The position numbers were made by a program, and so were the translations under genes. From assembly GCF_007362775.1 (NCBI RefSeq), contig NZ_CP041692.1, forward strand, positions 4,402,001-4,466,000: a stretch of DNA of 64,000 nucleotides. Direction: 5' to 3'. Source of the DNA: Microlunatus elymi. GTDB lineage: Bacteria > Actinomycetota > Actinomycetes > Propionibacteriales > Propionibacteriaceae. Of the stretch, positions 1-64,000 are shown piece after piece. How positions within the stretch are numbered: position 1 is the stretch's first letter; every line of letters starts with the position of its first letter. Below the pieces are notes generated by a model, which ran no database searches, was not told where the DNA came from, and was given only the letters and a program-made list of their open reading frames with translations.

Positions 1-170
1 AGGACGCCGGTCAGCTACCTGCCGACGCCGACCTCGAGGTGGCGCTCGATCTGCTGTACGGGCCCATCTACCACCGACTGGCGCTGCATCTGGGCATGCC
101 GGACTCCGATCACCTCGACGCCCTGATCGCGCACGTGCTGCGTGCCCTCACTGCCCCGAAGGCCGGCTGA
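1..170 (+). CDS. TetR/AcrR-family regulator, C-terminal fragment
   Basis: This is the 3' end of a gene that begins before the window; the reading frame starts at base 3 and stops with TGA at 168-170. The visible 55 residues contain EVALDLLYGPIYHRL, a pattern typical of the C-terminal ligand-binding domain of TetR regulators. The DNA-binding part is outside the window, so target and ligand cannot be inferred. xseA follows 30 bp downstream on the same strand. Confidence 0.7.
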   Translation, partial: DAGQLPADADLEVALDLLYGPIYHRLALHLGMPDSDHLDALIAHVLRALTAPKAG

Positions 171-200
171 ACTGTCGGCGGTGACCGTTAGGGTCTGCGC

Positions 201-1439
201 ATGGCCCTGGAGTCTTCGCCCGATCAGCCGCAACCGCTGCGGGTGGTCGCGCAGGCGGTGAAGGGTTGGATCGAGCGCCTCGGCTGGGTCTGGGTGGAGG
301 GGCAGCTGATCGAGATCAACCGCCGTTCCGGCTCTCGCACGGTGTTTCTCACCCTGCGCGACAAGCTGGCCGAGGTCAGCGCCAGCGTGTCGATCTCACC
401 GGCCAACCTGGATCTGGCCGGGCCGCTGCGGGAAGGATCGACGGTCGCGGTCCGGATCCGGCCCAGTTACTACACGCCCAGTGGCCGCTTTTCCTTCTAC
501 TGCGACGAAATCCGGCCGGTCGGCGAGGGACGGCTGCTGGCCCAGCTGGAGCAGACCAAGCGCCTGTTGCAGGCCGAAGGCCTGTTCGATCGGGTCCGCA
601 AGCAGCCGCTGCCGTTCCTGCCTCGATCGGTCGGCCTGATCACCGGCGCCAACAGCGCCGCCGAACGTGACGTGGTGGAGAATGCTCGCCGCCGCTGGCC
701 GGCGGTCAGGATCGAGACCCGCAACACTCTCGTACAAGGACCGCAGGCGGCCGAGGAGATCATCCGGGCGCTGCGCCAGCTGGACAACATCGCGGCGGTG
801 GAGGTGATCGTGATCGCCCGCGGCGGCGGTTCGCTGGAGGACCTGCTGCCGTTCTCCGACGAGGGCCTGATCCGGGCGGTCGCCGGCTGCCGGACTCCGG
901 TGGTGTCGGCGATCGGCCACGAGACCGATCAGCCGATCCTGGATCTGGTCGCCGACGTGCGGGCCTCCACACCGACCGATGCCGCACGTCGGGTGGTGCC
1001 CGACGTGACCGAGGAGTTGTCGCGCGTCGACCAGGCCCGGCAGCGGGCGTACGGGGCAATGATCAAGATCATCGACCGGCAGCAGGAGTTTCTCAGCACC
1101 TTGCGCAGCCGGCCGGTCCTGGCCGAGCCGACGGCCAGCTTCGATCTGCGCTACGAGCAACTCGATACGCTCCGGCAGCGGGGGCAGCGCGCGATCCGGC
1201 ACCTGCTGGCCAGCGAATCGAACACCATCACCCACACCCTGGCGAGAGTCCGGGCGATGTCGCCGAAGGCGACCCTGGACCGGGGCTATTCGATCTTGGT
1301 CGACGATCAGGACCGGACCGTCACCTCGATCACCGCGGTCGCCGACGGCGCATCGATGACGGCGCACCTGGCCGACGGCCGACTGCTGGCCACCGTGACC
1401 GGCCGCCGGCCAGATCAACACCATCAGCTCGACGAGTGA
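201..1439 (+). CDS. xseA: Exodeoxyribonuclease VII large subunit
   Basis: Catalytic subunit of exonuclease VII, which degrades single-stranded DNA to short acid-soluble oligonucleotides in the cytoplasm and acts in repair. The 412-residue protein has an N-terminal OB-fold (about residues 10-110). The nuclease core follows, with VGLITGANSAAERDV, IARGGGSLEDLLPFSDE and SAIGHETDQPILD, then a helical C-terminal arm ending in the usual LDRGYSIL strand. It is slightly shorter than the E. coli enzyme, as is normal for actinobacteria. xseB starts 15 bp downstream, giving the conserved xseAB operon. Confidence 0.96.
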   Translation: MALESSPDQPQPLRVVAQAVKGWIERLGWVWVEGQLIEINRRSGSRTVFLTLRDKLAEVSASVSISPANLDLAGPLREGSTVAVRIRPSYYTPSGRFSFYCDEIRPVGEGRLLAQLEQTKRLLQAEGLFDRVRKQPLPFLPRSVGLITGANSAAERDVVENARRRWPAVRIETRNTLVQGPQAAEEIIRALRQLDNIAAVEVIVIARGGGSLEDLLPFSDEGLIRAVAGCRTPVVSAIGHETDQPILDLVADVRASTPTDAARRVVPDVTEELSRVDQARQRAYGAMIKIIDRQQEFLSTLRSRPVLAEPTASFDLRYEQLDTLRQRGQRAIRHLLASESNTITHTLARVRAMSPKATLDRGYSILVDDQDRTVTSITAVADGASMTAHLADGRLLATVTGRRPDQHHQLDE

Positions 1440-1454
1440 GGACGACCATCGACC

Positions 1455-1691
1455 ATGACCGATGAAGCAGCCGGCACCGAGGACCTCTCCCAGCTCAGCT
1501 ACGAGCAGGCTCGGGAGGAATTGGTCGCCGTTGTCCAGCGACTCGAGTCCGGTGGCGCACCGCTGGCCGAATCACTCGCCTTGTGGGAGCGCGGCGAACG
1601 GCTGGCCGAGATCTGCCAGCAATGGCTGGACGGTGCCAAGGCCAAGGTTGAGGCAGCCCGGGCCTCGGCCACCGACGAAACCCCGTCCTGA
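1455..1691 (+). CDS. xseB: Exodeoxyribonuclease VII small subunit
   Basis: Small non-catalytic subunit that binds the helical arm of XseA, several copies per large subunit. The 78-residue product carries the family pattern LSYEQAREELVAVVQRLESG followed by LAESLALWERGERLAEICQ. The short acidic C-terminal tail is dispensable-looking. It is the last gene of the xseAB operon and converges on a GlxA-family regulator whose stop lies 7 bp away. Confidence 0.95.
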   Translation: MTDEAAGTEDLSQLSYEQAREELVAVVQRLESGGAPLAESLALWERGERLAEICQQWLDGAKAKVEAARASATDETPS

Positions 1692-1698
1692 CTCCGGC

Positions 1699-2727
1699 TC
1701 AAGCCGTGTGGACCTGGCCGAAGCGACGCCGGTACTCGACCGGCGCCAATCCGACGTGACGGCGGAAGTGATCACGCAGCACCACGCTGGAGTTGAAGCC
1801 GACCCGATCGGCGATCTGCTCCACGCTCAGATCGCTCTCCTCCAACAGTCGACGCGCCTCCAGGACCCGCTGTTGGTTGATCCACTTGTGCGGCGTGGCC
1901 CCGGTCTCCGCCACGAAGCGGCGCGCGAACGTGCGCTCGCTCAGATTCAGCCTCCGGGCGAGCGAGGCCGCCGAATGCGGCTCGGCCAGGTTGTCAGAGA
2001 TCCAGGCCAGCAGCCCGCCCAACGCCTCGGAGTCGTCCACCGGGAGCGGCAGGTCGACGAACTGCTGCTGCCCGCCGTCCCGATGCGGCGGCACCACCAT
2101 CCGGCGGGCGATCCTGATGGCGATCTCCTGCCCCAGCTCCCGACGGATCAGGTGCAGCGCCGCGTCGATCCCGGCGGCCGTGCCGGCGCTGGTGATCACG
2201 TTGCCGTCGTCGACGTACAGGACACCGCAGTCGACCCGGGTCCGCGGAAACTCCTGCTGCAACTCGTCGGCGTACATCCAGTGGGTGGTTGACGGCCGCC
2301 CGTCGAGCAGGCCGGCAGCGCCGAGCAGGAACGCGCCCGAGCAGAGACTGAGGATCACCGCGCCGTCGTCATGGGCCTGCTGGATCGCGCGGATGATCTG
2401 CGGCGGATATCCGTGCTCGCCGCGCGGCGGCGTCGCCGACACGATCACCAGTTGACTGCCCTTGACCGCGTCCAGGCCGTGCGAGGCGATGATCTGAAAC
2501 GGCGTCACCGTCTTGGTCACCAGCGGCCGCTCCGGATGCAGCGCGCACACCCGGAAGTCGAACGGCTCGTACCCCTCGTCGCGCCGGTCGATGCCGAAGA
2601 TCTCGGTGGCCATCGCGAACTCGAACACCGAGACCGGCTCGGTCAGGATCACGCTGACGCGCTTCAACGGCGCCACCGACTTCAGTCCGGCGGCGGTTCG
2701 ATCGGTCGCCCCTGCCCTGCTGCTCAT
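1699..2727 (-). CDS. GlxA-family AraC-type transcriptional regulator (DJ-1/PfpI + AraC HTH)
   Basis: Two-domain regulator of 342 residues. Residues about 20-190 form a DJ-1/PfpI-like (GATase1-like) sensor domain, with LSLCSGAFLLGAAGLLDGR containing the nucleophile-elbow Cys and a THW motif after it. Residues about 235-335 are an AraC/XylS double helix-turn-helix with LARRLNLSERTFARRF and VGFNSSVVLRDHFRRHVG. The ligand is unknown. It is divergent from a small membrane ORF; the AT-rich stretch at about 2755-2795, with an imperfect GTCAA...TTGAC repeat, is the likely shared control region. Confidence 0.93.
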   Translation of the reverse strand: MSSRAGATDRTAAGLKSVAPLKRVSVILTEPVSVFEFAMATEIFGIDRRDEGYEPFDFRVCALHPERPLVTKTVTPFQIIASHGLDAVKGSQLVIVSATPPRGEHGYPPQIIRAIQQAHDDGAVILSLCSGAFLLGAAGLLDGRPSTTHWMYADELQQEFPRTRVDCGVLYVDDGNVITSAGTAAGIDAALHLIRRELGQEIAIRIARRMVVPPHRDGGQQQFVDLPLPVDDSEALGGLLAWISDNLAEPHSAASLARRLNLSERTFARRFVAETGATPHKWINQQRVLEARRLLEESDLSVEQIADRVGFNSSVVLRDHFRRHVGLAPVEYRRRFGQVHTA

Positions 2728-2821
2728 CGAATCCTCCCAGACCGAACAGTTGGCACGATTCCTATTAACAGAGTCAATATTGCCACTGTTGACCGCGGTG
2801 CGCCAGCAGAAGACTCATCAC

Positions 2822-3049
2822 ATGACCGAGTTGATCATCCTGCTGGCACTGACCGCAGTCCTGGCGTCCACCTTTATCAGAACCGACCCCCACGCCCACA
2901 GCACCTCCCGGATCGCCCGTGTCCTGCACAGGATCCTTGCCACAGTTGGGGAAATGAACTACGCGGTGCGGCGGCAGACCGAACGGCAACTGAGCGAATT
3001 CGACGCTGCACCAGCTCGTACGAAGCAGCCGCACCGGGCGCTTCGCTAG
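2822..3049 (+). CDS. Small single-pass membrane protein, unknown function
   Basis: A 75-codon reading frame beginning MTELIILLALTAVL, one hydrophobic helix at residues 3-18, then a basic cytoplasm-like tail (RIARVLHRILATVGEMNYAVRRQ). No family recognised and no strong ribosome-binding site is visible. The architecture (MT, one helix, short polar tail) matches the next small ORF at 3136, so the two may be related. The alternative is chance coding in a 560-bp gap between the GlxA regulator and DUF4245. Confidence 0.45.
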   Translation: MTELIILLALTAVLASTFIRTDPHAHSTSRIARVLHRILATVGEMNYAVRRQTERQLSEFDAAPARTKQPHRALR

Positions 3050-3135
3050 CCCACCGGGCTTGGCGCGAATCTTTCGTTCTTTGTCGTTTTTGACACTGTC
3101 CGGCAGCGTGCGTTGCCGGCCGGAAGGCGACCATC

Positions 3136-3411
3136 ATGACCCTATCGATCTTGCTGGCGATCCTTGTCGCGGCGGCCGTCGCACTCCTGCAACTCACCCA
3201 TCGCCGCAGCGATCAGCTCGGACCGCTCACCAGGACGGCACCCGACGACGCCGACCTTCGCCGCACCCGTGACGACGTACGAAGCGTCACGGCTGGGCGC
3301 GCAACAACCCGGCGTAATCCTCCAACAGCCGATAGCTCGTGTCACCCGACACCACGGTGGTCACCTTCGGCGTCGCCAGCACCAGGGACCGGGTCCGGTC
3401 GTCGTCGGTGA
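3136..3411 (+). CDS. Possible small membrane protein, 3' part overlapping DUF4245 gene
   Basis: Starts MTLSILLAILVAAAVALLQL, a single transmembrane helix, after a GGAAGG ribosome-binding site 8 bp upstream, and continues with a charged segment (DDADLRRTRDDVRS). The last third overlaps the 3' end of the convergent DUF4245 gene and is low-complexity, so the functional protein may be shorter or the frame may have lost its original stop. The hydrophobic start resembles that of the ORF at 2822. Confidence 0.35.
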   Translation: MTLSILLAILVAAAVALLQLTHRRSDQLGPLTRTAPDDADLRRTRDDVRSVTAGRATTRRNPPTADSSCHPTPRWSPSASPAPGTGSGRRR

Positions 3412-3856
3412 CCAGGCGCTGCCAGCTCTGCCCGGCCACCGTGCTGGTGCCGTCGGGCTGACCGTTCCGGGTGATGTCGTCGACGAAGTCCTGGGCCTGC
3501 TTGTCCACCTGGTCGAGCTCGATGTAGACCTGCTGGTCGGTCAGCACGCCGAGCCGCCAGCGGTTGCGGGGCGACTCGTTGCCGGTCGGATCCGGCTCGC
3601 CGATCTTGGTCCAGGACACCTGGGTCGCGCGCCAGCCGGCCGGCAGTTCGGCCGGTGCCAGCACCTCGTACGGAGCTTCCTTCGCCGCCTGCGCCGCCAC
3701 CGGCTTCCAGTCCACGGTCGGCACATTCGGCTCGTCCTGACCACGAGTCAGCAGGAAAGCGATGATCGCCACCGGGATCAAGATCACCAACAAGGAGAGA
3801 ATCATGTCCCGGTTGGTCGGTGATCTTCGCGCGCGTGCCACGGGGCCCATCCTCAC
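3287..3856 (-). CDS. DUF4245 domain-containing membrane-anchored protein
   Basis: A 189-residue protein with an N-terminal transmembrane anchor ([20 protein letters not shown], about residues 17-36) and a compact extracytoplasmic domain with [25 protein letters not shown] and the pattern [12 protein letters not shown]. This matches the actinobacterial DUF4245 family, commonly encoded beside fumarase or fructose-bisphosphatase genes; the mycobacterial counterpart, from memory, is Rv1100. Function is unknown. It is divergent from fumC. The first 16 residues overlap the fumC upstream region, so a start at the downstream Met (NRDMIL) is possible. Confidence 0.85.
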
Positions 3857-3906
3857 ACGCGGCAGCCGCCCGCACCGAACCGGCGGGAGGCGGTAAGAAT
3901 GACCTC

Positions 3907-5307
3907 ATGAGCTCTGAGGACTACCGGATCGAACACGACACCATGGGCGAGGTACGCGTGCCCGCCGCCGCACTGTGGAAGGCCCAGACCCAGCGGGCGG
4001 TGGAGAACTTCCCGATCTCCTTCCAGCCGATCGATCCGGCGCTGATCTCGGCGCTGGCCCGGATCAAGGGCGCGGCGGCGACCACCAACGCCCGGCTCGG
4101 CGTGGTCGAGGAGAAGATGGCCGACGCGATCGCTCAGGCCGCCGCTCAGGTGGCCGACGGGAAGCACAACGACGAATTCCCGATCGACGTCTTCCAGACG
4201 GGCTCCGGCACCTCGAGCAACATGAACACCAACGAGGTGATCTCGTCGCTGGCCACCGACATCCTGGGCAGCGACGTGCATCCGAACGATCACGTGAACG
4301 CGTCCCAGTCGAGCAACGACGTCTTCCCCAGCGCCATTCACATCGCCGCCACCGACGGCCTGATCAACACCCTGATCCCGGCGCTGGAGCACCTTCGCGA
4401 TGCCCTGTCGGCCAAGGCCGACGAATTCGCCGAGGTGGTGAAGAACGGCCGTACCCATCTGATGGACGCCACCCCGGTCACCCTGGGTCAGGAGTTCGGC
4501 GGCTACGCCGCCCAGATCGGCAACGGGATCGAACGGATCGAGGCGGCGTTACCCCGGGTTGCCGAATTGCCGCTGGGCGGTACCGCGGTCGGCACCGGGA
4601 TCAACACCCCGGCCGGCTTCGCCGACTCGGTGATCAAGATCATCGCCGAGCAGACCGGGCTGCCGCTGACCGAGACCCGTAACCACTTCGAGGCCCAGGG
4701 CAGCCAGGACAGCCTGGTCGAGGCGTCCGGTGCCTGCAAGGTGATCGCGGTCAGCCTGACCAAGATCGCCAACGACATCCGCTGGATGGGCTCCGGCCCT
4801 CGATCCGGCCTGGGCGAGATCGCCTTGCCGGACCTGCAGCCCGGCTCCTCGATCATGCCGGGCAAGGTGAATCCGGTGCTCTGCGAGGCGACGATCATGG
4901 TCTCCGCGCAGGTGATCGGCAACGACACCACGATCACCACCGCCGGCCTGCAGGGCAACTTCGAGCTGAACGTGATGCTGCCGGTGATCGCCCGCAACGT
5001 GCTGGAGTCGATCCGGCTGCTGGCAAACGTGTCCCGGCTGTTCGCCGACCGCTGTGTCTCCGGGATCACCGCCAATGTTGATCATGATCGGCAACTGGCG
5101 GAGTCGTCGCCGTCGATCGTCACGCCGCTGAATCGCTACATCGGTTACGAGAACGCGGCCGCGGTCGCCAAGCAGGCACTCAAGGACGGCAAGACGATCC
5201 GCGAGGTGGTGATCGAGAAGGGCTTCGTCGCCGACGGCAAGCTGACCGAGGAGCAACTCGACACCGCCCTCGACGTGTTGTCGATGACCCGCGGCCCGGC
5301 CGGCTGA
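3907..5307 (+). CDS. fumC: Fumarate hydratase, class II
   Basis: Iron-independent fumarase interconverting fumarate and L-malate in the TCA cycle. The 466-residue protein shows [27 protein letters not shown], the [17 protein letters not shown] block and the superfamily signature [11 protein letters not shown] with its catalytic-loop Ser. The start at 3907 ([11 protein letters not shown]) is preferred over an upstream in-frame Met at 3820 because a GGGAGG site lies just before it and family proteins begin here. Monocistronic, followed by a small membrane gene with its own leader. Confidence 0.96.
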
Positions 5308-5425
5308 GGAGTCAGCGGCCCGCGGCGCCTTGCATGTTCGCGGTGCAGTCGTAGAGTGAGCGTGAGAGACAACACAACTGCAACGAAGCTGATCGCGGAG
5401 ATCGCCACCAGAAAGGAAGTCTCCG

Positions 5426-5725
5426 ATGTCTGTCTCACATGTCGCACCACCACATCTCGGGCTACACCGGCATCAAGCGCACCGAGTGAGCGGAAGCATC
5501 CGCTATCACGGCCGATCCCGGATCATCTTCGCCGCGATCGGGCTCGCCCTGGTGGCGATCATGGTGATTGCCTGCATCGGGATGGCCACCACGATCCCGT
5601 ACAACGCTCAGGGCACCACGCAGGTCATGCACCTGTCCAACATGGCCGTGTTCTGGCTGTGGCTCGCGTTGATGGACATCCCGGCGATCTTGGCGTACTT
5701 GATCAGCTGGGCTTACCGCGCGTAG
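5426..5725 (+). CDS. Small two-helix membrane protein, unknown function
   Basis: A 99-residue protein starting at an ATG behind a GAAAGGAAG ribosome-binding site. After a His-rich N-terminus (HVAPPHLGLHRHQAH) there are two hydrophobic segments, about residues 33-54 and 72-93. No family is recognised. A separate leader upstream and a perfect stem-loop terminator 35 bp after the stop indicate an independent, expressed transcription unit. Confidence 0.7.
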   Translation: MSVSHVAPPHLGLHRHQAHRVSGSIRYHGRSRIIFAAIGLALVAIMVIACIGMATTIPYNAQGTTQVMHLSNMAVFWLWLALMDIPAILAYLISWAYRA

Positions 5726-5760
5726 CCGGACCGGCGAGAAACCTTTCTGCACAAGGAAGA

Positions 5761-5791
5761 CCCGCCGACCGTTCTCGAGACGGTCGGCGGG
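5761..5791 (+). terminator. Intrinsic terminator-like hairpin
   Basis: Arms CCCGCCGACCGT and ACGGTCGGCGGG (12 bp, perfect) enclose a 7-nt loop and are followed by a short T-containing tract. It lies 35 bp after the small membrane gene and 38 bp from the stop of the convergent amidase gene, so it could serve both. Confidence 0.8.
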
Positions 5792-5829
5792 TTCTGCTTG
5801 CCTTGATCAACCCTGCATGATCATCGGGA

Positions 5830-7776
5830 TCATCGGGCCCGGACGATGTCCACGTCGGCCGCCTGCACATACATGATCCGGTGACCGAAGGAGATCTGCA
5901 GATACTTCGTCTGGCCGCGGATGTCGATGTGGTCGGCCGGCGGCGGCGTGTCGTAGGTGACCGCCCGGTAGTAGTCGGTCGACACCGTACGGTCGGTGAG
6001 CACCGCACTCTGCCCGGCCGTCAGCTGATAGGACAGCGACAGGATCGACTGGGCCGGAATCGGATCAGGATAAGCAGAAGCCTCCGGATAGGCCCGCCCA
6101 TAGGTGGCCACCGCATCGACTCCGGCCTTCGGCTTCACCAGCCAGCCGCCGACGTCCTTGGCGGTCCGATCGCCCCGCGGGTTGTAGAACCAGCCCTTCT
6201 GACCGAGATACCAGACCGCGGTCCAGTCGCCCTGCCGATCGGCCACCGCGAAGTCCTGGCCGGCCACTGCTCGCGCACCGACGTCCGACACCTGCGTGGT
6301 GCTGGCCGAACCGTCGGTGTGCAGATCGATGTCCTTGACCAGTGGCGAATCCGCGTTCGGCTCGGTGTGCAAATAGACGAAATCGGTGCCCTGCGGATCG
6401 CACGGCTGACCGGCCGTGGTACAGCCGGTGACCGGCTGCTGGTTGTTGTCGAAGCCGGGCAGGATGCGGACGATCTCCTTGCTGGGCTTGCCATGCCGGG
6501 CCTCCAGCGGAGCGCCGAGCAGGTGGAAGTAGTGCTGCCAGTCCCAGTAGGGGCCCGGATCCCAGTGCATCCCGGCGACGTAGTCGGCGTAGATGCCGGG
6601 CACATTGTCGTGACCGAGGATGTGCGCCCGATCCAGCGGGATCTGCCACTTGTGCGCCAGGTAGCGGACCAGCCGTGCCGAGTTGCGGTAGAGCGATTCG
6701 GTGTACCAGGTGGCTCCCTGGGCGGCGAACCCTTCCTGCTCGATGCCGATCGAGTGCTGGTTGATGTACCAGTTGCCGGCGTGCCAGCCGACGTCCTTGG
6801 TCGGGATGTGCTGTGCGATGTGCCCGTCGGCCGACCGGATCGTGTAGTGCCAGCCGAGGTAGGTCGGGTCCTGCACCAGCTTCAGGGTGGTGTCCCAACT
6901 GCCCTCGGTGTCGTGCAGCACGATGTAGTCGACGGTCGGCCCGGCAGGAGTGTCCCGGGGTGCCTTGTCGTAGTTGCCGTAGTCGCCGGCGCCCGGTCCG
7001 TACTTCTCGTACGGGGCCGGGATCGATTCGCAGTCCAGCCCGGGCGGGCATTCGATCCCGGACTTGTTGCTGCTCTTCTTCAGCCCCAGCAAACTGAGCT
7101 GGCCGGTCTGCGGTTCGGTCTTCGCTGCCTTCATCGAGACCCGCTGACCGTCGTCGGTGGTTCGTTGGGCGCCGTCGGCGAGCGCGGCGTACACGTCGTC
7201 GGCGAAGGTCTTGGCGGCCGACTGTTCGGTCGCGCCGCTGCTGGCGGCCACAGCCGCGTACCAACGGCCGGGCGAGGTGGATGCACCGACCGGGAGTTTC
7301 AGCGAGCGCTGTTCGGCGGCCAGCAAGGCTGCCCCACCGCGGATGTTCGCCGCCGGATCGGTCCGCAGCTGCTGCCGGTCGACGCCGAGCAGCTTGGCGG
7401 CCCGGCCGAGCGAGTCGATCTTGGCCGGCGCGGCACCGGCGGCGTCGCCGTTCTTGGCCTCACCGCGGTCGCCGGCGAACAGCGTGCCGTCGATCAGGTT
7501 CATCGGCCCGTAGCCGCCGTCGGTGTTGTGCTCCCCGACGTGGTCGTCCCACCGCGTCTGCGCGTAGGACAGTGCTTCCAACAGCGACTCGGGAACGCCG
7601 AATTCCTTCGCTGCTTGGCCGAACGCCTGATCGCGTCCGGCGTCCGGACTGGCCGAGGCCGCCGGGGTCGAGGTCAGCGCCAAGGCACCGAGGACGGCAA
7701 GGGTCGAGACGCCGCCGACGATGCCGTGCCACCTCTTCCGGGGCCATCTCTTGCGGGTTCGTGCTGTCTGATACAT
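5830..7776 (-). CDS. Secreted N-acetylmuramoyl-L-alanine amidase with C-terminal SH3-like region
   Basis: Predicted cell-wall hydrolase of 648 residues. A basic N-terminus and hydrophobic helix (STLAVLGALALTSTPAASA) form a signal peptide. Residues about 45-190 resemble a lytic-transglycosylase-type helical domain (VPESLLEALSYAQTRW). The Amidase_2 core at about 275-430 has VDYIVLHDTEG, GWHYTIRSADG, GWHAGNW and ILGHDNVPG, supplying the zinc ligands. The C-terminal 170 residues form one or two SH3-like segments (DWTAVWYLGQKGWFYNP). The start at 7776 has GGAGG upstream; a longer frame from 7821 lacks one. No operon partner. Confidence 0.92.
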   Translation of the reverse strand: MYQTARTRKRWPRKRWHGIVGGVSTLAVLGALALTSTPAASASPDAGRDQAFGQAAKEFGVPESLLEALSYAQTRWDDHVGEHNTDGGYGPMNLIDGTLFAGDRGEAKNGDAAGAAPAKIDSLGRAAKLLGVDRQQLRTDPAANIRGGAALLAAEQRSLKLPVGASTSPGRWYAAVAASSGATEQSAAKTFADDVYAALADGAQRTTDDGQRVSMKAAKTEPQTGQLSLLGLKKSSNKSGIECPPGLDCESIPAPYEKYGPGAGDYGNYDKAPRDTPAGPTVDYIVLHDTEGSWDTTLKLVQDPTYLGWHYTIRSADGHIAQHIPTKDVGWHAGNWYINQHSIGIEQEGFAAQGATWYTESLYRNSARLVRYLAHKWQIPLDRAHILGHDNVPGIYADYVAGMHWDPGPYWDWQHYFHLLGAPLEARHGKPSKEIVRILPGFDNNQQPVTGCTTAGQPCDPQGTDFVYLHTEPNADSPLVKDIDLHTDGSASTTQVSDVGARAVAGQDFAVADRQGDWTAVWYLGQKGWFYNPRGDRTAKDVGGWLVKPKAGVDAVATYGRAYPEASAYPDPIPAQSILSLSYQLTAGQSAVLTDRTVSTDYYRAVTYDTPPPADHIDIRGQTKYLQISFGHRIMYVQAADVDIVRAR

Positions 7777-7890
7777 CGAATGCCTCCGAGGGCAGTGGTA
7801 CGACAGATCAGCGGTAGTCAAGCACTTCCGTCCCGATTGCGGAATAGGTTGTTTTGTTACGGCGCCGCAGTGGCGAATCTCCGCCTACGG

Positions 7891-8538
7891 TCAGCGGCCG
7901 AGCTTGCGCAGTTCGGACCGGCTGGCCGGCCGTGCCTTGAAGCTGCCCATGCCGAGTCCGCCGTACACCACCAGCAGCGGTTTGCCGGGGGCCGGTTCAC
8001 GGGGCACCTTGATCGTCTTCGAGCCCCAGGACTTGGACAATCGATCATGATCAACTGCCCAGCCGTCCGGCAAGATCATCACCACCGAGCCGGTGCCGCC
8101 GATCATCTCGATCTCGATCAGTTGTGCGGCCGGGATGGCCTGCAGGCAGTTGAGTTTGACCGACCCCATGCCCTGGTTGATCCGGATGAACGGCGGCACG
8201 GTCCAGACCCCGACCCGCTTCTCGCTGCTCAAGCCGCCGTCCAGGCTCAGCGGATCCTCCCGGGAGTAGCCCGGCGGAGGCGGTCCCTGAACGGATCGCG
8301 ACGGCAGTCGGGGGCCGGCGGGCTGTCGCGATGGCAGCTCGCCACCGGCGCCCAGGTCCGCGGTCAACGGCTCCAGATCCCCGTACGTCTTGGCGTTCAG
8401 CGCCGCGTCCAGACGTTCGTCCAACTCCTCCATGCTCAGTCGACCGTCAGCCGCCGCGGCTTGGAGGATCGCCGCGACGGCATCCCGCTCACTGTGGCCG
8501 ACCCTCAGATTGCGCGCAGTTGACGGATCCTGACTCAT
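7891..8538 (-). CDS. DUF1707 (SHOCT-like) protein with C-terminal beta domain
   Basis: The 215-residue protein begins MSQDPSTARNLRVGHSERD and continues with the DUF1707 pattern VAAILQAAAADGRLSMEELDERLDAALNAKTYGDLEPLTADL. This family occurs widely in actinobacteria, often ahead of a membrane or beta-rich domain. After a Pro-rich linker comes a domain with repeated short strands (GMGSVKLNCLQA, GGTGSVVMILPDGWAVD, YGGLGMGSFKAR) resembling the cell-wall-active-antibiotic-response fold of LiaF-like proteins. No transmembrane helix is evident. Role unknown, envelope-stress related at best by analogy. Confidence 0.85.
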   Translation of the reverse strand: MSQDPSTARNLRVGHSERDAVAAILQAAAADGRLSMEELDERLDAALNAKTYGDLEPLTADLGAGGELPSRQPAGPRLPSRSVQGPPPPGYSREDPLSLDGGLSSEKRVGVWTVPPFIRINQGMGSVKLNCLQAIPAAQLIEIEMIGGTGSVVMILPDGWAVDHDRLSKSWGSKTIKVPREPAPGKPLLVVYGGLGMGSFKARPASRSELRKLGR

Positions 8539-8597
8539 GACCGGAACCCTACTGACCGCCGCACCCGGCTGGGCATCGCAGCAGGAACGGCAGCCGG

Positions 8598-9908
8598 TCA
8601 GCGGGGCAGATCCTCCAGCAGGTCGGTGACCAGAGCGGCGATCGGCGACCGTTCGGAGCGATGCAGGGTGACGTGGGCGAACAGCGGATGGCCCTTCAGC
8701 TTCTCCACCACCGCGACCACACCGTCGTGCCGGCCGACCCGCAGGTTGTCCCGCTGGGCGATGTCGTGGGTGAGCACCACCCGCGAGTTCTGCCCGATCC
8801 GCGACAGCACGGTCAGCAGCACGTTGCGTTCCAGGGACTGCGCCTCGTCCACGATCACGAACGCGTCGTGCAGCGACCGGCCGCGGATGTGGGTCAGTGG
8901 CAGCACCTCCAGCAGTCCGCGTTCCATCACCTCGTCGATGACCACCTTGGAGGTGACCGCGCCCAGGGTGTCGAAGACCGCCTGGGCCCAGGGGCCCATC
9001 TTCTCCCCCTCGGTGCCGGGCAGGTAGCCGAGCTCCTGACCGCCGACCGCGTAGAGCGGCCGGAAGACGATCACCTTGGAGTGCTGCTGGCGTTCCAGGA
9101 CGGCTTCCAGTCCGGCGCACAGGGCCAGCGCCGACTTGCCCGTGCCGGCCCGGCCGCCCATCGAGATGATGCCGACGCTCGGATCCAGCAGCAGGTCGAG
9201 CGCCACCCGCTGCTCGGCCGACCGGCCGTGGATGCCGAACGCGTCCCGGTCGGTGTTGATCAACTTCACGTCCTTGTCCGGTGTCACCCGGCCGAGCCCG
9301 GTCGCCGTACCGGTGCTGAGCACAACGCCTGTGTGGCAAGGAAGATCGCGCGCCTGATCAAGATCAACTCGACCGTGCTCGTACAGCCGATCAAGATCAT
9401 CACCGGTCACCGCGAGCTCGGCCATCCCGGTCCAGCCCGAGTCCGGTGACAGCTCAGCGCGATACTCCTCGGCGGCCAAGCCCACCGCCGAAGCCTTGAC
9501 CCGCATCGGCAGATCCTTGCTGACCAGCACCACGTCCCGGCCCTCACGGGAGTAGTTCAGTGCGACGGCCAGGATCCGGGAGTCGTTGTCGCCGAGCCGG
9601 AAACCTGCCGGCAGCGCCGTCGGATCGGTGTGGTTGAGCTCGACGTGGATGGTTCCGCCCTGATCATTCACCGGCACCGGCGCGTCCAATCGCCCGTACT
9701 GGATCCGCAGATCGTCCAGGCAGCGCAGGGCCTCGCGGGCGAAGTAGCCCAGCTCGGCGTGGTGCCGTTTGGCTTCCAGTTCGGTGATCACCACGACCGG
9801 CAACACGATGTCGTGTTCGGCGAAGCGACGGAGTGCATGAGGATCGCTCAACAGGACGGACGTGTCGATGACGTAGGTGCGTTGCTGAGCGGACGTTGCT
9901 GCTTGCAC
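8598..9908 (-). CDS. phoH2: PIN-PhoH fusion ATPase/RNase (PhoH2 type)
   Basis: The 436-residue protein joins an N-terminal PIN nuclease domain (about residues 10-140; [36 protein letters not shown] supply acidic residues) to a PhoH P-loop ATPase domain (about 225-425; Walker [10 protein letters not shown], Walker [13 protein letters not shown]). This is the PhoH2 arrangement; the mycobacterial protein is reported as an ATP-dependent RNA helicase/RNase. Mycobacterial phoH2 is preceded by a small antitoxin gene, but none is convincing here. Several Asp-Leu-Asp stretches use GAT/CTT codons that create GATC motifs. Confidence 0.94.
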
Positions 9909-10134
9909 GATCGGTCCTCACTGGGGGCCGCGCGACACCGTCACCCGGCCCCACGGTTCACGTGGTCGGCCGGGGTGGACACCAGTTCGTCGTTGAGCCG
10001 GCTGTCCGTTGACATGCTGGCGCTCGAAGCATCAACTGCCTCCCCGACGAGGCACTTCCCCATGCCTCGCGCCACCCACGCTAATCCGCCTTCGGCCCAG
10101 CTCAGCGCAAGCGGCGGGCGTGTCGCCCTCTCTC

Positions 10135-10188
10135 CCGAGTTGTCAGTCGGTGGTTTGGCTGTAGCCACAGCAGCGACTGACAACTCGG
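10135..10188. repeat. 54-nt nested palindromic repeat, copy A
   Basis: Perfect 15-bp outer arms (CCGAGTTGTCAGTCG / its complement) surround a central 12-bp palindrome TGGCTGTAGCCA at 10156-10167. It lies just after the stop of the DMT-type transporter. The minus strand is open in one frame across the whole unit. Same size and layout as copies at 31032 and 31348. Confidence 0.85.
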
Positions 10189-10193
10189 CTGAA

Positions 10194-11120
10194 TCAGCGG
10201 CGTACGAGGGCGGCGACGGCGACACCGACCAGGGTGAGGGCGCAGCCGACCAGGTCGAGGGTGGTCAGCCCCGCCCCGGTCGGGACCACCAACTCGACCA
10301 GCACCGAGCCGATCAGCTGTCCGGCGATCGCGGTCAGGCCGAGCAGCAGCACGCCGACCCAGCGCACGACGACCGCGGCGGCGGCGATGAACACCACCCC
10401 GAACAGACCGCCGAGGTAGAGCCACGGATTGCTCGGCAGCGCCGCCGGCCGGCCCTGGATCAGGACGCTGACCGCGGTGGCGATGATCAGCGCAACGGTG
10501 CCGACACCGAAGTTGATCGACGCCGCGACGATCGGTCCGCCGACCACGCCGACCCGGCCGTTGATCGCCTGCTGCCAGGCCATCCCGAAGCCGGCGATCG
10601 CCGGCAACAGCGCCAGCACGTACGCCTGGGGTCCGGCGTGACCGAGACCGCCTGCACTCGCGATCACCACCGCCAGCAAAGCGATCCCGGCGCCGAGGGC
10701 GCGGCCGACGGTGATCGGCGCCTTGCCGGCCGGCCCGAGACCGATCCGGTCGACCCACAGGCTGCTGATCAACTGTCCACCGACCACCGCGACGGTGAAG
10801 GTGGCCACTCCGATCGCGGTCACCGCCAGCCCCTGCGCGGTGACCAGGAAGGCGCCGGAGACGCCGCCCATCAGCTGCCACCAGACCAGCCGGCGATCGG
10901 CCACCGCCGCTCGTACGGCCGAAAGCCGGCCGCGGGTCCTCCGGTTGCAGGCGAGGATGATGATCAAGACCAGCAGCCCGGTGAGAAAGCTGATCAGCGC
11001 CGCCGCGATGCCGTTGTGCAGTTCGGTGCCGAGCGCGCCGTTGATCCGCGACTGGATCGCGATGAACGCGCCGGTGATGAACGCGACCACCAGACCGACC
11101 GCGCGCAGTTGGGTACGCAC
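10194..11120 (-). CDS. DMT-family membrane transporter (YdcZ/DUF606-like tandem)
   Basis: Integral membrane protein of 308 residues with about ten hydrophobic helices in two similar halves, each opening with a pattern like GAFIAIQSRINGALG and AWQQAINGRVGVVGG. This internal duplication is characteristic of the DUF606/YdcZ branch of drug/metabolite transporters. Substrate unknown. The start is a GTG at 11120, 5 bp after the prenyl-transferase stop, so the two genes form an operon. A 54-nt palindromic repeat follows its stop. Confidence 0.88.
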   Translation of the reverse strand: MRTQLRAVGLVVAFITGAFIAIQSRINGALGTELHNGIAAALISFLTGLLVLIIILACNRRTRGRLSAVRAAVADRRLVWWQLMGGVSGAFLVTAQGLAVTAIGVATFTVAVVGGQLISSLWVDRIGLGPAGKAPITVGRALGAGIALLAVVIASAGGLGHAGPQAYVLALLPAIAGFGMAWQQAINGRVGVVGGPIVAASINFGVGTVALIIATAVSVLIQGRPAALPSNPWLYLGGLFGVVFIAAAAVVVRWVGVLLLGLTAIAGQLIGSVLVELVVPTGAGLTTLDLVGCALTLVGVAVAALVRR

Positions 11121-11125
11121 GCCGG

Positions 11126-11932
11126 CTACTTGCCGAACCGGCGTTCGCGTTGGTTGTAGGCGCGCAGCGCGCGGATGAAGTCGACCTTGCGGAAGTCCGG
11201 CCAGAGGGCTTCGCAGAAGTAGAACTCGCTGTGCGCCGACTGCCACATCAGGAAGCCGGACAACCGTTGCTCGCCCGAGGTCCGGATGATCAGGTCCGGG
11301 TCGGGTTGACCCGCGGTGTAGAGGTGATCGGCGATGTTGTCGATCTCCAGGGTCTCGGCCAGCTCGCCGATCGTCATCCCCTCTTTGGCCTTCTGGGCCA
11401 GCAGCGAGCGGAAGGCGTCGCGCAGCTCGTGCCGGCCGCCGTACGAGACGGCGATGTTGATCATCATCCCGTCGACGTCGCGGGTGTCGGCCTCGGCGCG
11501 GCGGAACACCTCGGCCGACTCGGCCGGGATCAGATCCAGCGCGCCGACCGGATGCACCCGCCAGTGCCGGGACTTGGCCAGGTCGGTGACGAGCTGCTCG
11601 ATCACCTGCAACAACGGGCCGAGTTCCTCCCGATCGCGGGAGAAATTCTCGGTGGAGAGCACCCACAGGGTGACGATCGGGATCTTGACCTCGTCACACC
11701 AGGCAACGAACTCCTTCAGCTTGTCAGCGCCGGCACGGTAGCCGACCGCCAGCGGTTGGCCTGGCGCGTTCGCCCTGGCCCAGCGCCGGTTGCCGTCGGC
11801 GAGCACCGCCACGTGCTGCGGAAGTTGATCATGGTCCAGTTCGGCGATCAGCCGGTGTTCGTAGGTGGAGTAGAGCCAGCTCGACGGACGCAGGCGGTCG
11901 ACGACCTCGCGCAGCTGCTCCACTCGTGACAC
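11126..11932 (-). CDS. Short-chain Z-isoprenyl diphosphate synthase (UppS family)
   Basis: Cis-prenyltransferase of 268 residues using isopentenyl and allylic diphosphates in lipid-carrier synthesis. Family blocks are visible: VAVLADGNRRWAR (catalytic Asp, diphosphate-binding Arg), TLWVLSTENFSR, INIAVSYGGRHEL, and DLIIRTSGEQRLSGFLMWQ with FYFCEALWPDF. The substitution of LADGNRRWA for the usual MDGNGRWA matches the mycobacterial Rv1086-type short-chain synthases rather than long-chain UppS, so a (Z)-farnesyl-like product is likely. A GTG at 11932 is chosen because upstream sequence does not resemble the family. First gene of an operon with the DMT transporter. Confidence 0.92.
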   Translation of the reverse strand: MSRVEQLREVVDRLRPSSWLYSTYEHRLIAELDHDQLPQHVAVLADGNRRWARANAPGQPLAVGYRAGADKLKEFVAWCDEVKIPIVTLWVLSTENFSRDREELGPLLQVIEQLVTDLAKSRHWRVHPVGALDLIPAESAEVFRRAEADTRDVDGMMINIAVSYGGRHELRDAFRSLLAQKAKEGMTIGELAETLEIDNIADHLYTAGQPDPDLIIRTSGEQRLSGFLMWQSAHSEFYFCEALWPDFRKVDFIRALRAYNQRERRFGK

Positions 11933-11983
11933 GCACCGCAGACTACGCCGCCCGACGTCTTTCGGCGCGCTTGCCTCACCACG

Positions 11984-12062
11984 TACGGTGAAGTCCCGGT
12001 TACGGTGAAGTCCTCGCACCTGGCGATCGCTCGTGCTGAGAACCGGTCGCTCGTGTTGAGAA
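11984..12062 (+). repeat. Two pairs of short tandem direct repeats in the hlyIII leader
   Basis: TACGGTGAAGTCC occurs at 11984-11996 and 12001-12013. TCGCTCGTG(C/T)TGAGAA occurs at 12027-12042 and 12047-12062. Both pairs sit in the 145-bp gap between the divergent Z-prenyl synthase and hlyIII; they could be recent duplications or repeated regulator half-sites. Confidence 0.7.
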
Positions 12063-12076
12063 AGAAGGAGGGCCCG

Positions 12077-12793
12077 ATGGCCACCAGTCACGAACCGCAG
12101 GTGGTCCGCTCGCGCGCCTCCGCCGATGCGCGGCAGCTCCCGCCGCTGGGCGTCGAGCTGGTCAAGCCGCGGCTGCGGGGCTGGTTGCACGCGGCCATCA
12201 CCCCGCTCGCCGTCGCCGCCGGCATCGTCCTGATCTGCCTGTCACCGACCACCGCGGGCAAGGTCGGCGGAGGTGTGTTCCTGGCCGCCGCGGTGCTGCT
12301 CTTCGGCACCAGCGCGCTGTTCCACCGATTCAGTTGGGGCGTGGTCAGTTTCGGCATCCTGCGCCGGCTCGACCACTCCAACATCTACATCTTCATCGCC
12401 GCCTCGTACACACCGTTCGCACTGCTGTTGCTGGACCGGCGATCGAGCACCGTGTTGCTGTTGGTGATCTGGAGCGCGGCGGTGCTCGGGCTGCTGTTCC
12501 GTACGTTCTGGCTGAGCGCGCCGCGGTGGCTCTACACCGCGCTGTACGTGGTCACCGGCTGTGCTGCGATCGGCTGGCTGCCGCAATTCGGGTCAGCAGG
12601 CGGTCCGGCCGTGTTGACGTTGATCTTGATCGGCGGCGGCCTGTACGTGGCCGGTGCGCTGGTCTACGCGCTGCGCCGGCCGGATCCGTGGCCGCGCTGG
12701 TTCGGCTTCCATGAGGTCTTCCACTCCTGCACCATCGGCGCCTTCATCAGCCACTACATCGCCATCTCCCTGGTCAGCTACTCGGCGACCTGA
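12077..12793 (+). CDS. Hemolysin III / PAQR-family membrane protein
   Basis: Seven-helix membrane protein of 238 residues of the hemolysin III (YqfA/PAQR) family, which in eukaryotes includes metal-dependent ceramidase-like receptors. Conserved metal-site elements are present: SALFHRFSW after helix 2, LDHSNIYIFIAASYTP, and GFHEVFHSCTIGAFISHY in the last helix with two His. Despite the name, a haemolytic role is not established. The start at 12077 follows AAGGAGG. It converges on a MarR regulator with 3 bp between stops. The mycobacterial counterpart, from memory, is Rv1085c. Confidence 0.93.
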   Translation: MATSHEPQVVRSRASADARQLPPLGVELVKPRLRGWLHAAITPLAVAAGIVLICLSPTTAGKVGGGVFLAAAVLLFGTSALFHRFSWGVVSFGILRRLDHSNIYIFIAASYTPFALLLLDRRSSTVLLLVIWSAAVLGLLFRTFWLSAPRWLYTALYVVTGCAAIGWLPQFGSAGGPAVLTLILIGGGLYVAGALVYALRRPDPWPRWFGFHEVFHSCTIGAFISHYIAISLVSYSAT

Positions 12794-12796
12794 CGG

Positions 12797-13252
12797 TCAG
12801 ACCAGCCCGCCGATCCCGTCCAGCCGCAGCGCGCTGCTGCCAGCCAGTTCGGCCAGGTCGTCCTGAAGTTGCCTCATCCGGCGGCGGCCGATCCTCACCG
12901 CCCACTCGGCCTGGATCTCGTCGAAGATGCGAGCGCTCTGGATCAGCATGTCCCGCCCGCGCGCCGTCGGCTTGATGATCTTCCGCCGGGCGTCGGCGGG
13001 GTCGGCGGTCACGCTCAGATAGCCCATGCCGACCAGCCGATCGACCGACTTGGCCGCCGCCTGCTTCGACACCCCCAACGTGCGGCCGACGTCGCTCACC
13101 GTCGCGCCCGCGCCGACCGCCTGCATCACGAATCCGTGCACCGCCCGGTGATCGTGATGGCCGGCCTCATCGAGGCGGCGATGGGTCTCGTCGATCAGTT
13201 CCCGGAACGCGCCGAACAGCAGCATCGGCAGTTCGTAACCCGGCCTGTCCAT
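12797..13252 (-). CDS. MarR-family transcriptional regulator
   Basis: A 151-residue winged-helix repressor-type protein. The recognition region reads ATVSDVGRTLGVSKQAAAKSVDRLVGMGYLSVTADPADARRK, including the beta-wing DARR motif of MarR proteins. It is divergent from an AhpD-like carboxymuconolactone decarboxylase gene, and the 107-bp gap holds two similar 15-bp palindromes that are its probable operators. This suggests autoregulation plus control of the neighbour in response to an oxidant or phenolic, by analogy. Confidence 0.93.
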   Translation of the reverse strand: MDRPGYELPMLLFGAFRELIDETHRRLDEAGHHDHRAVHGFVMQAVGAGATVSDVGRTLGVSKQAAAKSVDRLVGMGYLSVTADPADARRKIIKPTARGRDMLIQSARIFDEIQAEWAVRIGRRRMRQLQDDLAELAGSSALRLDGIGGLV

Positions 13253-13287
13253 CGCGATCCTTCCGTCCTCGCTGAAAGCTCTTGAAA

Positions 13288-13337
13288 GTCAACCAGGTTG
13301 ACTGTAGCTTGCTCTCATATTCGTCAACCACGTTGTC
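13288..13337. promoter_or_regulatory. Pair of MarR-type operator palindromes
   Basis: GTCAACCAGGTTGAC at 13288-13302 is a perfect palindrome around a central base (17 bp with flanks). GTCAACCACGTTGTC at 13323-13337 is a 13/15 copy, 35 bp centre to centre. The second ends 22 bp before the ATG of the AhpD-like gene, a position suited to repression. Confidence 0.75.
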
Positions 13338-13359
13338 TTTCTTGAGCGGAGACCCAGCG

Positions 13360-13863
13360 ATGCCTTTCCCAGTCCACAGCCTCGACAGCGCACCTGAGGA
13401 GTCTCGATCCTCGATGATCGCGATGGAGCGTGAGTTCGGCGCGATCCCGGTGCCGATCGCGAAGATGGCGACCTCACCGGAACTGCTGAACGGGTTCCTG
13501 GAAGCAACCCACGCCTTCGACCGAACGACCCTGCCGCCGATCGCCCGGGAGGTGATGATCATGACCGTGGCGGTCCGCAACGGCTGCCACACCTGCGTCG
13601 GCCTGCACGCCGCGGCCCTGCGCCGACTCGGCGCCGCCGAGTTGGTCGACCCACTACGTCACGACCAGGCGCTCCAAGATCAACAACTCGACGCGATCCG
13701 GGTCTTCACCCACCGATTGATGGACCGCACCGGCGCCGTCGAGGACTCCGACCTGACCGCCTTCCTGGACGCGGGCTACACCGAGCAGAACGCCCTGGAG
13801 GTCGTCTACGGCATCGGCGCCTACACCATGTCGACCTTCGCCAACCGACTGATCGGCGCCTGA
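13360..13863 (+). CDS. Carboxymuconolactone decarboxylase / AhpD-like protein
   Basis: A 167-residue all-helical protein of the carboxymuconolactone decarboxylase family. NGCHTCVGLHAAALRR contains the AhpD-type CxxC plus His motif, indicating thiol-dependent peroxidase or disulfide-reductase chemistry rather than decarboxylation. The start at 13360 has GAGCGGAGA upstream and leaves the promoter and operators free; an in-frame ATG at 13282 would run through them. Likely controlled by the divergent MarR protein. Confidence 0.9.
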   Translation: MPFPVHSLDSAPEESRSSMIAMEREFGAIPVPIAKMATSPELLNGFLEATHAFDRTTLPPIAREVMIMTVAVRNGCHTCVGLHAAALRRLGAAELVDPLRHDQALQDQQLDAIRVFTHRLMDRTGAVEDSDLTAFLDAGYTEQNALEVVYGIGAYTMSTFANRLIGA

Positions 13864-13874
13864 GCCCCGCCCTC

Positions 13875-13912
13875 CCGACAAGGCACGCGTCACAACGCGC
13901 TATAGCGCTTCC

Positions 13913-13929
<17 letters not shown>
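13875..13929. repeat. Nested palindromic repeat, copy D (degenerate left arm)
   Basis: The right arm CGCTGACAGGTCGG and the perfect central palindrome GCGCTATAGCGC (13897-13908) match copy C in spacing. The left arm CCGACAAGGCACGCG has diverged. It sits at a convergent gene junction and overlaps the last codons and stop of the DUF255 gene. Confidence 0.7.
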
Positions 13930-15958
<2,029 letters not shown>

Positions 15959-16061
15959 GCCTCCACCCTGCCACGTCCCGTCCGACGAAGATCATGATCA
16001 CTTGACGCCCGCCCGGGTAAGTGCAAACGTGCAGGAGGTCACCGGTTGAAAGGACGGTCCC

Positions 16062-17513
16062 ATGACGGAGCGGTCATCGGATCCTGGAGCCAAGATCGTC
16101 ACCCGCGGGCCACTACGGAAGAAGCCGATCGGCCCGGCGCACTTCGAGACCGGGCTGGAAAGATCGATCGGCCTCTGGCAGTTGACCGCGATCGGGCTGG
16201 GAGCCATCATAGGCGCCGGCATCTTCGCCTTGGCCGGCACCGTGGCCAAGAACGACGCCGGTCCCGCGGTGACCATCTCCTTCGTCATCGCCGGCATCGC
16301 CAGCGCCTGCGCGGCGTTCTCGTACGCAGAATTCGGCGGCATGATCCCGCGCTCGGGGTCGGCCTACACCTACGGCTACGCGACGCTGGGTGAGGCCGTC
16401 GGCTGGTTCATCGGCTGGGACCTGCTGCTGGAGTACACCGCGATCGTGGCGGTGGTGGCGATCGGTGTTTCGCAGTACGTCGGCTACCTGTTCACCAGTT
16501 TCGGTGTGGATCTGCCGGCCTGGATGCTCGGCGCTCCGGGCACCGGGCCGGGGCATCGGATCGACCTGTTCGCGGTGATCCTGTGCATCGGAGTCGCCGC
16601 GCTGCTCAACCGCGGCATCAAGTCCGGTGCACGGACCGAGTTCTGGCTGGTGTTCATCAAGATCGCGATCGTGCTGGCGGTGATCATCGTCGGCGCCTTC
16701 TACATCAAGCCCTCGAATCTGACGCCCTACTTCCCGTACGGCTTCGGCGGCGCGGTCACCGGAGCGGCCACGGTGTTCTTCGCCGTGTTCGGTTACGACG
16801 CGATGAGTACGGCGGCGGAGGAGTCCAAGAGTGCGGAGCGGAATCTGCCCAAGGCGGTGATGCTGTCGCTCGCCATCGCCATGGTGCTGTACCTGCTGGC
16901 GGCTACCGTGCTGACCGGCATCCAGAAGTACACCGACCTTTCGGACTCGGCGGCCTTCGCGTTCGCGTTCGAGGCGGTCGGCCAGCCCGTGTTCGCCAAG
17001 GTGGTCGCCGTCGGCGCGATCATCGGCATCTTCACCGTGCTGTTCTCGTTCACGCTGGGGGCGTCCCGGGTCTGGTTCGCGATGAGTCGGGACGGGCTGT
17101 TGCCACGGTGGTTCAGTCACACCAACGCCAAGCGATCACCGGACCGGCCGGTGTGGATCGTCGGCATCGTGGCCGCCGGCATCGGCGGATTCGTGCCGAT
17201 CGGCAGCGCGGCCGAACTCACCAACATCGGCATCCTGCTGGCGTTCGTGGTGGTGTCGGTCTCGGTGATCGTGTTGCGGTACCGGCGACCGGAGGTGCCG
17301 CGGACGTTCCGCCTGCCGTTCATGCCGGTGACGCCGATCCTGGGCATCATCTTCTCGATCTGGCTGGTCACCAAGCTGCAGCCGATCACCTGGCTACGCT
17401 TCGTGATCTGGTTCATCATCGGCGCGCTGATCTACATCTTCTACAGCTACCGGCACTCCCGGCTCGCCCACGGCGAGGTGGTCGACGAGGAACCGCCGAC
17501 ACCACGAAGTTGA
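16062..17513 (+). CDS. APC-superfamily amino acid permease (cationic amino acid transporter-like)
   Basis: A 483-residue protein with about twelve transmembrane helices. The signature IGLWQLTAIGLGAIIGAGIFALAG in helix 1 and AAFSYAEFGGMIPRSGSAYTYGY in helix 3 identify an APC permease of the CAT/YfnA branch, with FFAVFGYDAMSTAAEES in helix 6. It probably imports a basic or neutral amino acid with protons; substrate cannot be deduced. The ATG at 16062 follows GAAAGGACG. Monocistronic. Confidence 0.92.
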   Translation: MTERSSDPGAKIVTRGPLRKKPIGPAHFETGLERSIGLWQLTAIGLGAIIGAGIFALAGTVAKNDAGPAVTISFVIAGIASACAAFSYAEFGGMIPRSGSAYTYGYATLGEAVGWFIGWDLLLEYTAIVAVVAIGVSQYVGYLFTSFGVDLPAWMLGAPGTGPGHRIDLFAVILCIGVAALLNRGIKSGARTEFWLVFIKIAIVLAVIIVGAFYIKPSNLTPYFPYGFGGAVTGAATVFFAVFGYDAMSTAAEESKSAERNLPKAVMLSLAIAMVLYLLAATVLTGIQKYTDLSDSAAFAFAFEAVGQPVFAKVVAVGAIIGIFTVLFSFTLGASRVWFAMSRDGLLPRWFSHTNAKRSPDRPVWIVGIVAAGIGGFVPIGSAAELTNIGILLAFVVVSVSVIVLRYRRPEVPRTFRLPFMPVTPILGIIFSIWLVTKLQPITWLRFVIWFIIGALIYIFYSYRHSRLAHGEVVDEEPPTPRS

Positions 17514-17523
17514 TCTTCGCGGG

Positions 17524-17892
17524 TCAGCTGGGCCGACGTAGCCGGCCGGCGAGCTTCATCGGCGCCTGGATGCAGTAGGAGTCGGTGAGCAGCTCGCGCA
17601 ACTCACGCCAGTCCGTCTCCCGGTCCAGCACCAGACCGACCACGTTGCTGCCCCAGTCGGTCTTGAAGTACGGCGGCCCGAGATGCTCGAAGGCGGCGAC
17701 CTCGTCCGGCTCGGCCCGAAAGGTGATCCGGAAAAGCTGATCCTCGCCGCCGAACACGTGCGCGACCGTCTGCTGACGAATCCGCCAGCAGACGCCGATC
17801 CAGGCATCCTGCTCGATGCACTCGGGAAACCTGTCGATCACGGTACGGATCCGGCGCAGCAGAGCAGCGGGGACCTCGGGACGTTCAGCCAC
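17524..17892 (-). CDS. MmcQ/YjbR-family protein
   Basis: A 122-residue protein with the YjbR fold pattern: RRIRTVIDRFPECIEQDAW near the start, QQTVAHVFGGEDQLFRITF in the middle, and VVGLVLDRETDWRELRELLTDSYCIQAP at the end. Family members have a DNA-binding-like fold but no established role. The GTG at 17892 is chosen since upstream codons do not fit the family; the exact start is uncertain. Confidence 0.8.
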   Translation of the reverse strand: MAERPEVPAALLRRIRTVIDRFPECIEQDAWIGVCWRIRQQTVAHVFGGEDQLFRITFRAEPDEVAAFEHLGPPYFKTDWGSNVVGLVLDRETDWRELRELLTDSYCIQAPMKLAGRLRRPS

Positions 17893-17960
17893 GAAGACCA
17901 GTCTGACCGCGACCACTGACAGCGCGACCGGATGAGCAAAGACCGAACACGTGCCCCTGG

Positions 17961-19025
17961 CTAGGCGGCCTGCTGTTCGTGGTCGAGTTGGATGTTGAAG
18001 AGGGCTTGGACACAGTTGTTGAGGTCGAAGCGTTCGCCGTACTGTTTCGGCCAGATGACCTTGGCTTCGGGATCGCCGAGGTGGGTGACGTGATCGACGT
18101 TGGCGGGTTGCTCGCGGGTCAGCTCGCGCAGTAGCCGCTCGGCGGTGCGGGCGCGCCAGCCGGTGGTGAGGACGGGTTCGCCGTCGGGCATGGTGAATTG
18201 CCAATGGTCGGCGGATTCTTCGCCGATCTGGCCGGATTCTCTGCTGCTGGTTCGGTCGCTGATGGTGATTCCGCCTTCGTGGCAGGTGGTGTGGTGGAAT
18301 CGGCAGAGCAGGATCAGGTTCGCCAGGTCGGTCTTGCCGCCGCGGGCCCAGCTGATGATGTGGTGGGCTTCCAGGTGCCGACGCTGATGGCAGCCCGGGA
18401 ATTGGCAGCTGGCTCGGTCGCGGATCATCAGTGCTCGGCGTTGGGGCTTGGAGACCAGGCGGCGAGAGCGGCCGAGTGCGAGCGGGGTGCCGTGTCGGTC
18501 CAGGATGATGCCCAGAACGTTGGCAGTGCAGGTCAGACGTTCTGCGGTGGCCGGCTCGATCGCGCCGATCCCGCGGATGGTGCACACCTGAGCCGGCATC
18601 GCCGATGCCGGAAATCCTGCCTGGCCGGGAGTTCCCGACGTTCCCGCGGGAACGTCCGGAGCAGTCGCGCCTGCAGCGGCGAGTTGTTCGGCGCCGACCT
18701 CGAACGCGGCTCCCAGCGTCGGCATCTGACGCAGCGCTCGCGCGACCCGAACATGCTCGCGCGCCACGCCGGGCGACATCGAACAGGTGAACGCTACCCA
18801 GTGCGCCACCGACTTCACGCCACTGAGGATCCCCAGACCGCCACCGGCATCGAACCGACCGATCAACTCGATCAATCGAAACGAAGCCTGCGCCTCCTGC
18901 GCAGCCCGAGCGCAGATCTGTGCCGACAACGCATCCAACTGTGTCGGCGTCAACCGCTCCGCCGGACCCGCCTCGGCCGCCGTTGTCCCGTTCGTTGTTG
19001 TCCCGAACGTTGTTGTCATTGTCAT
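17961..19025 (-). CDS. DUF222/HNH endonuclease-domain protein, shortened
   Basis: A 354-residue protein of the actinobacterial DUF222-HNH family. The N-terminal part (RLIELIGRFDAGGGLGILSGVKSVAHWVAF, REHVRVARALRQMPTLGAAF) is standard DUF222. The C-terminal HNH domain has RDRASCQFPGCHQRRHLEAHHIISWARGG and LCRFHH. Compared with family members I would expect a further 80-120 residues between LGAAF and the ATAERL segment; a low-complexity Ala/Gly/Pro stretch stands there instead. This suggests an internal deletion, though the nuclease domain remains intact. Such genes are often multicopy, and biological role is unknown. Confidence 0.85.
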   Translation of the reverse strand: MTMTTTFGTTTNGTTAAEAGPAERLTPTQLDALSAQICARAAQEAQASFRLIELIGRFDAGGGLGILSGVKSVAHWVAFTCSMSPGVAREHVRVARALRQMPTLGAAFEVGAEQLAAAGATAPDVPAGTSGTPGQAGFPASAMPAQVCTIRGIGAIEPATAERLTCTANVLGIILDRHGTPLALGRSRRLVSKPQRRALMIRDRASCQFPGCHQRRHLEAHHIISWARGGKTDLANLILLCRFHHTTCHEGGITISDRTSSRESGQIGEESADHWQFTMPDGEPVLTTGWRARTAERLLRELTREQPANVDHVTHLGDPEAKVIWPKQYGERFDLNNCVQALFNIQLDHEQQAA

Positions 19026-19136
19026 GCCGATGTCCCCCTCGACGCCGTCACCAAACCCTTGCCCGTAACGGAATCCAAGCAGCCGCCACCGACACTCCTC
19101 CGCTCTCGTGATCCGAGCGCGGCGTTCGGGGTCGGG

Positions 19137-20705
19137 TCAGTGGGACCAGCGGATCTCACCTCCGACCACCGTGGTGATGACCTTCGTACCGGGTAACTGT
19201 TCGGCGGCACATTGGTACGGGTCGGTGTCGATCGCGATGAAGTCGGCGAGCCGACCGACGGTCAAGGCGCCCTTGTCCCGCTCCTCGCCGGCCGCGTACG
19301 CGGCGCCCAGAGTGAAGGCGTTGGTCGCCTCGGCCACGCTGATCCGCCGCTCGGGCTGCCATCCACCCCGCGGGGTCCCGTCCGGCCGGCAACGCGTCAC
19401 GGCGGCGTAGATGCCGAGGAACGGGTTGGGGTCCTCGACCGGCGCGTCGGAGCCGAACGCCAAGCCTGCTTGGGCATCCAGCACGCTGCGCCACGCGTAG
19501 GACACGATCGGCCGATCCCCCAGCAGCCGATCGACCAGATCGATGTCGCTGGTGCAATGGGTCGGCTGCATCGACGCGATCACACCGAGTCCGGCCATCC
19601 GAGTGATGTCGGCCGGTTGCAGATGCTGGGCGTGCTCGACCCGATTCCGCAGCCGGTGCTCACCGGCGACGTCGGCATAGGCATCGAGGACGAGATGGGC
19701 CGCGCGATCACCGATCGCATGAGTGGCGACCGCGATGCCGGCACCGTTGGCCAACCGGACCAACCGCAGCAGCTCCTCGTACGGGGTGACCTCGATACCG
19801 TGGCTGCCATCCGGGAACGGATCGGTGAGATGACAGGTGTGCGAGCCGAGCGCGCCGTCGCTGAAGATCTTGACCGGCCCGGTTCGGACCCAGTCGTCAC
19901 CGTCGCCGGTGCGGCGGCCCTGCTCGATCGCCAGCTCCAACGCAGTCACCGGAATCGCTTTGTGCACACGGATTGCGAGCCGTCCGGCATCGCGCAACCG
20001 AAGATAGGCCGCGCGGGCATCCTCGCCGTCGATGTCGTGCACGCTGGTCAATCCGACCCCGAGCAGCAACTGCTGGGCATCGGCCAACAACTCGGTCAGA
20101 TCACGCGGATCGGACGCGTTGGCCAATTCGCCCAGGCCAAGCCGGCCGGCCTCCCGCAGAATCCCGGTCGGTTCCCCGGTCTCGTCCCGGACGATCTCGC
20201 CGCCGACCGGATCCGGGGTCCTCGCGTCGATCCCGGCGGCGCGCAACGCTGCCGTGTTCAGCCACAGGGTGTGGCCGTCGATGCTGCTCAGCACGGCCGG
20301 ACGATCGGGGCACACCGAGTCGAGCGCACGCCGATCCGGTTGAACCGGCACATCCCACCGGTTGAAGTCCCAACTGCCACCCGACAACCAGACGCCGTCC
20401 GGCAGTCGCGGCAGGAAGGCGACGATCCGATCCAGCGCCTCGCGCAGGCTGGCGGCACCGCGCAGATCGACCGCGCTCAGATCGCGCGCCAGGCTCGCAG
20501 TGTGGATGTGGGCGTCGTCCAGACCGGGCAGCACGCAGGCACCGTCCAGATCGATCAGCTCGACCGCGTCGCCGACCGATTCGCGGACCGCGGCCTCGTC
20601 GCCGACGCCGACCAGCCGCTCCCCCTCGACCGCGAGCGCGGTGGCCACCGGCCGGGACGGGTCGCCGGTGTAGATCCGGGCGTTGCGGAACACGCGAACC
20701 GTCAT
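19137..20705 (-). CDS. Amidohydrolase (YtcJ-like)
   Basis: A 522-residue metal-dependent hydrolase of the amidohydrolase superfamily, YtcJ-like branch. N-terminal RIYTGDPSRP and VLPGLDDAHIHTASLA (first metal-binding HxH), then DGALGSHTCHL, ATHAIGDRAAHLVLDAY and LAFGSDAPVEDPNPFLGIYAAVTR supply the remaining ligands and catalytic Asp. Substrate unknown. The start at 20705 has GGGAGG 8 bp upstream; a longer frame begins at 20759 without one. Confidence 0.92.
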   Translation of the reverse strand: MTVRVFRNARIYTGDPSRPVATALAVEGERLVGVGDEAAVRESVGDAVELIDLDGACVLPGLDDAHIHTASLARDLSAVDLRGAASLREALDRIVAFLPRLPDGVWLSGGSWDFNRWDVPVQPDRRALDSVCPDRPAVLSSIDGHTLWLNTAALRAAGIDARTPDPVGGEIVRDETGEPTGILREAGRLGLGELANASDPRDLTELLADAQQLLLGVGLTSVHDIDGEDARAAYLRLRDAGRLAIRVHKAIPVTALELAIEQGRRTGDGDDWVRTGPVKIFSDGALGSHTCHLTDPFPDGSHGIEVTPYEELLRLVRLANGAGIAVATHAIGDRAAHLVLDAYADVAGEHRLRNRVEHAQHLQPADITRMAGLGVIASMQPTHCTSDIDLVDRLLGDRPIVSYAWRSVLDAQAGLAFGSDAPVEDPNPFLGIYAAVTRCRPDGTPRGGWQPERRISVAEATNAFTLGAAYAAGEERDKGALTVGRLADFIAIDTDPYQCAAEQLPGTKVITTVVGGEIRWSH

Positions 20706-20777
20706 CGCGATGACCTCCCAATACGAGCCGACGCGGACACGTCCGCGGCGCCAGTCCACCCGGACGTGCGGGCGACT

Positions 20778-21716
20778 CTACTGGCCGGTCGACCGACCGC
20801 GGGCCGCGAACAAGGTCTCCTCGGCGGCAATCTCGGCCGCAGACGCCTCTGTGCGGTCCAAAATCATCATTGCCTCCGGGTCGAGGTCGATCTCGGCTGC
20901 GGCGACATTCTGCTCCAGATGATCGATCTTGCCGGTGCCGGGGATCAGCAGGATTTGTTGATCATGACGCAGCAGCCAGGCCAGCCCCACCTGAGCGGGG
21001 GTCGCACCGATCGCCTCTGCGATCTTGATCACGTCCGGGTGCACGGACACTCGCGGGAGTGCCGAGTGGGCAGAGCCGAGCGGAAAGTACGGCACATACG
21101 CGATCCCGTGCTCACTGCAGAGGTCGAGCACCGGCTGATCAGTACGACGCAACAGACTGAAATAGTTTTGTACGCAAGCGATTCCGACCGGCAGCGCCGC
21201 CGTCAGTTGATCAACGCTGACGTTGCTGAGCCCGATCGCGCCGATCTTGCCCTCGTCGCGCAGCGTGATCAGCTCGGCCAACTGGTCATCAAGATCAACT
21301 CGTTGGTCACCAGTCGCGATGATGCCGGGCTGCAGGTCGGCGCGTCGCAAGTTGATCACGTGGACCTGCTCGACGCCGAGGTGGCGCAGGTTGTCCTCGA
21401 CGCCGGCCCGCAACTCCTCCGGTCGTTGGGCCGGGACCAGGCTCCCATCCGGTTGATGCAGCGCGCCCAGCTTGGACACCAGGACAAGATCGCCGGGGTA
21501 CGGATCGAATGCGTCCCGGATCAGCCGATTGGTGACGCCGTCGCCGTAGAAGTCGGCGGTGTCGAGGTGATTGACGCCGAGCTCGACCGCCCGCCGTAGC
21601 ACGTTGACGGCGTCGTCGTGGTCGACGCTCGATCCAGCGAGTTGCATGGCGCCGAACCCGATCCGGGAAACCGAACGTCCGGCCAGCGATCCGGACAGCG
21701 CCGTTGAGGTTGACAT
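20778..21716 (-). CDS. Aldo/keto reductase under probable TetR control
   Basis: A 312-residue NADPH-dependent oxidoreductase with the AKR TIM barrel: VSRIGFGAMQLAG, GVNHLDTADFYGDG (catalytic Asp and Tyr region), LVLVSKLGALH (Lys), EQVHVINLRR, GKIGAIGLSNVS, and the cofactor-binding RHDQQILLIPGTGK. The usual catalytic His (VDLYQIH) appears replaced (VHVINLR), so substrate scope may differ. It is divergent from a TetR regulator with two operator-like palindromes between, implying repression. Confidence 0.9.
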   Translation of the reverse strand: MSTSTALSGSLAGRSVSRIGFGAMQLAGSSVDHDDAVNVLRRAVELGVNHLDTADFYGDGVTNRLIRDAFDPYPGDLVLVSKLGALHQPDGSLVPAQRPEELRAGVEDNLRHLGVEQVHVINLRRADLQPGIIATGDQRVDLDDQLAELITLRDEGKIGAIGLSNVSVDQLTAALPVGIACVQNYFSLLRRTDQPVLDLCSEHGIAYVPYFPLGSAHSALPRVSVHPDVIKIAEAIGATPAQVGLAWLLRHDQQILLIPGTGKIDHLEQNVAAAEIDLDPEAMMILDRTEASAAEIAAEETLFAARGRSTGQ

Positions 21717-21748
21717 GATGAAACCCCCATAGGATGAAGGAACTGAGC

Positions 21749-21800
21749 CGGAGGACCCTCCGCTTCGATCCAGCCCAAACACTAACCGGAGGATCCTCCG
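21749..21800. promoter_or_regulatory. Pair of TetR-type operator palindromes
   Basis: CGGAGGACCCTCCG at 21749-21762 and the perfect palindrome CGGAGGATCCTCCG at 21787-21800 differ by one base and are 38 bp apart centre to centre, in the divergent gap between the aldo/keto reductase and TetR genes. The second abuts the proposed TTG start of the repressor. Confidence 0.85.
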
Positions 21801-21802
21801 CT

Positions 21803-22432
21803 TTGTCTGCCCGATCTCGACCCGCCGACCCGGCTGCACAGCGAACCGACGCGCCGGTCCGGCGCACCGACGCCCAACGCAACCGCGAGCGGCTGATCGA
21901 CGTCGCCACCGCGGCGTTCACCGCGGGCACCGGCAAGGTCGCGCTCGAGTCGATCGCCCGCGACGCCGGTGTCGGCATCGGCACGCTCTACCGCCACTTC
22001 CCCACCCGCGAGGCGTTGGTCGAGGCGGTCTACCGGTCCGAACTGGAACGGCTGTGCGACCGGATGCCCGGCCTGGTCGCGGCCATGCCCGCCGACCAGG
22101 CGCTTCGTGAGTGGATGGGGCGCTACGCCGACTTCTTCGAGACCAAGCGGGAGATGGCCGAGGCACTGCGTGCGGTGATCGCCTCGGGTGCGGTCAGCGC
22201 CGAGCAGACCCGGGCTCGGTTGGGCGACGCCATTCAGCTCGCCCTCGACGCGGGAGCCGAGGCCGGCCTGCTGCGCTCCGACATCGCGGCCACCGACATC
22301 TCGGTCGCGCTGGCCGGGATCATGGTGATGGCGGGCTCGGCCGACCAGCGCGAGCAGAGCGATCGGCTGCTGGATCTCTTGCTGGACGGACTGCGGCCCG
22401 CCAAAGGATCGCCGAACAAGCGGGATCGCTGA
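21803..22432 (+). CDS. TetR/AcrR-family transcriptional regulator
   Basis: About 209 residues. The helix-turn-helix reads RERLIDVATAAFTAGTGKVALESIARDAGVGIGTLYRHFPTREALVEAVYRSE, a canonical TetR N-terminus with RHFP; the rest is an all-helical ligand domain. An ATG at 21734 would run through both operator palindromes and encode an unlikely leader, so a TTG at 21803 is preferred; the start remains uncertain. It is probably autoregulated and represses the divergent aldo/keto reductase gene. Confidence 0.9.
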   Translation: MSARSRPADPAAQRTDAPVRRTDAQRNRERLIDVATAAFTAGTGKVALESIARDAGVGIGTLYRHFPTREALVEAVYRSELERLCDRMPGLVAAMPADQALREWMGRYADFFETKREMAEALRAVIASGAVSAEQTRARLGDAIQLALDAGAEAGLLRSDIAATDISVALAGIMVMAGSADQREQSDRLLDLLLDGLRPAKGSPNKRDR

Positions 22433-22762
22433 TCAGAGCAGGTTGACCAGCAGTACGAAGACGAGCGTGCCGGCGCCGACGCTGAGGATGGTCCGTCGGC
22501 CGAGGATCAAATGCACAGCGATGGTGACCGCCAGCGCCATCAGTCCGTACCAAAGCGCGGCCGGCGCCACCGAGACCGTGCTGTGGAACGTCGTCACCAC
22601 CAAGATCAACAAGATCCCGACCGGCATCCACACCGCCAGCGAACGGACGAAGGCCGACTTCCGTAACCGCCGCAACAGCACGAACGGCAGCGCGCGCAGC
22701 AACAAGGTCGTGACGGCGAAGCCGATGGCCAGCGCGAAGATCAAATACAGCGTTTCAGGCAT
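22433..22762 (-). CDS. azlD: AzlD-family branched-chain amino acid exporter subunit
   Basis: A 109-residue, four-helix hydrophobic protein with the AzlD pattern ALPFVLLRRLRKSAFVRSLAVWMPVGILLILVV. It works with AzlC as a branched-chain amino acid exporter in characterised relatives. Its start overlaps the azlC stop by 8 bp, indicating translational coupling. Its own stop lies against that of the convergent TetR gene. Confidence 0.9.
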   Translation of the reverse strand: MPETLYLIFALAIGFAVTTLLLRALPFVLLRRLRKSAFVRSLAVWMPVGILLILVVTTFHSTVSVAPAALWYGLMALAVTIAVHLILGRRTILSVGAGTLVFVLLVNLL

Positions 22763-23486
22763 GGCGATCCCTGCCTGCGTAGCGAACCACGCGGAACCGT
22801 ACGGTCAACAGCAGGACGAAGATCACCAACGACAGCAGCATCGCCAGCTGCGGCGCGACGATCAACGAGAAGGCGACCGAGCCGGCCGCCAGCAGCAACG
22901 ACGGCATGGTTCCCCGACCTCGTACCGCATCCAGGGTGAGCACCGCGAACAACGCCACCAAAGCGAATTCGAGGCCCTTGATCGGCGCCGGCAACGCCGA
23001 ACCGATCAGCACCCCGATCAACGCGCCGCCGACCCAGTAGGACTGGGAGGCGATCTGCATCGAGATCATCCGCCGGGCCGACCGCTTCCCGTCGGGCAGG
23101 CCGACCTGAACCGCGTACGCCTCGTCGATCATCGCGTACACCGAATAGCCGCGCGCGAGCCGATTACGGACGATCTGCACCGGGAACGAGAACGCGTAGA
23201 ACACGTGCCGGAAGTTGATCACCAGCATGGTGGCCGCGATCAGAGCCAGCGACTGCCCGGCCGACACCAGCCCGACCAGCACCAGCTCCGACGAGCCGGC
23301 GAACACCGCGATCGAGGACGCCGGCGCGTACCACCAGGGCAGGCCGGATTGGATCACCAGCAGCCCGAGCGCCACCCCGATCGGGAAGATCCCGGGGCCC
23401 GCCGAGAACGAGTCGCGGATGCCGGCAACCACCTGCTCGCGATGCGTTGCCGGCACTGATGCGGTGCTCGACTCGGCAGGGTTCAC
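22755..23486 (-). CDS. azlC: AzlC-family branched-chain amino acid transporter
   Basis: A 243-residue membrane protein with AzlC features: SFSAGPGIFPIGVALGLLVIQSGL near the N-terminus, SSIAVFAGSSELVLVGLVSAGQ, and NFRHVFYAFSFPV, followed by DEAYAVQVG. It is predicted to export branched-chain or related amino acids with AzlD, encoded immediately downstream. No regulator is adjacent. Confidence 0.93.
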   Translation of the reverse strand: MNPAESSTASVPATHREQVVAGIRDSFSAGPGIFPIGVALGLLVIQSGLPWWYAPASSIAVFAGSSELVLVGLVSAGQSLALIAATMLVINFRHVFYAFSFPVQIVRNRLARGYSVYAMIDEAYAVQVGLPDGKRSARRMISMQIASQSYWVGGALIGVLIGSALPAPIKGLEFALVALFAVLTLDAVRGRGTMPSLLLAAGSVAFSLIVAPQLAMLLSLVIFVLLLTVRFRVVRYAGRDRHA

Positions 23487-23589
23487 CCGGCCATTCTGGC
23501 AACCGCCGTAGGCGCGGGTCGATGAACCCGGCCGCGATAGGGTGCCTCGGCCGCACTCCCGGCGGCGCCATCAGGAAGGAAGGCCGCGA

Positions 23590-23852
23590 GTGCACCGACG
23601 GCTGATCCCGGCAGTACTGCTCGGCTGTGTCGCCCTACTGTCCGCATGCTCGGGCAACTCGAGTCCGGTGCCGGCATCGCAGTCACGGGCGAACTCGCTT
23701 TCGTCGAACTCTGGCCGAAGGGGAAGTACTCGAAACCCGGCAGCTGGCAGTACTCCTCGTTGGCGAATGGGAAGTACACCCTCTACGCCCAGGGCCACTC
23801 CGTCTCCGAGACGAAGGCACTGGCCACCGAGTATCTCCAACGGTTGGGCTGA
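23590..23852 (+). pseudogene. Small lipoprotein gene with apparent frame disruption
   Basis: A GTG at 23590 behind AGGAAGG starts a clear lipoprotein signal (VHRRLIPAVLLGCVALLSAC). Within about 25-35 codons that frame degrades to Ser/Arg/Pro-rich sequence, while the frame one base behind becomes protein-like (ELAFVELWPKGKYSKPGSWQY, then LANGKYTLYAQGHSV) and ends at 23852. One missing base around 23660-23700, or a -1 ribosomal frameshift, would join them into an exported protein of about 88 residues. A sequencing error cannot be excluded. Confidence 0.55.
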
Positions 23853-23896
23853 TCACAGTCGAGACGTCAGCGACGATCGCGATTAGGGTCGGGACC

Positions 23897-24571
23897 ATGC
23901 GTATCGCGATCGTCGGCGGCCACGGCAAGGTGGCCCTCCAACTGCATCCCATCCTGGTTCGCCTCGGCCACACGCCCGTGGCGTTGGTCCGGTCGGAGGA
24001 CTATCGCGCTGAGTTGGAAGGACTGGGCGCTGAGGTCCGGCTGCTCGACATCGAGCGGCAGGAGGCCGGCGACTTCGCGGCCGCGTTCGACGGCTGTGAC
24101 GCGGTCGTCTTCTCTGCCGGCGGCGGCCCCGACGGCAACCAGGAACGCAAGCAGACAGTGGATCTGGAGGGTTCGCTGAAGTCGATCCAGGGTGCCAAGG
24201 AGGCCGGCATCCGCCGCTTCCTGCAGGTGTCCGCGATCAACGTGGACGAGCCGCTGCCGACCGACACCGAACCGGTCTGGCGGGCCTATGTCGAGGCCAA
24301 GCGGGATGCCGATGCGGCCTTGCGAATCAGTGATCTGGACTGGACCATCATCCGGCCGGGAACGCTGACCGACGGAGCTGGTACGGGTCTGGTTGCGCTC
24401 GGCCGGGACCTCACCCGCGGTGAGATCCCGCGCACCGATGTCGCCACCGTGCTGGCGATCTCGTTGGACAACGACGGCACCATCGGGCGCCAGTGGGACC
24501 TGATCGGCGGCGACACCCCGATCGCCGACGCGATCGAGGCCGCGGTCGGTAGGGTCGGGAAACGTGGATGA
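23897..24571 (+). CDS. NAD(P)-binding atypical short-chain dehydrogenase (YwnB-like)
   Basis: A 224-residue Rossmann-fold protein with the dinucleotide-binding start MRIAIVGGHGKVALQL, the second-strand VALVRSEDYRAELEG, and FLQVSAINVD with WRAYVEAKRDADAALR in place of the classical YxxxK site. SDLDWTIIRPGTLTDGAGTG is typical of atypical SDR/NmrA-like proteins. Substrate unknown. It overlaps the following phosphoesterase by 8 bp, so the two are translationally coupled. Confidence 0.9.
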   Translation: MRIAIVGGHGKVALQLHPILVRLGHTPVALVRSEDYRAELEGLGAEVRLLDIERQEAGDFAAAFDGCDAVVFSAGGGPDGNQERKQTVDLEGSLKSIQGAKEAGIRRFLQVSAINVDEPLPTDTEPVWRAYVEAKRDADAALRISDLDWTIIRPGTLTDGAGTGLVALGRDLTRGEIPRTDVATVLAISLDNDGTIGRQWDLIGGDTPIADAIEAAVGRVGKRG

Positions 24572-25796
24572 TCATGATCGGGAAGAGACGTCGCTGTCCC
24601 TGCCGGAACTGGTTGATTCACCGCCGGTGGTGATGAGCCCCCGACCCGACGGCGTCGAGGTCGTGTGGTCGGTCACCGCACCGGCCCGCGGTTGGGTCGA
24701 GTGGGTGCCGACGACTGACGATCCAAGATCACAGCGCACCGTCGATCGCCGAGTTGTTGATCTTGACCGGTACGGATTCGTGCCGCAGGGTTCGCGGATC
24801 ATCCGGGTCCGCGTCGACGGCTGGCAGCCGGGCACCGAGTACCTGATCCGTACGGTGACCGAGGCGGCCCGCGACGATCGCCGAGTCGAGTCGGAGTGGA
24901 AGCGGGTGCGGACGCTGGATCCGGACGCGTCGCAGTCAAGCTTCGTGGTGTGGAACGACACTCACCAGCGCGAGGAAACCCTACGCAGGTTGGACGATGC
25001 CTCACCCAAGGCCGACCTTTGGGTCTGGAACGGTGACGTCTGCAACAACTGGAACGACCCGGACGAGATTGCACCGACGATCTTGTCGCCCGGTGGACGT
25101 GACGCCACCGACGGTCGCCCGCTCGCCTTCGTCTGCGGCAATCACGATGTCCGCGGACCGTGGGCCTACCGGCTCCGCGAGGTGATCGCAACGCCGGATG
25201 ATCGGCCCTATTACGCGGTTCGCAGCGGACCGATCGCGGCGATCTTCCTGAACACCGGCGAGGACAAGCCCGATGATCACCCGACATTCGAGGGCCGGCC
25301 CGCTTTCGAACAACTCCGCCGGGTGCAGGCCGACTGGCTCGCCGAGCAGATTCGCCAACCCGGGTTCGCCGATGCTCCGTACCGGATCGTCTTCTGTCAC
25401 ATGCCGTTGCGCTGGTTGGACGAGCCGATCCTCACCGACGCGGACTACGCCGACGGCGAATTCGATCACTACTGCCGGACCGGGCGCGACCTGTGGCACG
25501 ACTCGTTGGTCGCCTGGGGTACCCAGCTGGTGATCTCCGGCCACACTCACCAATCGGCCTGGTTCCCTGCCACCGAAGAGTTTCCGTACGCCCAGCTCAC
25601 CGGTGGCGCCCCGGCTTCCTGGGCTGCGACCTGGATCGAGGGCGACGCCGACTCCGAACGGCTCTCCGTGATCACCCGCCGACTCGACGGCTCGGTCCTG
25701 CACGAAACCTCGGTCCCGCCGCTGACCTTCCCGGTGATCCGGCTGGGCCGCGCCGTCACCTCGAAGGATGTCGCCGACGCCCTCGACGATGAATGA
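24564..25796 (+). CDS. Calcineurin-like metallophosphoesterase
   Basis: A 410-residue protein. After an N-terminal fibronectin-like beta domain (about residues 20-115, including GVEVVWSVTAPARGWVEW) comes a phosphoesterase domain with the ordered metal motifs FVVWNDTHQ, VWNGDVCNN, VCGNHDVRG, VFCHMPLRW and VISGHTHQSAWF. No signal peptide, so probably cytoplasmic. The GTG start at 24564 overlaps the preceding SDR gene. The arrangement resembles purple-acid-phosphatase-like bacterial proteins; substrate unknown. Confidence 0.9.
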   Translation: MDDHDREETSLSLPELVDSPPVVMSPRPDGVEVVWSVTAPARGWVEWVPTTDDPRSQRTVDRRVVDLDRYGFVPQGSRIIRVRVDGWQPGTEYLIRTVTEAARDDRRVESEWKRVRTLDPDASQSSFVVWNDTHQREETLRRLDDASPKADLWVWNGDVCNNWNDPDEIAPTILSPGGRDATDGRPLAFVCGNHDVRGPWAYRLREVIATPDDRPYYAVRSGPIAAIFLNTGEDKPDDHPTFEGRPAFEQLRRVQADWLAEQIRQPGFADAPYRIVFCHMPLRWLDEPILTDADYADGEFDHYCRTGRDLWHDSLVAWGTQLVISGHTHQSAWFPATEEFPYAQLTGGAPASWAATWIEGDADSERLSVITRRLDGSVLHETSVPPLTFPVIRLGRAVTSKDVADALDDE

Positions 25797-25869
25797 GTTG
25801 GTCCGGCTTGCGTCCGGAATGTGATCCTCGATTCCCAGATTTCGGGCAATCGGGAGCAAACTGAGCCTC

Positions 25870-27720
25870 GTGTCTCGACCGCTACGCTCCGCAACCTCCA
25901 CCACTGGACGCAACATGGCCGGTGCTCGCGCGCTCTGGCGCGCGACCGGGATGACCGACGGCGACTTCGGCAAGCCGATCGTCGCAGTCGCCAACTCGTT
26001 CACCGAGTTCGTGCCCGGCCACGTACATCTGAGGAATCTCGGCAAGTTGGTCGCCGATTCAGTACGCGATGCCGGCGGCGTGGCCAAGGAATTCAACACC
26101 ATCGCGGTCGACGACGGCATCGCGATGGGGCACGGCGGGATGCTCTACTCGCTGCCCAGCCGGGAGTTGATCGCCGACGCGGTCGAATACATGGTGCAGG
26201 CGCACTGCGCGGACGCGCTGGTGTGCATCTCCAACTGCGACAAGATCACCCCCGGCATGTTGCTGGCTGCGCTCCGATTGAACATCCCGACGATCTTCGT
26301 CTCCGGTGGTCCGATGGAAGCGGGCAAGATCATCGCCAGCAATGGAGTCGCCCGCCCCAAGCTGGACCTGATCGACGCCATGATCGCCTCCGCCGACGAG
26401 AAGGTCAGTGATCAAGAACTCAGCCAGATCGAGCAGTCGGCCTGCCCGACCTGCGGATCCTGTTCGGGCATGTTCACCGCCAACTCGATGAACTGCCTGA
26501 CCGAGGCGATCGGGCTTGCCCTTGCCGGCAACGGATCCACGCTGGCCACCCATGCCGCCCGCAGGCAGCTCTTCGTCGACGCGGGCACCAAGATCGTTGA
26601 TCTTGCTCGGCGTTACTACGACGACGAGGACGATCGTGTGCTGCCGCGCTCGATCGCCGATCGGCGCTCGTTCGAGAACGCGTTCGCGCTGGACGTCGCG
26701 ATGGGCGGCTCCACCAACACCGTGCTGCACCTGCTGGCCGCAGCCCGCGAGGCCGAGCTGGACTTCTCGGTCTCCGACATCGACGCCGTCTCCCGCAGGG
26801 TGCCCTGCCTGAGCAAGGTCGCGCCGAACACGCAGAAGTACCACATGGAGGACGTCCACCGGGCCGGCGGCATCCCCGCCATCCTGGGCGAACTCAACCG
26901 GGCCGGCTTGCTCAACAACCAGGTGCACAGGGTGGACGCACCGAGCCTGGACAGCTGGCTGGCCGAGTGGGACATTCGCAGCGGGACCGCATCCGAGCGT
27001 GCGCTGGAGCTCTACCACGCAGCACCGGGCGGCGTTCGGACCACCGAACCGTTCTCCACCGAGAATCGCTGGGAGTCGCTGGACACCGATGCCGCGAACG
27101 GTTGCATCCGCGATGTTGATCATGCCTACTCCACCGACGGCGGCTTGTGCATCCTGTTCGGGAACATCGCCGTCGACGGCTGCGTGGTGAAGACCGCCGG
27201 CGTACCCGACAACTGCCTCACCTTCACCGGCGAGGCGAAGGTGTTCGAGTCGCAGGAGGCTGCTGTTGAAGGGATCCTGGCCGGCGAGGTCAAGGAGGGC
27301 CACGTCGTGGTCATCCGGTACGAGGGCCCCAAGGGCGGGCCGGGCATGCAGGAGATGCTCTACCCCACCTCGTTCCTGAAGGGCCGCGGACTCGGCCAGG
27401 CCTGTGCGTTGATCACCGACGGCCGCTTCTCCGGCGGCACCAGCGGTCTGTCGATCGGGCACATCTCCCCCGAGGCCGCCGGCGGCGGGTTGATCGCCCT
27501 GGTCACCGACGGCGACAAGATCGCCATCGACATCCCGCAGCGCAAGATCGAACTGCTGGTCGGCGAGGACGTGCTGGCCGATCGCCGGATCGCCGAGGAG
27601 AAGCGGGAACGCCCGTACACCCCGCAGAATCGGGACCGGGTCGTCTCCCGGGCGCTCAAGGCGTACGCGTTGATGGCGACCGCCGCCTCCGACGGCGCGT
27701 ACCGCCGCGTCCCGGAGTGA
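25870..27720 (+). CDS. ilvD: Dihydroxy-acid dehydratase
   Basis: Catalyses dehydration of 2,3-dihydroxy-3-methylbutanoate/pentanoate in valine and isoleucine synthesis, using an Fe-S cluster and Mg2+. The 616-residue protein has [23 protein letters not shown], the cluster ligands in [11 protein letters not shown] and [17 protein letters not shown], and the C-terminal [21 protein letters not shown]. The GTG at 25870 gives SRPLRSAT... followed by the conserved [15 protein letters not shown]. No ilv neighbours are present, so it is a stand-alone gene here. Confidence 0.96.
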
Positions 27721-27837
27721 GGCTGAATCCGCGCCGAGTTTCGCCTCGATCACGACACGGCAGAAACCAACACGCCTCACAGTCAAAAGGTGAATAGACT
27801 CCCGACCGTTTGAACTCAACGCGGACGGGAGATCACA

Positions 27838-28785
27838 GTGACCGCAACGACGCCGTCAGTCGCCGCAGACCGGCGACCACCCGACGGGGAGCGAGTTGGC
27901 TCACGCCGCAGACTCAGGCGGCGGGAGTACGCGCTCTTTCTGGCCTTCATCGCGCCGAACGTGATCTTGTTGGCCGTGTTCGCGTTCTGGCCGGTTGTCT
28001 ACAACGCGTACCTGTCGCTGACCAGCTGGAATCTGCTGTCCCAGACCAAACCGTTCGTCTGGTTCGCCAACTACGTGGACATGTTCACCGATCCCGAGTT
28101 CGGCATGGTCGTGCTGCGGACGATCATCTTCTCCGGTGGTGTGGTGATCATCTCGATCACCCTCGGCCTGATGGTCGCGCTGTTGCTTGATCAAAAACTC
28201 CGGGCCCGCAACCTGGTCCGGACGTTCTCGTTCGCTCCGTACATCGTCTCCGGTGCGGCGATCGGCACCATCTGGCTCTACATCTTCGACCCCAACTACG
28301 GCCTGCTGAAGTCGATCCTGGGCGTCTTCGGGATCACGTCGCCGGCCTGGATGACCGACTCCGCCTGGGCGTTGCCGGGCTTGATCATCGTCTACGTGTG
28401 GAAGACCACCGGGTTCGTCGCGGTCGTCTATCTTGCCGGCCTGCAAGGGCTTCCGACCGACCTGTACGAGGCCGCACGGATCGACCGGGCGGGCCCGGTC
28501 ACCACCTTCTTCCGGATCTCGCTGCCGCTGTTGTCGCCGGTCACCTTCTTCGTCGTGGTGACGTCGATCATCGGCAGCTTCCAGGCCTTCGACGTGATCG
28601 CGGTGATGACCGACGGCGGTCCGGGCACCGCGACCACCACCCTGTCCTGGTACATCTATCAACAGGCGTTCCGGGCCTTCGACGCCGGACACGCCGGAGC
28701 TGGAGCCATGATCATGTTCGTGCTGCTGGTCCTGATCACCAGTGCGCAGGCACGCTTCACCAGGAATCGGGTGCATTACCAGTGA
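27838..28785 (+). CDS. Carbohydrate ABC transporter permease (MalF/UgpA type)
   Basis: A 315-residue inner-membrane permease with six helices (ALFLAFIAPNVILLAVFAFW first) and the cytoplasmic EAA loop GLPTDLYEAARIDRAGPVTTFFRISLPLLSP, which docks an ATPase. First gene of a three-gene operon with a second permease (4-bp overlap) and a lipoprotein receptor. No ATPase gene is present, as in actinobacterial sugar importers that share a common MsiK-type ATPase. The GTG at 27838 follows GGGAG. Confidence 0.94.
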   Translation: MTATTPSVAADRRPPDGERVGSRRRLRRREYALFLAFIAPNVILLAVFAFWPVVYNAYLSLTSWNLLSQTKPFVWFANYVDMFTDPEFGMVVLRTIIFSGGVVIISITLGLMVALLLDQKLRARNLVRTFSFAPYIVSGAAIGTIWLYIFDPNYGLLKSILGVFGITSPAWMTDSAWALPGLIIVYVWKTTGFVAVVYLAGLQGLPTDLYEAARIDRAGPVTTFFRISLPLLSPVTFFVVVTSIIGSFQAFDVIAVMTDGGPGTATTTLSWYIYQQAFRAFDAGHAGAGAMIMFVLLVLITSAQARFTRNRVHYQ

Positions 28786-29693
28786 CCGCACCGGCAACAC
28801 TTCCCCAGCTCAATCAGCCGACCAGCGAGCGGACCGGACGCGGCTCCGCCGTCGGTGGCAGAAGTCGTCCCGGTCGGGTGATCGGACGCATCCTGCTCTA
28901 TCTCGGTTTGATCTTGGTCGGGCTGGCGTCGATCATCCCGGTCTACTGGCTGCTCAGCTCGTCGGTGAAACCGACCGCGGAGATCTTCGTCTTCCCGCCG
29001 AAGTGGATCCCGAGTTCCCTGCACTGGCAGAACTTCGTCGACGCGTGGAATTCGGCGCCGTTCGGCCGGATGTACATCAACTCGCTGGTGGTCACCATTG
29101 TCGGCGCCGTCGGTGAGATCTGCGTGGCGATCCTGTCCTCGTACGCGTTCGTCTTCCTGCGCTTCCCGAAGAAGAACTTGATCTTCGGCATCTTTCTGGC
29201 CGCGATGATGGTGCCCGGCACCGTCGTCCTGCTGCCGAACTACATGACGGTCGCCCAGCTCGGCTGGGTGAACAGCTACGCCGGCATCATCGTGCCGGGA
29301 TTCGGCAGCGTGTTCGCGATGTTCCTGCTCCGCCAGCACATGATGACGCTGCCGAAGGAGATCAACGAGGCCGCCCGGGTGGACGGCGCCGGACACCTGC
29401 GGACGCTGTGGACAATCGTGCTGCCGCTGTCCAAGCCGATGGTGGTGACCGTGATGATCGTCGCCCTGGTGACCAAGTGGAACGACTTCATCTGGCCGTT
29501 GATCGTGACCAACACCGACAACATGCGGGTGCTGCCGGTCGGCTTGCTGATGTTGAAGAGCGACGAGGGATACGTGAACTGGGGCGCGGTGATGGCCGCC
29601 ACCTGTTTCGTGGTGATCCCGGTGCTGATCGTCTTCTTCTTCGCCCAGCGGCACATCGTCGCCGGCCTGACCCAAGGAGCGACGAAGGGATGA
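28782..29693 (+). CDS. Carbohydrate ABC transporter permease (MalG/UgpE type)
   Basis: A 303-residue partner permease with six helices (ILLYLGLILVGLASIIPVYW first) and the EAA loop LPKEINEAARVDGAGHLRTLWTIVLPLSKP. The GTG start at 28782 overlaps the TGA of the upstream permease, so translation is coupled. An upstream open extension to 28398 is only out-of-frame overlap with the first permease. The two permeases form the membrane channel of a CUT1-type sugar importer. Confidence 0.94.
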   Translation: MTAPATLPQLNQPTSERTGRGSAVGGRSRPGRVIGRILLYLGLILVGLASIIPVYWLLSSSVKPTAEIFVFPPKWIPSSLHWQNFVDAWNSAPFGRMYINSLVVTIVGAVGEICVAILSSYAFVFLRFPKKNLIFGIFLAAMMVPGTVVLLPNYMTVAQLGWVNSYAGIIVPGFGSVFAMFLLRQHMMTLPKEINEAARVDGAGHLRTLWTIVLPLSKPMVVTVMIVALVTKWNDFIWPLIVTNTDNMRVLPVGLLMLKSDEGYVNWGAVMAATCFVVIPVLIVFFFAQRHIVAGLTQGATKG

Positions 29694-31030
29694 GCAAGAT
29701 CAACAAGTTCGGCCGGCGCGGCCTGCTCGGGCTGATGGGCGGTGCCGCGGCGGCGATGGCGACCGGCTGCAGCCGGGACTTCAGTCAGGTCGGCGGCAGC
29801 GCGGTGCCCGGCAAGTTCGGCAATCGGGTGCACCTGATCGCGTGGCACTCGTATGGCGGCTCGACCGGCAAGGCGTTGCAGACCATCGTCGACGCCTTCA
29901 ACAACTCCCAGTCCGACGTCTACGTGGAGACGCAGTTCCAGGGCAGTTACGAGGACACCCAGCAGAAACTGTCGGCAACGATCATCGCCCGGCAGATCCC
30001 GGACCTGACGGTGTTGAGCGAGGTGACCTGGCGGGCGATGCATCTGGCCGACGCGCTGGAGCCGTTGAACGACTACTTCGACGACGAGTTGCAGCCCAGC
30101 GACTACATCGACCAGTTCATCGAGGAGGGCACCGTCAAGGGCAAGATCTGGTGGCTGCCGTTCGCTCGTTCGACGCCGTTGTTCTACTTCAACAAGAGTG
30201 TGTTCACCAAGGCCGGGTTGCCCGGCCGGTCGCCGGAGACCTGGGACGAGTTCGCCGAGTGGGCGCCGGCGATCAAGAAGGTCACTGTCGGCAAGAGCAA
30301 CGTGATGCCGCTAGCCCTGGACGGTGGCTACTCGGCCTGGTACTTCCAGGGCAACATGTGGCAGTGGAAGGCGCACTACTCCGACGGGCTGGACATCCAA
30401 CTCGATTCACCCGAAGGCATCGCCGCGGCAACCTGGATGGCCGACTTCATCCGCAAACACAAGGCCGCCTACCTGTCGGCGAAGAGTTCGATCGACTTCG
30501 GCAACCAGGCCGCGGCCGCCGCTCTGATGAGCACCGCAAGCCTGGCGCAGACCACCGAACTCGCCAAGGCGAGCAAATTTGATCTTGGTACCGGGTTCAT
30601 GCCCAAGCATGATCAATTCGGCTGCCCGACCGGTGGCTCCGGCTGGGGAATCATGACCAAGGCCACCACCGAGCGCAAGCAGGCAGCGTTCGAGTTCCTG
30701 AAGTTCCTCGGCCGGCCGGAGAACTCGGCGTCCTGGACGATGGCGACCGGGTACCTGCCGATCGTGAAGAAGGCGCAGCAGGATCCGCGCCTGGTCGAGC
30801 TGGTGAACAAGGATCCGAACTTCTCCACCTCGCTGCGCCAGCTGCCGAAGACGAAGACCCAGGACCTGGCCCGGTTGGTGATCCCCGACGCCAGCAACTT
30901 CATGGACGAGTCGTTCGAGACGCTCTACTCGTCCAACATCGCGCCGGAGAAGTCATTCGCCCAACTGGCCAAGAAAATGCGCCGCAAGGCAGATCTGCTG
31001 GAAGACAACTTCCGCGCCCACTACGAGTAA
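29690..31030 (+). CDS. Extracellular sugar-binding lipoprotein of ABC importer
   Basis: A 446-residue family-1 solute-binding protein. The N-terminus has FGRRGLLGLMGGAAAAMATGCS, a lipoprotein signal with lipobox ATGC and a twin-arginine pair that could direct Tat export. The mature part shows VDAFNNSQSDVYVETQFQGSYED, PDLTVLSEVTWRAM and WWLPFARSTPLFYFNKSVF, resembling UgpB-like receptors for oligosaccharides or glycerophosphodiesters. Its ATG overlaps the permease stop by 4 bp. A palindromic repeat follows the stop and a sulfatase converges on it. Confidence 0.93.
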   Translation: MSKINKFGRRGLLGLMGGAAAAMATGCSRDFSQVGGSAVPGKFGNRVHLIAWHSYGGSTGKALQTIVDAFNNSQSDVYVETQFQGSYEDTQQKLSATIIARQIPDLTVLSEVTWRAMHLADALEPLNDYFDDELQPSDYIDQFIEEGTVKGKIWWLPFARSTPLFYFNKSVFTKAGLPGRSPETWDEFAEWAPAIKKVTVGKSNVMPLALDGGYSAWYFQGNMWQWKAHYSDGLDIQLDSPEGIAAATWMADFIRKHKAAYLSAKSSIDFGNQAAAAALMSTASLAQTTELAKASKFDLGTGFMPKHDQFGCPTGGSGWGIMTKATTERKQAAFEFLKFLGRPENSASWTMATGYLPIVKKAQQDPRLVELVNKDPNFSTSLRQLPKTKTQDLARLVIPDASNFMDESFETLYSSNIAPEKSFAQLAKKMRRKADLLEDNFRAHYE

Positions 31031-31031
31031 T

Positions 31032-31085
31032 CCGAGTTGTCAGTCGCTGGTTTGGCTATAGGCACACCAGCGACTGACAAGTCGG
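31032..31085. repeat. 54-nt nested palindromic repeat, copy B
   Basis: Outer arms of 19 nt (CCGAGTTGTCAGTCGCTGG and its near complement, 18/19 paired) surround the core TGGCTATAGGCA at 31053-31064. It fills the 57-bp gap between the convergent sugar-receptor and sulfatase stops and could act as a two-way terminator. Confidence 0.85.
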
Positions 31086-31087
31086 GG

Positions 31088-32515
31088 TCAGAGGCCGACC
31101 TCGGTGCGCCATTCCTCATGCAGGGTACGAAGTTGGTCGACACGTTCCGGACGCTCGGCAGCCAGATCATTTTGCTCCGAGGGGTCGGACGCGAGGTCGG
31201 TGAGCCGAAGCCCGGCACCCATCGGGGCGTGCTCGTAGCTGGCCAGATGCTGCACGTTGGTCGAATCCGCATCGACCCAGCTGAGCTTCCAGTCGCCCGA
31301 TCGCACCGCCCACTGGAAGCCGCACTCCCAGTGCAGGGCCTCGTGCCCTGAGTTGTCAGCGTCAGGTTGCGCTATAGCGCCTTCTGCCGCTGACAAGTCG
31401 GTGGGCAGGAGGGGGTTGCCGTCGCAGTGTTGCCAGGTGGACGGGTCGGCACCGGCCGCCGCCAGCGCGGTTGGGTAGATGTCCATGCTGGAGACCAACC
31501 CGGAGTGGGTCGAACCGGCGGCGACCCGGCCCGGCCAGCGAACCAGGAACGGCACCCGGATGCCGCCCTCCCAGACGGTGTACTTGGTGCCCCGCAACGG
31601 AGTGTTGTCGCCGAAGTTGCAGGTGGAACCGCCGTTGTCGGTCAGGTAGATGATCATGGTGTTCTCGGCCTGCCCGGTCCGGTCGAGATGATCAAGGAGC
31701 CGGCCGATCTCGCGGTCCATCAACTCCAGCTGAGCCAGGTAGTACTCCCGTCCGTGCGGCAGATTCGGCACGATCGCATCGTCGTACCACTCGCCGTAGC
31801 CGGTGCCCGAGTCCGGATCCCAGTCCCGGTAGGCCGGCAGCCCGCGCCGTTCCAGTTCGTCGGCGGGCAGCTGCCAGCAGAAGTTGTGTACGGCGTTGAA
31901 CGCCAGCATGCAGAAGTACGGGTCGTCGCCCGCCTCGGTGATGAAGTCGCGGGCCCTGCGGCCGAGCTCCTCGGTCAGGAATCCCTCGTACTCATAGGCA
32001 TCGTCGCCCTGCAGCAGCGGCTGCACCGCCATCGGCACCGCGGCCTCGCCGTAGTCCTGCTGTGCCGAGCGTGAGTGATGCAGGTAGTTCAGCCGTCCCA
32101 GCGACTGGCCGGCCAGCCCGTACAGAGTCTGATCGAAGCCGTGATGCGGCGGGCAGGCACGATCGCCGACGTCCTCCGATCCGTAATGCACCTTGCCGAA
32201 GTAGCCGGTGCGATATCCCTGCTGCTGCAGGGCTTCGGCAATGGTCGGCGCCCGGTCCGGATCGTCCGGCGGGAAGGATGCCGAGTCGAACCAGAGTCCG
32301 CCCCAGCGCTGTTGGTAGCGGCCGGAGATGATGCCGGCGCGCGAAGGGCTACAAATCGGGGCTGTGACGTAGGCGTCGGTGCAGGTCATTCCTTCGGCGG
32401 CGAGCCGATCCAACCCCGGCGTCTGTACGTCCGGATGAATCCCCAACGCGCTCCGGTCGGCGTAGCCGTGGTCGTCGGACAAGATCACGATGATGTTGGC
32501 AGGACCTTCAGGCAC
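31088..32515 (-). CDS. Sulfatase carrying an in-frame palindromic repeat
   Basis: About 475 residues of a type I sulfatase hydrolysing sulfate esters. The N-terminal NIIVILSDDHGYAD gives metal ligands, and APICSPSRAGIISG (Cys about 55) is the CxPSR site converted to formylglycine. Further blocks are TGYFGKVHYG, MIIYLTDNGG and LRGTKYTVWEGGIRVP. No signal peptide is evident from the chosen GTG at 32515 (GAGGAG upstream); a GTG at 32527 is also possible. Residues about 372-389 (TDLSAAEGAIAQPDADNSG region) are encoded by a 54-nt palindromic repeat inserted without breaking the frame. It converges on the sugar ABC operon, suggesting sulfated-carbohydrate use. Confidence 0.9.
   Translation of the reverse strand: MPEGPANIIVILSDDHGYADRSALGIHPDVQTPGLDRLAAEGMTCTDAYVTAPICSPSRAGIISGRYQQRWGGLWFDSASFPPDDPDRAPTIAEALQQQGYRTGYFGKVHYGSEDVGDRACPPHHGFDQTLYGLAGQSLGRLNYLHHSRSAQQDYGEAAVPMAVQPLLQGDDAYEYEGFLTEELGRRARDFITEAGDDPYFCMLAFNAVHNFCWQLPADELERRGLPAYRDWDPDSGTGYGEWYDDAIVPNLPHGREYYLAQLELMDREIGRLLDHLDRTGQAENTMIIYLTDNGGSTCNFGDNTPLRGTKYTVWEGGIRVPFLVRWPGRVAAGSTHSGLVSSMDIYPTALAAAGADPSTWQHCDGNPLLPTDLSAAEGAIAQPDADNSGHEALHWECGFQWAVRSGDWKLSWVDADSTNVQHLASYEHAPMGAGLRLTDLASDPSEQNDLAAERPERVDQLRTLHEEWRTEVGL
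31348..31401. repeat. 54-nt nested palindromic repeat, copy C, inside the sulfatase CDS
   Basis: Outer arms of 14 nt pair at 12 positions (CTGAGTTGTCAGCG / CGCTGACAAGTCGG) around the perfect core GCGCTATAGCGC at 31369-31380. The unit is 54 nt, a multiple of three, and open in the sulfatase frame; it contributes an ATA codon, rare in this DNA. Confidence 0.85.
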
Positions 32516-32807
32516 GACCGACTGCACTCCTCTGGGCGGAACCGAAACGGTGCCCGGCCGGGCACCGGCCCAACTCTTTCGCAGGATCGGAACGTTGGCA
32601 ACCACCCACTGCGAGCCCGCCCACGCGACGGCCGAGTTGCACAGCCGGGCCGATTCTGAACGCAGGCTGAGAATTCTGAGGGTGGATCCGCAACATGCCT
32701 GGCCTATGGACCATCCTCGCAGCGCAGACGATGTGAGAGTGGGTCTGGACGCCGCACTGCGCTCCGTCCGTCTGTGATCGAAAACCAGTGACGGGAGGAG
32801 ATCGGAA

Positions 32808-34541
32808 ATGACACACGAGGGTCCAGGCAGTACCACCGTCAAGGTCGCCGGTGACGACGCACGCCTGAAGAAGGACCTCGGCACCATCAGCCTGCTGTTC
32901 GCCGCGATCGGATCGATCATCGGGTCCGGCTGGCTGTTCAGCTCGCTGCACGCATCCGAACAGGCCGGACCGGCCGCGATCGTGTCCTGGATCACCGGCA
33001 CGGTGATGTTCCTGCTGATCGGCATGAGCTATGCCGAACTCGGCGTGATGTTCCCGCGCAGCGGCGGCGTCGCTCGCTATCCGCACTACGCGTGGGGATC
33101 GTTCGCCAGCTACTCGATGGGCTGGGTCACGTGGCTGGCCTGTGCGGCCGTCGCCTCGGTCGAGGTGTCGGCGGTGCTGACCTACGCGACGTCCTACCTG
33201 CCCTGGCTGATGAACGCCAACGCCACCTTGAAGCCCGCCGGCCTGGTCATCGCGATCGCGTTGATGGCGGTGTTCGTGCTGGTCAACTACTTCGGCGTCC
33301 GCTGGTTCTCCCGGATCAACAACGTGCTGGTCTGGTGGAAGCTGGGCATGATCGTGTTGGTGATCGTGGCGTTCATCGCGGTCTCCTTCCACACCCAAAA
33401 CTTCACCGTTCACACCCCGCAGGGCAGCGGCTTCCACCCGTTCGGCTGGAAGGGCGCCTTCGAGGCCATCCCGGCCGCCGGCATCGCGTTCTCCTTCCTC
33501 GGCTTCCGCCAGGGCATCGAGCTTGCGGGCGAGACCAACAACCCGAAGCGGAACGTGCCACTCACCCTGATCGGCTCGGTGCTGATCTGCGGCATTCTCT
33601 ACATCCTGTTGCAGGTCGCCTTCATCGGCGCGATCCCGACGCATCTGCTGACCGACGGTGGCTGGGCCGCGCTGGGCGGCGAGCATCCGACGCTGACCGC
33701 ATCCGGCGGCGCCTCGGCGACGTTCAGCCCGCTCGCGGTGGTCGCCAGCATCCTCGGACTGGGCTGGCTGGCCGGCCTGCTGTACGCCGACGCGATCATC
33801 TCCCCCGGAGACACCGGCTTGATCTACACCAGCGTCACCGCGCGGATGTCGTACGCGATGGGTCGTAACCGCAACGCGCCGGCCGTCTTCGCCAAGGTGA
33901 ACGATCGCGGCGCTCCGTGGCCGAGCCTGATCCTGGCCTGGGTCGTCGGCTGCATCTTCTTCCTGCCGTTCCCGAGTTGGCAGAGCCTGGTCGGGATCGT
34001 CACCTCGCTGACCGTGCTCTCCTTCGGTAGCGGCACGATCGCCCTGCTCACCTTCCGCAAGCAGTTGCCGAATCAGGAACGCCGGTTCGTCCTCAAGGGC
34101 GCCTGGATCATCGCTCCGCTGGCCCTGCTGTCGGCCAACCTGATCATGTACTGGGCCGGTTGGGATCAGGTCTGGAAGATGATGATCGCGGTGGCCATCG
34201 GCTACGTCTTCCTGGCGATCTTCCAGGCCGCCGATCGGAACAAGAAGCGGGCCCCGAAGGTCGACTTCAAGCACGGCTGGTGGGTGCTCGTCTGGTTCGG
34301 CGGCATCACCCTGGTCAGCTGGCTGGGCAGCTACTCCGGCGTCAGCGGCCAGGCCGACGCCGGCGAGGCCAACCTGTACGGGTTCGTCGGCGGCATCATC
34401 GCCAACATTGTCCTGACCGCGGTGGTGCTCGCGCTCGCCTGGTTCTGCATGCTGCCGTCGCAGGAGGTCGAGCGGATCCTGAACGAGGTCGAGGAGGACG
34501 AGGTAGTGGGTGGCGATCCGTCCACCCACCAGCCGGTTTAG
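32808..34541 (+). CDS. APC-superfamily amino acid permease
   Basis: A 577-residue, roughly twelve- to fourteen-helix permease. Helix 1 reads LGTISLLFAAIGSIIGSGWLFSS and helix 3 IGMSYAELGVMFPRSGGVARYPHYAWG, marking an APC transporter of the aspartate/glutamate-proton symporter-like branch. A long C-terminal extension ends in an acidic tail (EVEEDEVVGGD). The ATG at 32808 follows GGGAGGAGA. Its stop overlaps that of the convergent aldo/keto reductase by three bases. Substrate not deducible. Confidence 0.9.
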   Translation: MTHEGPGSTTVKVAGDDARLKKDLGTISLLFAAIGSIIGSGWLFSSLHASEQAGPAAIVSWITGTVMFLLIGMSYAELGVMFPRSGGVARYPHYAWGSFASYSMGWVTWLACAAVASVEVSAVLTYATSYLPWLMNANATLKPAGLVIAIALMAVFVLVNYFGVRWFSRINNVLVWWKLGMIVLVIVAFIAVSFHTQNFTVHTPQGSGFHPFGWKGAFEAIPAAGIAFSFLGFRQGIELAGETNNPKRNVPLTLIGSVLICGILYILLQVAFIGAIPTHLLTDGGWAALGGEHPTLTASGGASATFSPLAVVASILGLGWLAGLLYADAIISPGDTGLIYTSVTARMSYAMGRNRNAPAVFAKVNDRGAPWPSLILAWVVGCIFFLPFPSWQSLVGIVTSLTVLSFGSGTIALLTFRKQLPNQERRFVLKGAWIIAPLALLSANLIMYWAGWDQVWKMMIAVAIGYVFLAIFQAADRNKKRAPKVDFKHGWWVLVWFGGITLVSWLGSYSGVSGQADAGEANLYGFVGGIIANIVLTAVVLALAWFCMLPSQEVERILNEVEEDEVVGGDPSTHQPV

Positions 34542-35518
34542 GAGAGCTGCGGCGGCAGCGCCTCCAGTGCCTGCCAGGCCCGGCCGGAGAGATCGTCGGC
34601 GATCAACTCGACGTTGGCGGTCACCTCGGCCGGGCTCTGCATGCCGGCGACCACCGCGGCCACGGCCGGGTGCCGCAGCGGGAACCGCATCGCCGCTTGT
34701 GGCAACCGACTGCCGTACTCCTCGGCGGTGGCGGCGAACCGGCGTGCGGTCGCCAGCACGTCTGCGGTGACCGGTTCGTAGTTGAAGTAGCCGTCGGTCG
34801 GCGGTTCGCGATGGGCGAGCAGCCCGGTGTTGAACGGAGCCGCGGACAGCACGCTGACACCGCGTTCGGCGCACGCGTCCAGCAACCGTCCGGCGGTGCG
34901 GTCCAGCAGCGTCCAGCGGCCGGCGACCAGGATCACGTCCAGCGAGTACGCCGACTGCTCACGGGTGACGAACCAGTGCAGCGGATCGACGAAGTTCATC
35001 CCGAGCCCGACTGCGCCGATCACGCCCTGCTCGCGCAGCTCACACAGCGCCGGCAGCGCCTCCTCGGCCGCCTGCTGGAGATGATCTTCGGGGTCGTGAA
35101 CGAGGGCGATGTCGATCCGGTCCAGGCCGAGCCGTTCCAGGCTCTGCTCCAGGCTGCGGCGAACCCCGGCTGCGCTGTAGTCGCGGACCCGGGTCAGATC
35201 GTCGGCGTGATCGAAGCCTTCGCTGTCCGCCCCGGTCGGGTCGGGGTTCGGCACCAGCAACCGGCCGACCTTGGTCGAGATCACGTACTCGTCCCGCGGC
35301 CGGTCGGCCAGCGCCAGGCCGAGCCGCCGCTCCGACAGACCCAGCCCGTAGTGCGGCGCGGTGTCGAAGTAGCGGATGCCGCCCGCCCAGGCGGCGTCGA
35401 CGGTGGCGATCGCCTGCTCGTCGGAGATGGCTCGGTAGAGATTGCCGATCGGGGCGGCACCGAATCCGAGCTCTGTTACCTCCAGCCCGGTGCCGCCCAG
35501 CTTGCGGGTGTTCATCAT
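34538..35518 (-). CDS. Aldo/keto reductase, probable L-fucose/aldose 1-dehydrogenase
   Basis: A 326-residue AKR with LGFGAAPIGNLYRAISDEQA, GIRYFDTAPHYGLGLSERRLG (catalytic Asp and Tyr), DEYVISTKVGRLL (Lys) and DIALVHDPED (His). This matches D-threo-aldose/L-fucose 1-dehydrogenases of the oxidative fucose pathway. It is the last gene of an FAH-SDR-AKR operon; its ATG overlaps the SDR stop (ATGA). The long frame upstream of 35518 is out-of-frame overlap with the SDR. Confidence 0.9.
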   Translation of the reverse strand: MMNTRKLGGTGLEVTELGFGAAPIGNLYRAISDEQAIATVDAAWAGGIRYFDTAPHYGLGLSERRLGLALADRPRDEYVISTKVGRLLVPNPDPTGADSEGFDHADDLTRVRDYSAAGVRRSLEQSLERLGLDRIDIALVHDPEDHLQQAAEEALPALCELREQGVIGAVGLGMNFVDPLHWFVTREQSAYSLDVILVAGRWTLLDRTAGRLLDACAERGVSVLSAAPFNTGLLAHREPPTDGYFNYEPVTADVLATARRFAATAEEYGSRLPQAAMRFPLRHPAVAAVVAGMQSPAEVTANVELIADDLSGRAWQALEALPPQLS

Positions 35519-36276
35519 TTGCGCAACCGCAGACCCTGCATGCCACCGTCGACCGCGATCGAGGTGCCGGTGGTCGATCCCGCGGCCGGAGAGGCGAGGT
35601 AACAGACTGCCTGGGCGACCTCGTCGGCCGACACCAGTCGGCCGTGCGGCTGCCGGGCCTCCAGCGCCGCTCGCTCGGCGGCCGGATCCGGCGCGCTGCC
35701 CAGCAGCCGTCCCACCCACGGGGTGTCGGCGGTGCCCGGGTTCACCGCGTTGACCCGGATGCCCTCGGCGATCAGGTCGGCGGCCATCGCCTGGGTCAGC
35801 GACAGCACCGCGCCCTTGCTCGCCGAGTAGAGCGCCCGCTGCGGCAGCCCGGCGGTGGCGGCGATCGAACTGGTGTTGACGATCGCGGCGGCATCGGACT
35901 TGCGCAGTGCCGGCAGCGCGGCCCGGGCGACCCGGACCATGCCGACGACGTTGATGTCCAACACCCGGTGCCATTCCTCGTCGTCGTTGTCCTCGACGCC
36001 GCCCTGGGCGCCGACACCGGCGTTGTTGATCACGATGTCGAGGCCGCCGAGTTCGTCGACGGCCTTGGTGACGGCGGCTCGTACGGCCGCGTCGTCGCTG
36101 ACGTCGGCCCGGCAGCCGATCAGTCCCAAACCAATCAGATCTGGGCCAAGATCATCAACGTTGCGGTCGAGCACGGCCACCCGGGCACCGCAGGCGACCA
36201 GCCGGGCCGCGATCGCGGCGCCGATGCCGGACGCGCCCCCGGTGACGAGCGCCTTACGTCCCTGGAATTCACCCAT
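35515..36276 (-). CDS. SDR oxidoreductase, probable 2-keto-3-deoxy-L-fuconate dehydrogenase
   Basis: A classical 253-residue short-chain dehydrogenase: cofactor site VTGGASGIGAAIA, NNAGVGAQGG, catalytic Ser in NTSSIAATAGLP and Tyr/Lys in YSASKGAVLSL. The context, between a fumarylacetoacetate-hydrolase-family enzyme and a fucose-type AKR, suggests oxidation of 2-keto-3-deoxy-L-fuconate. The assignment is by context, since SDR sequence alone does not fix the substrate. Confidence 0.9.
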   Translation of the reverse strand: MGEFQGRKALVTGGASGIGAAIAARLVACGARVAVLDRNVDDLGPDLIGLGLIGCRADVSDDAAVRAAVTKAVDELGGLDIVINNAGVGAQGGVEDNDDEEWHRVLDINVVGMVRVARAALPALRKSDAAAIVNTSSIAATAGLPQRALYSASKGAVLSLTQAMAADLIAEGIRVNAVNPGTADTPWVGRLLGSAPDPAAERAALEARQPHGRLVSADEVAQAVCYLASPAAGSTTGTSIAVDGGMQGLRLRK

Positions 36277-36291
36277 CGGTCTGCTTCTCCC

Positions 36292-37137
36292 TCACGCCTG
36301 CTGGAAGGTCTGTCGCTGCTTGCCGAGGCCGTCGATCTCCAACTCGACCACGTCGCCGGCGCGCAGGTAGGGCTGTCCCTCGATGCCCATCGCGACTCCG
36401 GCCGGAGTGCCGGTGTTGATCACGTCGCCGGGCCGCAACACCATGAACTGGGACAGATACCAGACCAGGTGATGGACACCGAAGATCATGTCCGCGGTGC
36501 TGCCGTTCTGCCGCTGCTCGCCGTTGACCCACAGCCGCAGGCCGAGCTGCTGCGGATCGGCGACCTCGTCGGCGGTCAGGATCCACGGGCCGAGCGGGTT
36601 GAACGTCTCGCAGTTCTTGCCCTTGTCCCACTGGCCGCCGCGCTCGATCTGGAACTCGCGCTCGGAGACGTCGTTGCTGATCGCGTAGCCGAAGATCTTG
36701 CTTGCGGCTTCCTCCGGTGAATCCAGGTAGCGAGCCTCGGCACCGATCACCACTGCGAGTTCGACCTCCCAGTCGGTCTTCACCGACGTACGCGGGATCA
36801 GCACGGTGTCTCCTGCGCCGACCACGGTGTCGGTGGTCTTCATGAACAGGATCGGCTCGGCCGGAATGGCGGCTCCGGTCTCGGCTGCGTGGTCGCGGTA
36901 GTTCAGCCCGATGCAGATGATCTTGCCGATGCCGGTCAGCGGCGGGCCGAAGCGGCCGACGTCGGTCACCGCGGGCAGGTCGCCGGCTTCGACCGCTGCC
37001 CGGGCGGCATCCAGACCGCCACCGAGCAGGTCCGGATCGATGTCCGTGACGATGGGGCTGAGGTCCCACCAGTTGCCGTCCGCGTCGCCGATCAGTGGCT
37101 TCTCGTTGCCCAGCTCGCCGTGTCGTGCCAGTCGCAT
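36292..37137 (-). CDS. Fumarylacetoacetate hydrolase-family enzyme, probable 2,4-diketo-3-deoxy-L-fuconate hydrolase
   Basis: A 281-residue FAH-fold C-C hydrolase with KIICIGLNYRDHAAETG, PILFMKTTDTVVGAGDTV, the metal-binding TDWEVELAVVIG, and TGTPAGVAMG near the end. With the downstream SDR and AKR it fits the last step of oxidative L-fucose breakdown to pyruvate and lactate. The start at 37137 (GAAAGG upstream) gives the usual family length. First gene of the operon, divergent from a FadR-type regulator. Ureidoglycolate-lyase-like annotation is an alternative. Confidence 0.9.
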   Translation of the reverse strand: MRLARHGELGNEKPLIGDADGNWWDLSPIVTDIDPDLLGGGLDAARAAVEAGDLPAVTDVGRFGPPLTGIGKIICIGLNYRDHAAETGAAIPAEPILFMKTTDTVVGAGDTVLIPRTSVKTDWEVELAVVIGAEARYLDSPEEAASKIFGYAISNDVSEREFQIERGGQWDKGKNCETFNPLGPWILTADEVADPQQLGLRLWVNGEQRQNGSTADMIFGVHHLVWYLSQFMVLRPGDVINTGTPAGVAMGIEGQPYLRAGDVVELEIDGLGKQRQTFQQA

Positions 37138-37348
37138 GCCGATGCCTTTCGTCGCAGTTCTCTGAGTGCGCGGACAACGATAGATCCGAGCTATTTCCGG
37201 TCGTACGCGGGTGGCTGTGAAAGACTCTGCCTCGTACGGGGCGGGGACCGTTCGCAAAGACCCGACGTCTTGCTTATCTTGCCAGTGATCACCGCCCCGC
37301 CGCAGCCCGCCCGAATCGCGGGCATCACAAACCGGAGGTGCAGGTGCG

Positions 37349-38035
37349 ATGGCGGTAACCGACGACGCGATCGAACGCTTGAAGAACATGATCACGTCCG
37401 GCGAGCTGCGCCCCGGCGACCGGCTGCCACGGGAGGCCGACCTGGCGCAGACGCTGGGGTTGAGCCGCAATTCACTCCGCGAGGCCGTCCGCGCCCTGTC
37501 GCTGATGCGGGTGCTCGACGTACGGCAGGGTGATGGCACCTACGTCGCCAGCCTGGCCCCGGACTCGTTGCTGGAGGCGCTGAACTTCGTGGTCGAATTC
37601 CACCGGGACGACTCGGTGCTCGACCTCTTCGAGGTACGCCGGATCCTGGAGCCGGCCGCGACCTCCAAGGCGGCCGCACGGATGTCCGACGCCGACTTCA
37701 CCGAGCTGGCCGACGTACTGGCCCGGGCGGACGCTAACTCGCCGGTGGAGGACCTGGTCGAGGTGGACACCGAGTTCCACCGCCGGATCGCGATCGGCTC
37801 CGGCAATCCCATCCTGGCGTCGATGATCGCCAGCTTCGCCGGTCCGACGCACGCCGCCAGGGTCTGGCGCGGGCTGACCCAACGCGGCTCGCTGATCCGC
37901 ACGCTGGACGAGCATCAGGGGATTCTGGACGCACTCACCCGGCGTGATCCGGAGTTGGCCGCGGTCCGCGCCAACGCCCACATAGCCGGTGTCGAGGACT
38001 GGCTGCGCACCGCGACGCTGGACGAAGCCGGCTGA
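37349..38035 (+). CDS. FadR-subfamily GntR transcriptional regulator
   Basis: A 228-residue regulator. The N-terminal winged helix reads AIERLKNMITSGELRPGDRLPREADLAQTLGLSRNSLREAVRAL, and the C-terminal FCD domain has the metal-site residues in DLVEVDTEFHRRIAIGSGN and DEHQGILDAL. It is divergent from the FAH-SDR-AKR operon and presumably represses it until a pathway intermediate binds; no clear TNGTNNNACNA operator was found in the 211-bp gap. The ATG at 37349 follows GGAGG. Confidence 0.93.
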   Translation: MAVTDDAIERLKNMITSGELRPGDRLPREADLAQTLGLSRNSLREAVRALSLMRVLDVRQGDGTYVASLAPDSLLEALNFVVEFHRDDSVLDLFEVRRILEPAATSKAAARMSDADFTELADVLARADANSPVEDLVEVDTEFHRRIAIGSGNPILASMIASFAGPTHAARVWRGLTQRGSLIRTLDEHQGILDALTRRDPELAAVRANAHIAGVEDWLRTATLDEAG

Positions 38036-38044
38036 TCCGGGGCG

Positions 38045-38317
38045 CTAGCCGGAGTTGCCGATCGGGTGCCGGTCGTCGTGGTCGACCGGCTCCTCCACCT
38101 CGGCCTCGTCGCTCTGCTCGGCCACCGACGGTTCGGTGTCCTCGGCCTCGGACTGTTCCTGCGCGCGCAACTCGTCCCGGTACGGGACCGTCACCTTGCG
38201 CATCTGCCGGCGCATGCTGATCATCAGCAGAGCGATCGCGGCGGCCAGCAGGATCGTGATGATCAGCGGGGTCCAGCCCGGCTTGACCACGTTCGGGTCG
38301 ATGTCCAGCACGATCAT
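38045..38317 (-). CDS. Small single-pass membrane protein downstream of mca (Rv1083-like)
   Basis: A 90-residue protein: short N-terminus, one helix ([20 protein letters not shown]), then a cytoplasmic acidic tail ([27 protein letters not shown]). Its ATG overlaps the mca stop as ATGA, indicating coupled translation. Mycobacteria have a similar small gene next to mca. Function unknown. Confidence 0.82.
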
Positions 38318-39231
38318 GATGGCGACCCTACTCCGGGCCCCGGCTGGGTCGGAATTCCCGCGAACAGGTCGTCCTCGGGCAGCGTGGTCTCCACGTACGA
38401 CTGGACCAGCTCGTAGTCCTCGGTCGGCCAGGCCTGCTGATGCACCTGCAGCGGCACCGCGAACCAGTGCCCCTCCGGGTCGATCTGGGTGGCGTGCGCG
38501 ATCAGCGCCCGATCGCGGGTGGCGAAATAGTCCGCGCAGTTCACCCGGGTGGTCACCCGGTCGGCGGTGTCCCGGGACCAGCGGCTCAGCCGTTCGGCGT
38601 ACGGAGCGTCCTGACCGCGCGCCAGCATCGCGGCATCCAGCGCCTCGTACTTGGCCCGGGAGTTCATGTGGTAGTAGAGCTTCTGCGGCTGCCACAGCGG
38701 TCCGGCGTCGGGAAACGCGCCGTCCTTGCCGGCAGCTTCGAAGGCGGCAACGCTGATTTGATGGCACCGTACGTGGTCGGGGTGCGGATAGCCGCCGTTC
38801 TCGTCGTACGTGGTGATGACGTGCGGGCGGAACTCACGCACCACCTTCACCAGAGCCTCGACCGCGACATCGAGATCGACCAGTCCGAAGCAGCCGGCCG
38901 GCAGCGGCGGCAGCGGATCGCCCTCGGGCAGTCCCGAGTCGACGAACCCCAGCCACACCTGGTGAATGCCGAGGATCTCGCGCGCGGCATCCATCTCCTG
39001 TTTGCGGATCTCGGCGATGTTCTCCAGAACGTCCGGCCGGTCCATCGCCGGATTGAGGATGTCGCCACGTTCACCGCCGGTACAGGTCGCAACCCACACC
39101 TCGACCCCCTCGGCCACGTACTTGGCCGTGGTGGCCGCTCCCTTGGAGGATTCGTCATCGGGATGGGCGTGCACGTGCAACAGCCGGAGGCGCTCGCCGG
39201 CCGCGTCGAGGTGTAACGGCGCAACAGTCAC
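38314..39231 (-). CDS. mca: Mycothiol S-conjugate amidase
   Basis: Zinc amidase that cleaves mycothiol S-conjugates, releasing a mercapturic acid for export and recycling the GlcN-Ins part. The 305-residue PIG-L/LmbE-fold protein has [16 protein letters not shown] (metal ligands His-Asp-Asp), [21 protein letters not shown] and [18 protein letters not shown] near the end. The length and HAHPDDES form fit Mca rather than MshB. Divergent from DUF4307. Its presence implies the organism makes mycothiol. Confidence 0.94.
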
Positions 39232-39289
39232 GGCGTCTATCTTCGCACCCGATGCGGCTCTGGCTCATCTCGGCGGGGAGAATGGCCCG

Positions 39290-39673
39290 GTGCCCGATCC
39301 CAGTCGCTATCCCCGCCGCCGTACGCCGAAGATCCTGATCGTCGTCGCGGTGGCCGTGGTGGCGATCGGCGGAATCGGCTGGCTGGTCTGGGCGGCGCTC
39401 GCCCATGCCGAGCCGGCAGTCAGCGGCGAGGTGCATGTGTGGAAGATCGAGTCCGACCAGAAGGTCAGCTACACCTTGACCGTGCAGCGGCGCGATCCGT
39501 CGGTTCCGGTGGCGTGCCGCGTGATCGCTCAGGCCAAGAACTTCGAGACGGTCGGTGAAAAGACGGTCTCGCTGGGTGCCAGCACGGCGAAGCTGGTCGA
39601 CGTTCAGGACACGATGCGTACGCTGCGGGAGGCGACCTCGGTGTCCTCGAGTCGTTGCTGGGTGCAGCAATAA
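39290..39673 (+). CDS. DUF4307 membrane-anchored protein
   Basis: A 127-residue protein starting with GTG at 39290 (PDPSRYPRRRTPK), one transmembrane helix (ILIVVAVAVVAIGGIGWLVWAALA) and an extracytoplasmic beta domain with VSYTLTVQRRDPSVPVACRVIAQAKNF. This matches DUF4307, typically encoded between mca and greA in actinobacteria. Function unknown. greA follows 74 bp downstream. Confidence 0.85.
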   Translation: MPDPSRYPRRRTPKILIVVAVAVVAIGGIGWLVWAALAHAEPAVSGEVHVWKIESDQKVSYTLTVQRRDPSVPVACRVIAQAKNFETVGEKTVSLGASTAKLVDVQDTMRTLREATSVSSSRCWVQQ

Positions 39674-39747
39674 ACGTCGCCCGCTGACCGGGTGGGAAAT
39701 GGACCAACCGAAGGTGGGGATGTCGGCGATCTTGCTAGGCTTGCCGG

Positions 39748-40254
39748 ATGTCTGAGAACACCTCTACCGAGACGATCTGGCTGACTCAGGACGCCTACGA
39801 CAAGCTGGCGGCCGAGCTGGATCATCTGACTGGTGCAGGCCGGGCCGAGGTGGCTGCGAAGATCGCGGCCGCTCGGGAGGAAGGTGACCTGCGCGAGAAC
39901 GGCGGCTACCACGCGGCACGCGACGAACAGGGGCAGCAGGAGGCCCGCATCCGTCAGCTGACCGACATGTTGCGCCGAGCGAAGGTAGGTGAGGCGCTCG
40001 CCGATTCCGATGAGGTGGCCCCGGGCATGGAGGTCACCATCGCCTTCTTCGGCGACGCGTCCGACACCGAGACGTTCCTGTTGGGTTCTCGCGAGGTGCT
40101 CGGCCTGGACGACGCTCAGAACGTCTACAGTCCGCAGTCTCCGCTGGGCTCTGCCATCCTCGGCAAACGCCCCGGGGACGAGGTCACCTACCAGGCTCCC
40201 AACGGCAAGCCGATCGAGGTGACCGTGCTCAAGGTCCAGCCGTTCAAGTCGTGA
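39748..40254 (+). CDS. greA: Transcription elongation factor GreA
   Basis: A 168-residue factor that stimulates transcript cleavage by backtracked RNA polymerase. The N-terminal coiled coil has EVAAKIAAAREEGDLRENGGYHAARDEQG, including the acidic tip residues that reach the active site. The C-terminal FKBP-like domain has SPLGSAILGKRPGDEVTYQAPNG. It ends at a strong terminator hairpin 36 bp downstream. Confidence 0.96.
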   Translation: MSENTSTETIWLTQDAYDKLAAELDHLTGAGRAEVAAKIAAAREEGDLRENGGYHAARDEQGQQEARIRQLTDMLRRAKVGEALADSDEVAPGMEVTIAFFGDASDTETFLLGSREVLGLDDAQNVYSPQSPLGSAILGKRPGDEVTYQAPNGKPIEVTVLKVQPFKS

Positions 40255-40290
40255 TTTCCGGTCCCGATTGAACGTCCCACATCAACCAAG

Positions 40291-40319
40291 AAGGGCCGCA
40301 CCCGGCGGGTGCGGCCCTT
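40291..40319 (+). terminator. Intrinsic terminator after greA
   Basis: Perfect 13-bp arms AAGGGCCGCACCC / GGGTGCGGCCCTT with a 3-nt loop. The A-rich 5' side and T-containing 3' side make it potentially bidirectional, serving greA and the convergent DUF2089 gene, whose stop lies 30 bp away. Confidence 0.85.
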
Positions 40320-40348
40320 CGTCATGTCGGCAGTTCTCGGCAGGTGAT

Positions 40349-40750
40349 TCAGCTCAGCAGTCGAGCGGCCTCGGCCGGACTCAACGCCCCGGACGCGACC
40401 TCGGAGAGGATCTCCTCCCGGCTCGGTTCGGACGCCTCGGGCTCGGCCCGGCTCTCGTCCATCGGCGCCAGTCCCATCCTCTGCAGGACCCCGGTGAAGC
40501 GGAGCCGAGCGGTCGGATACGACACGCCGAGATGCTTCTCCACCTCACGGAGATTCCCGCGGGCCGCCAGGAAGACCCGCAGCATCTCCAGGTCCGAGGC
40601 CGGCAACGCGCAGAACTCGCACGGCGCGAAGATGCCGGCCAACTCGGTGCCGCAGGAGGCGCAGCCGAGCCGGGTCACCACCAGATGCTCGCCGCAGACC
40701 GGGCAGTCGCTGGGGGCGCGATGGTCCGGCATCGATCCGGCAACGCTCAT
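40349..40750 (-). CDS. DUF2089 zinc-ribbon / HTH protein
   Basis: A 133-residue protein. CPVCGEHLVVTRLGCASCGTELAG is a four-Cys zinc ribbon, and FCALPASDLEMLRVFLAARGNLREVEKHLGVSYPTARLRFTGVL is the DUF2089 helix-turn-helix-like segment. The C-terminus (ILSEVASGALSPAEAARLL) repeats a helical-hairpin motif also found at the N-terminus of the upstream DUF4097 protein. Its start overlaps the DUF4097 stop by 4 bp. Likely a DNA-binding partner or regulator of that protein. Confidence 0.88.
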   Translation of the reverse strand: MSVAGSMPDHRAPSDCPVCGEHLVVTRLGCASCGTELAGIFAPCEFCALPASDLEMLRVFLAARGNLREVEKHLGVSYPTARLRFTGVLQRMGLAPMDESRAEPEASEPSREEILSEVASGALSPAEAARLLS

Positions 40751-41700
40751 GCCGCACCGGTCGGGCTGGCCGCGGCGGTTCCTGCCTTCACCGATGCGTG
40801 ACCCATCACGACCTCGATGTCGAGCCGGCCCGCGCCGGATCCCATCACGACCTCGTCCCCGGCGAAGCCGGCGTGCGCGCCGCCCCAGCTGACCTTGCCG
40901 AGCTGAGACTCGGTGGCGACGGTCACGTTGGACGAGTCGGCCAGTTGCAGGCTCAGCGAACCCGACTCGACCCGGATCCGCGAGCGGCCGGCCCCGATCG
41001 CCGCCTTGACGGTGGCCTGGCCGGCCTGGATCAACGCGTCGGAGATCTCGGTCACGTCGACCAGTTTCGCGCCGCCGGCGGTGACTCGTACGCTGCCCAA
41101 CCGCGGCACCGCCTCGGTGCTCAGGCTGCCCGCCGTCACCTCGATGTCGACCAGCAACTGCGGGTTGACCCGCAGCAGCAGTTCCTTGCCCAGGCCGAGC
41201 GAACGGAAGTCGTCCAGGCTGCGGGTGGACCTCAGCAACTGGAAGCCGTCGATCGAGGCGCCGAACTCGCCGTCGCTGGAGATCTCCAGCACCGATCCGT
41301 TGCGGCGCAGCACGTGCGGGCCGTCAGCGGAGACGGTGGCGACCGACGGCTCGCCGACGATCCGGACCCGCCGGCCGACCGCGCGGACGCTCAGCTTCTC
41401 CACCCCTCCGCTGCCCTGCGGGCGGCGCATGGTCTCCTTGCTCTTTTCTGCGCCACTGTCTCGTACCGACTCGCGTACGTGGGTGGCCTGCTGCGGGCGG
41501 TCCGTGCTGGCCGCCCAGGCGTCGGTGCTCCCGGTCTGCTCGGTGGTCTCCGTCTCGTCGGCGGAAGCGGGGCTGTCGTCGGTGCCCGTCGCCTTGTCGG
41601 CGGCCGGGAGCGCATCGATCCTGCGGGCCGCCTCGGCCGAATCGATCCGGCCGGCGGCGAGGTCCTCGAGGATCTTCGTCATGTCTTGAGAAGGGCTCAT
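40747..41700 (-). CDS. DUF4097-like beta-helix protein with N-terminal SHOCT-like motif
   Basis: A 317-residue protein. It starts with TKILEDLAAGRIDSAEAARRIDAL, a SHOCT-like helical hairpin, followed by a long acidic low-complexity linker (about residues 35-95). The C-terminal 200 residues are repetitive beta strands (LDIEVVMGHASVKAG, SLSLQLADSSNVTVATESQLGKVSWGG) typical of DUF4097 putative adhesin/toastrack domains. No signal peptide or helix, so cytoplasmic or membrane-peripheral. In operon with DUF2089. Half-sites TTCCA/TGGAA lie immediately upstream. Confidence 0.82.
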   Translation of the reverse strand: MSPSQDMTKILEDLAAGRIDSAEAARRIDALPAADKATGTDDSPASADETETTEQTGSTDAWAASTDRPQQATHVRESVRDSGAEKSKETMRRPQGSGGVEKLSVRAVGRRVRIVGEPSVATVSADGPHVLRRNGSVLEISSDGEFGASIDGFQLLRSTRSLDDFRSLGLGKELLLRVNPQLLVDIEVTAGSLSTEAVPRLGSVRVTAGGAKLVDVTEISDALIQAGQATVKAAIGAGRSRIRVESGSLSLQLADSSNVTVATESQLGKVSWGGAHAGFAGDEVVMGSGAGRLDIEVVMGHASVKAGTAAASPTGAA

Positions 41701-42026
41701 GGCAAAGAACCTAAAACCGATCTTCCAGATTGGAAAGTACGGTTTTCACTTTCCAGGGTCGCCTCAGGGTGACGTCCCGTTGAGGCGCCTCGGCCCCCCG
41801 GCACGGACTCCGCGTCGTTTTGGCGGACAGCGGTCCGGCCCTGAGAATGGACATCACATCTTGACAACCCCTGGCTTGCCGACGTTGGGATCCGCCACTC
41901 CCCATGGCACATTTGCGAGGTCTGCCGTCGGCCAGGGAAATCCCCGACGTAGCGGTTTCGTCGCGCGCACGTGCGCGGACCTGGCTGAACTCGGCGGCGG
42001 GCTCGAACGTGAGATTGTGAGGAAGC
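41701..42026. promoter_or_regulatory. Divergent intergenic region with clustered TTCCA/TGGAA half-sites
   Basis: A 326-bp gap between DUF4097 and the L,D-transpeptidase. At 41723-41735 TTCCA-GAT-TGGAA forms a small inverted repeat, and TGGAAAGT (41731-41738) pairs with ACTTTCCA (41748-41755). This AT-richer patch starts 22 bp before the DUF4097 start and is a candidate operator/promoter. The rest of the gap shows no credible gene. Confidence 0.5.
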
Positions 42027-43319
42027 ATGAGGCGGTTCGGTAACCCGGTCGTTCGGAGCGCGGTGGTGGCCACGGTCCTGCTGACCACCGTCGGACTGGC
42101 CGGGTGCGGCCAGCTCGCCCGCGGCGAGAACCCGCTGGGCAAGTCCGACTCCGGATCGTCCCAGCAACCGACCTCGGGACAGACCTCGGCCGCGCCGAAG
42201 AGCGAGCCGTCGAAGAGCACTCCCCCGCCCGACCCGTTCCGGCTGACCGCCAACGTCGCCGACGGCGCCGGCTCGGTCAAGATCAACAAGGTGCTGAAGG
42301 TCTCTGCCACTCACGGCGACCTGTCGAAGGTGTCGGTGACCGGCACCGTCGTCGACCACGGCAAGACCACGAAGGTCACGGTGGACGGCAAGCTCAACTC
42401 CTCGCACAGCGGCTGGACCGCCTCGGAGCTGCTCGAGCCCAACGGCGAATACACCGTGAAGATGACCGGCGACAGCGACCAGGGTGGATCCAAGACCTTT
42501 ACCTCCCAGTTCAGCTCCCAGGAGCTGTCGCTGGATCAGCAGGTGTACGCCAGCTTCGCGGGCACCATGAGCGGCACCGTCGGCGTCGGCACTCCGGTGG
42601 TGCTCACCTTCGACCTGCCGGTCAAGGACAAGGCAACCTTCGAGAAGCATCTGCACGTCAGCAGCAGCTCCGGCCAGAAGGGCAGCTGGCACTGGTACAG
42701 CGACAAGGAGGTGCACTGGCGACCGGCCACGTACTGGAAGCCGGGCACCCGGGTGACCGCGTCGGCGGACCTGAACAGCATCCCGGCCGGTAACGGTCTC
42801 TACGGCCAGACCGACACCTCGACCAGCTTCACGGTCGGCAGCTCGGTGGTCACCAAGGTCGACCTGAAGTCCGACATCGCCAAGGTGTACGTGAACGGCA
42901 AGGTCGCGCGGACCATCCCGGTCAGCGGTGGCGGCACCGACACGCTCTCCACCACCACCCGCAGCGGCACCTCGCTGATCACCCAGAAGGAAACCAACTA
43001 CCGGATGACCTCGCAGATGATCGGCCTGCCGAAGACCGGTCCGCAGTCCTACGACCTGCGGGTCAAGTACGCGATGCGGATCACCAACTCCGGCGAGTTT
43101 CTGCACTCGGCCCCCTGGAACGCGGCCTACTTCGGTCGCGAGAACGCCAGCCACGGCTGCGTCGGCATGAGCAACGAGGACGCCGGCTGGCTCTACAAGA
43201 CCGCGCTGCCGGGCAGCCCGGTGGTCGTCACCGGCACCAGCCGTGAACTGGAGCCGCAGAACGGCCTGACCGACTGGAACGCCGACTTCGCCACCTACGC
43301 AGAAGGTTCCGCGCTGTAA
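42027..43319 (+). CDS. L,D-transpeptidase lipoprotein (LdtMt2-like)
   Basis: A 430-residue cell-wall enzyme making 3-3 peptidoglycan cross-links. It has a lipoprotein signal (VVATVLLTTVGLAGCG), a Ser/Pro-rich linker to about residue 70, two Ig-like domains (about 70-290; PVVLTFDLPVKDKATFEKHL is typical of the second), and a YkuD catalytic domain with LHSAPWN and NASHGCVGMS (catalytic Cys about 378). The C-terminal tail includes DWNADFATYAEGSAL. Architecture matches mycobacterial LdtMt2. Monocistronic. Confidence 0.94.
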   Translation: MRRFGNPVVRSAVVATVLLTTVGLAGCGQLARGENPLGKSDSGSSQQPTSGQTSAAPKSEPSKSTPPPDPFRLTANVADGAGSVKINKVLKVSATHGDLSKVSVTGTVVDHGKTTKVTVDGKLNSSHSGWTASELLEPNGEYTVKMTGDSDQGGSKTFTSQFSSQELSLDQQVYASFAGTMSGTVGVGTPVVLTFDLPVKDKATFEKHLHVSSSSGQKGSWHWYSDKEVHWRPATYWKPGTRVTASADLNSIPAGNGLYGQTDTSTSFTVGSSVVTKVDLKSDIAKVYVNGKVARTIPVSGGGTDTLSTTTRSGTSLITQKETNYRMTSQMIGLPKTGPQSYDLRVKYAMRITNSGEFLHSAPWNAAYFGRENASHGCVGMSNEDAGWLYKTALPGSPVVVTGTSRELEPQNGLTDWNADFATYAEGSAL

Positions 43320-43964
43320 TTTCTGGGGCCGAGCCCCCAGACCCCGCGTTCCGACCGGGTTGCGCTGGGCGGTCGCCAGATCTTGTTGGCGATTCTCGCC
43401 GCCGCGGGCGGCTCGAATCACGCTGCCGCTGACCGCCCGGGTCAGCTGCACAGCCACCGATTCCGACTTCGGAGATGGGGCCGGTGTCGAAGGGTCCTCA
43501 GCCTGTCGACGGGATCTAAGCGCATCCGATCCCGACGGCGCACAGTCGCGACAACGTCCGGGCAGCTGCCCTGCGAAGTAGGGGCGGGAGATCCGCGAAT
43601 CTTCGACCCCACATCGGTCGGCCCTCAGTCGCCGGAACGGGCGGTTCCGCGGTTAGGGCCGGTTTGTCCGAGGTTCGTGCTCTCTGTCCGAGGTAACTCG
43701 TCATTTTCTGCGCAGATCGGCTGGGTTAGCTCGGCGAACTCCGCGGAACCTCGGACAAGCTTGCGGAACCTCGGACTCCGCCCCTCGGATCTGGGAGCTT
43801 GGGTTACGACGGTCAGCGGTTCTCCCGGCCGGCGGGGAGCTCCCGAACTCGCGTCGTCGCGACTTTCAGCGGTCCCTGGCCCGACCCGAGGACCCGAACT
43901 CGCGTTGTCGCGACTTTGCGAGGGGCGGCGGCGGTCGGTCGTGGGTCGTGATGGGTGGCGGATT
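43320..43964. repeat. 645-bp intergenic region rich in short direct and inverted repeats
   Basis: No credible gene. Contents: a CTGGGG/CCCCAG hairpin at 43323-43340 just after the transpeptidase stop; two copies of TGTCCGAGGT (43666, 43685) facing two copies of GAACCTCGGAC (43746, 43766), able to form a long stem-loop; and a 25-nt direct repeat CCCGAACTCGCG(T)(C/T)GTCGCGACTTT at 43842-43866 and 43893-43917. Long open frames across it are Arg/Asp/His-rich and non-coding in character. Confidence 0.75.
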
Positions 43965-45245
43965 CTACTCGCGGACGGTGGTGGCGACGGTGTCGGACTT
44001 GCCGGTGGCCACGTACTGGATGAAGGTCTTGGCGAAGGCCAGCAGCGGGATGGACATCAGCGCGCCGACGATGCCGCCGACGATCACGCCGATGGCGATG
44101 CCGAGCAGGACCGCCAGCGGATGCAGCTTGACCGCGCGACCGAGCAGGAACGGCTGCAGGATGTGGCCCTCCAGCTGCATCACCGCGATGATGCCGGCGA
44201 GCATGATCAACGCCTGCACCCAGCCCAGCATCACCAGTGCGACGAAGACCGCGACGAAGCCGGACACGAAGGCGCCGACCAGCGGCACGAACGCGCCCAG
44301 GAAGACCAACGCGGCCAGGGCCGGAGCACCCGGCACCCGCAGGATCAACGCCACGATCAACACGCCGATCGCGTCCACGAAGGCCACCAGAATGGTGGCC
44401 CGGACGTAGTGCACCAGCGAGCTCCAGCCGCTCTTGGTCGCGTTGTCGATCTTGCTCCGGGCCGACTTCGGGGTGAGTTTGACCAGGAACGCCCAGATGC
44501 CGGCGCCGTCGTACAGGAAGTAGAACGTGGCGAACATGGTGATCGCCAGGCCGGCGAAGAAGTGTCCGAGCTGGGACCCGAACGCGGCCGCGTAGCCGGC
44601 GACCTGGGTGCTGCTCTGACTCAGGAAATCCGTTACCTGCTTGGTCAATTGATCGACCTGCAGGAACTGTTCGGGGATGTGCAGCGGACCGTTGGCGAGC
44701 CAGTTGGTGAGCTGGGCGAAACCACTGGCGACCCGGCTGCCCATGCCCTCGGCCTGGCCGGCGATCTGGGTGGCGATCAAGGTCAGCGTGCCGGAGACCA
44801 GCACCACCCCGATGATCATGGCCAGCGCTGCCGACAGTGCGCGGGGGAACCGACGGCGGTTGAACCAGTTCGCCACCGGCGAGATCAGCGCGGCCAGCAG
44901 GATCGCGACCGCGATCGGAATCGTCACCTCGGACAGATACCGCAGCAGCCAACCGAGACCGGCGACCATGATCACGATCACGATCAGTCGCCAGGACCAG
45001 CTGGCGGCGATCCGAAAACCGCGCGGCACGAGTAGGTCGATCCGTTCCTGTTCCGAGGACGGCTGGATCGTCACCTCGGCGACCTCGGTCTCCGGCTGGT
45101 CAGCGTGCTCGGTCTCGGAATGCTGGACCGCGACCTCGTCCAGCCGGTCGTCGCCGTCCGCGTGCGCCTGCATGCCGGCCCGCGCACGCCGCAGCCGTCC
45201 GACGCCCAATCGGCCCCGGATGGGCGAACGATCCTGCGCTGCCAT
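43965..45245 (-). CDS. AI-2E family transporter (PerM/TqsA-like)
   Basis: A 426-residue membrane protein with about eight helices. A 60-residue acidic N-terminus precedes the first helix pair (WRLIVIVIMVAGLGWLLRYL, VAILLAALISPVANWFNRR). The family block FVPLVGAFVSGFVAVFVALV and the motif QLEGHILQPFLLGRAVKLHPLAV are characteristic. Family members export small molecules or act as Na+/H+ antiporters; substrate here unknown. The ATG at 45245 follows AGGGGGC; a longer frame from 45284 lacks support. The mycobacterial counterpart, from memory, is Rv1101c. Confidence 0.92.
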   Translation of the reverse strand: MAAQDRSPIRGRLGVGRLRRARAGMQAHADGDDRLDEVAVQHSETEHADQPETEVAEVTIQPSSEQERIDLLVPRGFRIAASWSWRLIVIVIMVAGLGWLLRYLSEVTIPIAVAILLAALISPVANWFNRRRFPRALSAALAMIIGVVLVSGTLTLIATQIAGQAEGMGSRVASGFAQLTNWLANGPLHIPEQFLQVDQLTKQVTDFLSQSSTQVAGYAAAFGSQLGHFFAGLAITMFATFYFLYDGAGIWAFLVKLTPKSARSKIDNATKSGWSSLVHYVRATILVAFVDAIGVLIVALILRVPGAPALAALVFLGAFVPLVGAFVSGFVAVFVALVMLGWVQALIMLAGIIAVMQLEGHILQPFLLGRAVKLHPLAVLLGIAIGVIVGGIVGALMSIPLLAFAKTFIQYVATGKSDTVATTVRE

Positions 45246-45358
45246 TCTGCCCCCTGCGTCTCGGCGGTAGATCTGGGCCACCAACCGTAGCCACCAAACG
45301 TACTGGTACCCGGCTCCATGACATCATCCCCGGTGAACACGAGCGATAGGGAGCAGGC

Positions 45359-46039
45359 GTGTCAGGAAAGCCGCTGAACGAACTGGTCAGCCCGGACTGG
45401 GCCGCCGCGCTGGAGCCGGTCTCGCCCACCGTACGGCGGATGGGCGACTTCCTGCGGGCCGAGCTGGCCGCCGGCCGCGGCTACCTGCCCGCCGGCGATG
45501 CCGTGCTGCGCGCCTTCACCCTGCCGTTGGCCGAGGTGCGGGTGTTGATCGTCGGCCAGGACCCGTACCCGACGCCGGGTCACCCGGTGGGACTGTCGTT
45601 CTCGGTCGCCCCGCACGTCCGGCCGATCCCCCGCAGTCTGGCCAACATCTATCGCGAGCTCAACACCGATCTCGGCATTCCGCCCGCCGCCGGGGGCGAT
45701 CTGACGCCCTGGTTCGATCAGGGCGTGCTGTTGCTGAACAGGGTCCTCACCGTGCAGCCCGGTAGGTCGGCTTCCCATCGGGGCAAGGGATGGGAGGAGG
45801 TCACCCAGTGCGCGATCGAGGCACTGGTCGGCCGCGGCGGGCCGCTGGTGGCGATCTTGTGGGGACGCGACGCCCAGTCGTTGATCCCGATGCTGGGCAC
45901 TGTTCCGTACATCAGCAGCGCGCACCCGTCGCCGATGTCGGCCGACCGCGGCTTCTTCGGCTCCCGCCCGTTCAGCCGCGTCAACCAGTACTTGATCAAC
46001 TTCGGCGCCGACCCCATCGACTGGCGGATCGACCGCTGA
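45359..46039 (+). CDS. ung: Uracil-DNA glycosylase (family 1)
   Basis: Removes uracil from DNA at the start of base-excision repair. The 226-residue protein has the water-activating motif [31 protein letters not shown], and the minor-groove loop [24 protein letters not shown] with its catalytic His. GTG start at 45359 with TAGGGAG upstream. Its stop lies one base from the convergent metB stop. Confidence 0.95.
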
Positions 46040-46040
46040 C

Positions 46041-47222
46041 CTAGTGTCCTGGCTTCGCTCGGCCGAGAGCTTGATCAAGATCGTCGATCAGATCGTCGAT
46101 CGTCTCGATGCCGACGCTGAGCCGAATCAGATCCGCCGGCACCTCCAGCGCGGTGCCGGCGACCGACATGTGCGTCATTCGGCCAGGGTGTTCGATCAAG
46201 GACTCCACGCCACCCAACGATTCGCCGAGGGTGAAGGTCTTGGTCCGGCCGCAGACGTCCAAGGCGGCCTGTTCCCCGGCGGCAACCCGGAAGCTGATCA
46301 TGCCGCCGAAGTGGCGCATCTGTCGCGCAGCAAGATCGTGACCGGGATGGCTGTCCAGGCCGGGATAGAGCACCTCCGCCACGCCCGGATGATCTTGCAG
46401 ATGCGCCGCGATCCGGGCGGCGTTGGCACAGTGCCGATCCATCCGCAGCGCAAGGGTCTTCAGCCCACGCAGCACCAGCCACGCGTCGAACGGCCCGGCC
46501 ACACCGCCGATCGCGTTCTGATGCCAGGCCAGCCGTTCACCAAGATCAACATCGGCGGTGATCGCGGCGCCGCCGACCACGTCGGAGTGGCCGCCGCAGT
46601 ACTTGGTGGTCGAGTGCACGACCACGTCGGCGCCCAGCCGCAGCGGCTGTTGCAGGTACGGCGTGGCGAAGGTGTTGTCGACGACGACCTTCGCCCCGGC
46701 CTGATGCGCGGCGTCGGCGATGGCGGCGATGTCGGCAACGTTCAGCAACGGGTTGGTCGGCGTCTCCAGCCACACCAGCGTGGTCCTGCCCGGGGTGATC
46801 GCTGCGGCGACGGTCTGCGGATCGGTGATCGGCACCGGCGTGATTTCCAGTCCCCAGCGCTGATGCAGCTGGGCGAACTGCCGGTAGGTGCCGCCGTAGG
46901 CGTCGTTCGGCAACAGCACCTGATCACCCGGTCGGGTGAGGGCCCGGATCACCGCGTCCTCTGCGGCCAGTCCGCTGGCGAACGCAAGACCTCGTACGCC
47001 ACCCTCGAGCGCGGCCAGGCACTCCTCCAGGGCCGTCCGGGTCGGGTTGGCCGATCGGGAGTATTCGTAGCCGGATCGCAACCCGCCGACGCCGTCCTGG
47101 GCGTAGGTGGAGGTGGCGTAGATCGGTGGCACCACCGCCCCGGTGGTGGGATCCGGTTCCTGGCCGGCATGAATGGCGAGGGTCTCGAATCCTGTCCGGT
47201 CTGCGGCGGGCTGCTCGGTCAT
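46041..47222 (-). CDS. metB: Cystathionine gamma-synthase
   Basis: PLP enzyme of the Cys/Met-metabolism family, 393 residues, condensing an O-acyl-homoserine with cysteine to give cystathionine. Seen are ETLAIHAGQEPDP, YEYSRSANPTR, the PLP Lys in VVHSTTKYCGGHSDVVGG, and the C-terminal LGESLGGVESLIEHPGRMTH with LIRLSVGIE. Cystathionine gamma-lyase activity cannot be excluded. cbs lies about 10 kb away in this window. The ATG at 47222 is chosen over a longer frame from 47252. Confidence 0.92.
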   Translation of the reverse strand: MTEQPAADRTGFETLAIHAGQEPDPTTGAVVPPIYATSTYAQDGVGGLRSGYEYSRSANPTRTALEECLAALEGGVRGLAFASGLAAEDAVIRALTRPGDQVLLPNDAYGGTYRQFAQLHQRWGLEITPVPITDPQTVAAAITPGRTTLVWLETPTNPLLNVADIAAIADAAHQAGAKVVVDNTFATPYLQQPLRLGADVVVHSTTKYCGGHSDVVGGAAITADVDLGERLAWHQNAIGGVAGPFDAWLVLRGLKTLALRMDRHCANAARIAAHLQDHPGVAEVLYPGLDSHPGHDLAARQMRHFGGMISFRVAAGEQAALDVCGRTKTFTLGESLGGVESLIEHPGRMTHMSVAGTALEVPADLIRLSVGIETIDDLIDDLDQALGRAKPGH

Positions 47223-47352
47223 GCTCGGGAGCGTACCGTCGGTGTCGAGCACGACGACCGGCCCTCAGCAGGGGAATACCGGACGTCGGGATCGGATTGA
47301 GACCGGTGGGTGCGGAGAGTCGACCGGACCCGGAGCGAAGGAGGCGGAAGTC

Positions 47353-47997
47353 GTGGCGTTGTTCTCACAGCACAAGCAGACCCTGATCGAGGCGGAGCAG
47401 GCGCTGCCCGGCCGCGACACCCCGGTGTTGGCCGGGCCGACCTTCCATGAGGTGTTCGGCACCGAGTTGCACAAGGTGCCGGAGGGCTCCGAGCTGGCCT
47501 ACTTCGCGCTGGGCTGTTTCTGGGGTGCGGAGAAGCTGTACTGGCAGACCCCGGGAGTGACGCTGACCGCGGCCGGTTACGCCGGTGGCTACACGCCGAA
47601 CCCGACGTACGAGGAGGTCTGCGCCAACCGCACCGGCCACGCCGAGGTCGTGCTGGTCGCGTACGATCCGACCAAGATCAACTACGCCGAACTGCTGAAG
47701 ATCTTCTACGAGAATCACGACCCGACCCAGGGCATGCGGCAGGGCAACGACCTCGGCACCCAGTACCGTTCGGCGATCTATGTCGTCAATGATCAACAAC
47801 GCGAGATCGCCGAGCAGGTGACCGCAGATTTCCAAGCAGAGTTCGAGAAGCAGGGTTTCGGCAAGATCACCACCGAGATCCTCCCGGCCGGCCCGTTCTA
47901 CTTTGCCGAGGACTATCACCAGCAGTATCTGATCAAGGTCCCGAACGGTTACTGCCCCGTGCACGCCACCGGAGTCACCTGCAACGTCGCCGTGTGA
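47353..47997 (+). CDS. msrA: Peptide methionine (S)-S-oxide reductase
   Basis: Repairs oxidised methionine in proteins. The 214-residue protein has the catalytic FALGCFWGAEKLYW, TAAGYAGGYTPNPTYEEVC, TGHAEVV, FYENHDPTQ and EDYHQQYL motifs; C-terminal Cys residues (GYCPVHATGVTC) can serve as resolving thiols. A 40-residue N-terminal extension is common in actinobacteria. The GTG at 47353 follows GGAGG. Monocistronic. Confidence 0.95.
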   Translation: MALFSQHKQTLIEAEQALPGRDTPVLAGPTFHEVFGTELHKVPEGSELAYFALGCFWGAEKLYWQTPGVTLTAAGYAGGYTPNPTYEEVCANRTGHAEVVLVAYDPTKINYAELLKIFYENHDPTQGMRQGNDLGTQYRSAIYVVNDQQREIAEQVTADFQAEFEKQGFGKITTEILPAGPFYFAEDYHQQYLIKVPNGYCPVHATGVTCNVAV

Positions 47998-48042
47998 CGG
48001 ACGCCCGCGTCACAGGACGGTGAGCGCTCGCGGACGCCGCGT

Positions 48043-48759
48043 TCAGGCGGCCAGGTGGCGATCGAGGAAATCCAGGGCCAGTTGCCAGGCGTGGGCCGCT
48101 GCCTCGGCGTCGTACCGGTTGCCGGTTTCGTTGAAGAACGCATGCTGGGCTCCGTCGTAGATCTTCACGGTGAAGTCGACACCGGCCTCGGCCATCTTCC
48201 CCCGTACGGCCGGCAGGCTCTCCATCAGCCGTTCGTCCTGGCTGCCGTAGATGCCGAGCACCGGACAGGAGATCCGCGGGACTTGATCAAGGTCCGGCGG
48301 CGAGCCGTAGAACGGTACGGCGGCCAGGATCCGTTCGTCCGCAGCGGCCAGCGCGAACGTGTACGAGCCGCCGAAGCAGAAACCGACCACACCGATCCGG
48401 GCGTCGATCGCGGGCCGGCGTTGAAGATCATCAACCACTTCGCGCAGCGCCGGCACGGCCCACTGGGCGTAGGCCGGGTCGTGCGCAGGTGCGGTGCGCT
48501 CGCGCATCAGCGGCTGCGCCGCCTGCCGAGTCTCGGGATCCGGGCTCGCCAGCAGCCGCTGCAACTCTTCGCCTGCCTTCGGTGTGACGCCGGCATGGGT
48601 CAGGATGTCGGGCGCGTACGTCAGGTAGCCCTCGCCGGCGAACCGATCGGCGACTTGCTTGATGTGATCGCTCAATCCCCAGATCTCGTGGATCAGCACC
48701 AGCCCGCCCTTTATCGGTCCGCTGGGTGTCGCGACGTAGCTGTCGATGCCGGCCATCAT
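48043..48759 (-). CDS. Dienelactone hydrolase-family protein
   Basis: A 238-residue alpha/beta hydrolase with GLVLIHEIWGLSDHIKQVADRFAGEGYLTYAPDI, nucleophile Cys in GVVGFCFGGSYTFA, acid in GSQDERL and His in DGAQHAFFNET, the Cys-Asp-His triad of dienelactone hydrolases. Substrate not known; such genes are common outside aromatic pathways. Starts at one of two adjacent ATGs behind GGAGG. Confidence 0.92.
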   Translation of the reverse strand: MMAGIDSYVATPSGPIKGGLVLIHEIWGLSDHIKQVADRFAGEGYLTYAPDILTHAGVTPKAGEELQRLLASPDPETRQAAQPLMRERTAPAHDPAYAQWAVPALREVVDDLQRRPAIDARIGVVGFCFGGSYTFALAAADERILAAVPFYGSPPDLDQVPRISCPVLGIYGSQDERLMESLPAVRGKMAEAGVDFTVKIYDGAQHAFFNETGNRYDAEAAAHAWQLALDFLDRHLAA

Positions 48760-48803
48760 CTCGCCTCCTGGCCGCCATTCTTCCCTCTTGTCGCGCGGTC
48801 AGG

Positions 48804-49691
48804 TCAAGTGCCCACCGAAGCGATCAGGGGCTTCACCTCCTCGGCCAGGAAGCTGATGAAGGCCTCCAGATCGGGCTCGTCGGCGGTCGGTTGGACGCCG
48901 TAGCTGGTCACACCGAATGATGCGTAGCGCCGGGCTGCGGCGGCCACGGTCCGGGCGTCCCCGGCCACGCCGATACCGAGCCCCGGCTGGGCATCCCACA
49001 GCGGCAGTTCGCGGTCGAGTCGCTGCTGGGCATCAGGTCCGGTGGCGACGATCTGCGCGGCGCCGATCTCCGGACGATCGGCGTCGGCCGCTCCGATCTT
49101 CGTCTTGACCGCGATCACCGCGGCGATCAGGTCTCGTACCTGATCGTCGGTGAGGGCGTTGGTGAAGAGGTTGCCGTCGCCGAGTTCGGCCGCCAGCGCC
49201 ACCGACTTCGGACCGGCACCGCCGATCATCAGCGGTGGCGGTGCCGTCGGCGGCCAGTCCAGCCTGACCCGGTCCAGCCGTACGTAGCGGCCGTCCATGC
49301 TGACCTCCTCGCCGGCCAGCAGTCGCCGGATCGCGGTCGCGTGTTCCCGAAGCAACGTCAGCGGAGACTCGGCTCGGACACCGGCCTGGCCCATCCATTC
49401 CTGGACGCCGTGACCGATGCCGGCGACGAACCGGCCCGGGAACATCCGCGAAATGGTGGCCAACTCCATCGCCGTCAATGCTGGATTTCGCAGCGGCACG
49501 GGCAGCAACGAGATGCCCACTCGCAGGTTGTCGGTCCAGGCCAGTGCCGCGGTTGCCGAGGCGACACCGCTTTGTTTGAACGAGTCCTCCCAGACCCAGA
49601 GCTCGTCCAGGCCGGTCCGATCGGCCCTCTCGGCCAGGCTTCGCAGACGCTCGGGTGGGATGGTCGGTGGGATGTGGATGCCGATGCGCAT
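48804..49691 (-). CDS. LLM-class F420-dependent oxidoreductase
   Basis: A 295-residue luciferase-like monooxygenase-fold protein: IPPERLRSLAERADRTGLDELWVWED, LTAMELATISRMFPGRFVAGIGHGVQEWM, and PPLMIGGAGPKSVALAAELGDG are characteristic of the F420-dependent branch (a GHG block after the barrel strand). Substrate unknown. The ATG at 49691 matches family starts; upstream open sequence overlaps the neighbouring gene. Confidence 0.9.
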   Translation of the reverse strand: MRIGIHIPPTIPPERLRSLAERADRTGLDELWVWEDSFKQSGVASATAALAWTDNLRVGISLLPVPLRNPALTAMELATISRMFPGRFVAGIGHGVQEWMGQAGVRAESPLTLLREHATAIRRLLAGEEVSMDGRYVRLDRVRLDWPPTAPPPLMIGGAGPKSVALAAELGDGNLFTNALTDDQVRDLIAAVIAVKTKIGAADADRPEIGAAQIVATGPDAQQRLDRELPLWDAQPGLGIGVAGDARTVAAAARRYASFGVTSYGVQPTADEPDLEAFISFLAEEVKPLIASVGT

Positions 49692-49729
49692 CGTCCCAGC
49701 ATGGCGGTGGCCACCGACATTCGCCACGA

Positions 49730-50698
49730 TCACGGCTGGTCGCGGTCGTGCCAGCGCAGGACACGGAGGGCACGCAGTGTGTTCCAGCGGCTCGGTCGGC
49801 CGTCGCCGTCCTCCATCTCGAAGTGGACGATGCCCGGATGGGTGTTCTCCAGCAGCCAGCGGCCGTCCGGTTGCCGCTTGTCGCGGACCAGCTCGATCGC
49901 TTCGGCCAGTCGCGGATCCGGAGCGCCGCCGACCGTACGGAAGTAGTCCAGTCCGTACAACACGTCGTAGTGCCACTGGGTCGGGAAGGAGAAGAGCAAC
50001 CAATCCGGATCGACCACCTCACCGGTGCTCGCCCGTCGTAAGAGCTTGCGGGACAGCAGATACTCTTCCCCTGCTCTTCGGGCATCCCCGACCGCAACGT
50101 CGCCGCCGGCCCGTTCGTAGGCCAGCAGACCGTCCAGCACGCAGATGGTCGAGTGGAACGACGACCGGGTCGACCCGTTCTCCAGATTCACGCTGTCGCA
50201 GTTCCAGCCGCCGTCGGCGAGTTGATCGCCCAGCAGCCGGCCGACGATCCTGTCCACCTTCTCCCCGAAGTAGGCACCCAGCGCCACCGCACCGCCGTTG
50301 ATGCACGGCTCGACCTCACCGTCGAAGAACGGCGCACCGTCGTACTCCCAGCGGGAGTTGTCGCGGACACCGGCGATCGCCGCCCGCACCGCCGGCACGT
50401 CCGGATCGACGCCGAACTCCCGCAACAGCCGCAAGGTCGGCAGCGTCGCCGTCCACGGCTGACCGTCGGGAAATCTGCTCAAGTGTTCGGGCGGCTGCCA
50501 ATCCGTGGCCGGGAAGCAGGCGCCGCCGGCCCACTGCCCGTCGACCTGGAGGTCGAGCAGCCGCTTGCCCCACCCGGTCTCGGCCACCTTGGCGCGTTCG
50601 GCGGCGACGTGTTCGCTCGGCGCGTCCTCGAGGTCCCGCAGCACCTGCCATCGCAGGGCTGGATCGCTGTCCATCAACCAACCCGTGACATCGTGCAT
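49730..50698 (-). CDS. Squalene-cyclase/prenyltransferase-like alpha-toroid protein, unknown function
   Basis: A 322-residue protein with repeated helical segments typical of alpha/alpha toroids: TGWLMDSDPALRWQVLRDL, QLADGGWNCDSVN, HSTICVLDGLLAYERAGGD and QPDGRWLLENTHPG. The W-N-C and QxDGxW-like repeats recall terpenoid cyclases, but a DxDD acid motif is not visible, so it is unlikely to be a squalene-hopene cyclase. Encoded next to the LLM oxidoreductase on the same strand (38-bp gap), possibly one transcript. Confidence 0.75.
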   Translation of the reverse strand: MHDVTGWLMDSDPALRWQVLRDLEDAPSEHVAAERAKVAETGWGKRLLDLQVDGQWAGGACFPATDWQPPEHLSRFPDGQPWTATLPTLRLLREFGVDPDVPAVRAAIAGVRDNSRWEYDGAPFFDGEVEPCINGGAVALGAYFGEKVDRIVGRLLGDQLADGGWNCDSVNLENGSTRSSFHSTICVLDGLLAYERAGGDVAVGDARRAGEEYLLSRKLLRRASTGEVVDPDWLLFSFPTQWHYDVLYGLDYFRTVGGAPDPRLAEAIELVRDKRQPDGRWLLENTHPGIVHFEMEDGDGRPSRWNTLRALRVLRWHDRDQP

Positions 50699-50773
50699 CG
50701 CCTTCTCCTTCCGGGAGTCGGCGTCACGCTAGCCGTGGTTCCGGACGATCCGCGTCCGGCTGTCGCAGCTGGT

Positions 50774-51175
50774 TCAGTTGTGCCGGTAGGCCGGCAGGAT
50801 CGTGTCGCTGCGTACGATCTCCTTGCCCAGCGGCATCAACGACACCGGGATCAACTTGAGGTTCGCCCAGCCGAGCGGGATGCCGATGATGGAGACGAAC
50901 AGCGGGATCGCGGTCAGCACGTGACCGATCGCCAGCCAGATCCCGGCCACCACCAGCCAGATGATGTTGCCCAGCGCGGCGCCGATGCCGGAGGTCGGCT
51001 TGTCGACCACCACCCGACCGAACGGCCACATCGCGTACGCGCCGATCCGAAACGACGCGATCCCCCACGGAATGGTGACGATCAGGATGCAGCAGATGAT
51101 GCCCGCGGTGAAGTAGCCGATCGCCAGCCACAAACCGCAGAACACAAACCAGATGATGTTCAGGATCGTCTTCAT
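50774..51175 (-). CDS. YccF-domain membrane protein
   Basis: A 133-residue inner-membrane protein with two YccF repeats, each Ile/Trp-rich: ILNIIWFVFCGLWLAIGYF then TIPWGIASFRIGAYAMWPFGR, and GNIIWLVVAGIWLAIGHVL then GIPLGWANLKLIPVSLMPLGKEI. Function unknown. The start at 51175 has AGAGGTGG 8 bp upstream; four earlier codons are probably not translated. Confidence 0.9.
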   Translation of the reverse strand: MKTILNIIWFVFCGLWLAIGYFTAGIICCILIVTIPWGIASFRIGAYAMWPFGRVVVDKPTSGIGAALGNIIWLVVAGIWLAIGHVLTAIPLFVSIIGIPLGWANLKLIPVSLMPLGKEIVRSDTILPAYRHN

Positions 51176-51254
51176 GGCGGCTGCCACCTCTCATCTCGGC
51201 GGATCATCTGGGCGGGCGACCACTCGACCCTACTCGCAGACGTCAATCGCCTGC

Positions 51255-52193
51255 TCAGCTTCCGATGACTGCCGAACGGGTCAGATCTGTCGGCTGCGGC
51301 GGCTCGCCCCAGGGGCTGATCATCAGCACCGTTTCCGGCACGGCCACCGTCGGATCCGACTGCATCCGAGTGATCAACTCTCGTTCGGCGGCGACGTCAC
51401 CGGCGTCGGCTTTCATGATCAACTCGCTGAGCTGATCAGCGATCTCGACCTGATCTTCGGTCGGTCCGTCCGGGTCGCTCATCGCACCCCAGCCGTCCCA
51501 CAGCAGCAGCTCCGTGCCGGCCCGGAAGGCGGCATCGATCAGCACCGCACACTGCAGGAACCACGGTCCGCGGATCGGGACGTCGGTGCCGACGCCGTAC
51601 GTCTGCGGATCGATGCTTCCGTTGCGGTACGCCGTCCACGCCTCGGCCGCGGTCTCGTACGGCTGTCCCGTGCCGGGCGGGATGTCTCTGGGTGTGGGCA
51701 TCGATTCCCACGGCTCCTCGACCTCCGGATCGAACCGCAGCCAGCGATGTTCGTCCGGTAGCCAGCGCTCGACCACCACGTGATCGACATGGAAACCCGG
51801 CGCGAAGTAGCCGGCGAACCCGTACCGGATCCGAGCCGGCTGATCATGCTGACGCAACACCGCGGCGGCGAACAGCGAATGATCCCGGCAGCAGCCCTGC
51901 ACTCTCGACAGCGGATCCCGTTCGGCGGCCAGGTCGCCGGGGTGACGCTGTTGATCAAGGTCGAGAATCGCTTCCAGCCAACGGGCGTTGATGTCCGGCT
52001 TGGTCTCCTCGGGCAGTTCCATCGCCGAGGCGCGGTAGTGAATGATCAGATTGCGCGCCACCGCAGAAAGTTGATCAAGGTCCGGTGGCACGGCCTGCAG
52101 CAGCTCGGCGTGCCGTCCGGGATCGGTGTACGCCGTGTGCTCGGCCCAGCGGGTCGGGTCGTAGTCGATCGGCATGATCATTTGCTGCTTCAT
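51255..52193 (-). CDS. Transglutaminase-like domain protein
   Basis: A 312-residue cytoplasmic protein. The papain-like core has VQGCCRDHSLFAAAVLRQHDQPARIRYGF with the candidate nucleophile Cys, then FHVDHVVVERW (His) and RWLRFDPE (Asp), the order seen in bacterial transglutaminase-like proteases. The C-terminal half (GPWFLQCAVLIDAAFRAGTELLLWDGWG) is conserved in actinobacterial relatives. The ATG at 52193 follows GGAGGAA. Two Asp-Leu-Asp-Gln stretches are written with CTT-GAT-CAA codons. Confidence 0.85.
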   Translation of the reverse strand: MKQQMIMPIDYDPTRWAEHTAYTDPGRHAELLQAVPPDLDQLSAVARNLIIHYRASAMELPEETKPDINARWLEAILDLDQQRHPGDLAAERDPLSRVQGCCRDHSLFAAAVLRQHDQPARIRYGFAGYFAPGFHVDHVVVERWLPDEHRWLRFDPEVEEPWESMPTPRDIPPGTGQPYETAAEAWTAYRNGSIDPQTYGVGTDVPIRGPWFLQCAVLIDAAFRAGTELLLWDGWGAMSDPDGPTEDQVEIADQLSELIMKADAGDVAAERELITRMQSDPTVAVPETVLMISPWGEPPQPTDLTRSAVIGS

Positions 52194-52395
52194 CTGACGT
52201 TCCTCCAGCATCGGTGGCAGCCCGTTTCGGCTGTTACTCCAGTGCAGCACCTGACGCAGCGTCAGGGTCAAGGAGCGGGATTTTCGACTTTTCTGTCCGC
52301 GGTTGTCGAAACAAACCAGGTTGGTCCGACGCACTGGCAACAGACACCGATCGCGGGCATGCTGAGGCACCACCCGCACAGTCAGAGGAGGACCG

Positions 52396-52815
52396 ATGCG
52401 AGTCATGGCGTTCATGATGGGCAACGAGGACAGCGAGACCGGCCGGATCCCCGACCCGGAGGAGTTCGCGGCGATGGGCCGATTCAACGAGGAGCTGGTG
52501 AAGGCCGGGATCCTGTTGTCGGCCGAGGGACTGCACGCGACCAAGGACGGCGCCAAGGTGAAGTGGACCGGCGACGGCCCGACCGTGGTGGACGGCCCGT
52601 TCACCGAGGCCAAGGAGGTGGTGGCCGGCTTCTGGATCGTCCAGGTGTCCTCGCTGGCCGAGGCCAAGGAATGGTTCCAGCGCTGCCCCGGCGGTGACGG
52701 CACCGAGATCCAACTGCGGCCGGTCTACGAGCTGGAGGAATTCGGCGACTCGCTGCCGTCCGAGGTACGTGACCTCGAGGAGCAGGTTCGCACCGCGACG
52801 CGGCAGGACGGCTGA
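52396..52815 (+). CDS. YciI-related (DGPF) protein
   Basis: A 139-residue alpha/beta-barrel protein, MRVMAFMMGNEDSE at the start and VDGPFTEAKEVVAGFWIVQ in the middle; DGPF is the namesake motif. DGPF/YciI genes commonly accompany ECF42-type sigma factors, and such a gene lies 0.7 kb downstream. The ATG at 52396 follows AGAGGAGGA. Catalytic role not established. Confidence 0.9.
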   Translation: MRVMAFMMGNEDSETGRIPDPEEFAAMGRFNEELVKAGILLSAEGLHATKDGAKVKWTGDGPTVVDGPFTEAKEVVAGFWIVQVSSLAEAKEWFQRCPGGDGTEIQLRPVYELEEFGDSLPSEVRDLEEQVRTATRQDG

Positions 52816-52875
52816 CCTCACCGCTCGTACGCACCCCGTAGACGGCGGCGATCGAAGACCCGGTTGGATGGTCAC

Positions 52876-53508
52876 ATGCCGACCGAACTGATCTTGATCC
52901 GTCATGGCCAGTCCCACGCCAATGTGAATCCGGTCGTCGGCGGGATGCGCGGCGATCTCGGCCTGACCGACCTCGGTCGACGTCAGGCCGAGCTGCTGCG
53001 TGACCGGCTACGGGCCGAGCAGGCCACCGCGGACGTGCTGTACGCGAGCACCCTGCCCCGCGCGCAGGAGACGGCCCGCTACGTCGCCGAGGCGATGGAT
53101 CTGCCGATCAAGGACGACGACGAGTTGCAGGAGTTGCGGGTCGGCGAGGCCGACGGGCTGTCCCACGACGACTGGTCGGCGCGCTGGCCCAGGATGGAGC
53201 AGAGTCTGACCGCACGCCCCTACCAGGAGTTCGCCACCGGCGGTGAGAGTTGGGCGACCTTCCTGGCCCGGGTCGGCTCCGCGCTGACCTCCCTGGTCGA
53301 CCGGCATCCCGATCAGCGGGTGGTGGCGGTCACCCATGGCGGCGTGATCGACGTGTCGTTCGCGGTGGCGTTCGGGCTGGGCGCCACCGCGACGCGGGTA
53401 CGGATCAATCCCGAGAACACCAGCCTCACCCGTTGGCAGCACGACCCGGAGCCCGACCACCCCCGGTGGACGCTGAACGGCTTCAACGACGCCCGCCATC
53501 TCGACTGA
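52876..53508 (+). CDS. Histidine phosphatase-family protein
   Basis: A 210-residue phosphoglycerate-mutase-like protein. TELILIRHGQSHANVNP holds the catalytic His in RHG, ASTLPRAQETARYVAEA the conserved Arg, ELRVGEADGLSHDDW the acid, and VVAVTHGGVIDVSFAVAFG the second His. Located between the YciI gene and the ECF sigma gene on the same strand, so possibly in their operon. Substrate unknown. Confidence 0.92.
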   Translation: MPTELILIRHGQSHANVNPVVGGMRGDLGLTDLGRRQAELLRDRLRAEQATADVLYASTLPRAQETARYVAEAMDLPIKDDDELQELRVGEADGLSHDDWSARWPRMEQSLTARPYQEFATGGESWATFLARVGSALTSLVDRHPDQRVVAVTHGGVIDVSFAVAFGLGATATRVRINPENTSLTRWQHDPEPDHPRWTLNGFNDARHLD

Positions 53509-53533
53509 TCACCGCAGTCCAGGTGCGTATCGT

Positions 53534-54817
53534 GTGGGCGTGAGCCGGGTGACGCTGGACGAGGTCAACGAACGCATCGAGGCGGTGTGGCGGATCGAGG
53601 CCGCCCGCCTGATCAGCGGGCTGGCGCGGCTGCTGGGTGATCTCGGCACCGCCGAGGAGGTGGCGCAGGACGCCCTGCTGGCGGCGATGGAACAGTGGCC
53701 GGTCGAGGGCATCCCACGCAATCCGGGAGCCTGGCTGATGACAACCGGGAAACGACGCGCGATCGACCGGATCCGGCGTGAGGTGACACTGCGGGACAAG
53801 CTCAAGATCATCGGCGCCGAGCTTGATGATCATGAAGATCCGTACGGCGCGGTCGACGACCGACTCGATGATCAGATCGGCGACGACCTGCTGCGGTTGA
53901 TCTTCACCGCCTGCCATCCGGTACTCGGTCCCGACGCCCGGGTCGCGTTGACCCTCAAGGTGGTCGGCGGCCTGTCCACGGCGGAGATCGCCCGGGCGTT
54001 CCTGAGCACCGAGACGACGATCGCCCAACGCATCGTACGAGCCAAGAAAACCCTTGCCAGCAAGGAGATCGGTTTCGAGGCACCGACCGCGGACCAGTTG
54101 CCGGACCGGCTACCGACGGTGCTGTCGGTGATCTACTTGATCTTCAACGAGGGGTACGCGGCCAGCGCGGGTGACGACTGGATGCGGCCCGAACTGTGCA
54201 TCACCGGGCAGCGGCTCGGCCGGATGCTGTACGGACTGCTGCCGACCGAGCCCGAGGTGTTCGCGCTGACGTCGTTGATGGAGCTGCAGGCGTCGCGGCT
54301 GCATGCTCGTACCGATCATGACGGTAATCCGGTGCTGTTGCTTGATCAACAGCGTTCCCGCTGGGACCGGTTGTTGATCGTGCGCGGGCTGCAGGCCCTG
54401 GACGAGTGCCATCGACTCGGCGGTGCTCGCGGCAGTTATGCACTGCAGGCTGCCATCGCCGCCTGCCACGCCCGCGCGCTCACCGCCGAGGACACCGACT
54501 GGACGATGATCGCGGCCATCTACGAGACCTTGGCCGAGGTGTCACCGTCGCCGGTGGTGGAGCTGAATCGGGCGGTCGCACTGGGCATGGCGTACGGTCC
54601 GGCGGCGGGCCTGCAGCTGGTTGATCAACTCCGCGACCTGCCGGCGATGGAGCGCTATCACCTGCTGCACAGCGTCCGCGGCGACCTGCTGGCCAAGCTC
54701 GACCGGGGCGACGAGGCGGCCGAGGAATTCCGCCGGGCCGCCGAGTTGGTGGGCAACGAGCAGGAGCGCGCGTTGATGATCAATCGCGCGTGCGCCACAG
54801 CCAGTACAGCCCGATGA
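53534..54817 (+). CDS. ECF42-type RNA polymerase sigma factor
   Basis: A 427-residue long ECF sigma factor. Region 2 (about residues 15-95: LGTAEEVAQDALLAAMEQWP, NPGAWLMTTGKRRAIDRIRR) and region 4 (about 120-180: ALTLKVVGGLSTAEIARAFLSTETTIAQRIVRAKK) are followed by a 240-residue C-terminal extension with TPR-like helices (VIYLIFNEGYAASAGDDW, ASVVELNRAVALGMAYG-like repeats). This is the ECF42 architecture, linked to DGPF proteins instead of an anti-sigma factor. GTGs at 53534 and 53540 are both possible starts. The 3' end overlaps the convergent membrane gene by 38 bp. Confidence 0.9.
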   Translation: MGVSRVTLDEVNERIEAVWRIEAARLISGLARLLGDLGTAEEVAQDALLAAMEQWPVEGIPRNPGAWLMTTGKRRAIDRIRREVTLRDKLKIIGAELDDHEDPYGAVDDRLDDQIGDDLLRLIFTACHPVLGPDARVALTLKVVGGLSTAEIARAFLSTETTIAQRIVRAKKTLASKEIGFEAPTADQLPDRLPTVLSVIYLIFNEGYAASAGDDWMRPELCITGQRLGRMLYGLLPTEPEVFALTSLMELQASRLHARTDHDGNPVLLLDQQRSRWDRLLIVRGLQALDECHRLGGARGSYALQAAIAACHARALTAEDTDWTMIAAIYETLAEVSPSPVVELNRAVALGMAYGPAAGLQLVDQLRDLPAMERYHLLHSVRGDLLAKLDRGDEAAEEFRRAAELVGNEQERALMINRACATASTAR

Positions 54818-55196
54818 ACGGTAGCACCAGCGGCACGAACCCGTACCCGATTCCGTAGCTGGACCAGACCGTGGCCTGGGGGAACGCGGCCGGGTCGACC
54901 AGGCTGGCGGTGCCGACCGCGAGCACGCCGACCAGTTCGCAGCTGATCGCGATCCAGGCCAGGGTGCGGCCGACCCGATTCCCCAGCGCCAGCGCGATCG
55001 TGGCCAGGATGTAGATCGCTCCGGACAGCGCCGACAGCAGATAGGCCAACGGGGCTTCGTGAAACTGGGTGGCGAGCTGGACGCCGGCCCGGGAGCTGGC
55101 GGCGATCGCGAACAGGCCGTAGACGGCGATCAGCACCCGCCCCGGTCCGCGCCGGGTGGCCGGCCGAGTTTGTTGATCTTGGTTCTGCTCAGCCAC
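54780..55196 (-). CDS. Four-helix membrane protein, unknown function
   Basis: A 138-residue protein with four hydrophobic helices after a polar N-terminus (VLIAVYGLFAIAASSRAGVQL and VPLVLPFIGLYWLW at the ends). I know similar uncharacterised proteins in actinobacteria but no function. Its start overlaps the upstream membrane gene by 8 bp (coupled). Its 3' end overlaps the sigma-factor gene in the opposite direction. Confidence 0.8.
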   Translation of the reverse strand: MAEQNQDQQTRPATRRGPGRVLIAVYGLFAIAASSRAGVQLATQFHEAPLAYLLSALSGAIYILATIALALGNRVGRTLAWIAISCELVGVLAVGTASLVDPAAFPQATVWSSYGIGYGFVPLVLPFIGLYWLWRTRD

Positions 55197-55554
55197 CGAG
55201 CGCTCCGGTGATGTCCAGCAGCCGCAGTGTCATCACCGCGATCGCGGCACCGGCGATCGTCATCACCAGCCCGGAGTAGCGGCTGCGGTCGGAGACCGCC
55301 CACCAGATCGCGGCCGGCATCAGCACCAGCAGCCCGATCAGGTAGCCGATCGACGTCGCCGTCTCCGCCGGCCAGTGGCCGCGCGCCATGGTGATGAACG
55401 CGACCACCGACTGCACGATCACCGCGAGCTCGGTCAGGAACGACCAGTAGAACTGCAGGTTGCCCGGCGGCTTGCCGACGGCCATCGACACCAGGCCCCA
55501 GATCGTCGTCACCACAGCGATCCCGATCACCACCAGGCTCAACCCGACGATCAT
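55189..55554 (-). CDS. Four-helix membrane protein, unknown function
   Basis: A 121-residue protein with four hydrophobic helices (IVGLSLVVIGIAVVTTIWGLVSM first; YLIGLLVLMPAAIWWAVSD third). First gene of a two-gene operon with another small membrane protein. No family recognised; the pair may form a hetero-oligomer, but this is inference from the coupling alone. Confidence 0.78.
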   Translation of the reverse strand: MIVGLSLVVIGIAVVTTIWGLVSMAVGKPPGNLQFYWSFLTELAVIVQSVVAFITMARGHWPAETATSIGYLIGLLVLMPAAIWWAVSDRSRYSGLVMTIAGAAIAVMTLRLLDITGALGG

Positions 55555-55616
55555 GCCCTATCCCTCACGACGCAGCCCTTCACACCGACGCAGCGTAGTA
55601 GAGAACGACGCAGGCA

Positions 55617-56045
55617 TCAGCCGTCGGGATGGCGCACGGGGCGCAGGTCAAGCCGTTCGATTCCTTCGAAGTCGTCGGGATTGCAGGTGTACAGCGGTAG
55701 CCCTTCGGCGATGGCAGAGGCCGCGATCAGCGCGTCGTACGCCCGCGCGTTCGACTTCCGCCCGGAGCGTCGCAGCGAGGCTGCTACGGCAGCGAACTCG
55801 CGCGCAGCGCTACGGTCGAAGCTGATCGTGTCGAAGTCCGATTCCGCCTGTTGGAGGTGCGCTTGCCGCGCTTCGCGCTCCTCATCGGTGTCGGCGACGA
55901 GCGGTCCGACCGACAACTCCGCGACGGTCACCGCGCTGACTACACAATCGTCCGGCAGTTCCTGCGGTTCGCTCAACCGACCCAACAGAATGACAGTGGA
56001 GGTGTCGAGCATTCCGCGATCTGGGCGTAGGCCGGGTTCAGCCAT
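55617..56045 (-). CDS. PIN-domain toxin of a type II toxin-antitoxin pair
   Basis: About 142 residues. RGMLDTSTVILLGRL supplies the first PIN acid, SAVTVAELSVGPL the second, and KSNARAYDALIAASAIAEGLPLYTCNPDDFEGI the remaining Asp residues; the fold matches VapC/FitB-like ribonucleases. It lies directly downstream of a Phd-type antitoxin. The start at 56045 is chosen for its GGGAAGAG; a codon at 56063 is also possible. Confidence 0.9.
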   Translation of the reverse strand: MAEPGLRPDRGMLDTSTVILLGRLSEPQELPDDCVVSAVTVAELSVGPLVADTDEEREARQAHLQQAESDFDTISFDRSAAREFAAVAASLRRSGRKSNARAYDALIAASAIAEGLPLYTCNPDDFEGIERLDLRPVRHPDG

Positions 56046-56089
56046 CACCGGCACTCTTCCCATTCATTGACTCCGGTTGAAACGGTCGC

Positions 56090-56326
56090 TCACACACTTG
56101 AATCAATCACAGCATCGATGTCCCGCCGGAGCTTGATCGGATCGACCTGCGGCATGCCCCGTCGGCGCTCGATCAACTCGGCCGGACGCGGACTGCGTCG
56201 CCGAAGCGGGCGAATCTCAGCGACCTCGACGCCGTTGCGGGTGATCAGCAGGGTCTCGCCCCGCTCCACCCGATCCAGCACGTCGCCGCCGTGGTTTCGG
56301 AGCTCCCGGACCGTGACAGCTTCCAT
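56090..56326 (-). CDS. Phd/YefM-family antitoxin
   Basis: A 78-residue protein: EAVTVRELRNHGGDVLDRVERGETLLITRNGVEVAEIRPL is the Phd/YefM DNA-binding fold, and the C-terminal RRDIDAVIDSSV would be the toxin-neutralising tail. It precedes the PIN toxin by 44 bp and probably autoregulates through the 16-bp palindrome 9 bp upstream of its start. Confidence 0.92.
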   Translation of the reverse strand: MEAVTVRELRNHGGDVLDRVERGETLLITRNGVEVAEIRPLRRRSPRPAELIERRRGMPQVDPIKLRRDIDAVIDSSV

Positions 56327-56335
56327 GGGGACACC

Positions 56336-56351
56336 GTATCACCGGTGATAC
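56336..56351. promoter_or_regulatory. Antitoxin operator palindrome
   Basis: GTATCACCGGTGATAC, a perfect 16-bp palindrome, lies 9 bp upstream of the antitoxin ATG and 9 bp from the cbs stop. The position and symmetry suit binding by the Phd-like dimer. Confidence 0.75.
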
Positions 56352-56360
56352 AGCGGTGCG

Positions 56361-57737
56361 TCAGATGTCGGTGAGGAGGTCTTGCCGGGTGACGATGCCG
56401 GCGGGCCGGCCGCCCTCCAGGACCAGCAGAGCGTCGTTGTCGACGAGGGCTTCGACGGCGGCGTGCACCGGTTCGGAGCCGCCGAGCATCGGCAGCGCCG
56501 GTTCCATCACCGACTCCACCGCCGCGGCCGGTTGCACCGAGCGGTTGAACAGGGCGCCGAGCAGGCCGCGTTCGCTGACCGAGCCGACCACCTCGGCCGC
56601 CATCACCGGCGGCTCGGCCCGGACCACCGGCATCTGGGACACCCCGTACTCGCGGAGGATCTGTACCGCCTCGGCGACCGTCTCGTTCGGGTGGGTGTGC
56701 ACCAGGGTCGGCAGATTGCCCGACTTCTCCCGCAGCACGTCACCGACGGTGCGGACCGCCGCGTCCGGTCGCGGCGCGAACCCGTACCGGGCCAGCCAGA
56801 CGTCGGAGAAGATCTTGGTCAGGTAGCCGCGGCCGGAATCGGGCAGCAACACCACGATCACCGCATCCGGGTCGTCGAGCTCGGCGGCCAGCCGGACCGC
56901 GGCGGCGGCGGCCATCCCGGACGATCCGCCGACCAGCAGCGACTCCTCCCGGGCCAGCCGGCGGGTCATCGCGAACGAGTCTGCGTCGGAGATCTCGATC
57001 ACCCGATCGCAGATCTGCCGGTCGTAGTTGTCCGGCCAGAAGTCCTCGCCGACGCCCTCGACCAGGTACGGCCGGCCGCTGCCGCCGGAGTAGACCGAGC
57101 CGGCCGGATCGGCGCCAATGATCTGCACCCGGCCGTCGGACACCTCCTTGAGGTAGCGGCCGGTGCCGGAGATGGTGCCGCCGGTGCCGATGCCGGCGAC
57201 GAAGTGGGTGATCCGACCCTCGGTCTGCCGCCACAGCTCCGGGCCGGTGGTCTCGTAGTGGCTGGCCGGGTTGTTCGGATTGCTGTACTGGTCCGGCTTC
57301 CAGGCGCCCTCGGTCTCCCGCATCAGCCGATCCGAGACCGAGTAGTAGGAGTCGGGGTGTTCCGGGTCGACGGCGGTCGGGCAGACGACGACCTCGGCCC
57401 CGTACGCGCGAAGCACGTTCTGCTTGTCCTCGCTGACCTTGTCCGGGCAGACGAAGATGCAGCGGTAGCCGCGGGCCTGCGCCACCATCGCCAGCCCGAC
57501 CCCGGTGTTGCCGCTGGTCGGTTCGACGATCACTCCGCCGGGCTTGAGCTTCCCCTCGCGTTCGGCCGCGTCGATCATCTTCACCGCGATCCGGTCCTTC
57601 ACCGAGCCGCCGGGATTGAGGTATTCGACCTTGGCCAGCACCAACGGCCCCTCGGCGTCGCCGCGGTCGGTGACCCGGGACAGCTTGAGCAGCGGGGTGT
57701 TGCCGACCAGTTCGATCAGCGAGTTCACGTACTCCAC
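56361..57737 (-). CDS. cbs: Cystathionine beta-synthase
   Basis: PLP enzyme making cystathionine from homocysteine and serine (transsulfuration). The 458-residue protein starts EYVNSLIELVGNTPLLKLSRV; the PLP Lys is in YLNPGGSVKDRIAVKM, followed by EPTSGNTGVGLAM and GIGTGGTISGTGRYLKE. The C-terminal 120 residues form a Bateman module of two CBS domains (VHTHPNETVAEAVQILREYGVSQMPVV and ALLVLEGGRPAGIVTRQDLL). With metB in this window it gives both directions of cystathionine metabolism. Confidence 0.95.
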   Translation of the reverse strand: MEYVNSLIELVGNTPLLKLSRVTDRGDAEGPLVLAKVEYLNPGGSVKDRIAVKMIDAAEREGKLKPGGVIVEPTSGNTGVGLAMVAQARGYRCIFVCPDKVSEDKQNVLRAYGAEVVVCPTAVDPEHPDSYYSVSDRLMRETEGAWKPDQYSNPNNPASHYETTGPELWRQTEGRITHFVAGIGTGGTISGTGRYLKEVSDGRVQIIGADPAGSVYSGGSGRPYLVEGVGEDFWPDNYDRQICDRVIEISDADSFAMTRRLAREESLLVGGSSGMAAAAAVRLAAELDDPDAVIVVLLPDSGRGYLTKIFSDVWLARYGFAPRPDAAVRTVGDVLREKSGNLPTLVHTHPNETVAEAVQILREYGVSQMPVVRAEPPVMAAEVVGSVSERGLLGALFNRSVQPAAAVESVMEPALPMLGGSEPVHAAVEALVDNDALLVLEGGRPAGIVTRQDLLTDI

Positions 57738-57762
57738 GAGGCGACCCTAGCCGGAAACAGAG

Positions 57763-57792
57763 CGGGCCGAGACTCCGCTGAGTCTCGGCCCG
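57763..57792 (-). terminator. Intrinsic terminator for the BI-1 gene
   Basis: Perfect 12-bp arms CGGGCCGAGACT / AGTCTCGGCCCG with a 6-nt loop; on the minus strand it is followed by TCTGTTTCC. It lies 19 bp after the BI-1 stop and 26 bp before the cbs start, separating the two genes. Confidence 0.8.
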
Positions 57793-57810
57793 TTCGTGGT
57801 CAGTTGATGA

Positions 57811-58668
57811 TCATCGGCGCAGGTAGGACAGGATCCGCAGGATCTCGACGTAGAGCCAGACCATGGTGACGGTCAGGCCGAACGCGCCGCGCCAGGACTC
57901 GCTGGCGGGGGCTCCCTGGGCGACGCCCTGCTCGATGTAGTCGAAGTCGAGCACCAGGTTGAGCACCGCGAGGGTGACACCGATCGCGGAGAACAGCAGC
58001 CCGAGCATGCTGAAGCCGCCGACGCCGCGCAGTCCGAGATTCATCCCGAACAGCGCAAAGACGAGGTTGATCAGCATCGCGACCGCGAAGCCGATGGTGG
58101 CCAGGATGACCACCTTGCGGAACTTCGGAGTGACCCGGATGTTGAAGATCTTGTACGCGGCCAAGGTCACGCCGGCGGCGGCGAAGGTGCCGATCACGGC
58201 CTGCATCACGATGCCCGGGTAGAGCCGCTCGAACATCAGGCTGAGCATGCCGATGAAGATGCCCTCGATCGCCGCGTAGACGAGCACGAAGGCCGGGTTG
58301 ACCTTGCGCCGGGCGGTGACGGCGAACACGGTGATGAAACCGACGATCGCCGAGATGATCATGGCCGGCCAGACCATGACCGGCGGCACCACGCCCGAGC
58401 TGACGCCCCACCAGCTGGCGACCGCACCGGCCACCAGCACGGCCAGCGTCATCATCGTCTTGCTGACCACGTCGTCGAACGTCATCCGACCCTCGGCCGG
58501 CTCGACCGGCTGACCGTCGTTGCCGTACGGCGGCTGGCCGTAACCCTGCTGCGGGTAGGGCTGCTGGCCGAAGCCCTGCTCGGGCGCGTACGACGGCTGG
58601 CCGTACTGAGGAGCAGCGGGGGTGAACGCGTCCTTCCGCGAAAGAACGGGGTTCGAACTACGCAACAT
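57811..58668 (-). CDS. Bax inhibitor-1/YccA-family membrane protein
   Basis: A 285-residue protein with a Gln/Pro/Tyr-rich N-terminal tail of about 60 residues (PYPQQGYGQPPYG) and seven hydrophobic helices. VLVYAAIEGIFIGMLSLMFERLYPGIVMQAVIGTFA and the C-terminal GLTVTMVWLYVEILRILSYL are typical of bacterial BI-1 proteins of the Bax1-I type, reported as pH-sensitive calcium leak channels in relatives. Monocistronic. Confidence 0.92.
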   Translation of the reverse strand: MLRSSNPVLSRKDAFTPAAPQYGQPSYAPEQGFGQQPYPQQGYGQPPYGNDGQPVEPAEGRMTFDDVVSKTMMTLAVLVAGAVASWWGVSSGVVPPVMVWPAMIISAIVGFITVFAVTARRKVNPAFVLVYAAIEGIFIGMLSLMFERLYPGIVMQAVIGTFAAAGVTLAAYKIFNIRVTPKFRKVVILATIGFAVAMLINLVFALFGMNLGLRGVGGFSMLGLLFSAIGVTLAVLNLVLDFDYIEQGVAQGAPASESWRGAFGLTVTMVWLYVEILRILSYLRR

Positions 58669-58752
58669 GGAGTGTCCTCACTGTTCATCGGCCGACGCCT
58701 CGGTCGGCTGCGGTCAGTCTACGTGGCGAGGCTGACGGCCGACCGAGGGTTG

Positions 58753-59508
58753 CTATGGGTTGCCTGTGAGTTCCGGTACGGGGCCGCCGAGCGGCTGCCA
58801 GAACGCCTCGACAGGGTCGGCGGTCACGGTCAGCTCGCCTTGTGTCGGGTGGGCAAAGGTCAACCGCCACGAGTGCAGATGGGTCCGCGGACCGGTCGGC
58901 TTGCAGAACAACGGGTCGCCCTCGATCGGGTGGCCGATCCAGGCCAACTGGACCCGCAGTTGGTGGCGTCGTCCGGTGTGCGGCCGCAGCGCCAGCGCGG
59001 CGTGATCCTCGGTCTCGGCGACTGTCCGGAAGTCGGTGCTGGCCGGATAGCTGCGGACGTGATCGAAGACGCGGCCCGCCGGGACCGTCCAGTGGCCGGG
59101 TTCGATCTCGGTGATGTCGTCGCGGTTGGCCGCCACCCGGACCCGGGACTTGCGGCCGACGCTGAGCGGGAGATCGATCCGACCGTGGTCACCGAGCCCC
59201 GGCTCGCGGACGACGGCCAGATATTCCTTGATCACCGTACGGTCGGCGAACTGGCGGGTCAGCATCGCGTGGGTCTGCTGGTCACGGGCCAGCAGCACCA
59301 GCCCGCTGGTCACCTTGTCGATCCGGTGGGCCGGCATCACGAACTCGCCGGCATCCCGCGCCTGCTGCATCAGATCGGTGTCGTGCCGCTCCCCCACCAA
59401 CCCGATCCCGCCCGGCTTGTCGATCACCAGCACAAGATCATCTTCGTACAGCACGTGCTGATCGCGAACCTGCTGCCAGGTTGATGCCACCCCCTCTGCC
59501 GACATCAT
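58753..59508 (-). CDS. RluA-family RNA pseudouridine synthase
   Basis: About 251 residues. VLYEDDLVLVIDKPGGI, the catalytic HRIDKVTSGLVLLARD (Asp in HRIDxxTSG), and ALRPHTGRRHQLRVQLAWIGHPIEGD with RTHLHSWRLTFAHP are the canonical motifs. No N-terminal S4 domain, so it belongs to the short RluA-like group that modifies rRNA or tRNA. A GGAGGAGG site lies almost against the first ATG at 59508, so the downstream ATG at 59505 is equally likely. Open sequence upstream to 60252 is non-coding. Confidence 0.92.
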   Translation of the reverse strand: MMSAEGVASTWQQVRDQHVLYEDDLVLVIDKPGGIGLVGERHDTDLMQQARDAGEFVMPAHRIDKVTSGLVLLARDQQTHAMLTRQFADRTVIKEYLAVVREPGLGDHGRIDLPLSVGRKSRVRVAANRDDITEIEPGHWTVPAGRVFDHVRSYPASTDFRTVAETEDHAALALRPHTGRRHQLRVQLAWIGHPIEGDPLFCKPTGPRTHLHSWRLTFAHPTQGELTVTADPVEAFWQPLGGPVPELTGNP

Positions 59509-59903
59509 CCTCCTCCGTCCGTGGTCACCGCAGAGTAGCCCTACGGCCCGCGAGGAGGGCCGCGGTTGCGTTACCGGTCCTTCGAGAAGCTCAGGACCTA
59601 CGACAAACCCAGGGCCCTTCGGCAAGCTCAGGGACCTGAAAAGCGGCGCGGGGTGCTCGGGAGCTTCGATACAAACGCCAGGGACCGACCAGCAAGTTGA
59701 TCTTGAAAACCCGGACACCTCAACGCAACCTACGCACGCCCGTCGAGCGCCCCAGCGCGAGACCGGTGCCGCGCGCAGCGGAGGCGCCGCGGCGACCCGA
59801 CCGTGAACGCAACCACGCCCGGGGGTCCGGGGGTCGTCCCCCGGAACGGAAGCCGCCAGCGTAAATCGCGGCAGCAGGCACCCAACCCGACCGCGCAGAC
59901 TAG
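59509..59903. repeat. Intergenic region with CCTTCG...CTCAGG palindromic repeats
   Basis: A 395-bp gap with no gene. Two related hairpins, GGTCCTTCGAGAAGCTCAGGACC at 59576-59598 and a variant at 59611-59636, belong to the widespread CCTTCGACAAGCTCAGG type found between genes in many high-GC genomes. A further hairpin TCCGGGGG/CCCCCGGA at 59826-59845, about 60 bp beyond the AICAR transformylase stop, may terminate that gene. Confidence 0.75.
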
Positions 59904-61037
59904 CTAGTGATGGAAATAGCGCCGAGGGGTCTTGACGAAGCTGATGCCGAGGTCGCGGCAGCGGTCGAAGACGGCGTCGTCGCGGACCGAACCGGTCGGC
60001 GCGGCGATGGTGGAGACGCCGTACTTGTGGGCCTCCTCGACGTTGTCGGAGAAGGGCAGGAAGCCGTCGGAGGTGAAGCTGATGCCGGTGGTGTCGGCCA
60101 GGATCTGCTGCCGTTCGTCGTCGGTCAACGCGTCCTTGATCAACTCGCCGGCACCGGCGGCATCGCCCAGAGCCAAGGCGTACAAGAGATTCAGCCGGTC
60201 CTGGCCCTTCTGCGCGGCGGCGACCTCGCGGATCCGCGGGTGCTGGATCCACAGCCAGGTGGCGAGCTTCTCGCCGGCCAGCGCGGTGCAGGCGATCCGG
60301 GACTGCTGGCCGGCGCCGATCGCGATCACCTGTCCGTCGCGGGAGTAGGCCACCGAGTTGGACTGGGTGTATTTCAGCGCGATCAGTCCCAAGATCAAAT
60401 CCCGCTTGCCGGCGTCGTCGACCGAACCGACGATCACCTCACCGAGTTCGGACTCGATGGTTAGCGGGGTGATGTCGGCGTCCTGGATCAGCCGGACGCC
60501 GAAGATCTCCCGGGTCTCGGTGGCCGGCGGCTGATAGGCAGGATCGGCCTGCAGCACCAGGTAGGAGCCCTTACGCTTGCTGGACAGGATCTCCCGCGCC
60601 TCCGGCGTGTAGCCGGCGGCGATGATCCCGTCGGAGACCACCTTCTTGATCAACTGCGCGGCCGACTCGTCCACCACGCCGCTGATCGCGATGAAGTCAC
60701 CGTACGAGGCCCGCGGGTCGGAGCTGCGCGACCGCAGGTAGGCCGACGCGACCGGCGACAGTTGATCTTGGTCCACCCGGAGCACGTCCAGCAGGAACGG
60801 CGGCACGTCGCCGTCGACCGCGACACCGGCCGGCGAGACGTGCTTGAACGAGGTCGCCGCGACCTGGCCGGTCGCGGCCGCTGCCTCGGCCACCAACTGC
60901 CAGGAGTTCAGCGCGTCCAGCAGGTTGATGAATCCGGGCGCGCCGGACAACACCTCGAAGGGCAGCCGATCGCCGACCGGTTCGATCCGGGCGTGCGGCT
61001 GATTGGGGTTCATGCCATAGCGAAGGTCCACGGACAC
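59904..61037 (-). CDS. Stand-alone AICAR transformylase (PurH C-terminal domain type)
   Basis: A 377-residue protein corresponding only to the AICAR formyltransferase part of PurH. Seen: LRYGMNPNQPHA, ATSFKHVSPAGVAV with the Lys-His pair, SPVASAYLRSRSSDPRASYGDFIAI, VAYSRDGQVIAIGAGQQSRI and SDGFLPFSDNVEEAHKYG. The N-terminal IMP cyclohydrolase (MGS-fold) domain of bifunctional PurH (about 520 residues) is absent, and the protein starts at the family N-terminus, so this is the known monofunctional variant rather than a truncation. GTG start at 61037 without obvious ribosome-binding site. Confidence 0.9.
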   Translation of the reverse strand: MSVDLRYGMNPNQPHARIEPVGDRLPFEVLSGAPGFINLLDALNSWQLVAEAAAATGQVAATSFKHVSPAGVAVDGDVPPFLLDVLRVDQDQLSPVASAYLRSRSSDPRASYGDFIAISGVVDESAAQLIKKVVSDGIIAAGYTPEAREILSSKRKGSYLVLQADPAYQPPATETREIFGVRLIQDADITPLTIESELGEVIVGSVDDAGKRDLILGLIALKYTQSNSVAYSRDGQVIAIGAGQQSRIACTALAGEKLATWLWIQHPRIREVAAAQKGQDRLNLLYALALGDAAGAGELIKDALTDDERQQILADTTGISFTSDGFLPFSDNVEEAHKYGVSTIAAPTGSVRDDAVFDRCRDLGISFVKTPRRYFHH

Positions 61038-61140
61038 AGTCTGTCAGGCCCGTCGGCCGTTCTGTCACCGACTGGGACGCGAGCGCCGACCCGGCCCGCA
61101 TGTGATTCACTATTATTCCGGTAGGAAATGGAGGCATCTG

Positions 61141-61698
61141 GTGCAGGACGACCATGCTGTGCGGAACAACAGGGCGCGCGACAACGACACCGAACGAGAC
61201 CTGGCCGACGCGGTCGCCCGGCTACGACGCGCGATGCGACGCGCCGCCCGGTCCGCCGACCCCGGCAACAAACTCTCGGTGGCTCAGTTGGAGCTGCTGT
61301 CGGCGGTGGCGGAGAACCCGGGCGCGCGGCCGGGACGGATTGCCCGGTATCTGCATCTGGCGCCCAATTCGGTGACCACGCTGGTGAACGGACTGCAGGC
61401 CGCCGGTCTGGTGACCCGCAGCAGCAACCCCGATGACCGGCGTACGGTGCAACTGTCGCTGACCGCCGACGGCGAGACCGCCGTACGCCGCTGGCACGCC
61501 ACCAACTCCCGGATCCTGCGGACCTCGTTCGAGGAGCTGCACCCTGGCTGGCAGCAACTCATCTCGGCGGCGCTGCCGGCGCTGCGGGAGTTGATCGGCA
61601 GCATCGACCAGCTGGTCGAGCCGGGTCAGCAGAACTCTCGCGACGCCGAACTGCGGGTGCCCCCGATGGGATTCGAACCCATACTGCGGCGGGTTTAA
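61141..61698 (+). CDS. MarR-family regulator with 3' end antisense to a tRNA
   Basis: About 185 residues: SVAQLELLSAVAENPGARPGRIARYLHLAPNSVTTLVNGLQAAGLVTRSSNPDDRRTVQLSLT is the MarR winged helix with DDRR wing. The GTG at 61141 has GGAGG 8 bp upstream. The last 14 codons (VPPMGFEPI and on) are antisense to the tRNA gene, and the TAA stop coincides with the tRNA anticodon loop, so the C-terminal tail was probably acquired by loss of an earlier stop. Divergent from the AICAR transformylase gene. Confidence 0.9.
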   Translation: MQDDHAVRNNRARDNDTERDLADAVARLRRAMRRAARSADPGNKLSVAQLELLSAVAENPGARPGRIARYLHLAPNSVTTLVNGLQAAGLVTRSSNPDDRRTVQLSLTADGETAVRRWHATNSRILRTSFEELHPGWQQLISAALPALRELIGSIDQLVEPGQQNSRDAELRVPPMGFEPILRRV

Positions 61699-61731
61699 GC
61701 CGCCTGCCTCTGCCGGTTGGGCTACGGGAGC
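61658..61731 (-). tRNA. tRNA with UAA anticodon, class I fold (nominally tRNA-Leu)
   Basis: A 74-nt cloverleaf: acceptor GCTCCCG/CGGGGGC, T8 A9, 3-bp D stem GCC/GGC, anticodon stem GGCGG/CCGCC with loop CTTAAAC (anticodon TAA), variable loop GCAGT of only 5 nt, T arm ATGGG-TTCGAAT-CCCAT, discriminator A. CCA is not encoded. All stems pair fully except one G-U (T3-G70). The anticodon reads Leu UUA, but bacterial tRNA-Leu normally has a long variable arm, so charging identity is uncertain. Confidence 0.88.
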
Positions 61732-61774
61732 GCTGCCGGTGATCGTAGCGTCCGGCGGCACCCATCCGTGATGC

Positions 61775-63427
61775 TCAGGATGGAGCGTTCGTACCGGAGG
61801 GACTCGGCGAGACCGCCCGGCCCGATGCGTTTGGGGCCGCCTCGTCGCCGCCCAGCCGGCCTCGAGTCTGCGCAGGCAGGTCGGCCAGGTCACCGGTCGG
61901 AATGCGGTTGTCGATGATCACCGAGCCGTCGGGCAGGCAGTGCACCGGTTGCACGCCGGTGATCAACCCGGTTTCAAGATCACGGAAGAAGAAGTAACCG
62001 TCGGCCGAGGTCCGCGGCGTACTGAACGGGGTGCTGAAGGAGGTGATCGTCGGCGGCGCGACCCCGCCCGCGGTGCCCAGTTGCATGGCCACCGTCCAGG
62101 AACCGTCCTCGTGCGTGTTCACGTACGGGCCTTCCTGGATGTGCATGTGGCCCCAGGCGACCAGCTTCGTCGGCGGGTTCTTCGCGTCGGCGACCACCCG
62201 ACCGGCCGCCGGTTGATGGACCATGATCACGTCCACGTTCCGTCCGGCAGCGGTGTCGATCATGCGTTTGCCCAACTGCTCTTCGGTTTCCGACCGTTCC
62301 TGCACCCGGTCGGTGCTGAACGGCGGGTTGTACTCGGGATCGTCATCGCCCAGGAAGCGGACGTCGTCGACCTTGGTCACCTTGCCGTCGAGGACGGTCG
62401 CGCCGGCCGCCTTCATCTGCCGCTCGGTGATCGGCGAGTCATGGTTCCCGCCGACGTCGATGAACGGCCGGTCGCCGGCGATAGCCCGCTCCGACACCAC
62501 ACAGGTCCGTTCGGTGGCGGTCCCGTTCATGGTGTCGTCGCCGCTGCTGAACACCATCGCCGGATCGCTCAGGCTGACCAGCACCTTCCAGAATCGGGTC
62601 ATCGCCAGGCTGCAGTGCAGGTCGCTGATGCCGAAGATCATCTGCTCGCCGGGTGCGGGCGACGGGATCTTGCTGGTCTGGTTGACCAGGTTCTCCTTCG
62701 TCTTGTCCACGTACGCGTCAATCTGGGCGTTCTGCCGGGCCGCCATCTTCCGTACGCCCTTGACGCCGCGGTCGAGCACGTCGGCCAACAACTGCGAGTC
62801 CACCGTCATCCCGTCGAAGCGGGTGTCGTCGGCGATCGTCACCGGATAGCGCGCGGTGGGCGCGGTCGCCGGCGGGGCGACGGTGACCGTGGCGGTGATG
62901 ATCATCACCACGAAGTAGCTGACCACCGCGTACCGGGTCCGACTCATCCGGACCAGCCGCGCGGACAGGAAATGTCGCCGCTGGGTCCAGCCGATCATGA
63001 TCAACACCAGCACGATCTCGGCCACCACCGCGTGACTGATCGCACTGGTCACCAGCTGGTCGCGGATGCCGGTGATCGCCTCGGCCGGATCGTTGTACAG
63101 GTTGAGGTAGGACTGCAGGGTCTGGGTCGACAGCAGCGATCCACCGGTCGCCGGCTCGACCACCCCGTGGATGGTCAGCGTCAGGCCGACCGGGCCGTAG
63201 GACAGCGGCAGGTAGGCGTTGCCCAGCGGTCCGAGATCGATCCGGGTCTCGCCGGTGTAGTCGACGGCGATGGTGGCCCGGTTGGCCCCGAGATAGTCGG
63301 TGATCTCGGCGTGTCCGAGGCCCCAGATCGCTGCCAGCGGGGCCGCCAGCAGCCCGCAGACCAGTACGGTCAGTACGCCCCGTACCAGCAGTCTGATCAG
63401 CTGACTGCGATCGATCCCCGCAAACAT
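61775..63427 (-). CDS. Membrane-anchored calcineurin-like metallophosphoesterase
   Basis: About 550 residues. Two N-terminal helices, one near residues 10-35 (LLVRGVLTVLVCGLLAAPLAAI) and further ones near 130-190 (VLVLIMIGWTQRR, VVSYFVVMIITATVTVAP), enclose an extracytoplasmic beta segment. A C-terminal phosphoesterase domain follows, with GISDLHCSLAMTRF, FSSGDDTMNG, DVGGNHDSP, VIMVHQPAAGR and AWGHMHIQEG. It ends in a low-complexity Ser/Pro tail. The start at 63427 is uncertain, as the frame is open to 63874 through the neighbouring deformylase. Confidence 0.85.
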   Translation of the reverse strand: MFAGIDRSQLIRLLVRGVLTVLVCGLLAAPLAAIWGLGHAEITDYLGANRATIAVDYTGETRIDLGPLGNAYLPLSYGPVGLTLTIHGVVEPATGGSLLSTQTLQSYLNLYNDPAEAITGIRDQLVTSAISHAVVAEIVLVLIMIGWTQRRHFLSARLVRMSRTRYAVVSYFVVMIITATVTVAPPATAPTARYPVTIADDTRFDGMTVDSQLLADVLDRGVKGVRKMAARQNAQIDAYVDKTKENLVNQTSKIPSPAPGEQMIFGISDLHCSLAMTRFWKVLVSLSDPAMVFSSGDDTMNGTATERTCVVSERAIAGDRPFIDVGGNHDSPITERQMKAAGATVLDGKVTKVDDVRFLGDDDPEYNPPFSTDRVQERSETEEQLGKRMIDTAAGRNVDVIMVHQPAAGRVVADAKNPPTKLVAWGHMHIQEGPYVNTHEDGSWTVAMQLGTAGGVAPPTITSFSTPFSTPRTSADGYFFFRDLETGLITGVQPVHCLPDGSVIIDNRIPTGDLADLPAQTRGRLGGDEAAPNASGRAVSPSPSGTNAPS

Positions 63428-63450
63428 CCAGCCCAGAGTAGGTGGGATCG

Positions 63451-63999
63451 TCAGCCTTCGGGCAAATCGGGCCGGTTTGCCGCTCGGTGTTCGTTCGGCG
63501 CTTCGAGGTAAACCTTCCGAGCGTGCAGCGCGTGCGCACCCGCGACGCGGTCGAGGAAGATCCGGCCGTTGCAGTGATCGATCTCGTGCTGCAGTGCCCG
63601 CGCCTCGAACGCGTCGGTGCTGAATTCGACCCGTTCGCCGGTGACCGGCAGCAGACCGGCGACGGTGACCCTGCTGGCACGTTTCACGTCCCCGGTCAGA
63701 TCGGGCACCGACATGCAGCCCTCGCGGGCCTTCTCGTTGCGGCTGGACTGCACGACCGTCGCGTTCACCAGCACGATCAGACCGTGATGGGTACGCGTCT
63801 TCGGATGGTCGGCGACATCGATGCAGAACGCCTGCCCGGAGACCCCGACCTGCGGCGCCGCCAGCCCGACGCAACCCGGCGAGACCCGCATGGTGGCGAC
63901 CAGATCGGCGCAGAGCTGGATGGTGTCCGGCGCGGTCGGATCCAGCTCGGGGCCGGGCCGGGACAACACCCGGTCGGGAGCACGGACCACCTGCAGCAC
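63451..63999 (-). CDS. Peptide deformylase, possibly incomplete at the window edge
   Basis: Removes the formyl group from nascent N-terminal Met. The three family motifs are present but varied: CVGLAAPQVG (first Gly of GxGxAAxQ is Cys), EGCMSVPD (EGCxS with the metal Cys intact) and QHEIDHCNG (HExDH intact, usual Leu replaced by Cys). The catalytic residues are therefore retained. Such variants are typical of secondary deformylases in actinobacteria. A GTG at 63999 gives 182 residues, but the gene may start beyond the window. Confidence 0.88.
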   Translation of the reverse strand: MLQVVRAPDRVLSRPGPELDPTAPDTIQLCADLVATMRVSPGCVGLAAPQVGVSGQAFCIDVADHPKTRTHHGLIVLVNATVVQSSRNEKAREGCMSVPDLTGDVKRASRVTVAGLLPVTGERVEFSTDAFEARALQHEIDHCNGRIFLDRVAGAHALHARKVYLEAPNEHRAANRPDLPEG

Positions 64000-64000
64000 C

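Follow-up and report, generated by a model that had tools for sequence, protein, structure and literature searches.

Small palindromic repeats of high copy number are, where their movement is understood, tied to a domesticated Y1 transposase. For REPINs, the excerpted description speaks of ends that are conserved, of a spacer in which both length and folding count, and of changes that come in pairs (PMC3116915), and REPs, in the parts of the account drawn upon here, crowd after stop codons and also enter genes (PMC3733652). The portion of the literature used for the Rickettsia palindromic elements (RPE) assigns them a length of 105-146 bp (PMC2229807). Here, a palindromic unit of 54 bp from Microlunatus elymi is described, for which a description was not found in the open-access literature (PMC) and which is probably a non-autonomous mobile element, REPIN-like in its working but without a RAYT transposase.

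The window, a stretch of 64,000 nt (NZ_CP041692.1, positions 4,402,001 to 4,466,000), had been read in the initial annotation as containing four nested palindromes, all of which were recovered at the positions given there, with lengths of 54, 55, 54 and 54 nt in window order (Table 1). According to a simple codon-usage gene caller written for the present analysis, the 10135 copy lies 5 nt past the stop of a minus-strand YdcZ-like gene (10194-11120), itself in tandem with a PhoH/PIN gene. As had been noted, two copies are situated at convergent junctions: the minus-strand DsbH-like gene (called 13913-15958) terminates within the 13875 copy, and the 31032 copy is found 1 nt past the stop of a solute-binding-protein gene (29690-31030, plus strand), with the end of the minus-strand sulfatase gene 2 nt away. 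It had been missed that the 31348 copy, which begins with CTGAG and not CCGAG, is intragenic and not located between genes.

Table 1. Positions in the window of the palindromic copies and of the gene that carries one of them in frame.
Feature	Position	Strand	Remarks
Palindromic element, 54 bp	10135..10188		Subfamily c, arm TCGGTGGTTTGGC
Decayed copy, 55 bp	13875..13929		By eye nearest to CG-arm subfamily a
54-bp element	31032..31085		Subfamily c; nearly fills the whole convergent junction
54-bp element	31348..31401		Subfamily a, in frame within sulfatase gene, variable loop
Sulfatase gene (PF00884) carrying in-frame copy	31088..32527	-	Start uncertain; longest ORF to 33025

A pairing scan over the window (at least 11 of 12 outer bases paired, spans of 44-67 nt) returned as the 15 best of 54 entries exclusively spans of the three good copies, with the degenerate 13875 copy below the threshold of this and of stricter scans. 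A covariance model, the search that the initial annotation had proposed, was trained on 18 copies. The three good window copies were among them, so that their scores are partly given by construction, whereas the 13875 copy was not and was matched with 30.4 bits (E 3e-7). DNA folding z-scores were -10.1, -2.5, -10.7 and -6.1 in window order. The 12-bp central palindromes attributed to all four copies are present as such in two, while TGGCTGTAGCCA and TGGCTATAGGCA contain one mismatched pair each. In agreement with the earlier impression that the unit is not a named repeat family, Rfam placed a single tRNA above the gathering threshold in the window and left the unit unmatched, and over seven other loci yielded sRNA and FMN riboswitch matches, neither of them a family of the unit.

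The unit can be written as CCGASTTGTCAG-N30-CTGACAASTCGG and is 54 bp long nearly always, a near-perfect palindrome overall with conserved 12-bp ends, CCGASTTGTCAG. When the gap was left free at 14-44 nt, N30 spacing was observed in 73 of 75 printed sites. The 30 inner bases, free in sequence and fixed in length, consist of two like halves; among 90 units from 80 loci, picked by ends and spacing alone, every one had 7-15 of the 15 inner positions paired (3.75 by chance), showing that the interior is palindromic too and not just the ends. At position 5, the host and 80 named loci have C or G and hardly ever A or T. The approximately 10 nt outside both ends are C-rich and G-poor in every context examined, with small samples for divergent and inside-gene copies, which is what a shared insertion preference would give. 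One mostly open reading frame encodes DLS-(11 aa)-DNS/DKS.

Three subfamilies can be distinguished in the host, the arms of which differ between them with pairing retained. The initial proposal of variable cores and arms with mostly maintained pairing thus holds between subfamilies but not within them, where the Watson-Crick pairs equal those of shuffled combinations or fall slightly below (249 versus 250, 453 versus 465 and 228 versus 234). Likewise, only about four paired double differences were detected between otherwise identical copies (19 of 57 copies, those printed, from genome G040, 32 of 32 from G041, 24 of 24 from G042, 84 from the host and 24 from M. speluncae). As pairing within subfamilies does not exceed shuffles, the case for the hairpin rests on the comparison between lineages. 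In an informal look in which the origin was not placed, the asymmetric subfamily appeared unevenly spread over the replichores.

Beyond the four window copies, the host genome harbours about 100, of which 87 were analysed (one contributing search scored 150 candidates). The strict longer pattern gave 98 copies versus 0 for its reversed control and the shorter pattern 105 matches versus 4, which excludes chance genome-wide and, with the conserved spacing, establishes the real family of conserved size and layout that had been claimed. The same strict pattern identified 283 copies in M. speluncae, while 9 of 20 Microlunatus genomes are without any copy, the closest relatives of the host have 0-3, and the exact pattern was absent from 20 genomes of other genera. 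Among the matches listed, the unit is also present in other Propionibacteriaceae, Nocardioidaceae, Isoptericola, Cellulomonas, Frankiales and others, all of them Actinomycetota, a list of taxa that is a lower bound. Carriage by phages was considered and rejected, as CCGA ends were absent from all seven viral-contig stretches that fit the shorter end pattern, and the five plasmid matches listed contained homologues of neighbouring genes with no sign of the unit. The family could serve strain typing.

The suggestion of a mobilised palindromic unit is supported by this patchy copy number and by identical copies at unrelated sites, such as the 48-mer that recurs unchanged at three sites of M. speluncae (contig 1, 266460, 453837 and 731786). 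Some sites in relatives lack the unit: the rpoB-rpoC junction, occupied by a copy in the host, carries one in genomes G000 and G011 and none in G012, and the end of a glycosyltransferase gene carries one in Chersky_165 and none in PROP2 with flanking DNA 77-78% identical, all such comparisons being between relatives too distant for a base-exact empty site. That sites are shared by descent as a rule was rejected by comparing host genes with their matches in other species' loci, since 2 of 10 matches of copy-bearing host genes end near a copy, compared with 10 of 44 for other host genes. Insertion into the loops of older hairpins was likewise discarded, the complementarity of the flanks being no higher than in shuffled flanks; the G012 rpoB-rpoC junction is suggestive by eye.

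Copies also lie in frame within genes whose orthologues are without them. Two occur in variable loops of conserved proteins, the sulfatase (31348 copy, encoding TDLSAAEGAIAQPDADNSG) and ResB, and the peptide is absent from all 8 sulfatase and all 23 ResB orthologues aligned there; further coding-sequence cases lie at gene ends. The loop is 9-15 residues longer in the host sulfatase than in 7 of 8 orthologues and 8-12 residues longer in the host ResB than in 19 of 23. Against the mobile reading, these differences fall short of the 18 residues that a clean insertion would add, and the other four ResB orthologues have loops about as long as that of the host or longer. Intragenic copies reveal protein loops that tolerate extra residues.

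Shown for the probable mobile element are its fixed length and conserved ends, its dispersal, an abundance specific to lineages, orthologous sites with and without it, and in-frame copies in genes. An enzyme acting in trans, by the search not Y1 (RAYT) in Microlunatus, would copy the unit to new sites and would recognise its ends, presumably in the form of the folded hairpin, because every lineage has a palindromic interior of free sequence. Copies would survive mainly where they are harmless, directly after stop codons and in the one open frame. As a secondary effect, the hairpin would be transcribed at the 3' end of the mRNA or between two cistrons, where it may modulate decay or translation. 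More tentatively, and with somewhat less than even confidence, the unit might be an actinobacterial REPIN counterpart that spreads without RAYT. Another enzyme would then recognise the hairpin of 54 nt, each new copy would start out as a matched palindrome, with paired changes of the arms from one lineage to another, and the open frame would repeatedly tag proteins in frame.

Placement relative to genes could instead suggest selection for a structured RNA at the ends of genes, with every copy acting as a terminator in both directions or as a hairpin that stabilises the 3' end, which we consider unlikely. In the host, 105 of 114 stop-to-copy distances are at most 15 nt (median 3), and even in long gaps 10 of 17 copies lie within 10 nt of the stop, with 2.6 expected if uniform, a tight placement that could mean function there. 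Convergent pairs are enriched (34 of 82 versus 81 of 385 gene pairs in the host, 36 of 114 versus 131 of 766 in named loci), and in some relatives hairpins of other sequence are seen by eye at rpoB-rpoC. Divergent pairs, however, are depleted in the host only (2 of 82 versus 71 of 385) and not avoided in named loci (18 of 114 versus 138 of 766, p 0.69), while copies are located inside coding sequence and between closely spaced tandem genes including rpoB and rpoC, often 13-19 nt ahead of start codons, and few copy-bearing host genes have a copy in other species' loci. No T-tract follows the element, the 3' flank being G-rich and T-poor in base composition, so that the terminator use initially held plausible is weakly founded. 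Mismatches show no RNA-strand bias (G.U versus A.C 49 versus 38 in the host and 37 versus 33 in all 120 loci, of which another analysis used 80; pooled p 0.26) and the asymmetric subfamily no orientation relative to genes (12:10), which, along with pairing at shuffle level, led to the rejection of selection on RNA pairing behind the arm variation.

It is rather improbable that the unit is a MITE, left by internal deletion from a classical DDE transposon that had the same terminal repeats, as its terminal inverted repeats, small size and dispersal would suggest; the interior is palindromic beyond the ends, no larger element bounded by these ends was noticed among 30 loci, which came from 12 low-copy genomes, and a target-site duplication of 5-9 nt was found in none of 176 copies, in which 2-nt flank duplications (22 versus 13.4 expected) are a hint only, next to five of 3 nt (2.5 expected) and two of 4 nt (0.6 expected). 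The lack of such an element and of such a duplication, like that of Y1 genes in Microlunatus, also counts against the mobile reading, as does the result that no gene family adjoins copies in more than three source genomes, over 481 genes from the own stretches and from 80 loci. Very improbable is a site that stays in place and is bound by a chromosome protein of two-fold symmetry, be it a regulator, a nucleoid protein or a segregation factor, the half-sites matching because one protein reads both. Independent variation of the halves within subfamilies is what half-sites would show, and the restricted position 5 can be added in favour, but three host subfamilies and the arms of other lineages would need several proteins, and coding-sequence copies and 0 to 283 copies in a single genus agree better with mobility. 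The slimmest chance of all is that of a genuine REPIN/REP family with a Y1 transposase (RAYT) as its mover. The unit's architecture, stop-codon crowding, gene entry and the Y1 genes in three of nine element-bearing genomes outside Microlunatus could be adduced for it, but Y1 genes (PF01797) were found in none of the 20 Microlunatus genomes, the two with most copies among them, by a search positive in 5 of 14 known genomes as control. The five loci that have Y1 genes contain neither a copy nor a half-copy within about 1.5 kb of them, and the end consensus is devoid of a GTAG or CGTC tag, CGTC being present inside subfamily a only.

Among known systems, integron attC sites are imperfect palindromes after stop codons with free arm sequence, whereas the 54-bp unit forms scattered single sites of fixed length. 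The MIRUs of mycobacteria likewise stand between genes of actinobacteria and are inserted at the stop codons of operon genes, but they are tandem repeats and not known to be palindromic. With MITEs (Correia, ERIC, RUP and others) the unit shares its small, non-coding, inverted-repeat nature and its presumed spread by a factor in trans, differing in that neither a parent transposon with these ends nor a clear target duplication was noticed in the loci and copies covered. RPEs are similarly palindromic units with an open frame, in frame in conserved proteins, from which the present unit, as far as excerpts of their description go, is set apart by its 54 bp, mostly extragenic position and high-GC actinobacterial hosts. 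The REPIN/REP-RAYT systems of Pseudomonas and enterobacteria resemble it in conserved ends, a foldable interior of fixed length, about 10^2 copies, extragenic positions beside stop codons with some intragenic ones, and several subfamilies per genome; the 54-bp unit is unlike them in its lack of Y1/RAYT in Microlunatus and of the GTAG/CGTC tag, and in its occurrence in Actinomycetota only, among the matches listed. With approximately 100-280 copies in genomes in which no Y1 was found, either another enzyme moves such hairpins or the link with Y1 is not general.

All four window copies of the palindrome announced by the initial annotation were found in place, and a search of the genome and its relatives extended the family far beyond them. 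Across the single contig of the Microlunatus elymi host genome (5,121,194 bp, in which the window spans 4402001-4466000), GASTTGTCAG-N30-CTGACAASTC with up to two mismatches matched 98 times versus 0 times with the pattern reversed, and the shorter TTGTCAG-N30-CTGACAA, at the same tolerance, 105 times versus 4. When the gap was allowed to range from 14 to 44, 72 matches were obtained in the host and 261 in M. speluncae. Exactly N30 separated the ends in 73 of 75 listed free-gap sites (one N29, one N31), and 84 of the 87 host units, sought at lengths of 53 to 55 in extracted host stretches, measure 54 bp; the length is thus a genuine characteristic of the family. At position 5 the base is C or G, with A or T all but absent, both in the host and in 80 named loci, stretches with the unit from other, named genomes.

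The long pattern occurs in 11 of 20 Microlunatus genomes, with 283 copies in M. speluncae, the 98 of the host and 42, 30, 24, 15, 11, 3, 3, 1 and 1 in the rest, and in none of the other nine; the exact pattern was found in 0 of 20 genomes that belong to the same family and order but to different genera. An exact scan of a genome contig collection returned at least 120 stretches with the unit, and among the matches listed all were Actinomycetota by title, namely Microlunatus, other Propionibacteriaceae, Propionicimonas, Nocardioidaceae, Isoptericola, Luteimicrobium, Cellulomonas, Frankiales, one Geodermatophilaceae MAG and, as single matches, Krasilnikoviella and Oerskovia. Whole-genome counts in four of these carriers were 57, 32, 24 and 51 versus 0 reversed. 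All 90 exact-end units in the 80 named loci pair at 7-15 of 15 inner positions, the search having constrained ends and spacing only. Runs of CAGTTGTCAGT-like short repeats in viral contigs (L364, L366-L369) match the end pattern without being this unit.

The 87 host units lie in 46 tandem, 34 convergent and 2 divergent gaps and, in 5 cases, inside genes; against the 233 tandem, 81 convergent and 71 divergent gene pairs of the same stretches, divergent gaps are depleted (Fisher p 8e-5) and convergent gaps enriched (p 2e-4). Among 120 named loci, convergent gaps are likewise enriched (36/114 vs 131/766, p 5e-4) and divergent gaps are not depleted (18/114 vs 138/766, p 0.69). Stop distances fall within -46 to 15 nt in 105 of 114 host cases (median 3) and in 86 of 132 from named loci (median 12). 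In host tandem gaps of 40-1000 nt, 10 of 17 copies lie at most 10 nt from the upstream stop, where a uniform distribution predicts 2.6 (p ~5e-5 or less); in long tandem gaps of the 80 named loci the figures are 6/26 vs 4.0 expected at 10 nt, which is not significant, and 15/26 vs 5.8 at 15 nt. The downstream start codon is often 13-19 nt from the unit. In all contexts examined, the 10 nt flanking either end, taken on the strand that enters the unit, are rich in C and poor in G, a composition absent at host stops without a copy, and its symmetry at both ends argues for an insertion preference over a transcript signal.

Features located in the window
Feature	Window position	Context	Remark
Sulfatase-internal unit	31348-31401	within sulfatase gene	encodes TDLSAAEGAIAQPDADNSG
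tRNA gene	61658-61731		minus strand; sole Rfam match in window

A second gene-internal host copy, within ResB, encodes ADLSASEGAIARPDADKSD; there as in the sulfatase the reading frame is unbroken and homology picks up again on both sides, and of the orthologues aligned across the site, 23 for ResB and 8 for the sulfatase, none has the peptide of the unit. The host ResB loop exceeds that of 19 of the 23 orthologues by 8-12 residues, has about the length found in 2 and is shorter than in the last 2, and the sulfatase loop is 9-15 residues longer than in 7 of 8 and 3 longer than in one, variable differences which indicate that the copy entered a variable loop and do not establish a clean gain of 18 residues. 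Both copies are read in the one frame that is mostly open in the host (78/84 copies on one strand, 79/84 on the other), the remaining frames being open in 16-19 and 0 of 84 copies; the same frame is open in 66/89 and 68/89 units, by strand, of the 80 named loci. Further copies, by gene calls, lengthen C-termini or provide the stop codon. One predicted protein of Isoptericola luteus (L089:192-992) carries two unit-like peptides in tandem (ELSG...PDNSR APELSG...PDNSRG).

Besides the in-frame copies, several observations bear on mobility. Identical 48-mers stand at separate genomic places in M. speluncae, and the host's closest relatives by ResB identity, G006 (81%), G011 (78%) and G012 (77%), carry 0, 3 and 0 copies, so that most host copies are either recent on that scale or lost in the relatives. 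At the rpoB-rpoC junction, copies of different arm types follow the rpoB stop by 8 nt in the host and 7 nt in G011; G012 has no copy there, and G006 and others show, by eye, different short palindromes. At a glycosyltransferase gene end, the unit is present in the MAG Chersky_165 and missing from PROP2, the surrounding DNA being 77-78% identical. Apart from these signs, the rpoB-rpoC junction of another genome (G016, L314) holds a related but distinct palindrome, CCGACTTGTC...GACAAGTCGG, of ~56 bp counted by eye, which lacks the AG that follows TTGTC and may represent a sister family. In M. speluncae a second repeat, TTCCCTGAGC(T/C)TGTCGAAGGGC, adjoins copies (L132:5590-5740), and by eye a similar sequence folds into a hairpin at rpoB-rpoC of G010 (L318). 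Four units lie in a 0.9-kb stretch of M. speluncae (L070:5717-6610), and that stretch has the look of a duplicated segment of ~530 bp.

The proposal that core and arms vary with pairing kept holds over all host copies pooled, where most of positions 13-23 pair above independence (position 13, 0.94 vs 0.39; position 19 no better, 0.58 vs 0.58), and fails within the three arm types (43, 20 and 21 of 84 host copies, none mixed), in each of which pairing equals shuffles or is slightly lower. The type a consensus is itself mismatched at 19/36 and 21/34, type a copies have no preferred direction relative to genes (12:10), and G.T versus A.C mismatches on the transcribed strand number 49:38 in the host and 37:33 in the 120 named loci. 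A contrary sign comes from copy pairs with two differences in five genomes, of which 6 of 35 differ at paired positions (1.2 expected), these being ~4 events, as one event is entered twice in two genomes. The suggested reading is that palindromy is renewed at the founding of a lineage or subfamily and decays afterwards, selection acting on each single copy having little support.

REPs are moved by Y1 transposases. No Y1 transposase was detected in the 20 genus genomes, with a control search positive in 5 of 14; Y1 genes were found in 3 of 9 carriers outside the genus, with no unit within ~1.5 kb of them. In these three (G040, G041, G043; L386-L390) the RAYT-like Y1 genes adjoin two recurring kinds of neighbour gene. 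No longer element with the same ends was noticed in 30 loci of 12 low-copy genomes, and neighbour gene families, icd and a short-chain dehydrogenase group (names by eye), are shared by at most 3 source genomes.

Among the best matches in the open-access literature, no description of the 54-bp unit was found; in passages of PMC3534718, CRISPR repeats are the only repeats mentioned. Palindromes in frame within genes have a precedent in the RPEs (PMC2229807; PMC10969869). The closest known system are REPINs, for which conserved ends, a role of spacer length and folding, and paired changes are described (PMC3116915), and REPs generally adjoin gene 3' ends, supply stop codons and enter genes (PMC3733652) and, at most 15 nt from the stop, are able to lower translation (PMC12306157). 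Since the link to a RAYT, the Y1 transposase of such repeats, failed, the unit is not classed as a REPIN member; it is counted outside that family, yet appears to work like REPINs.
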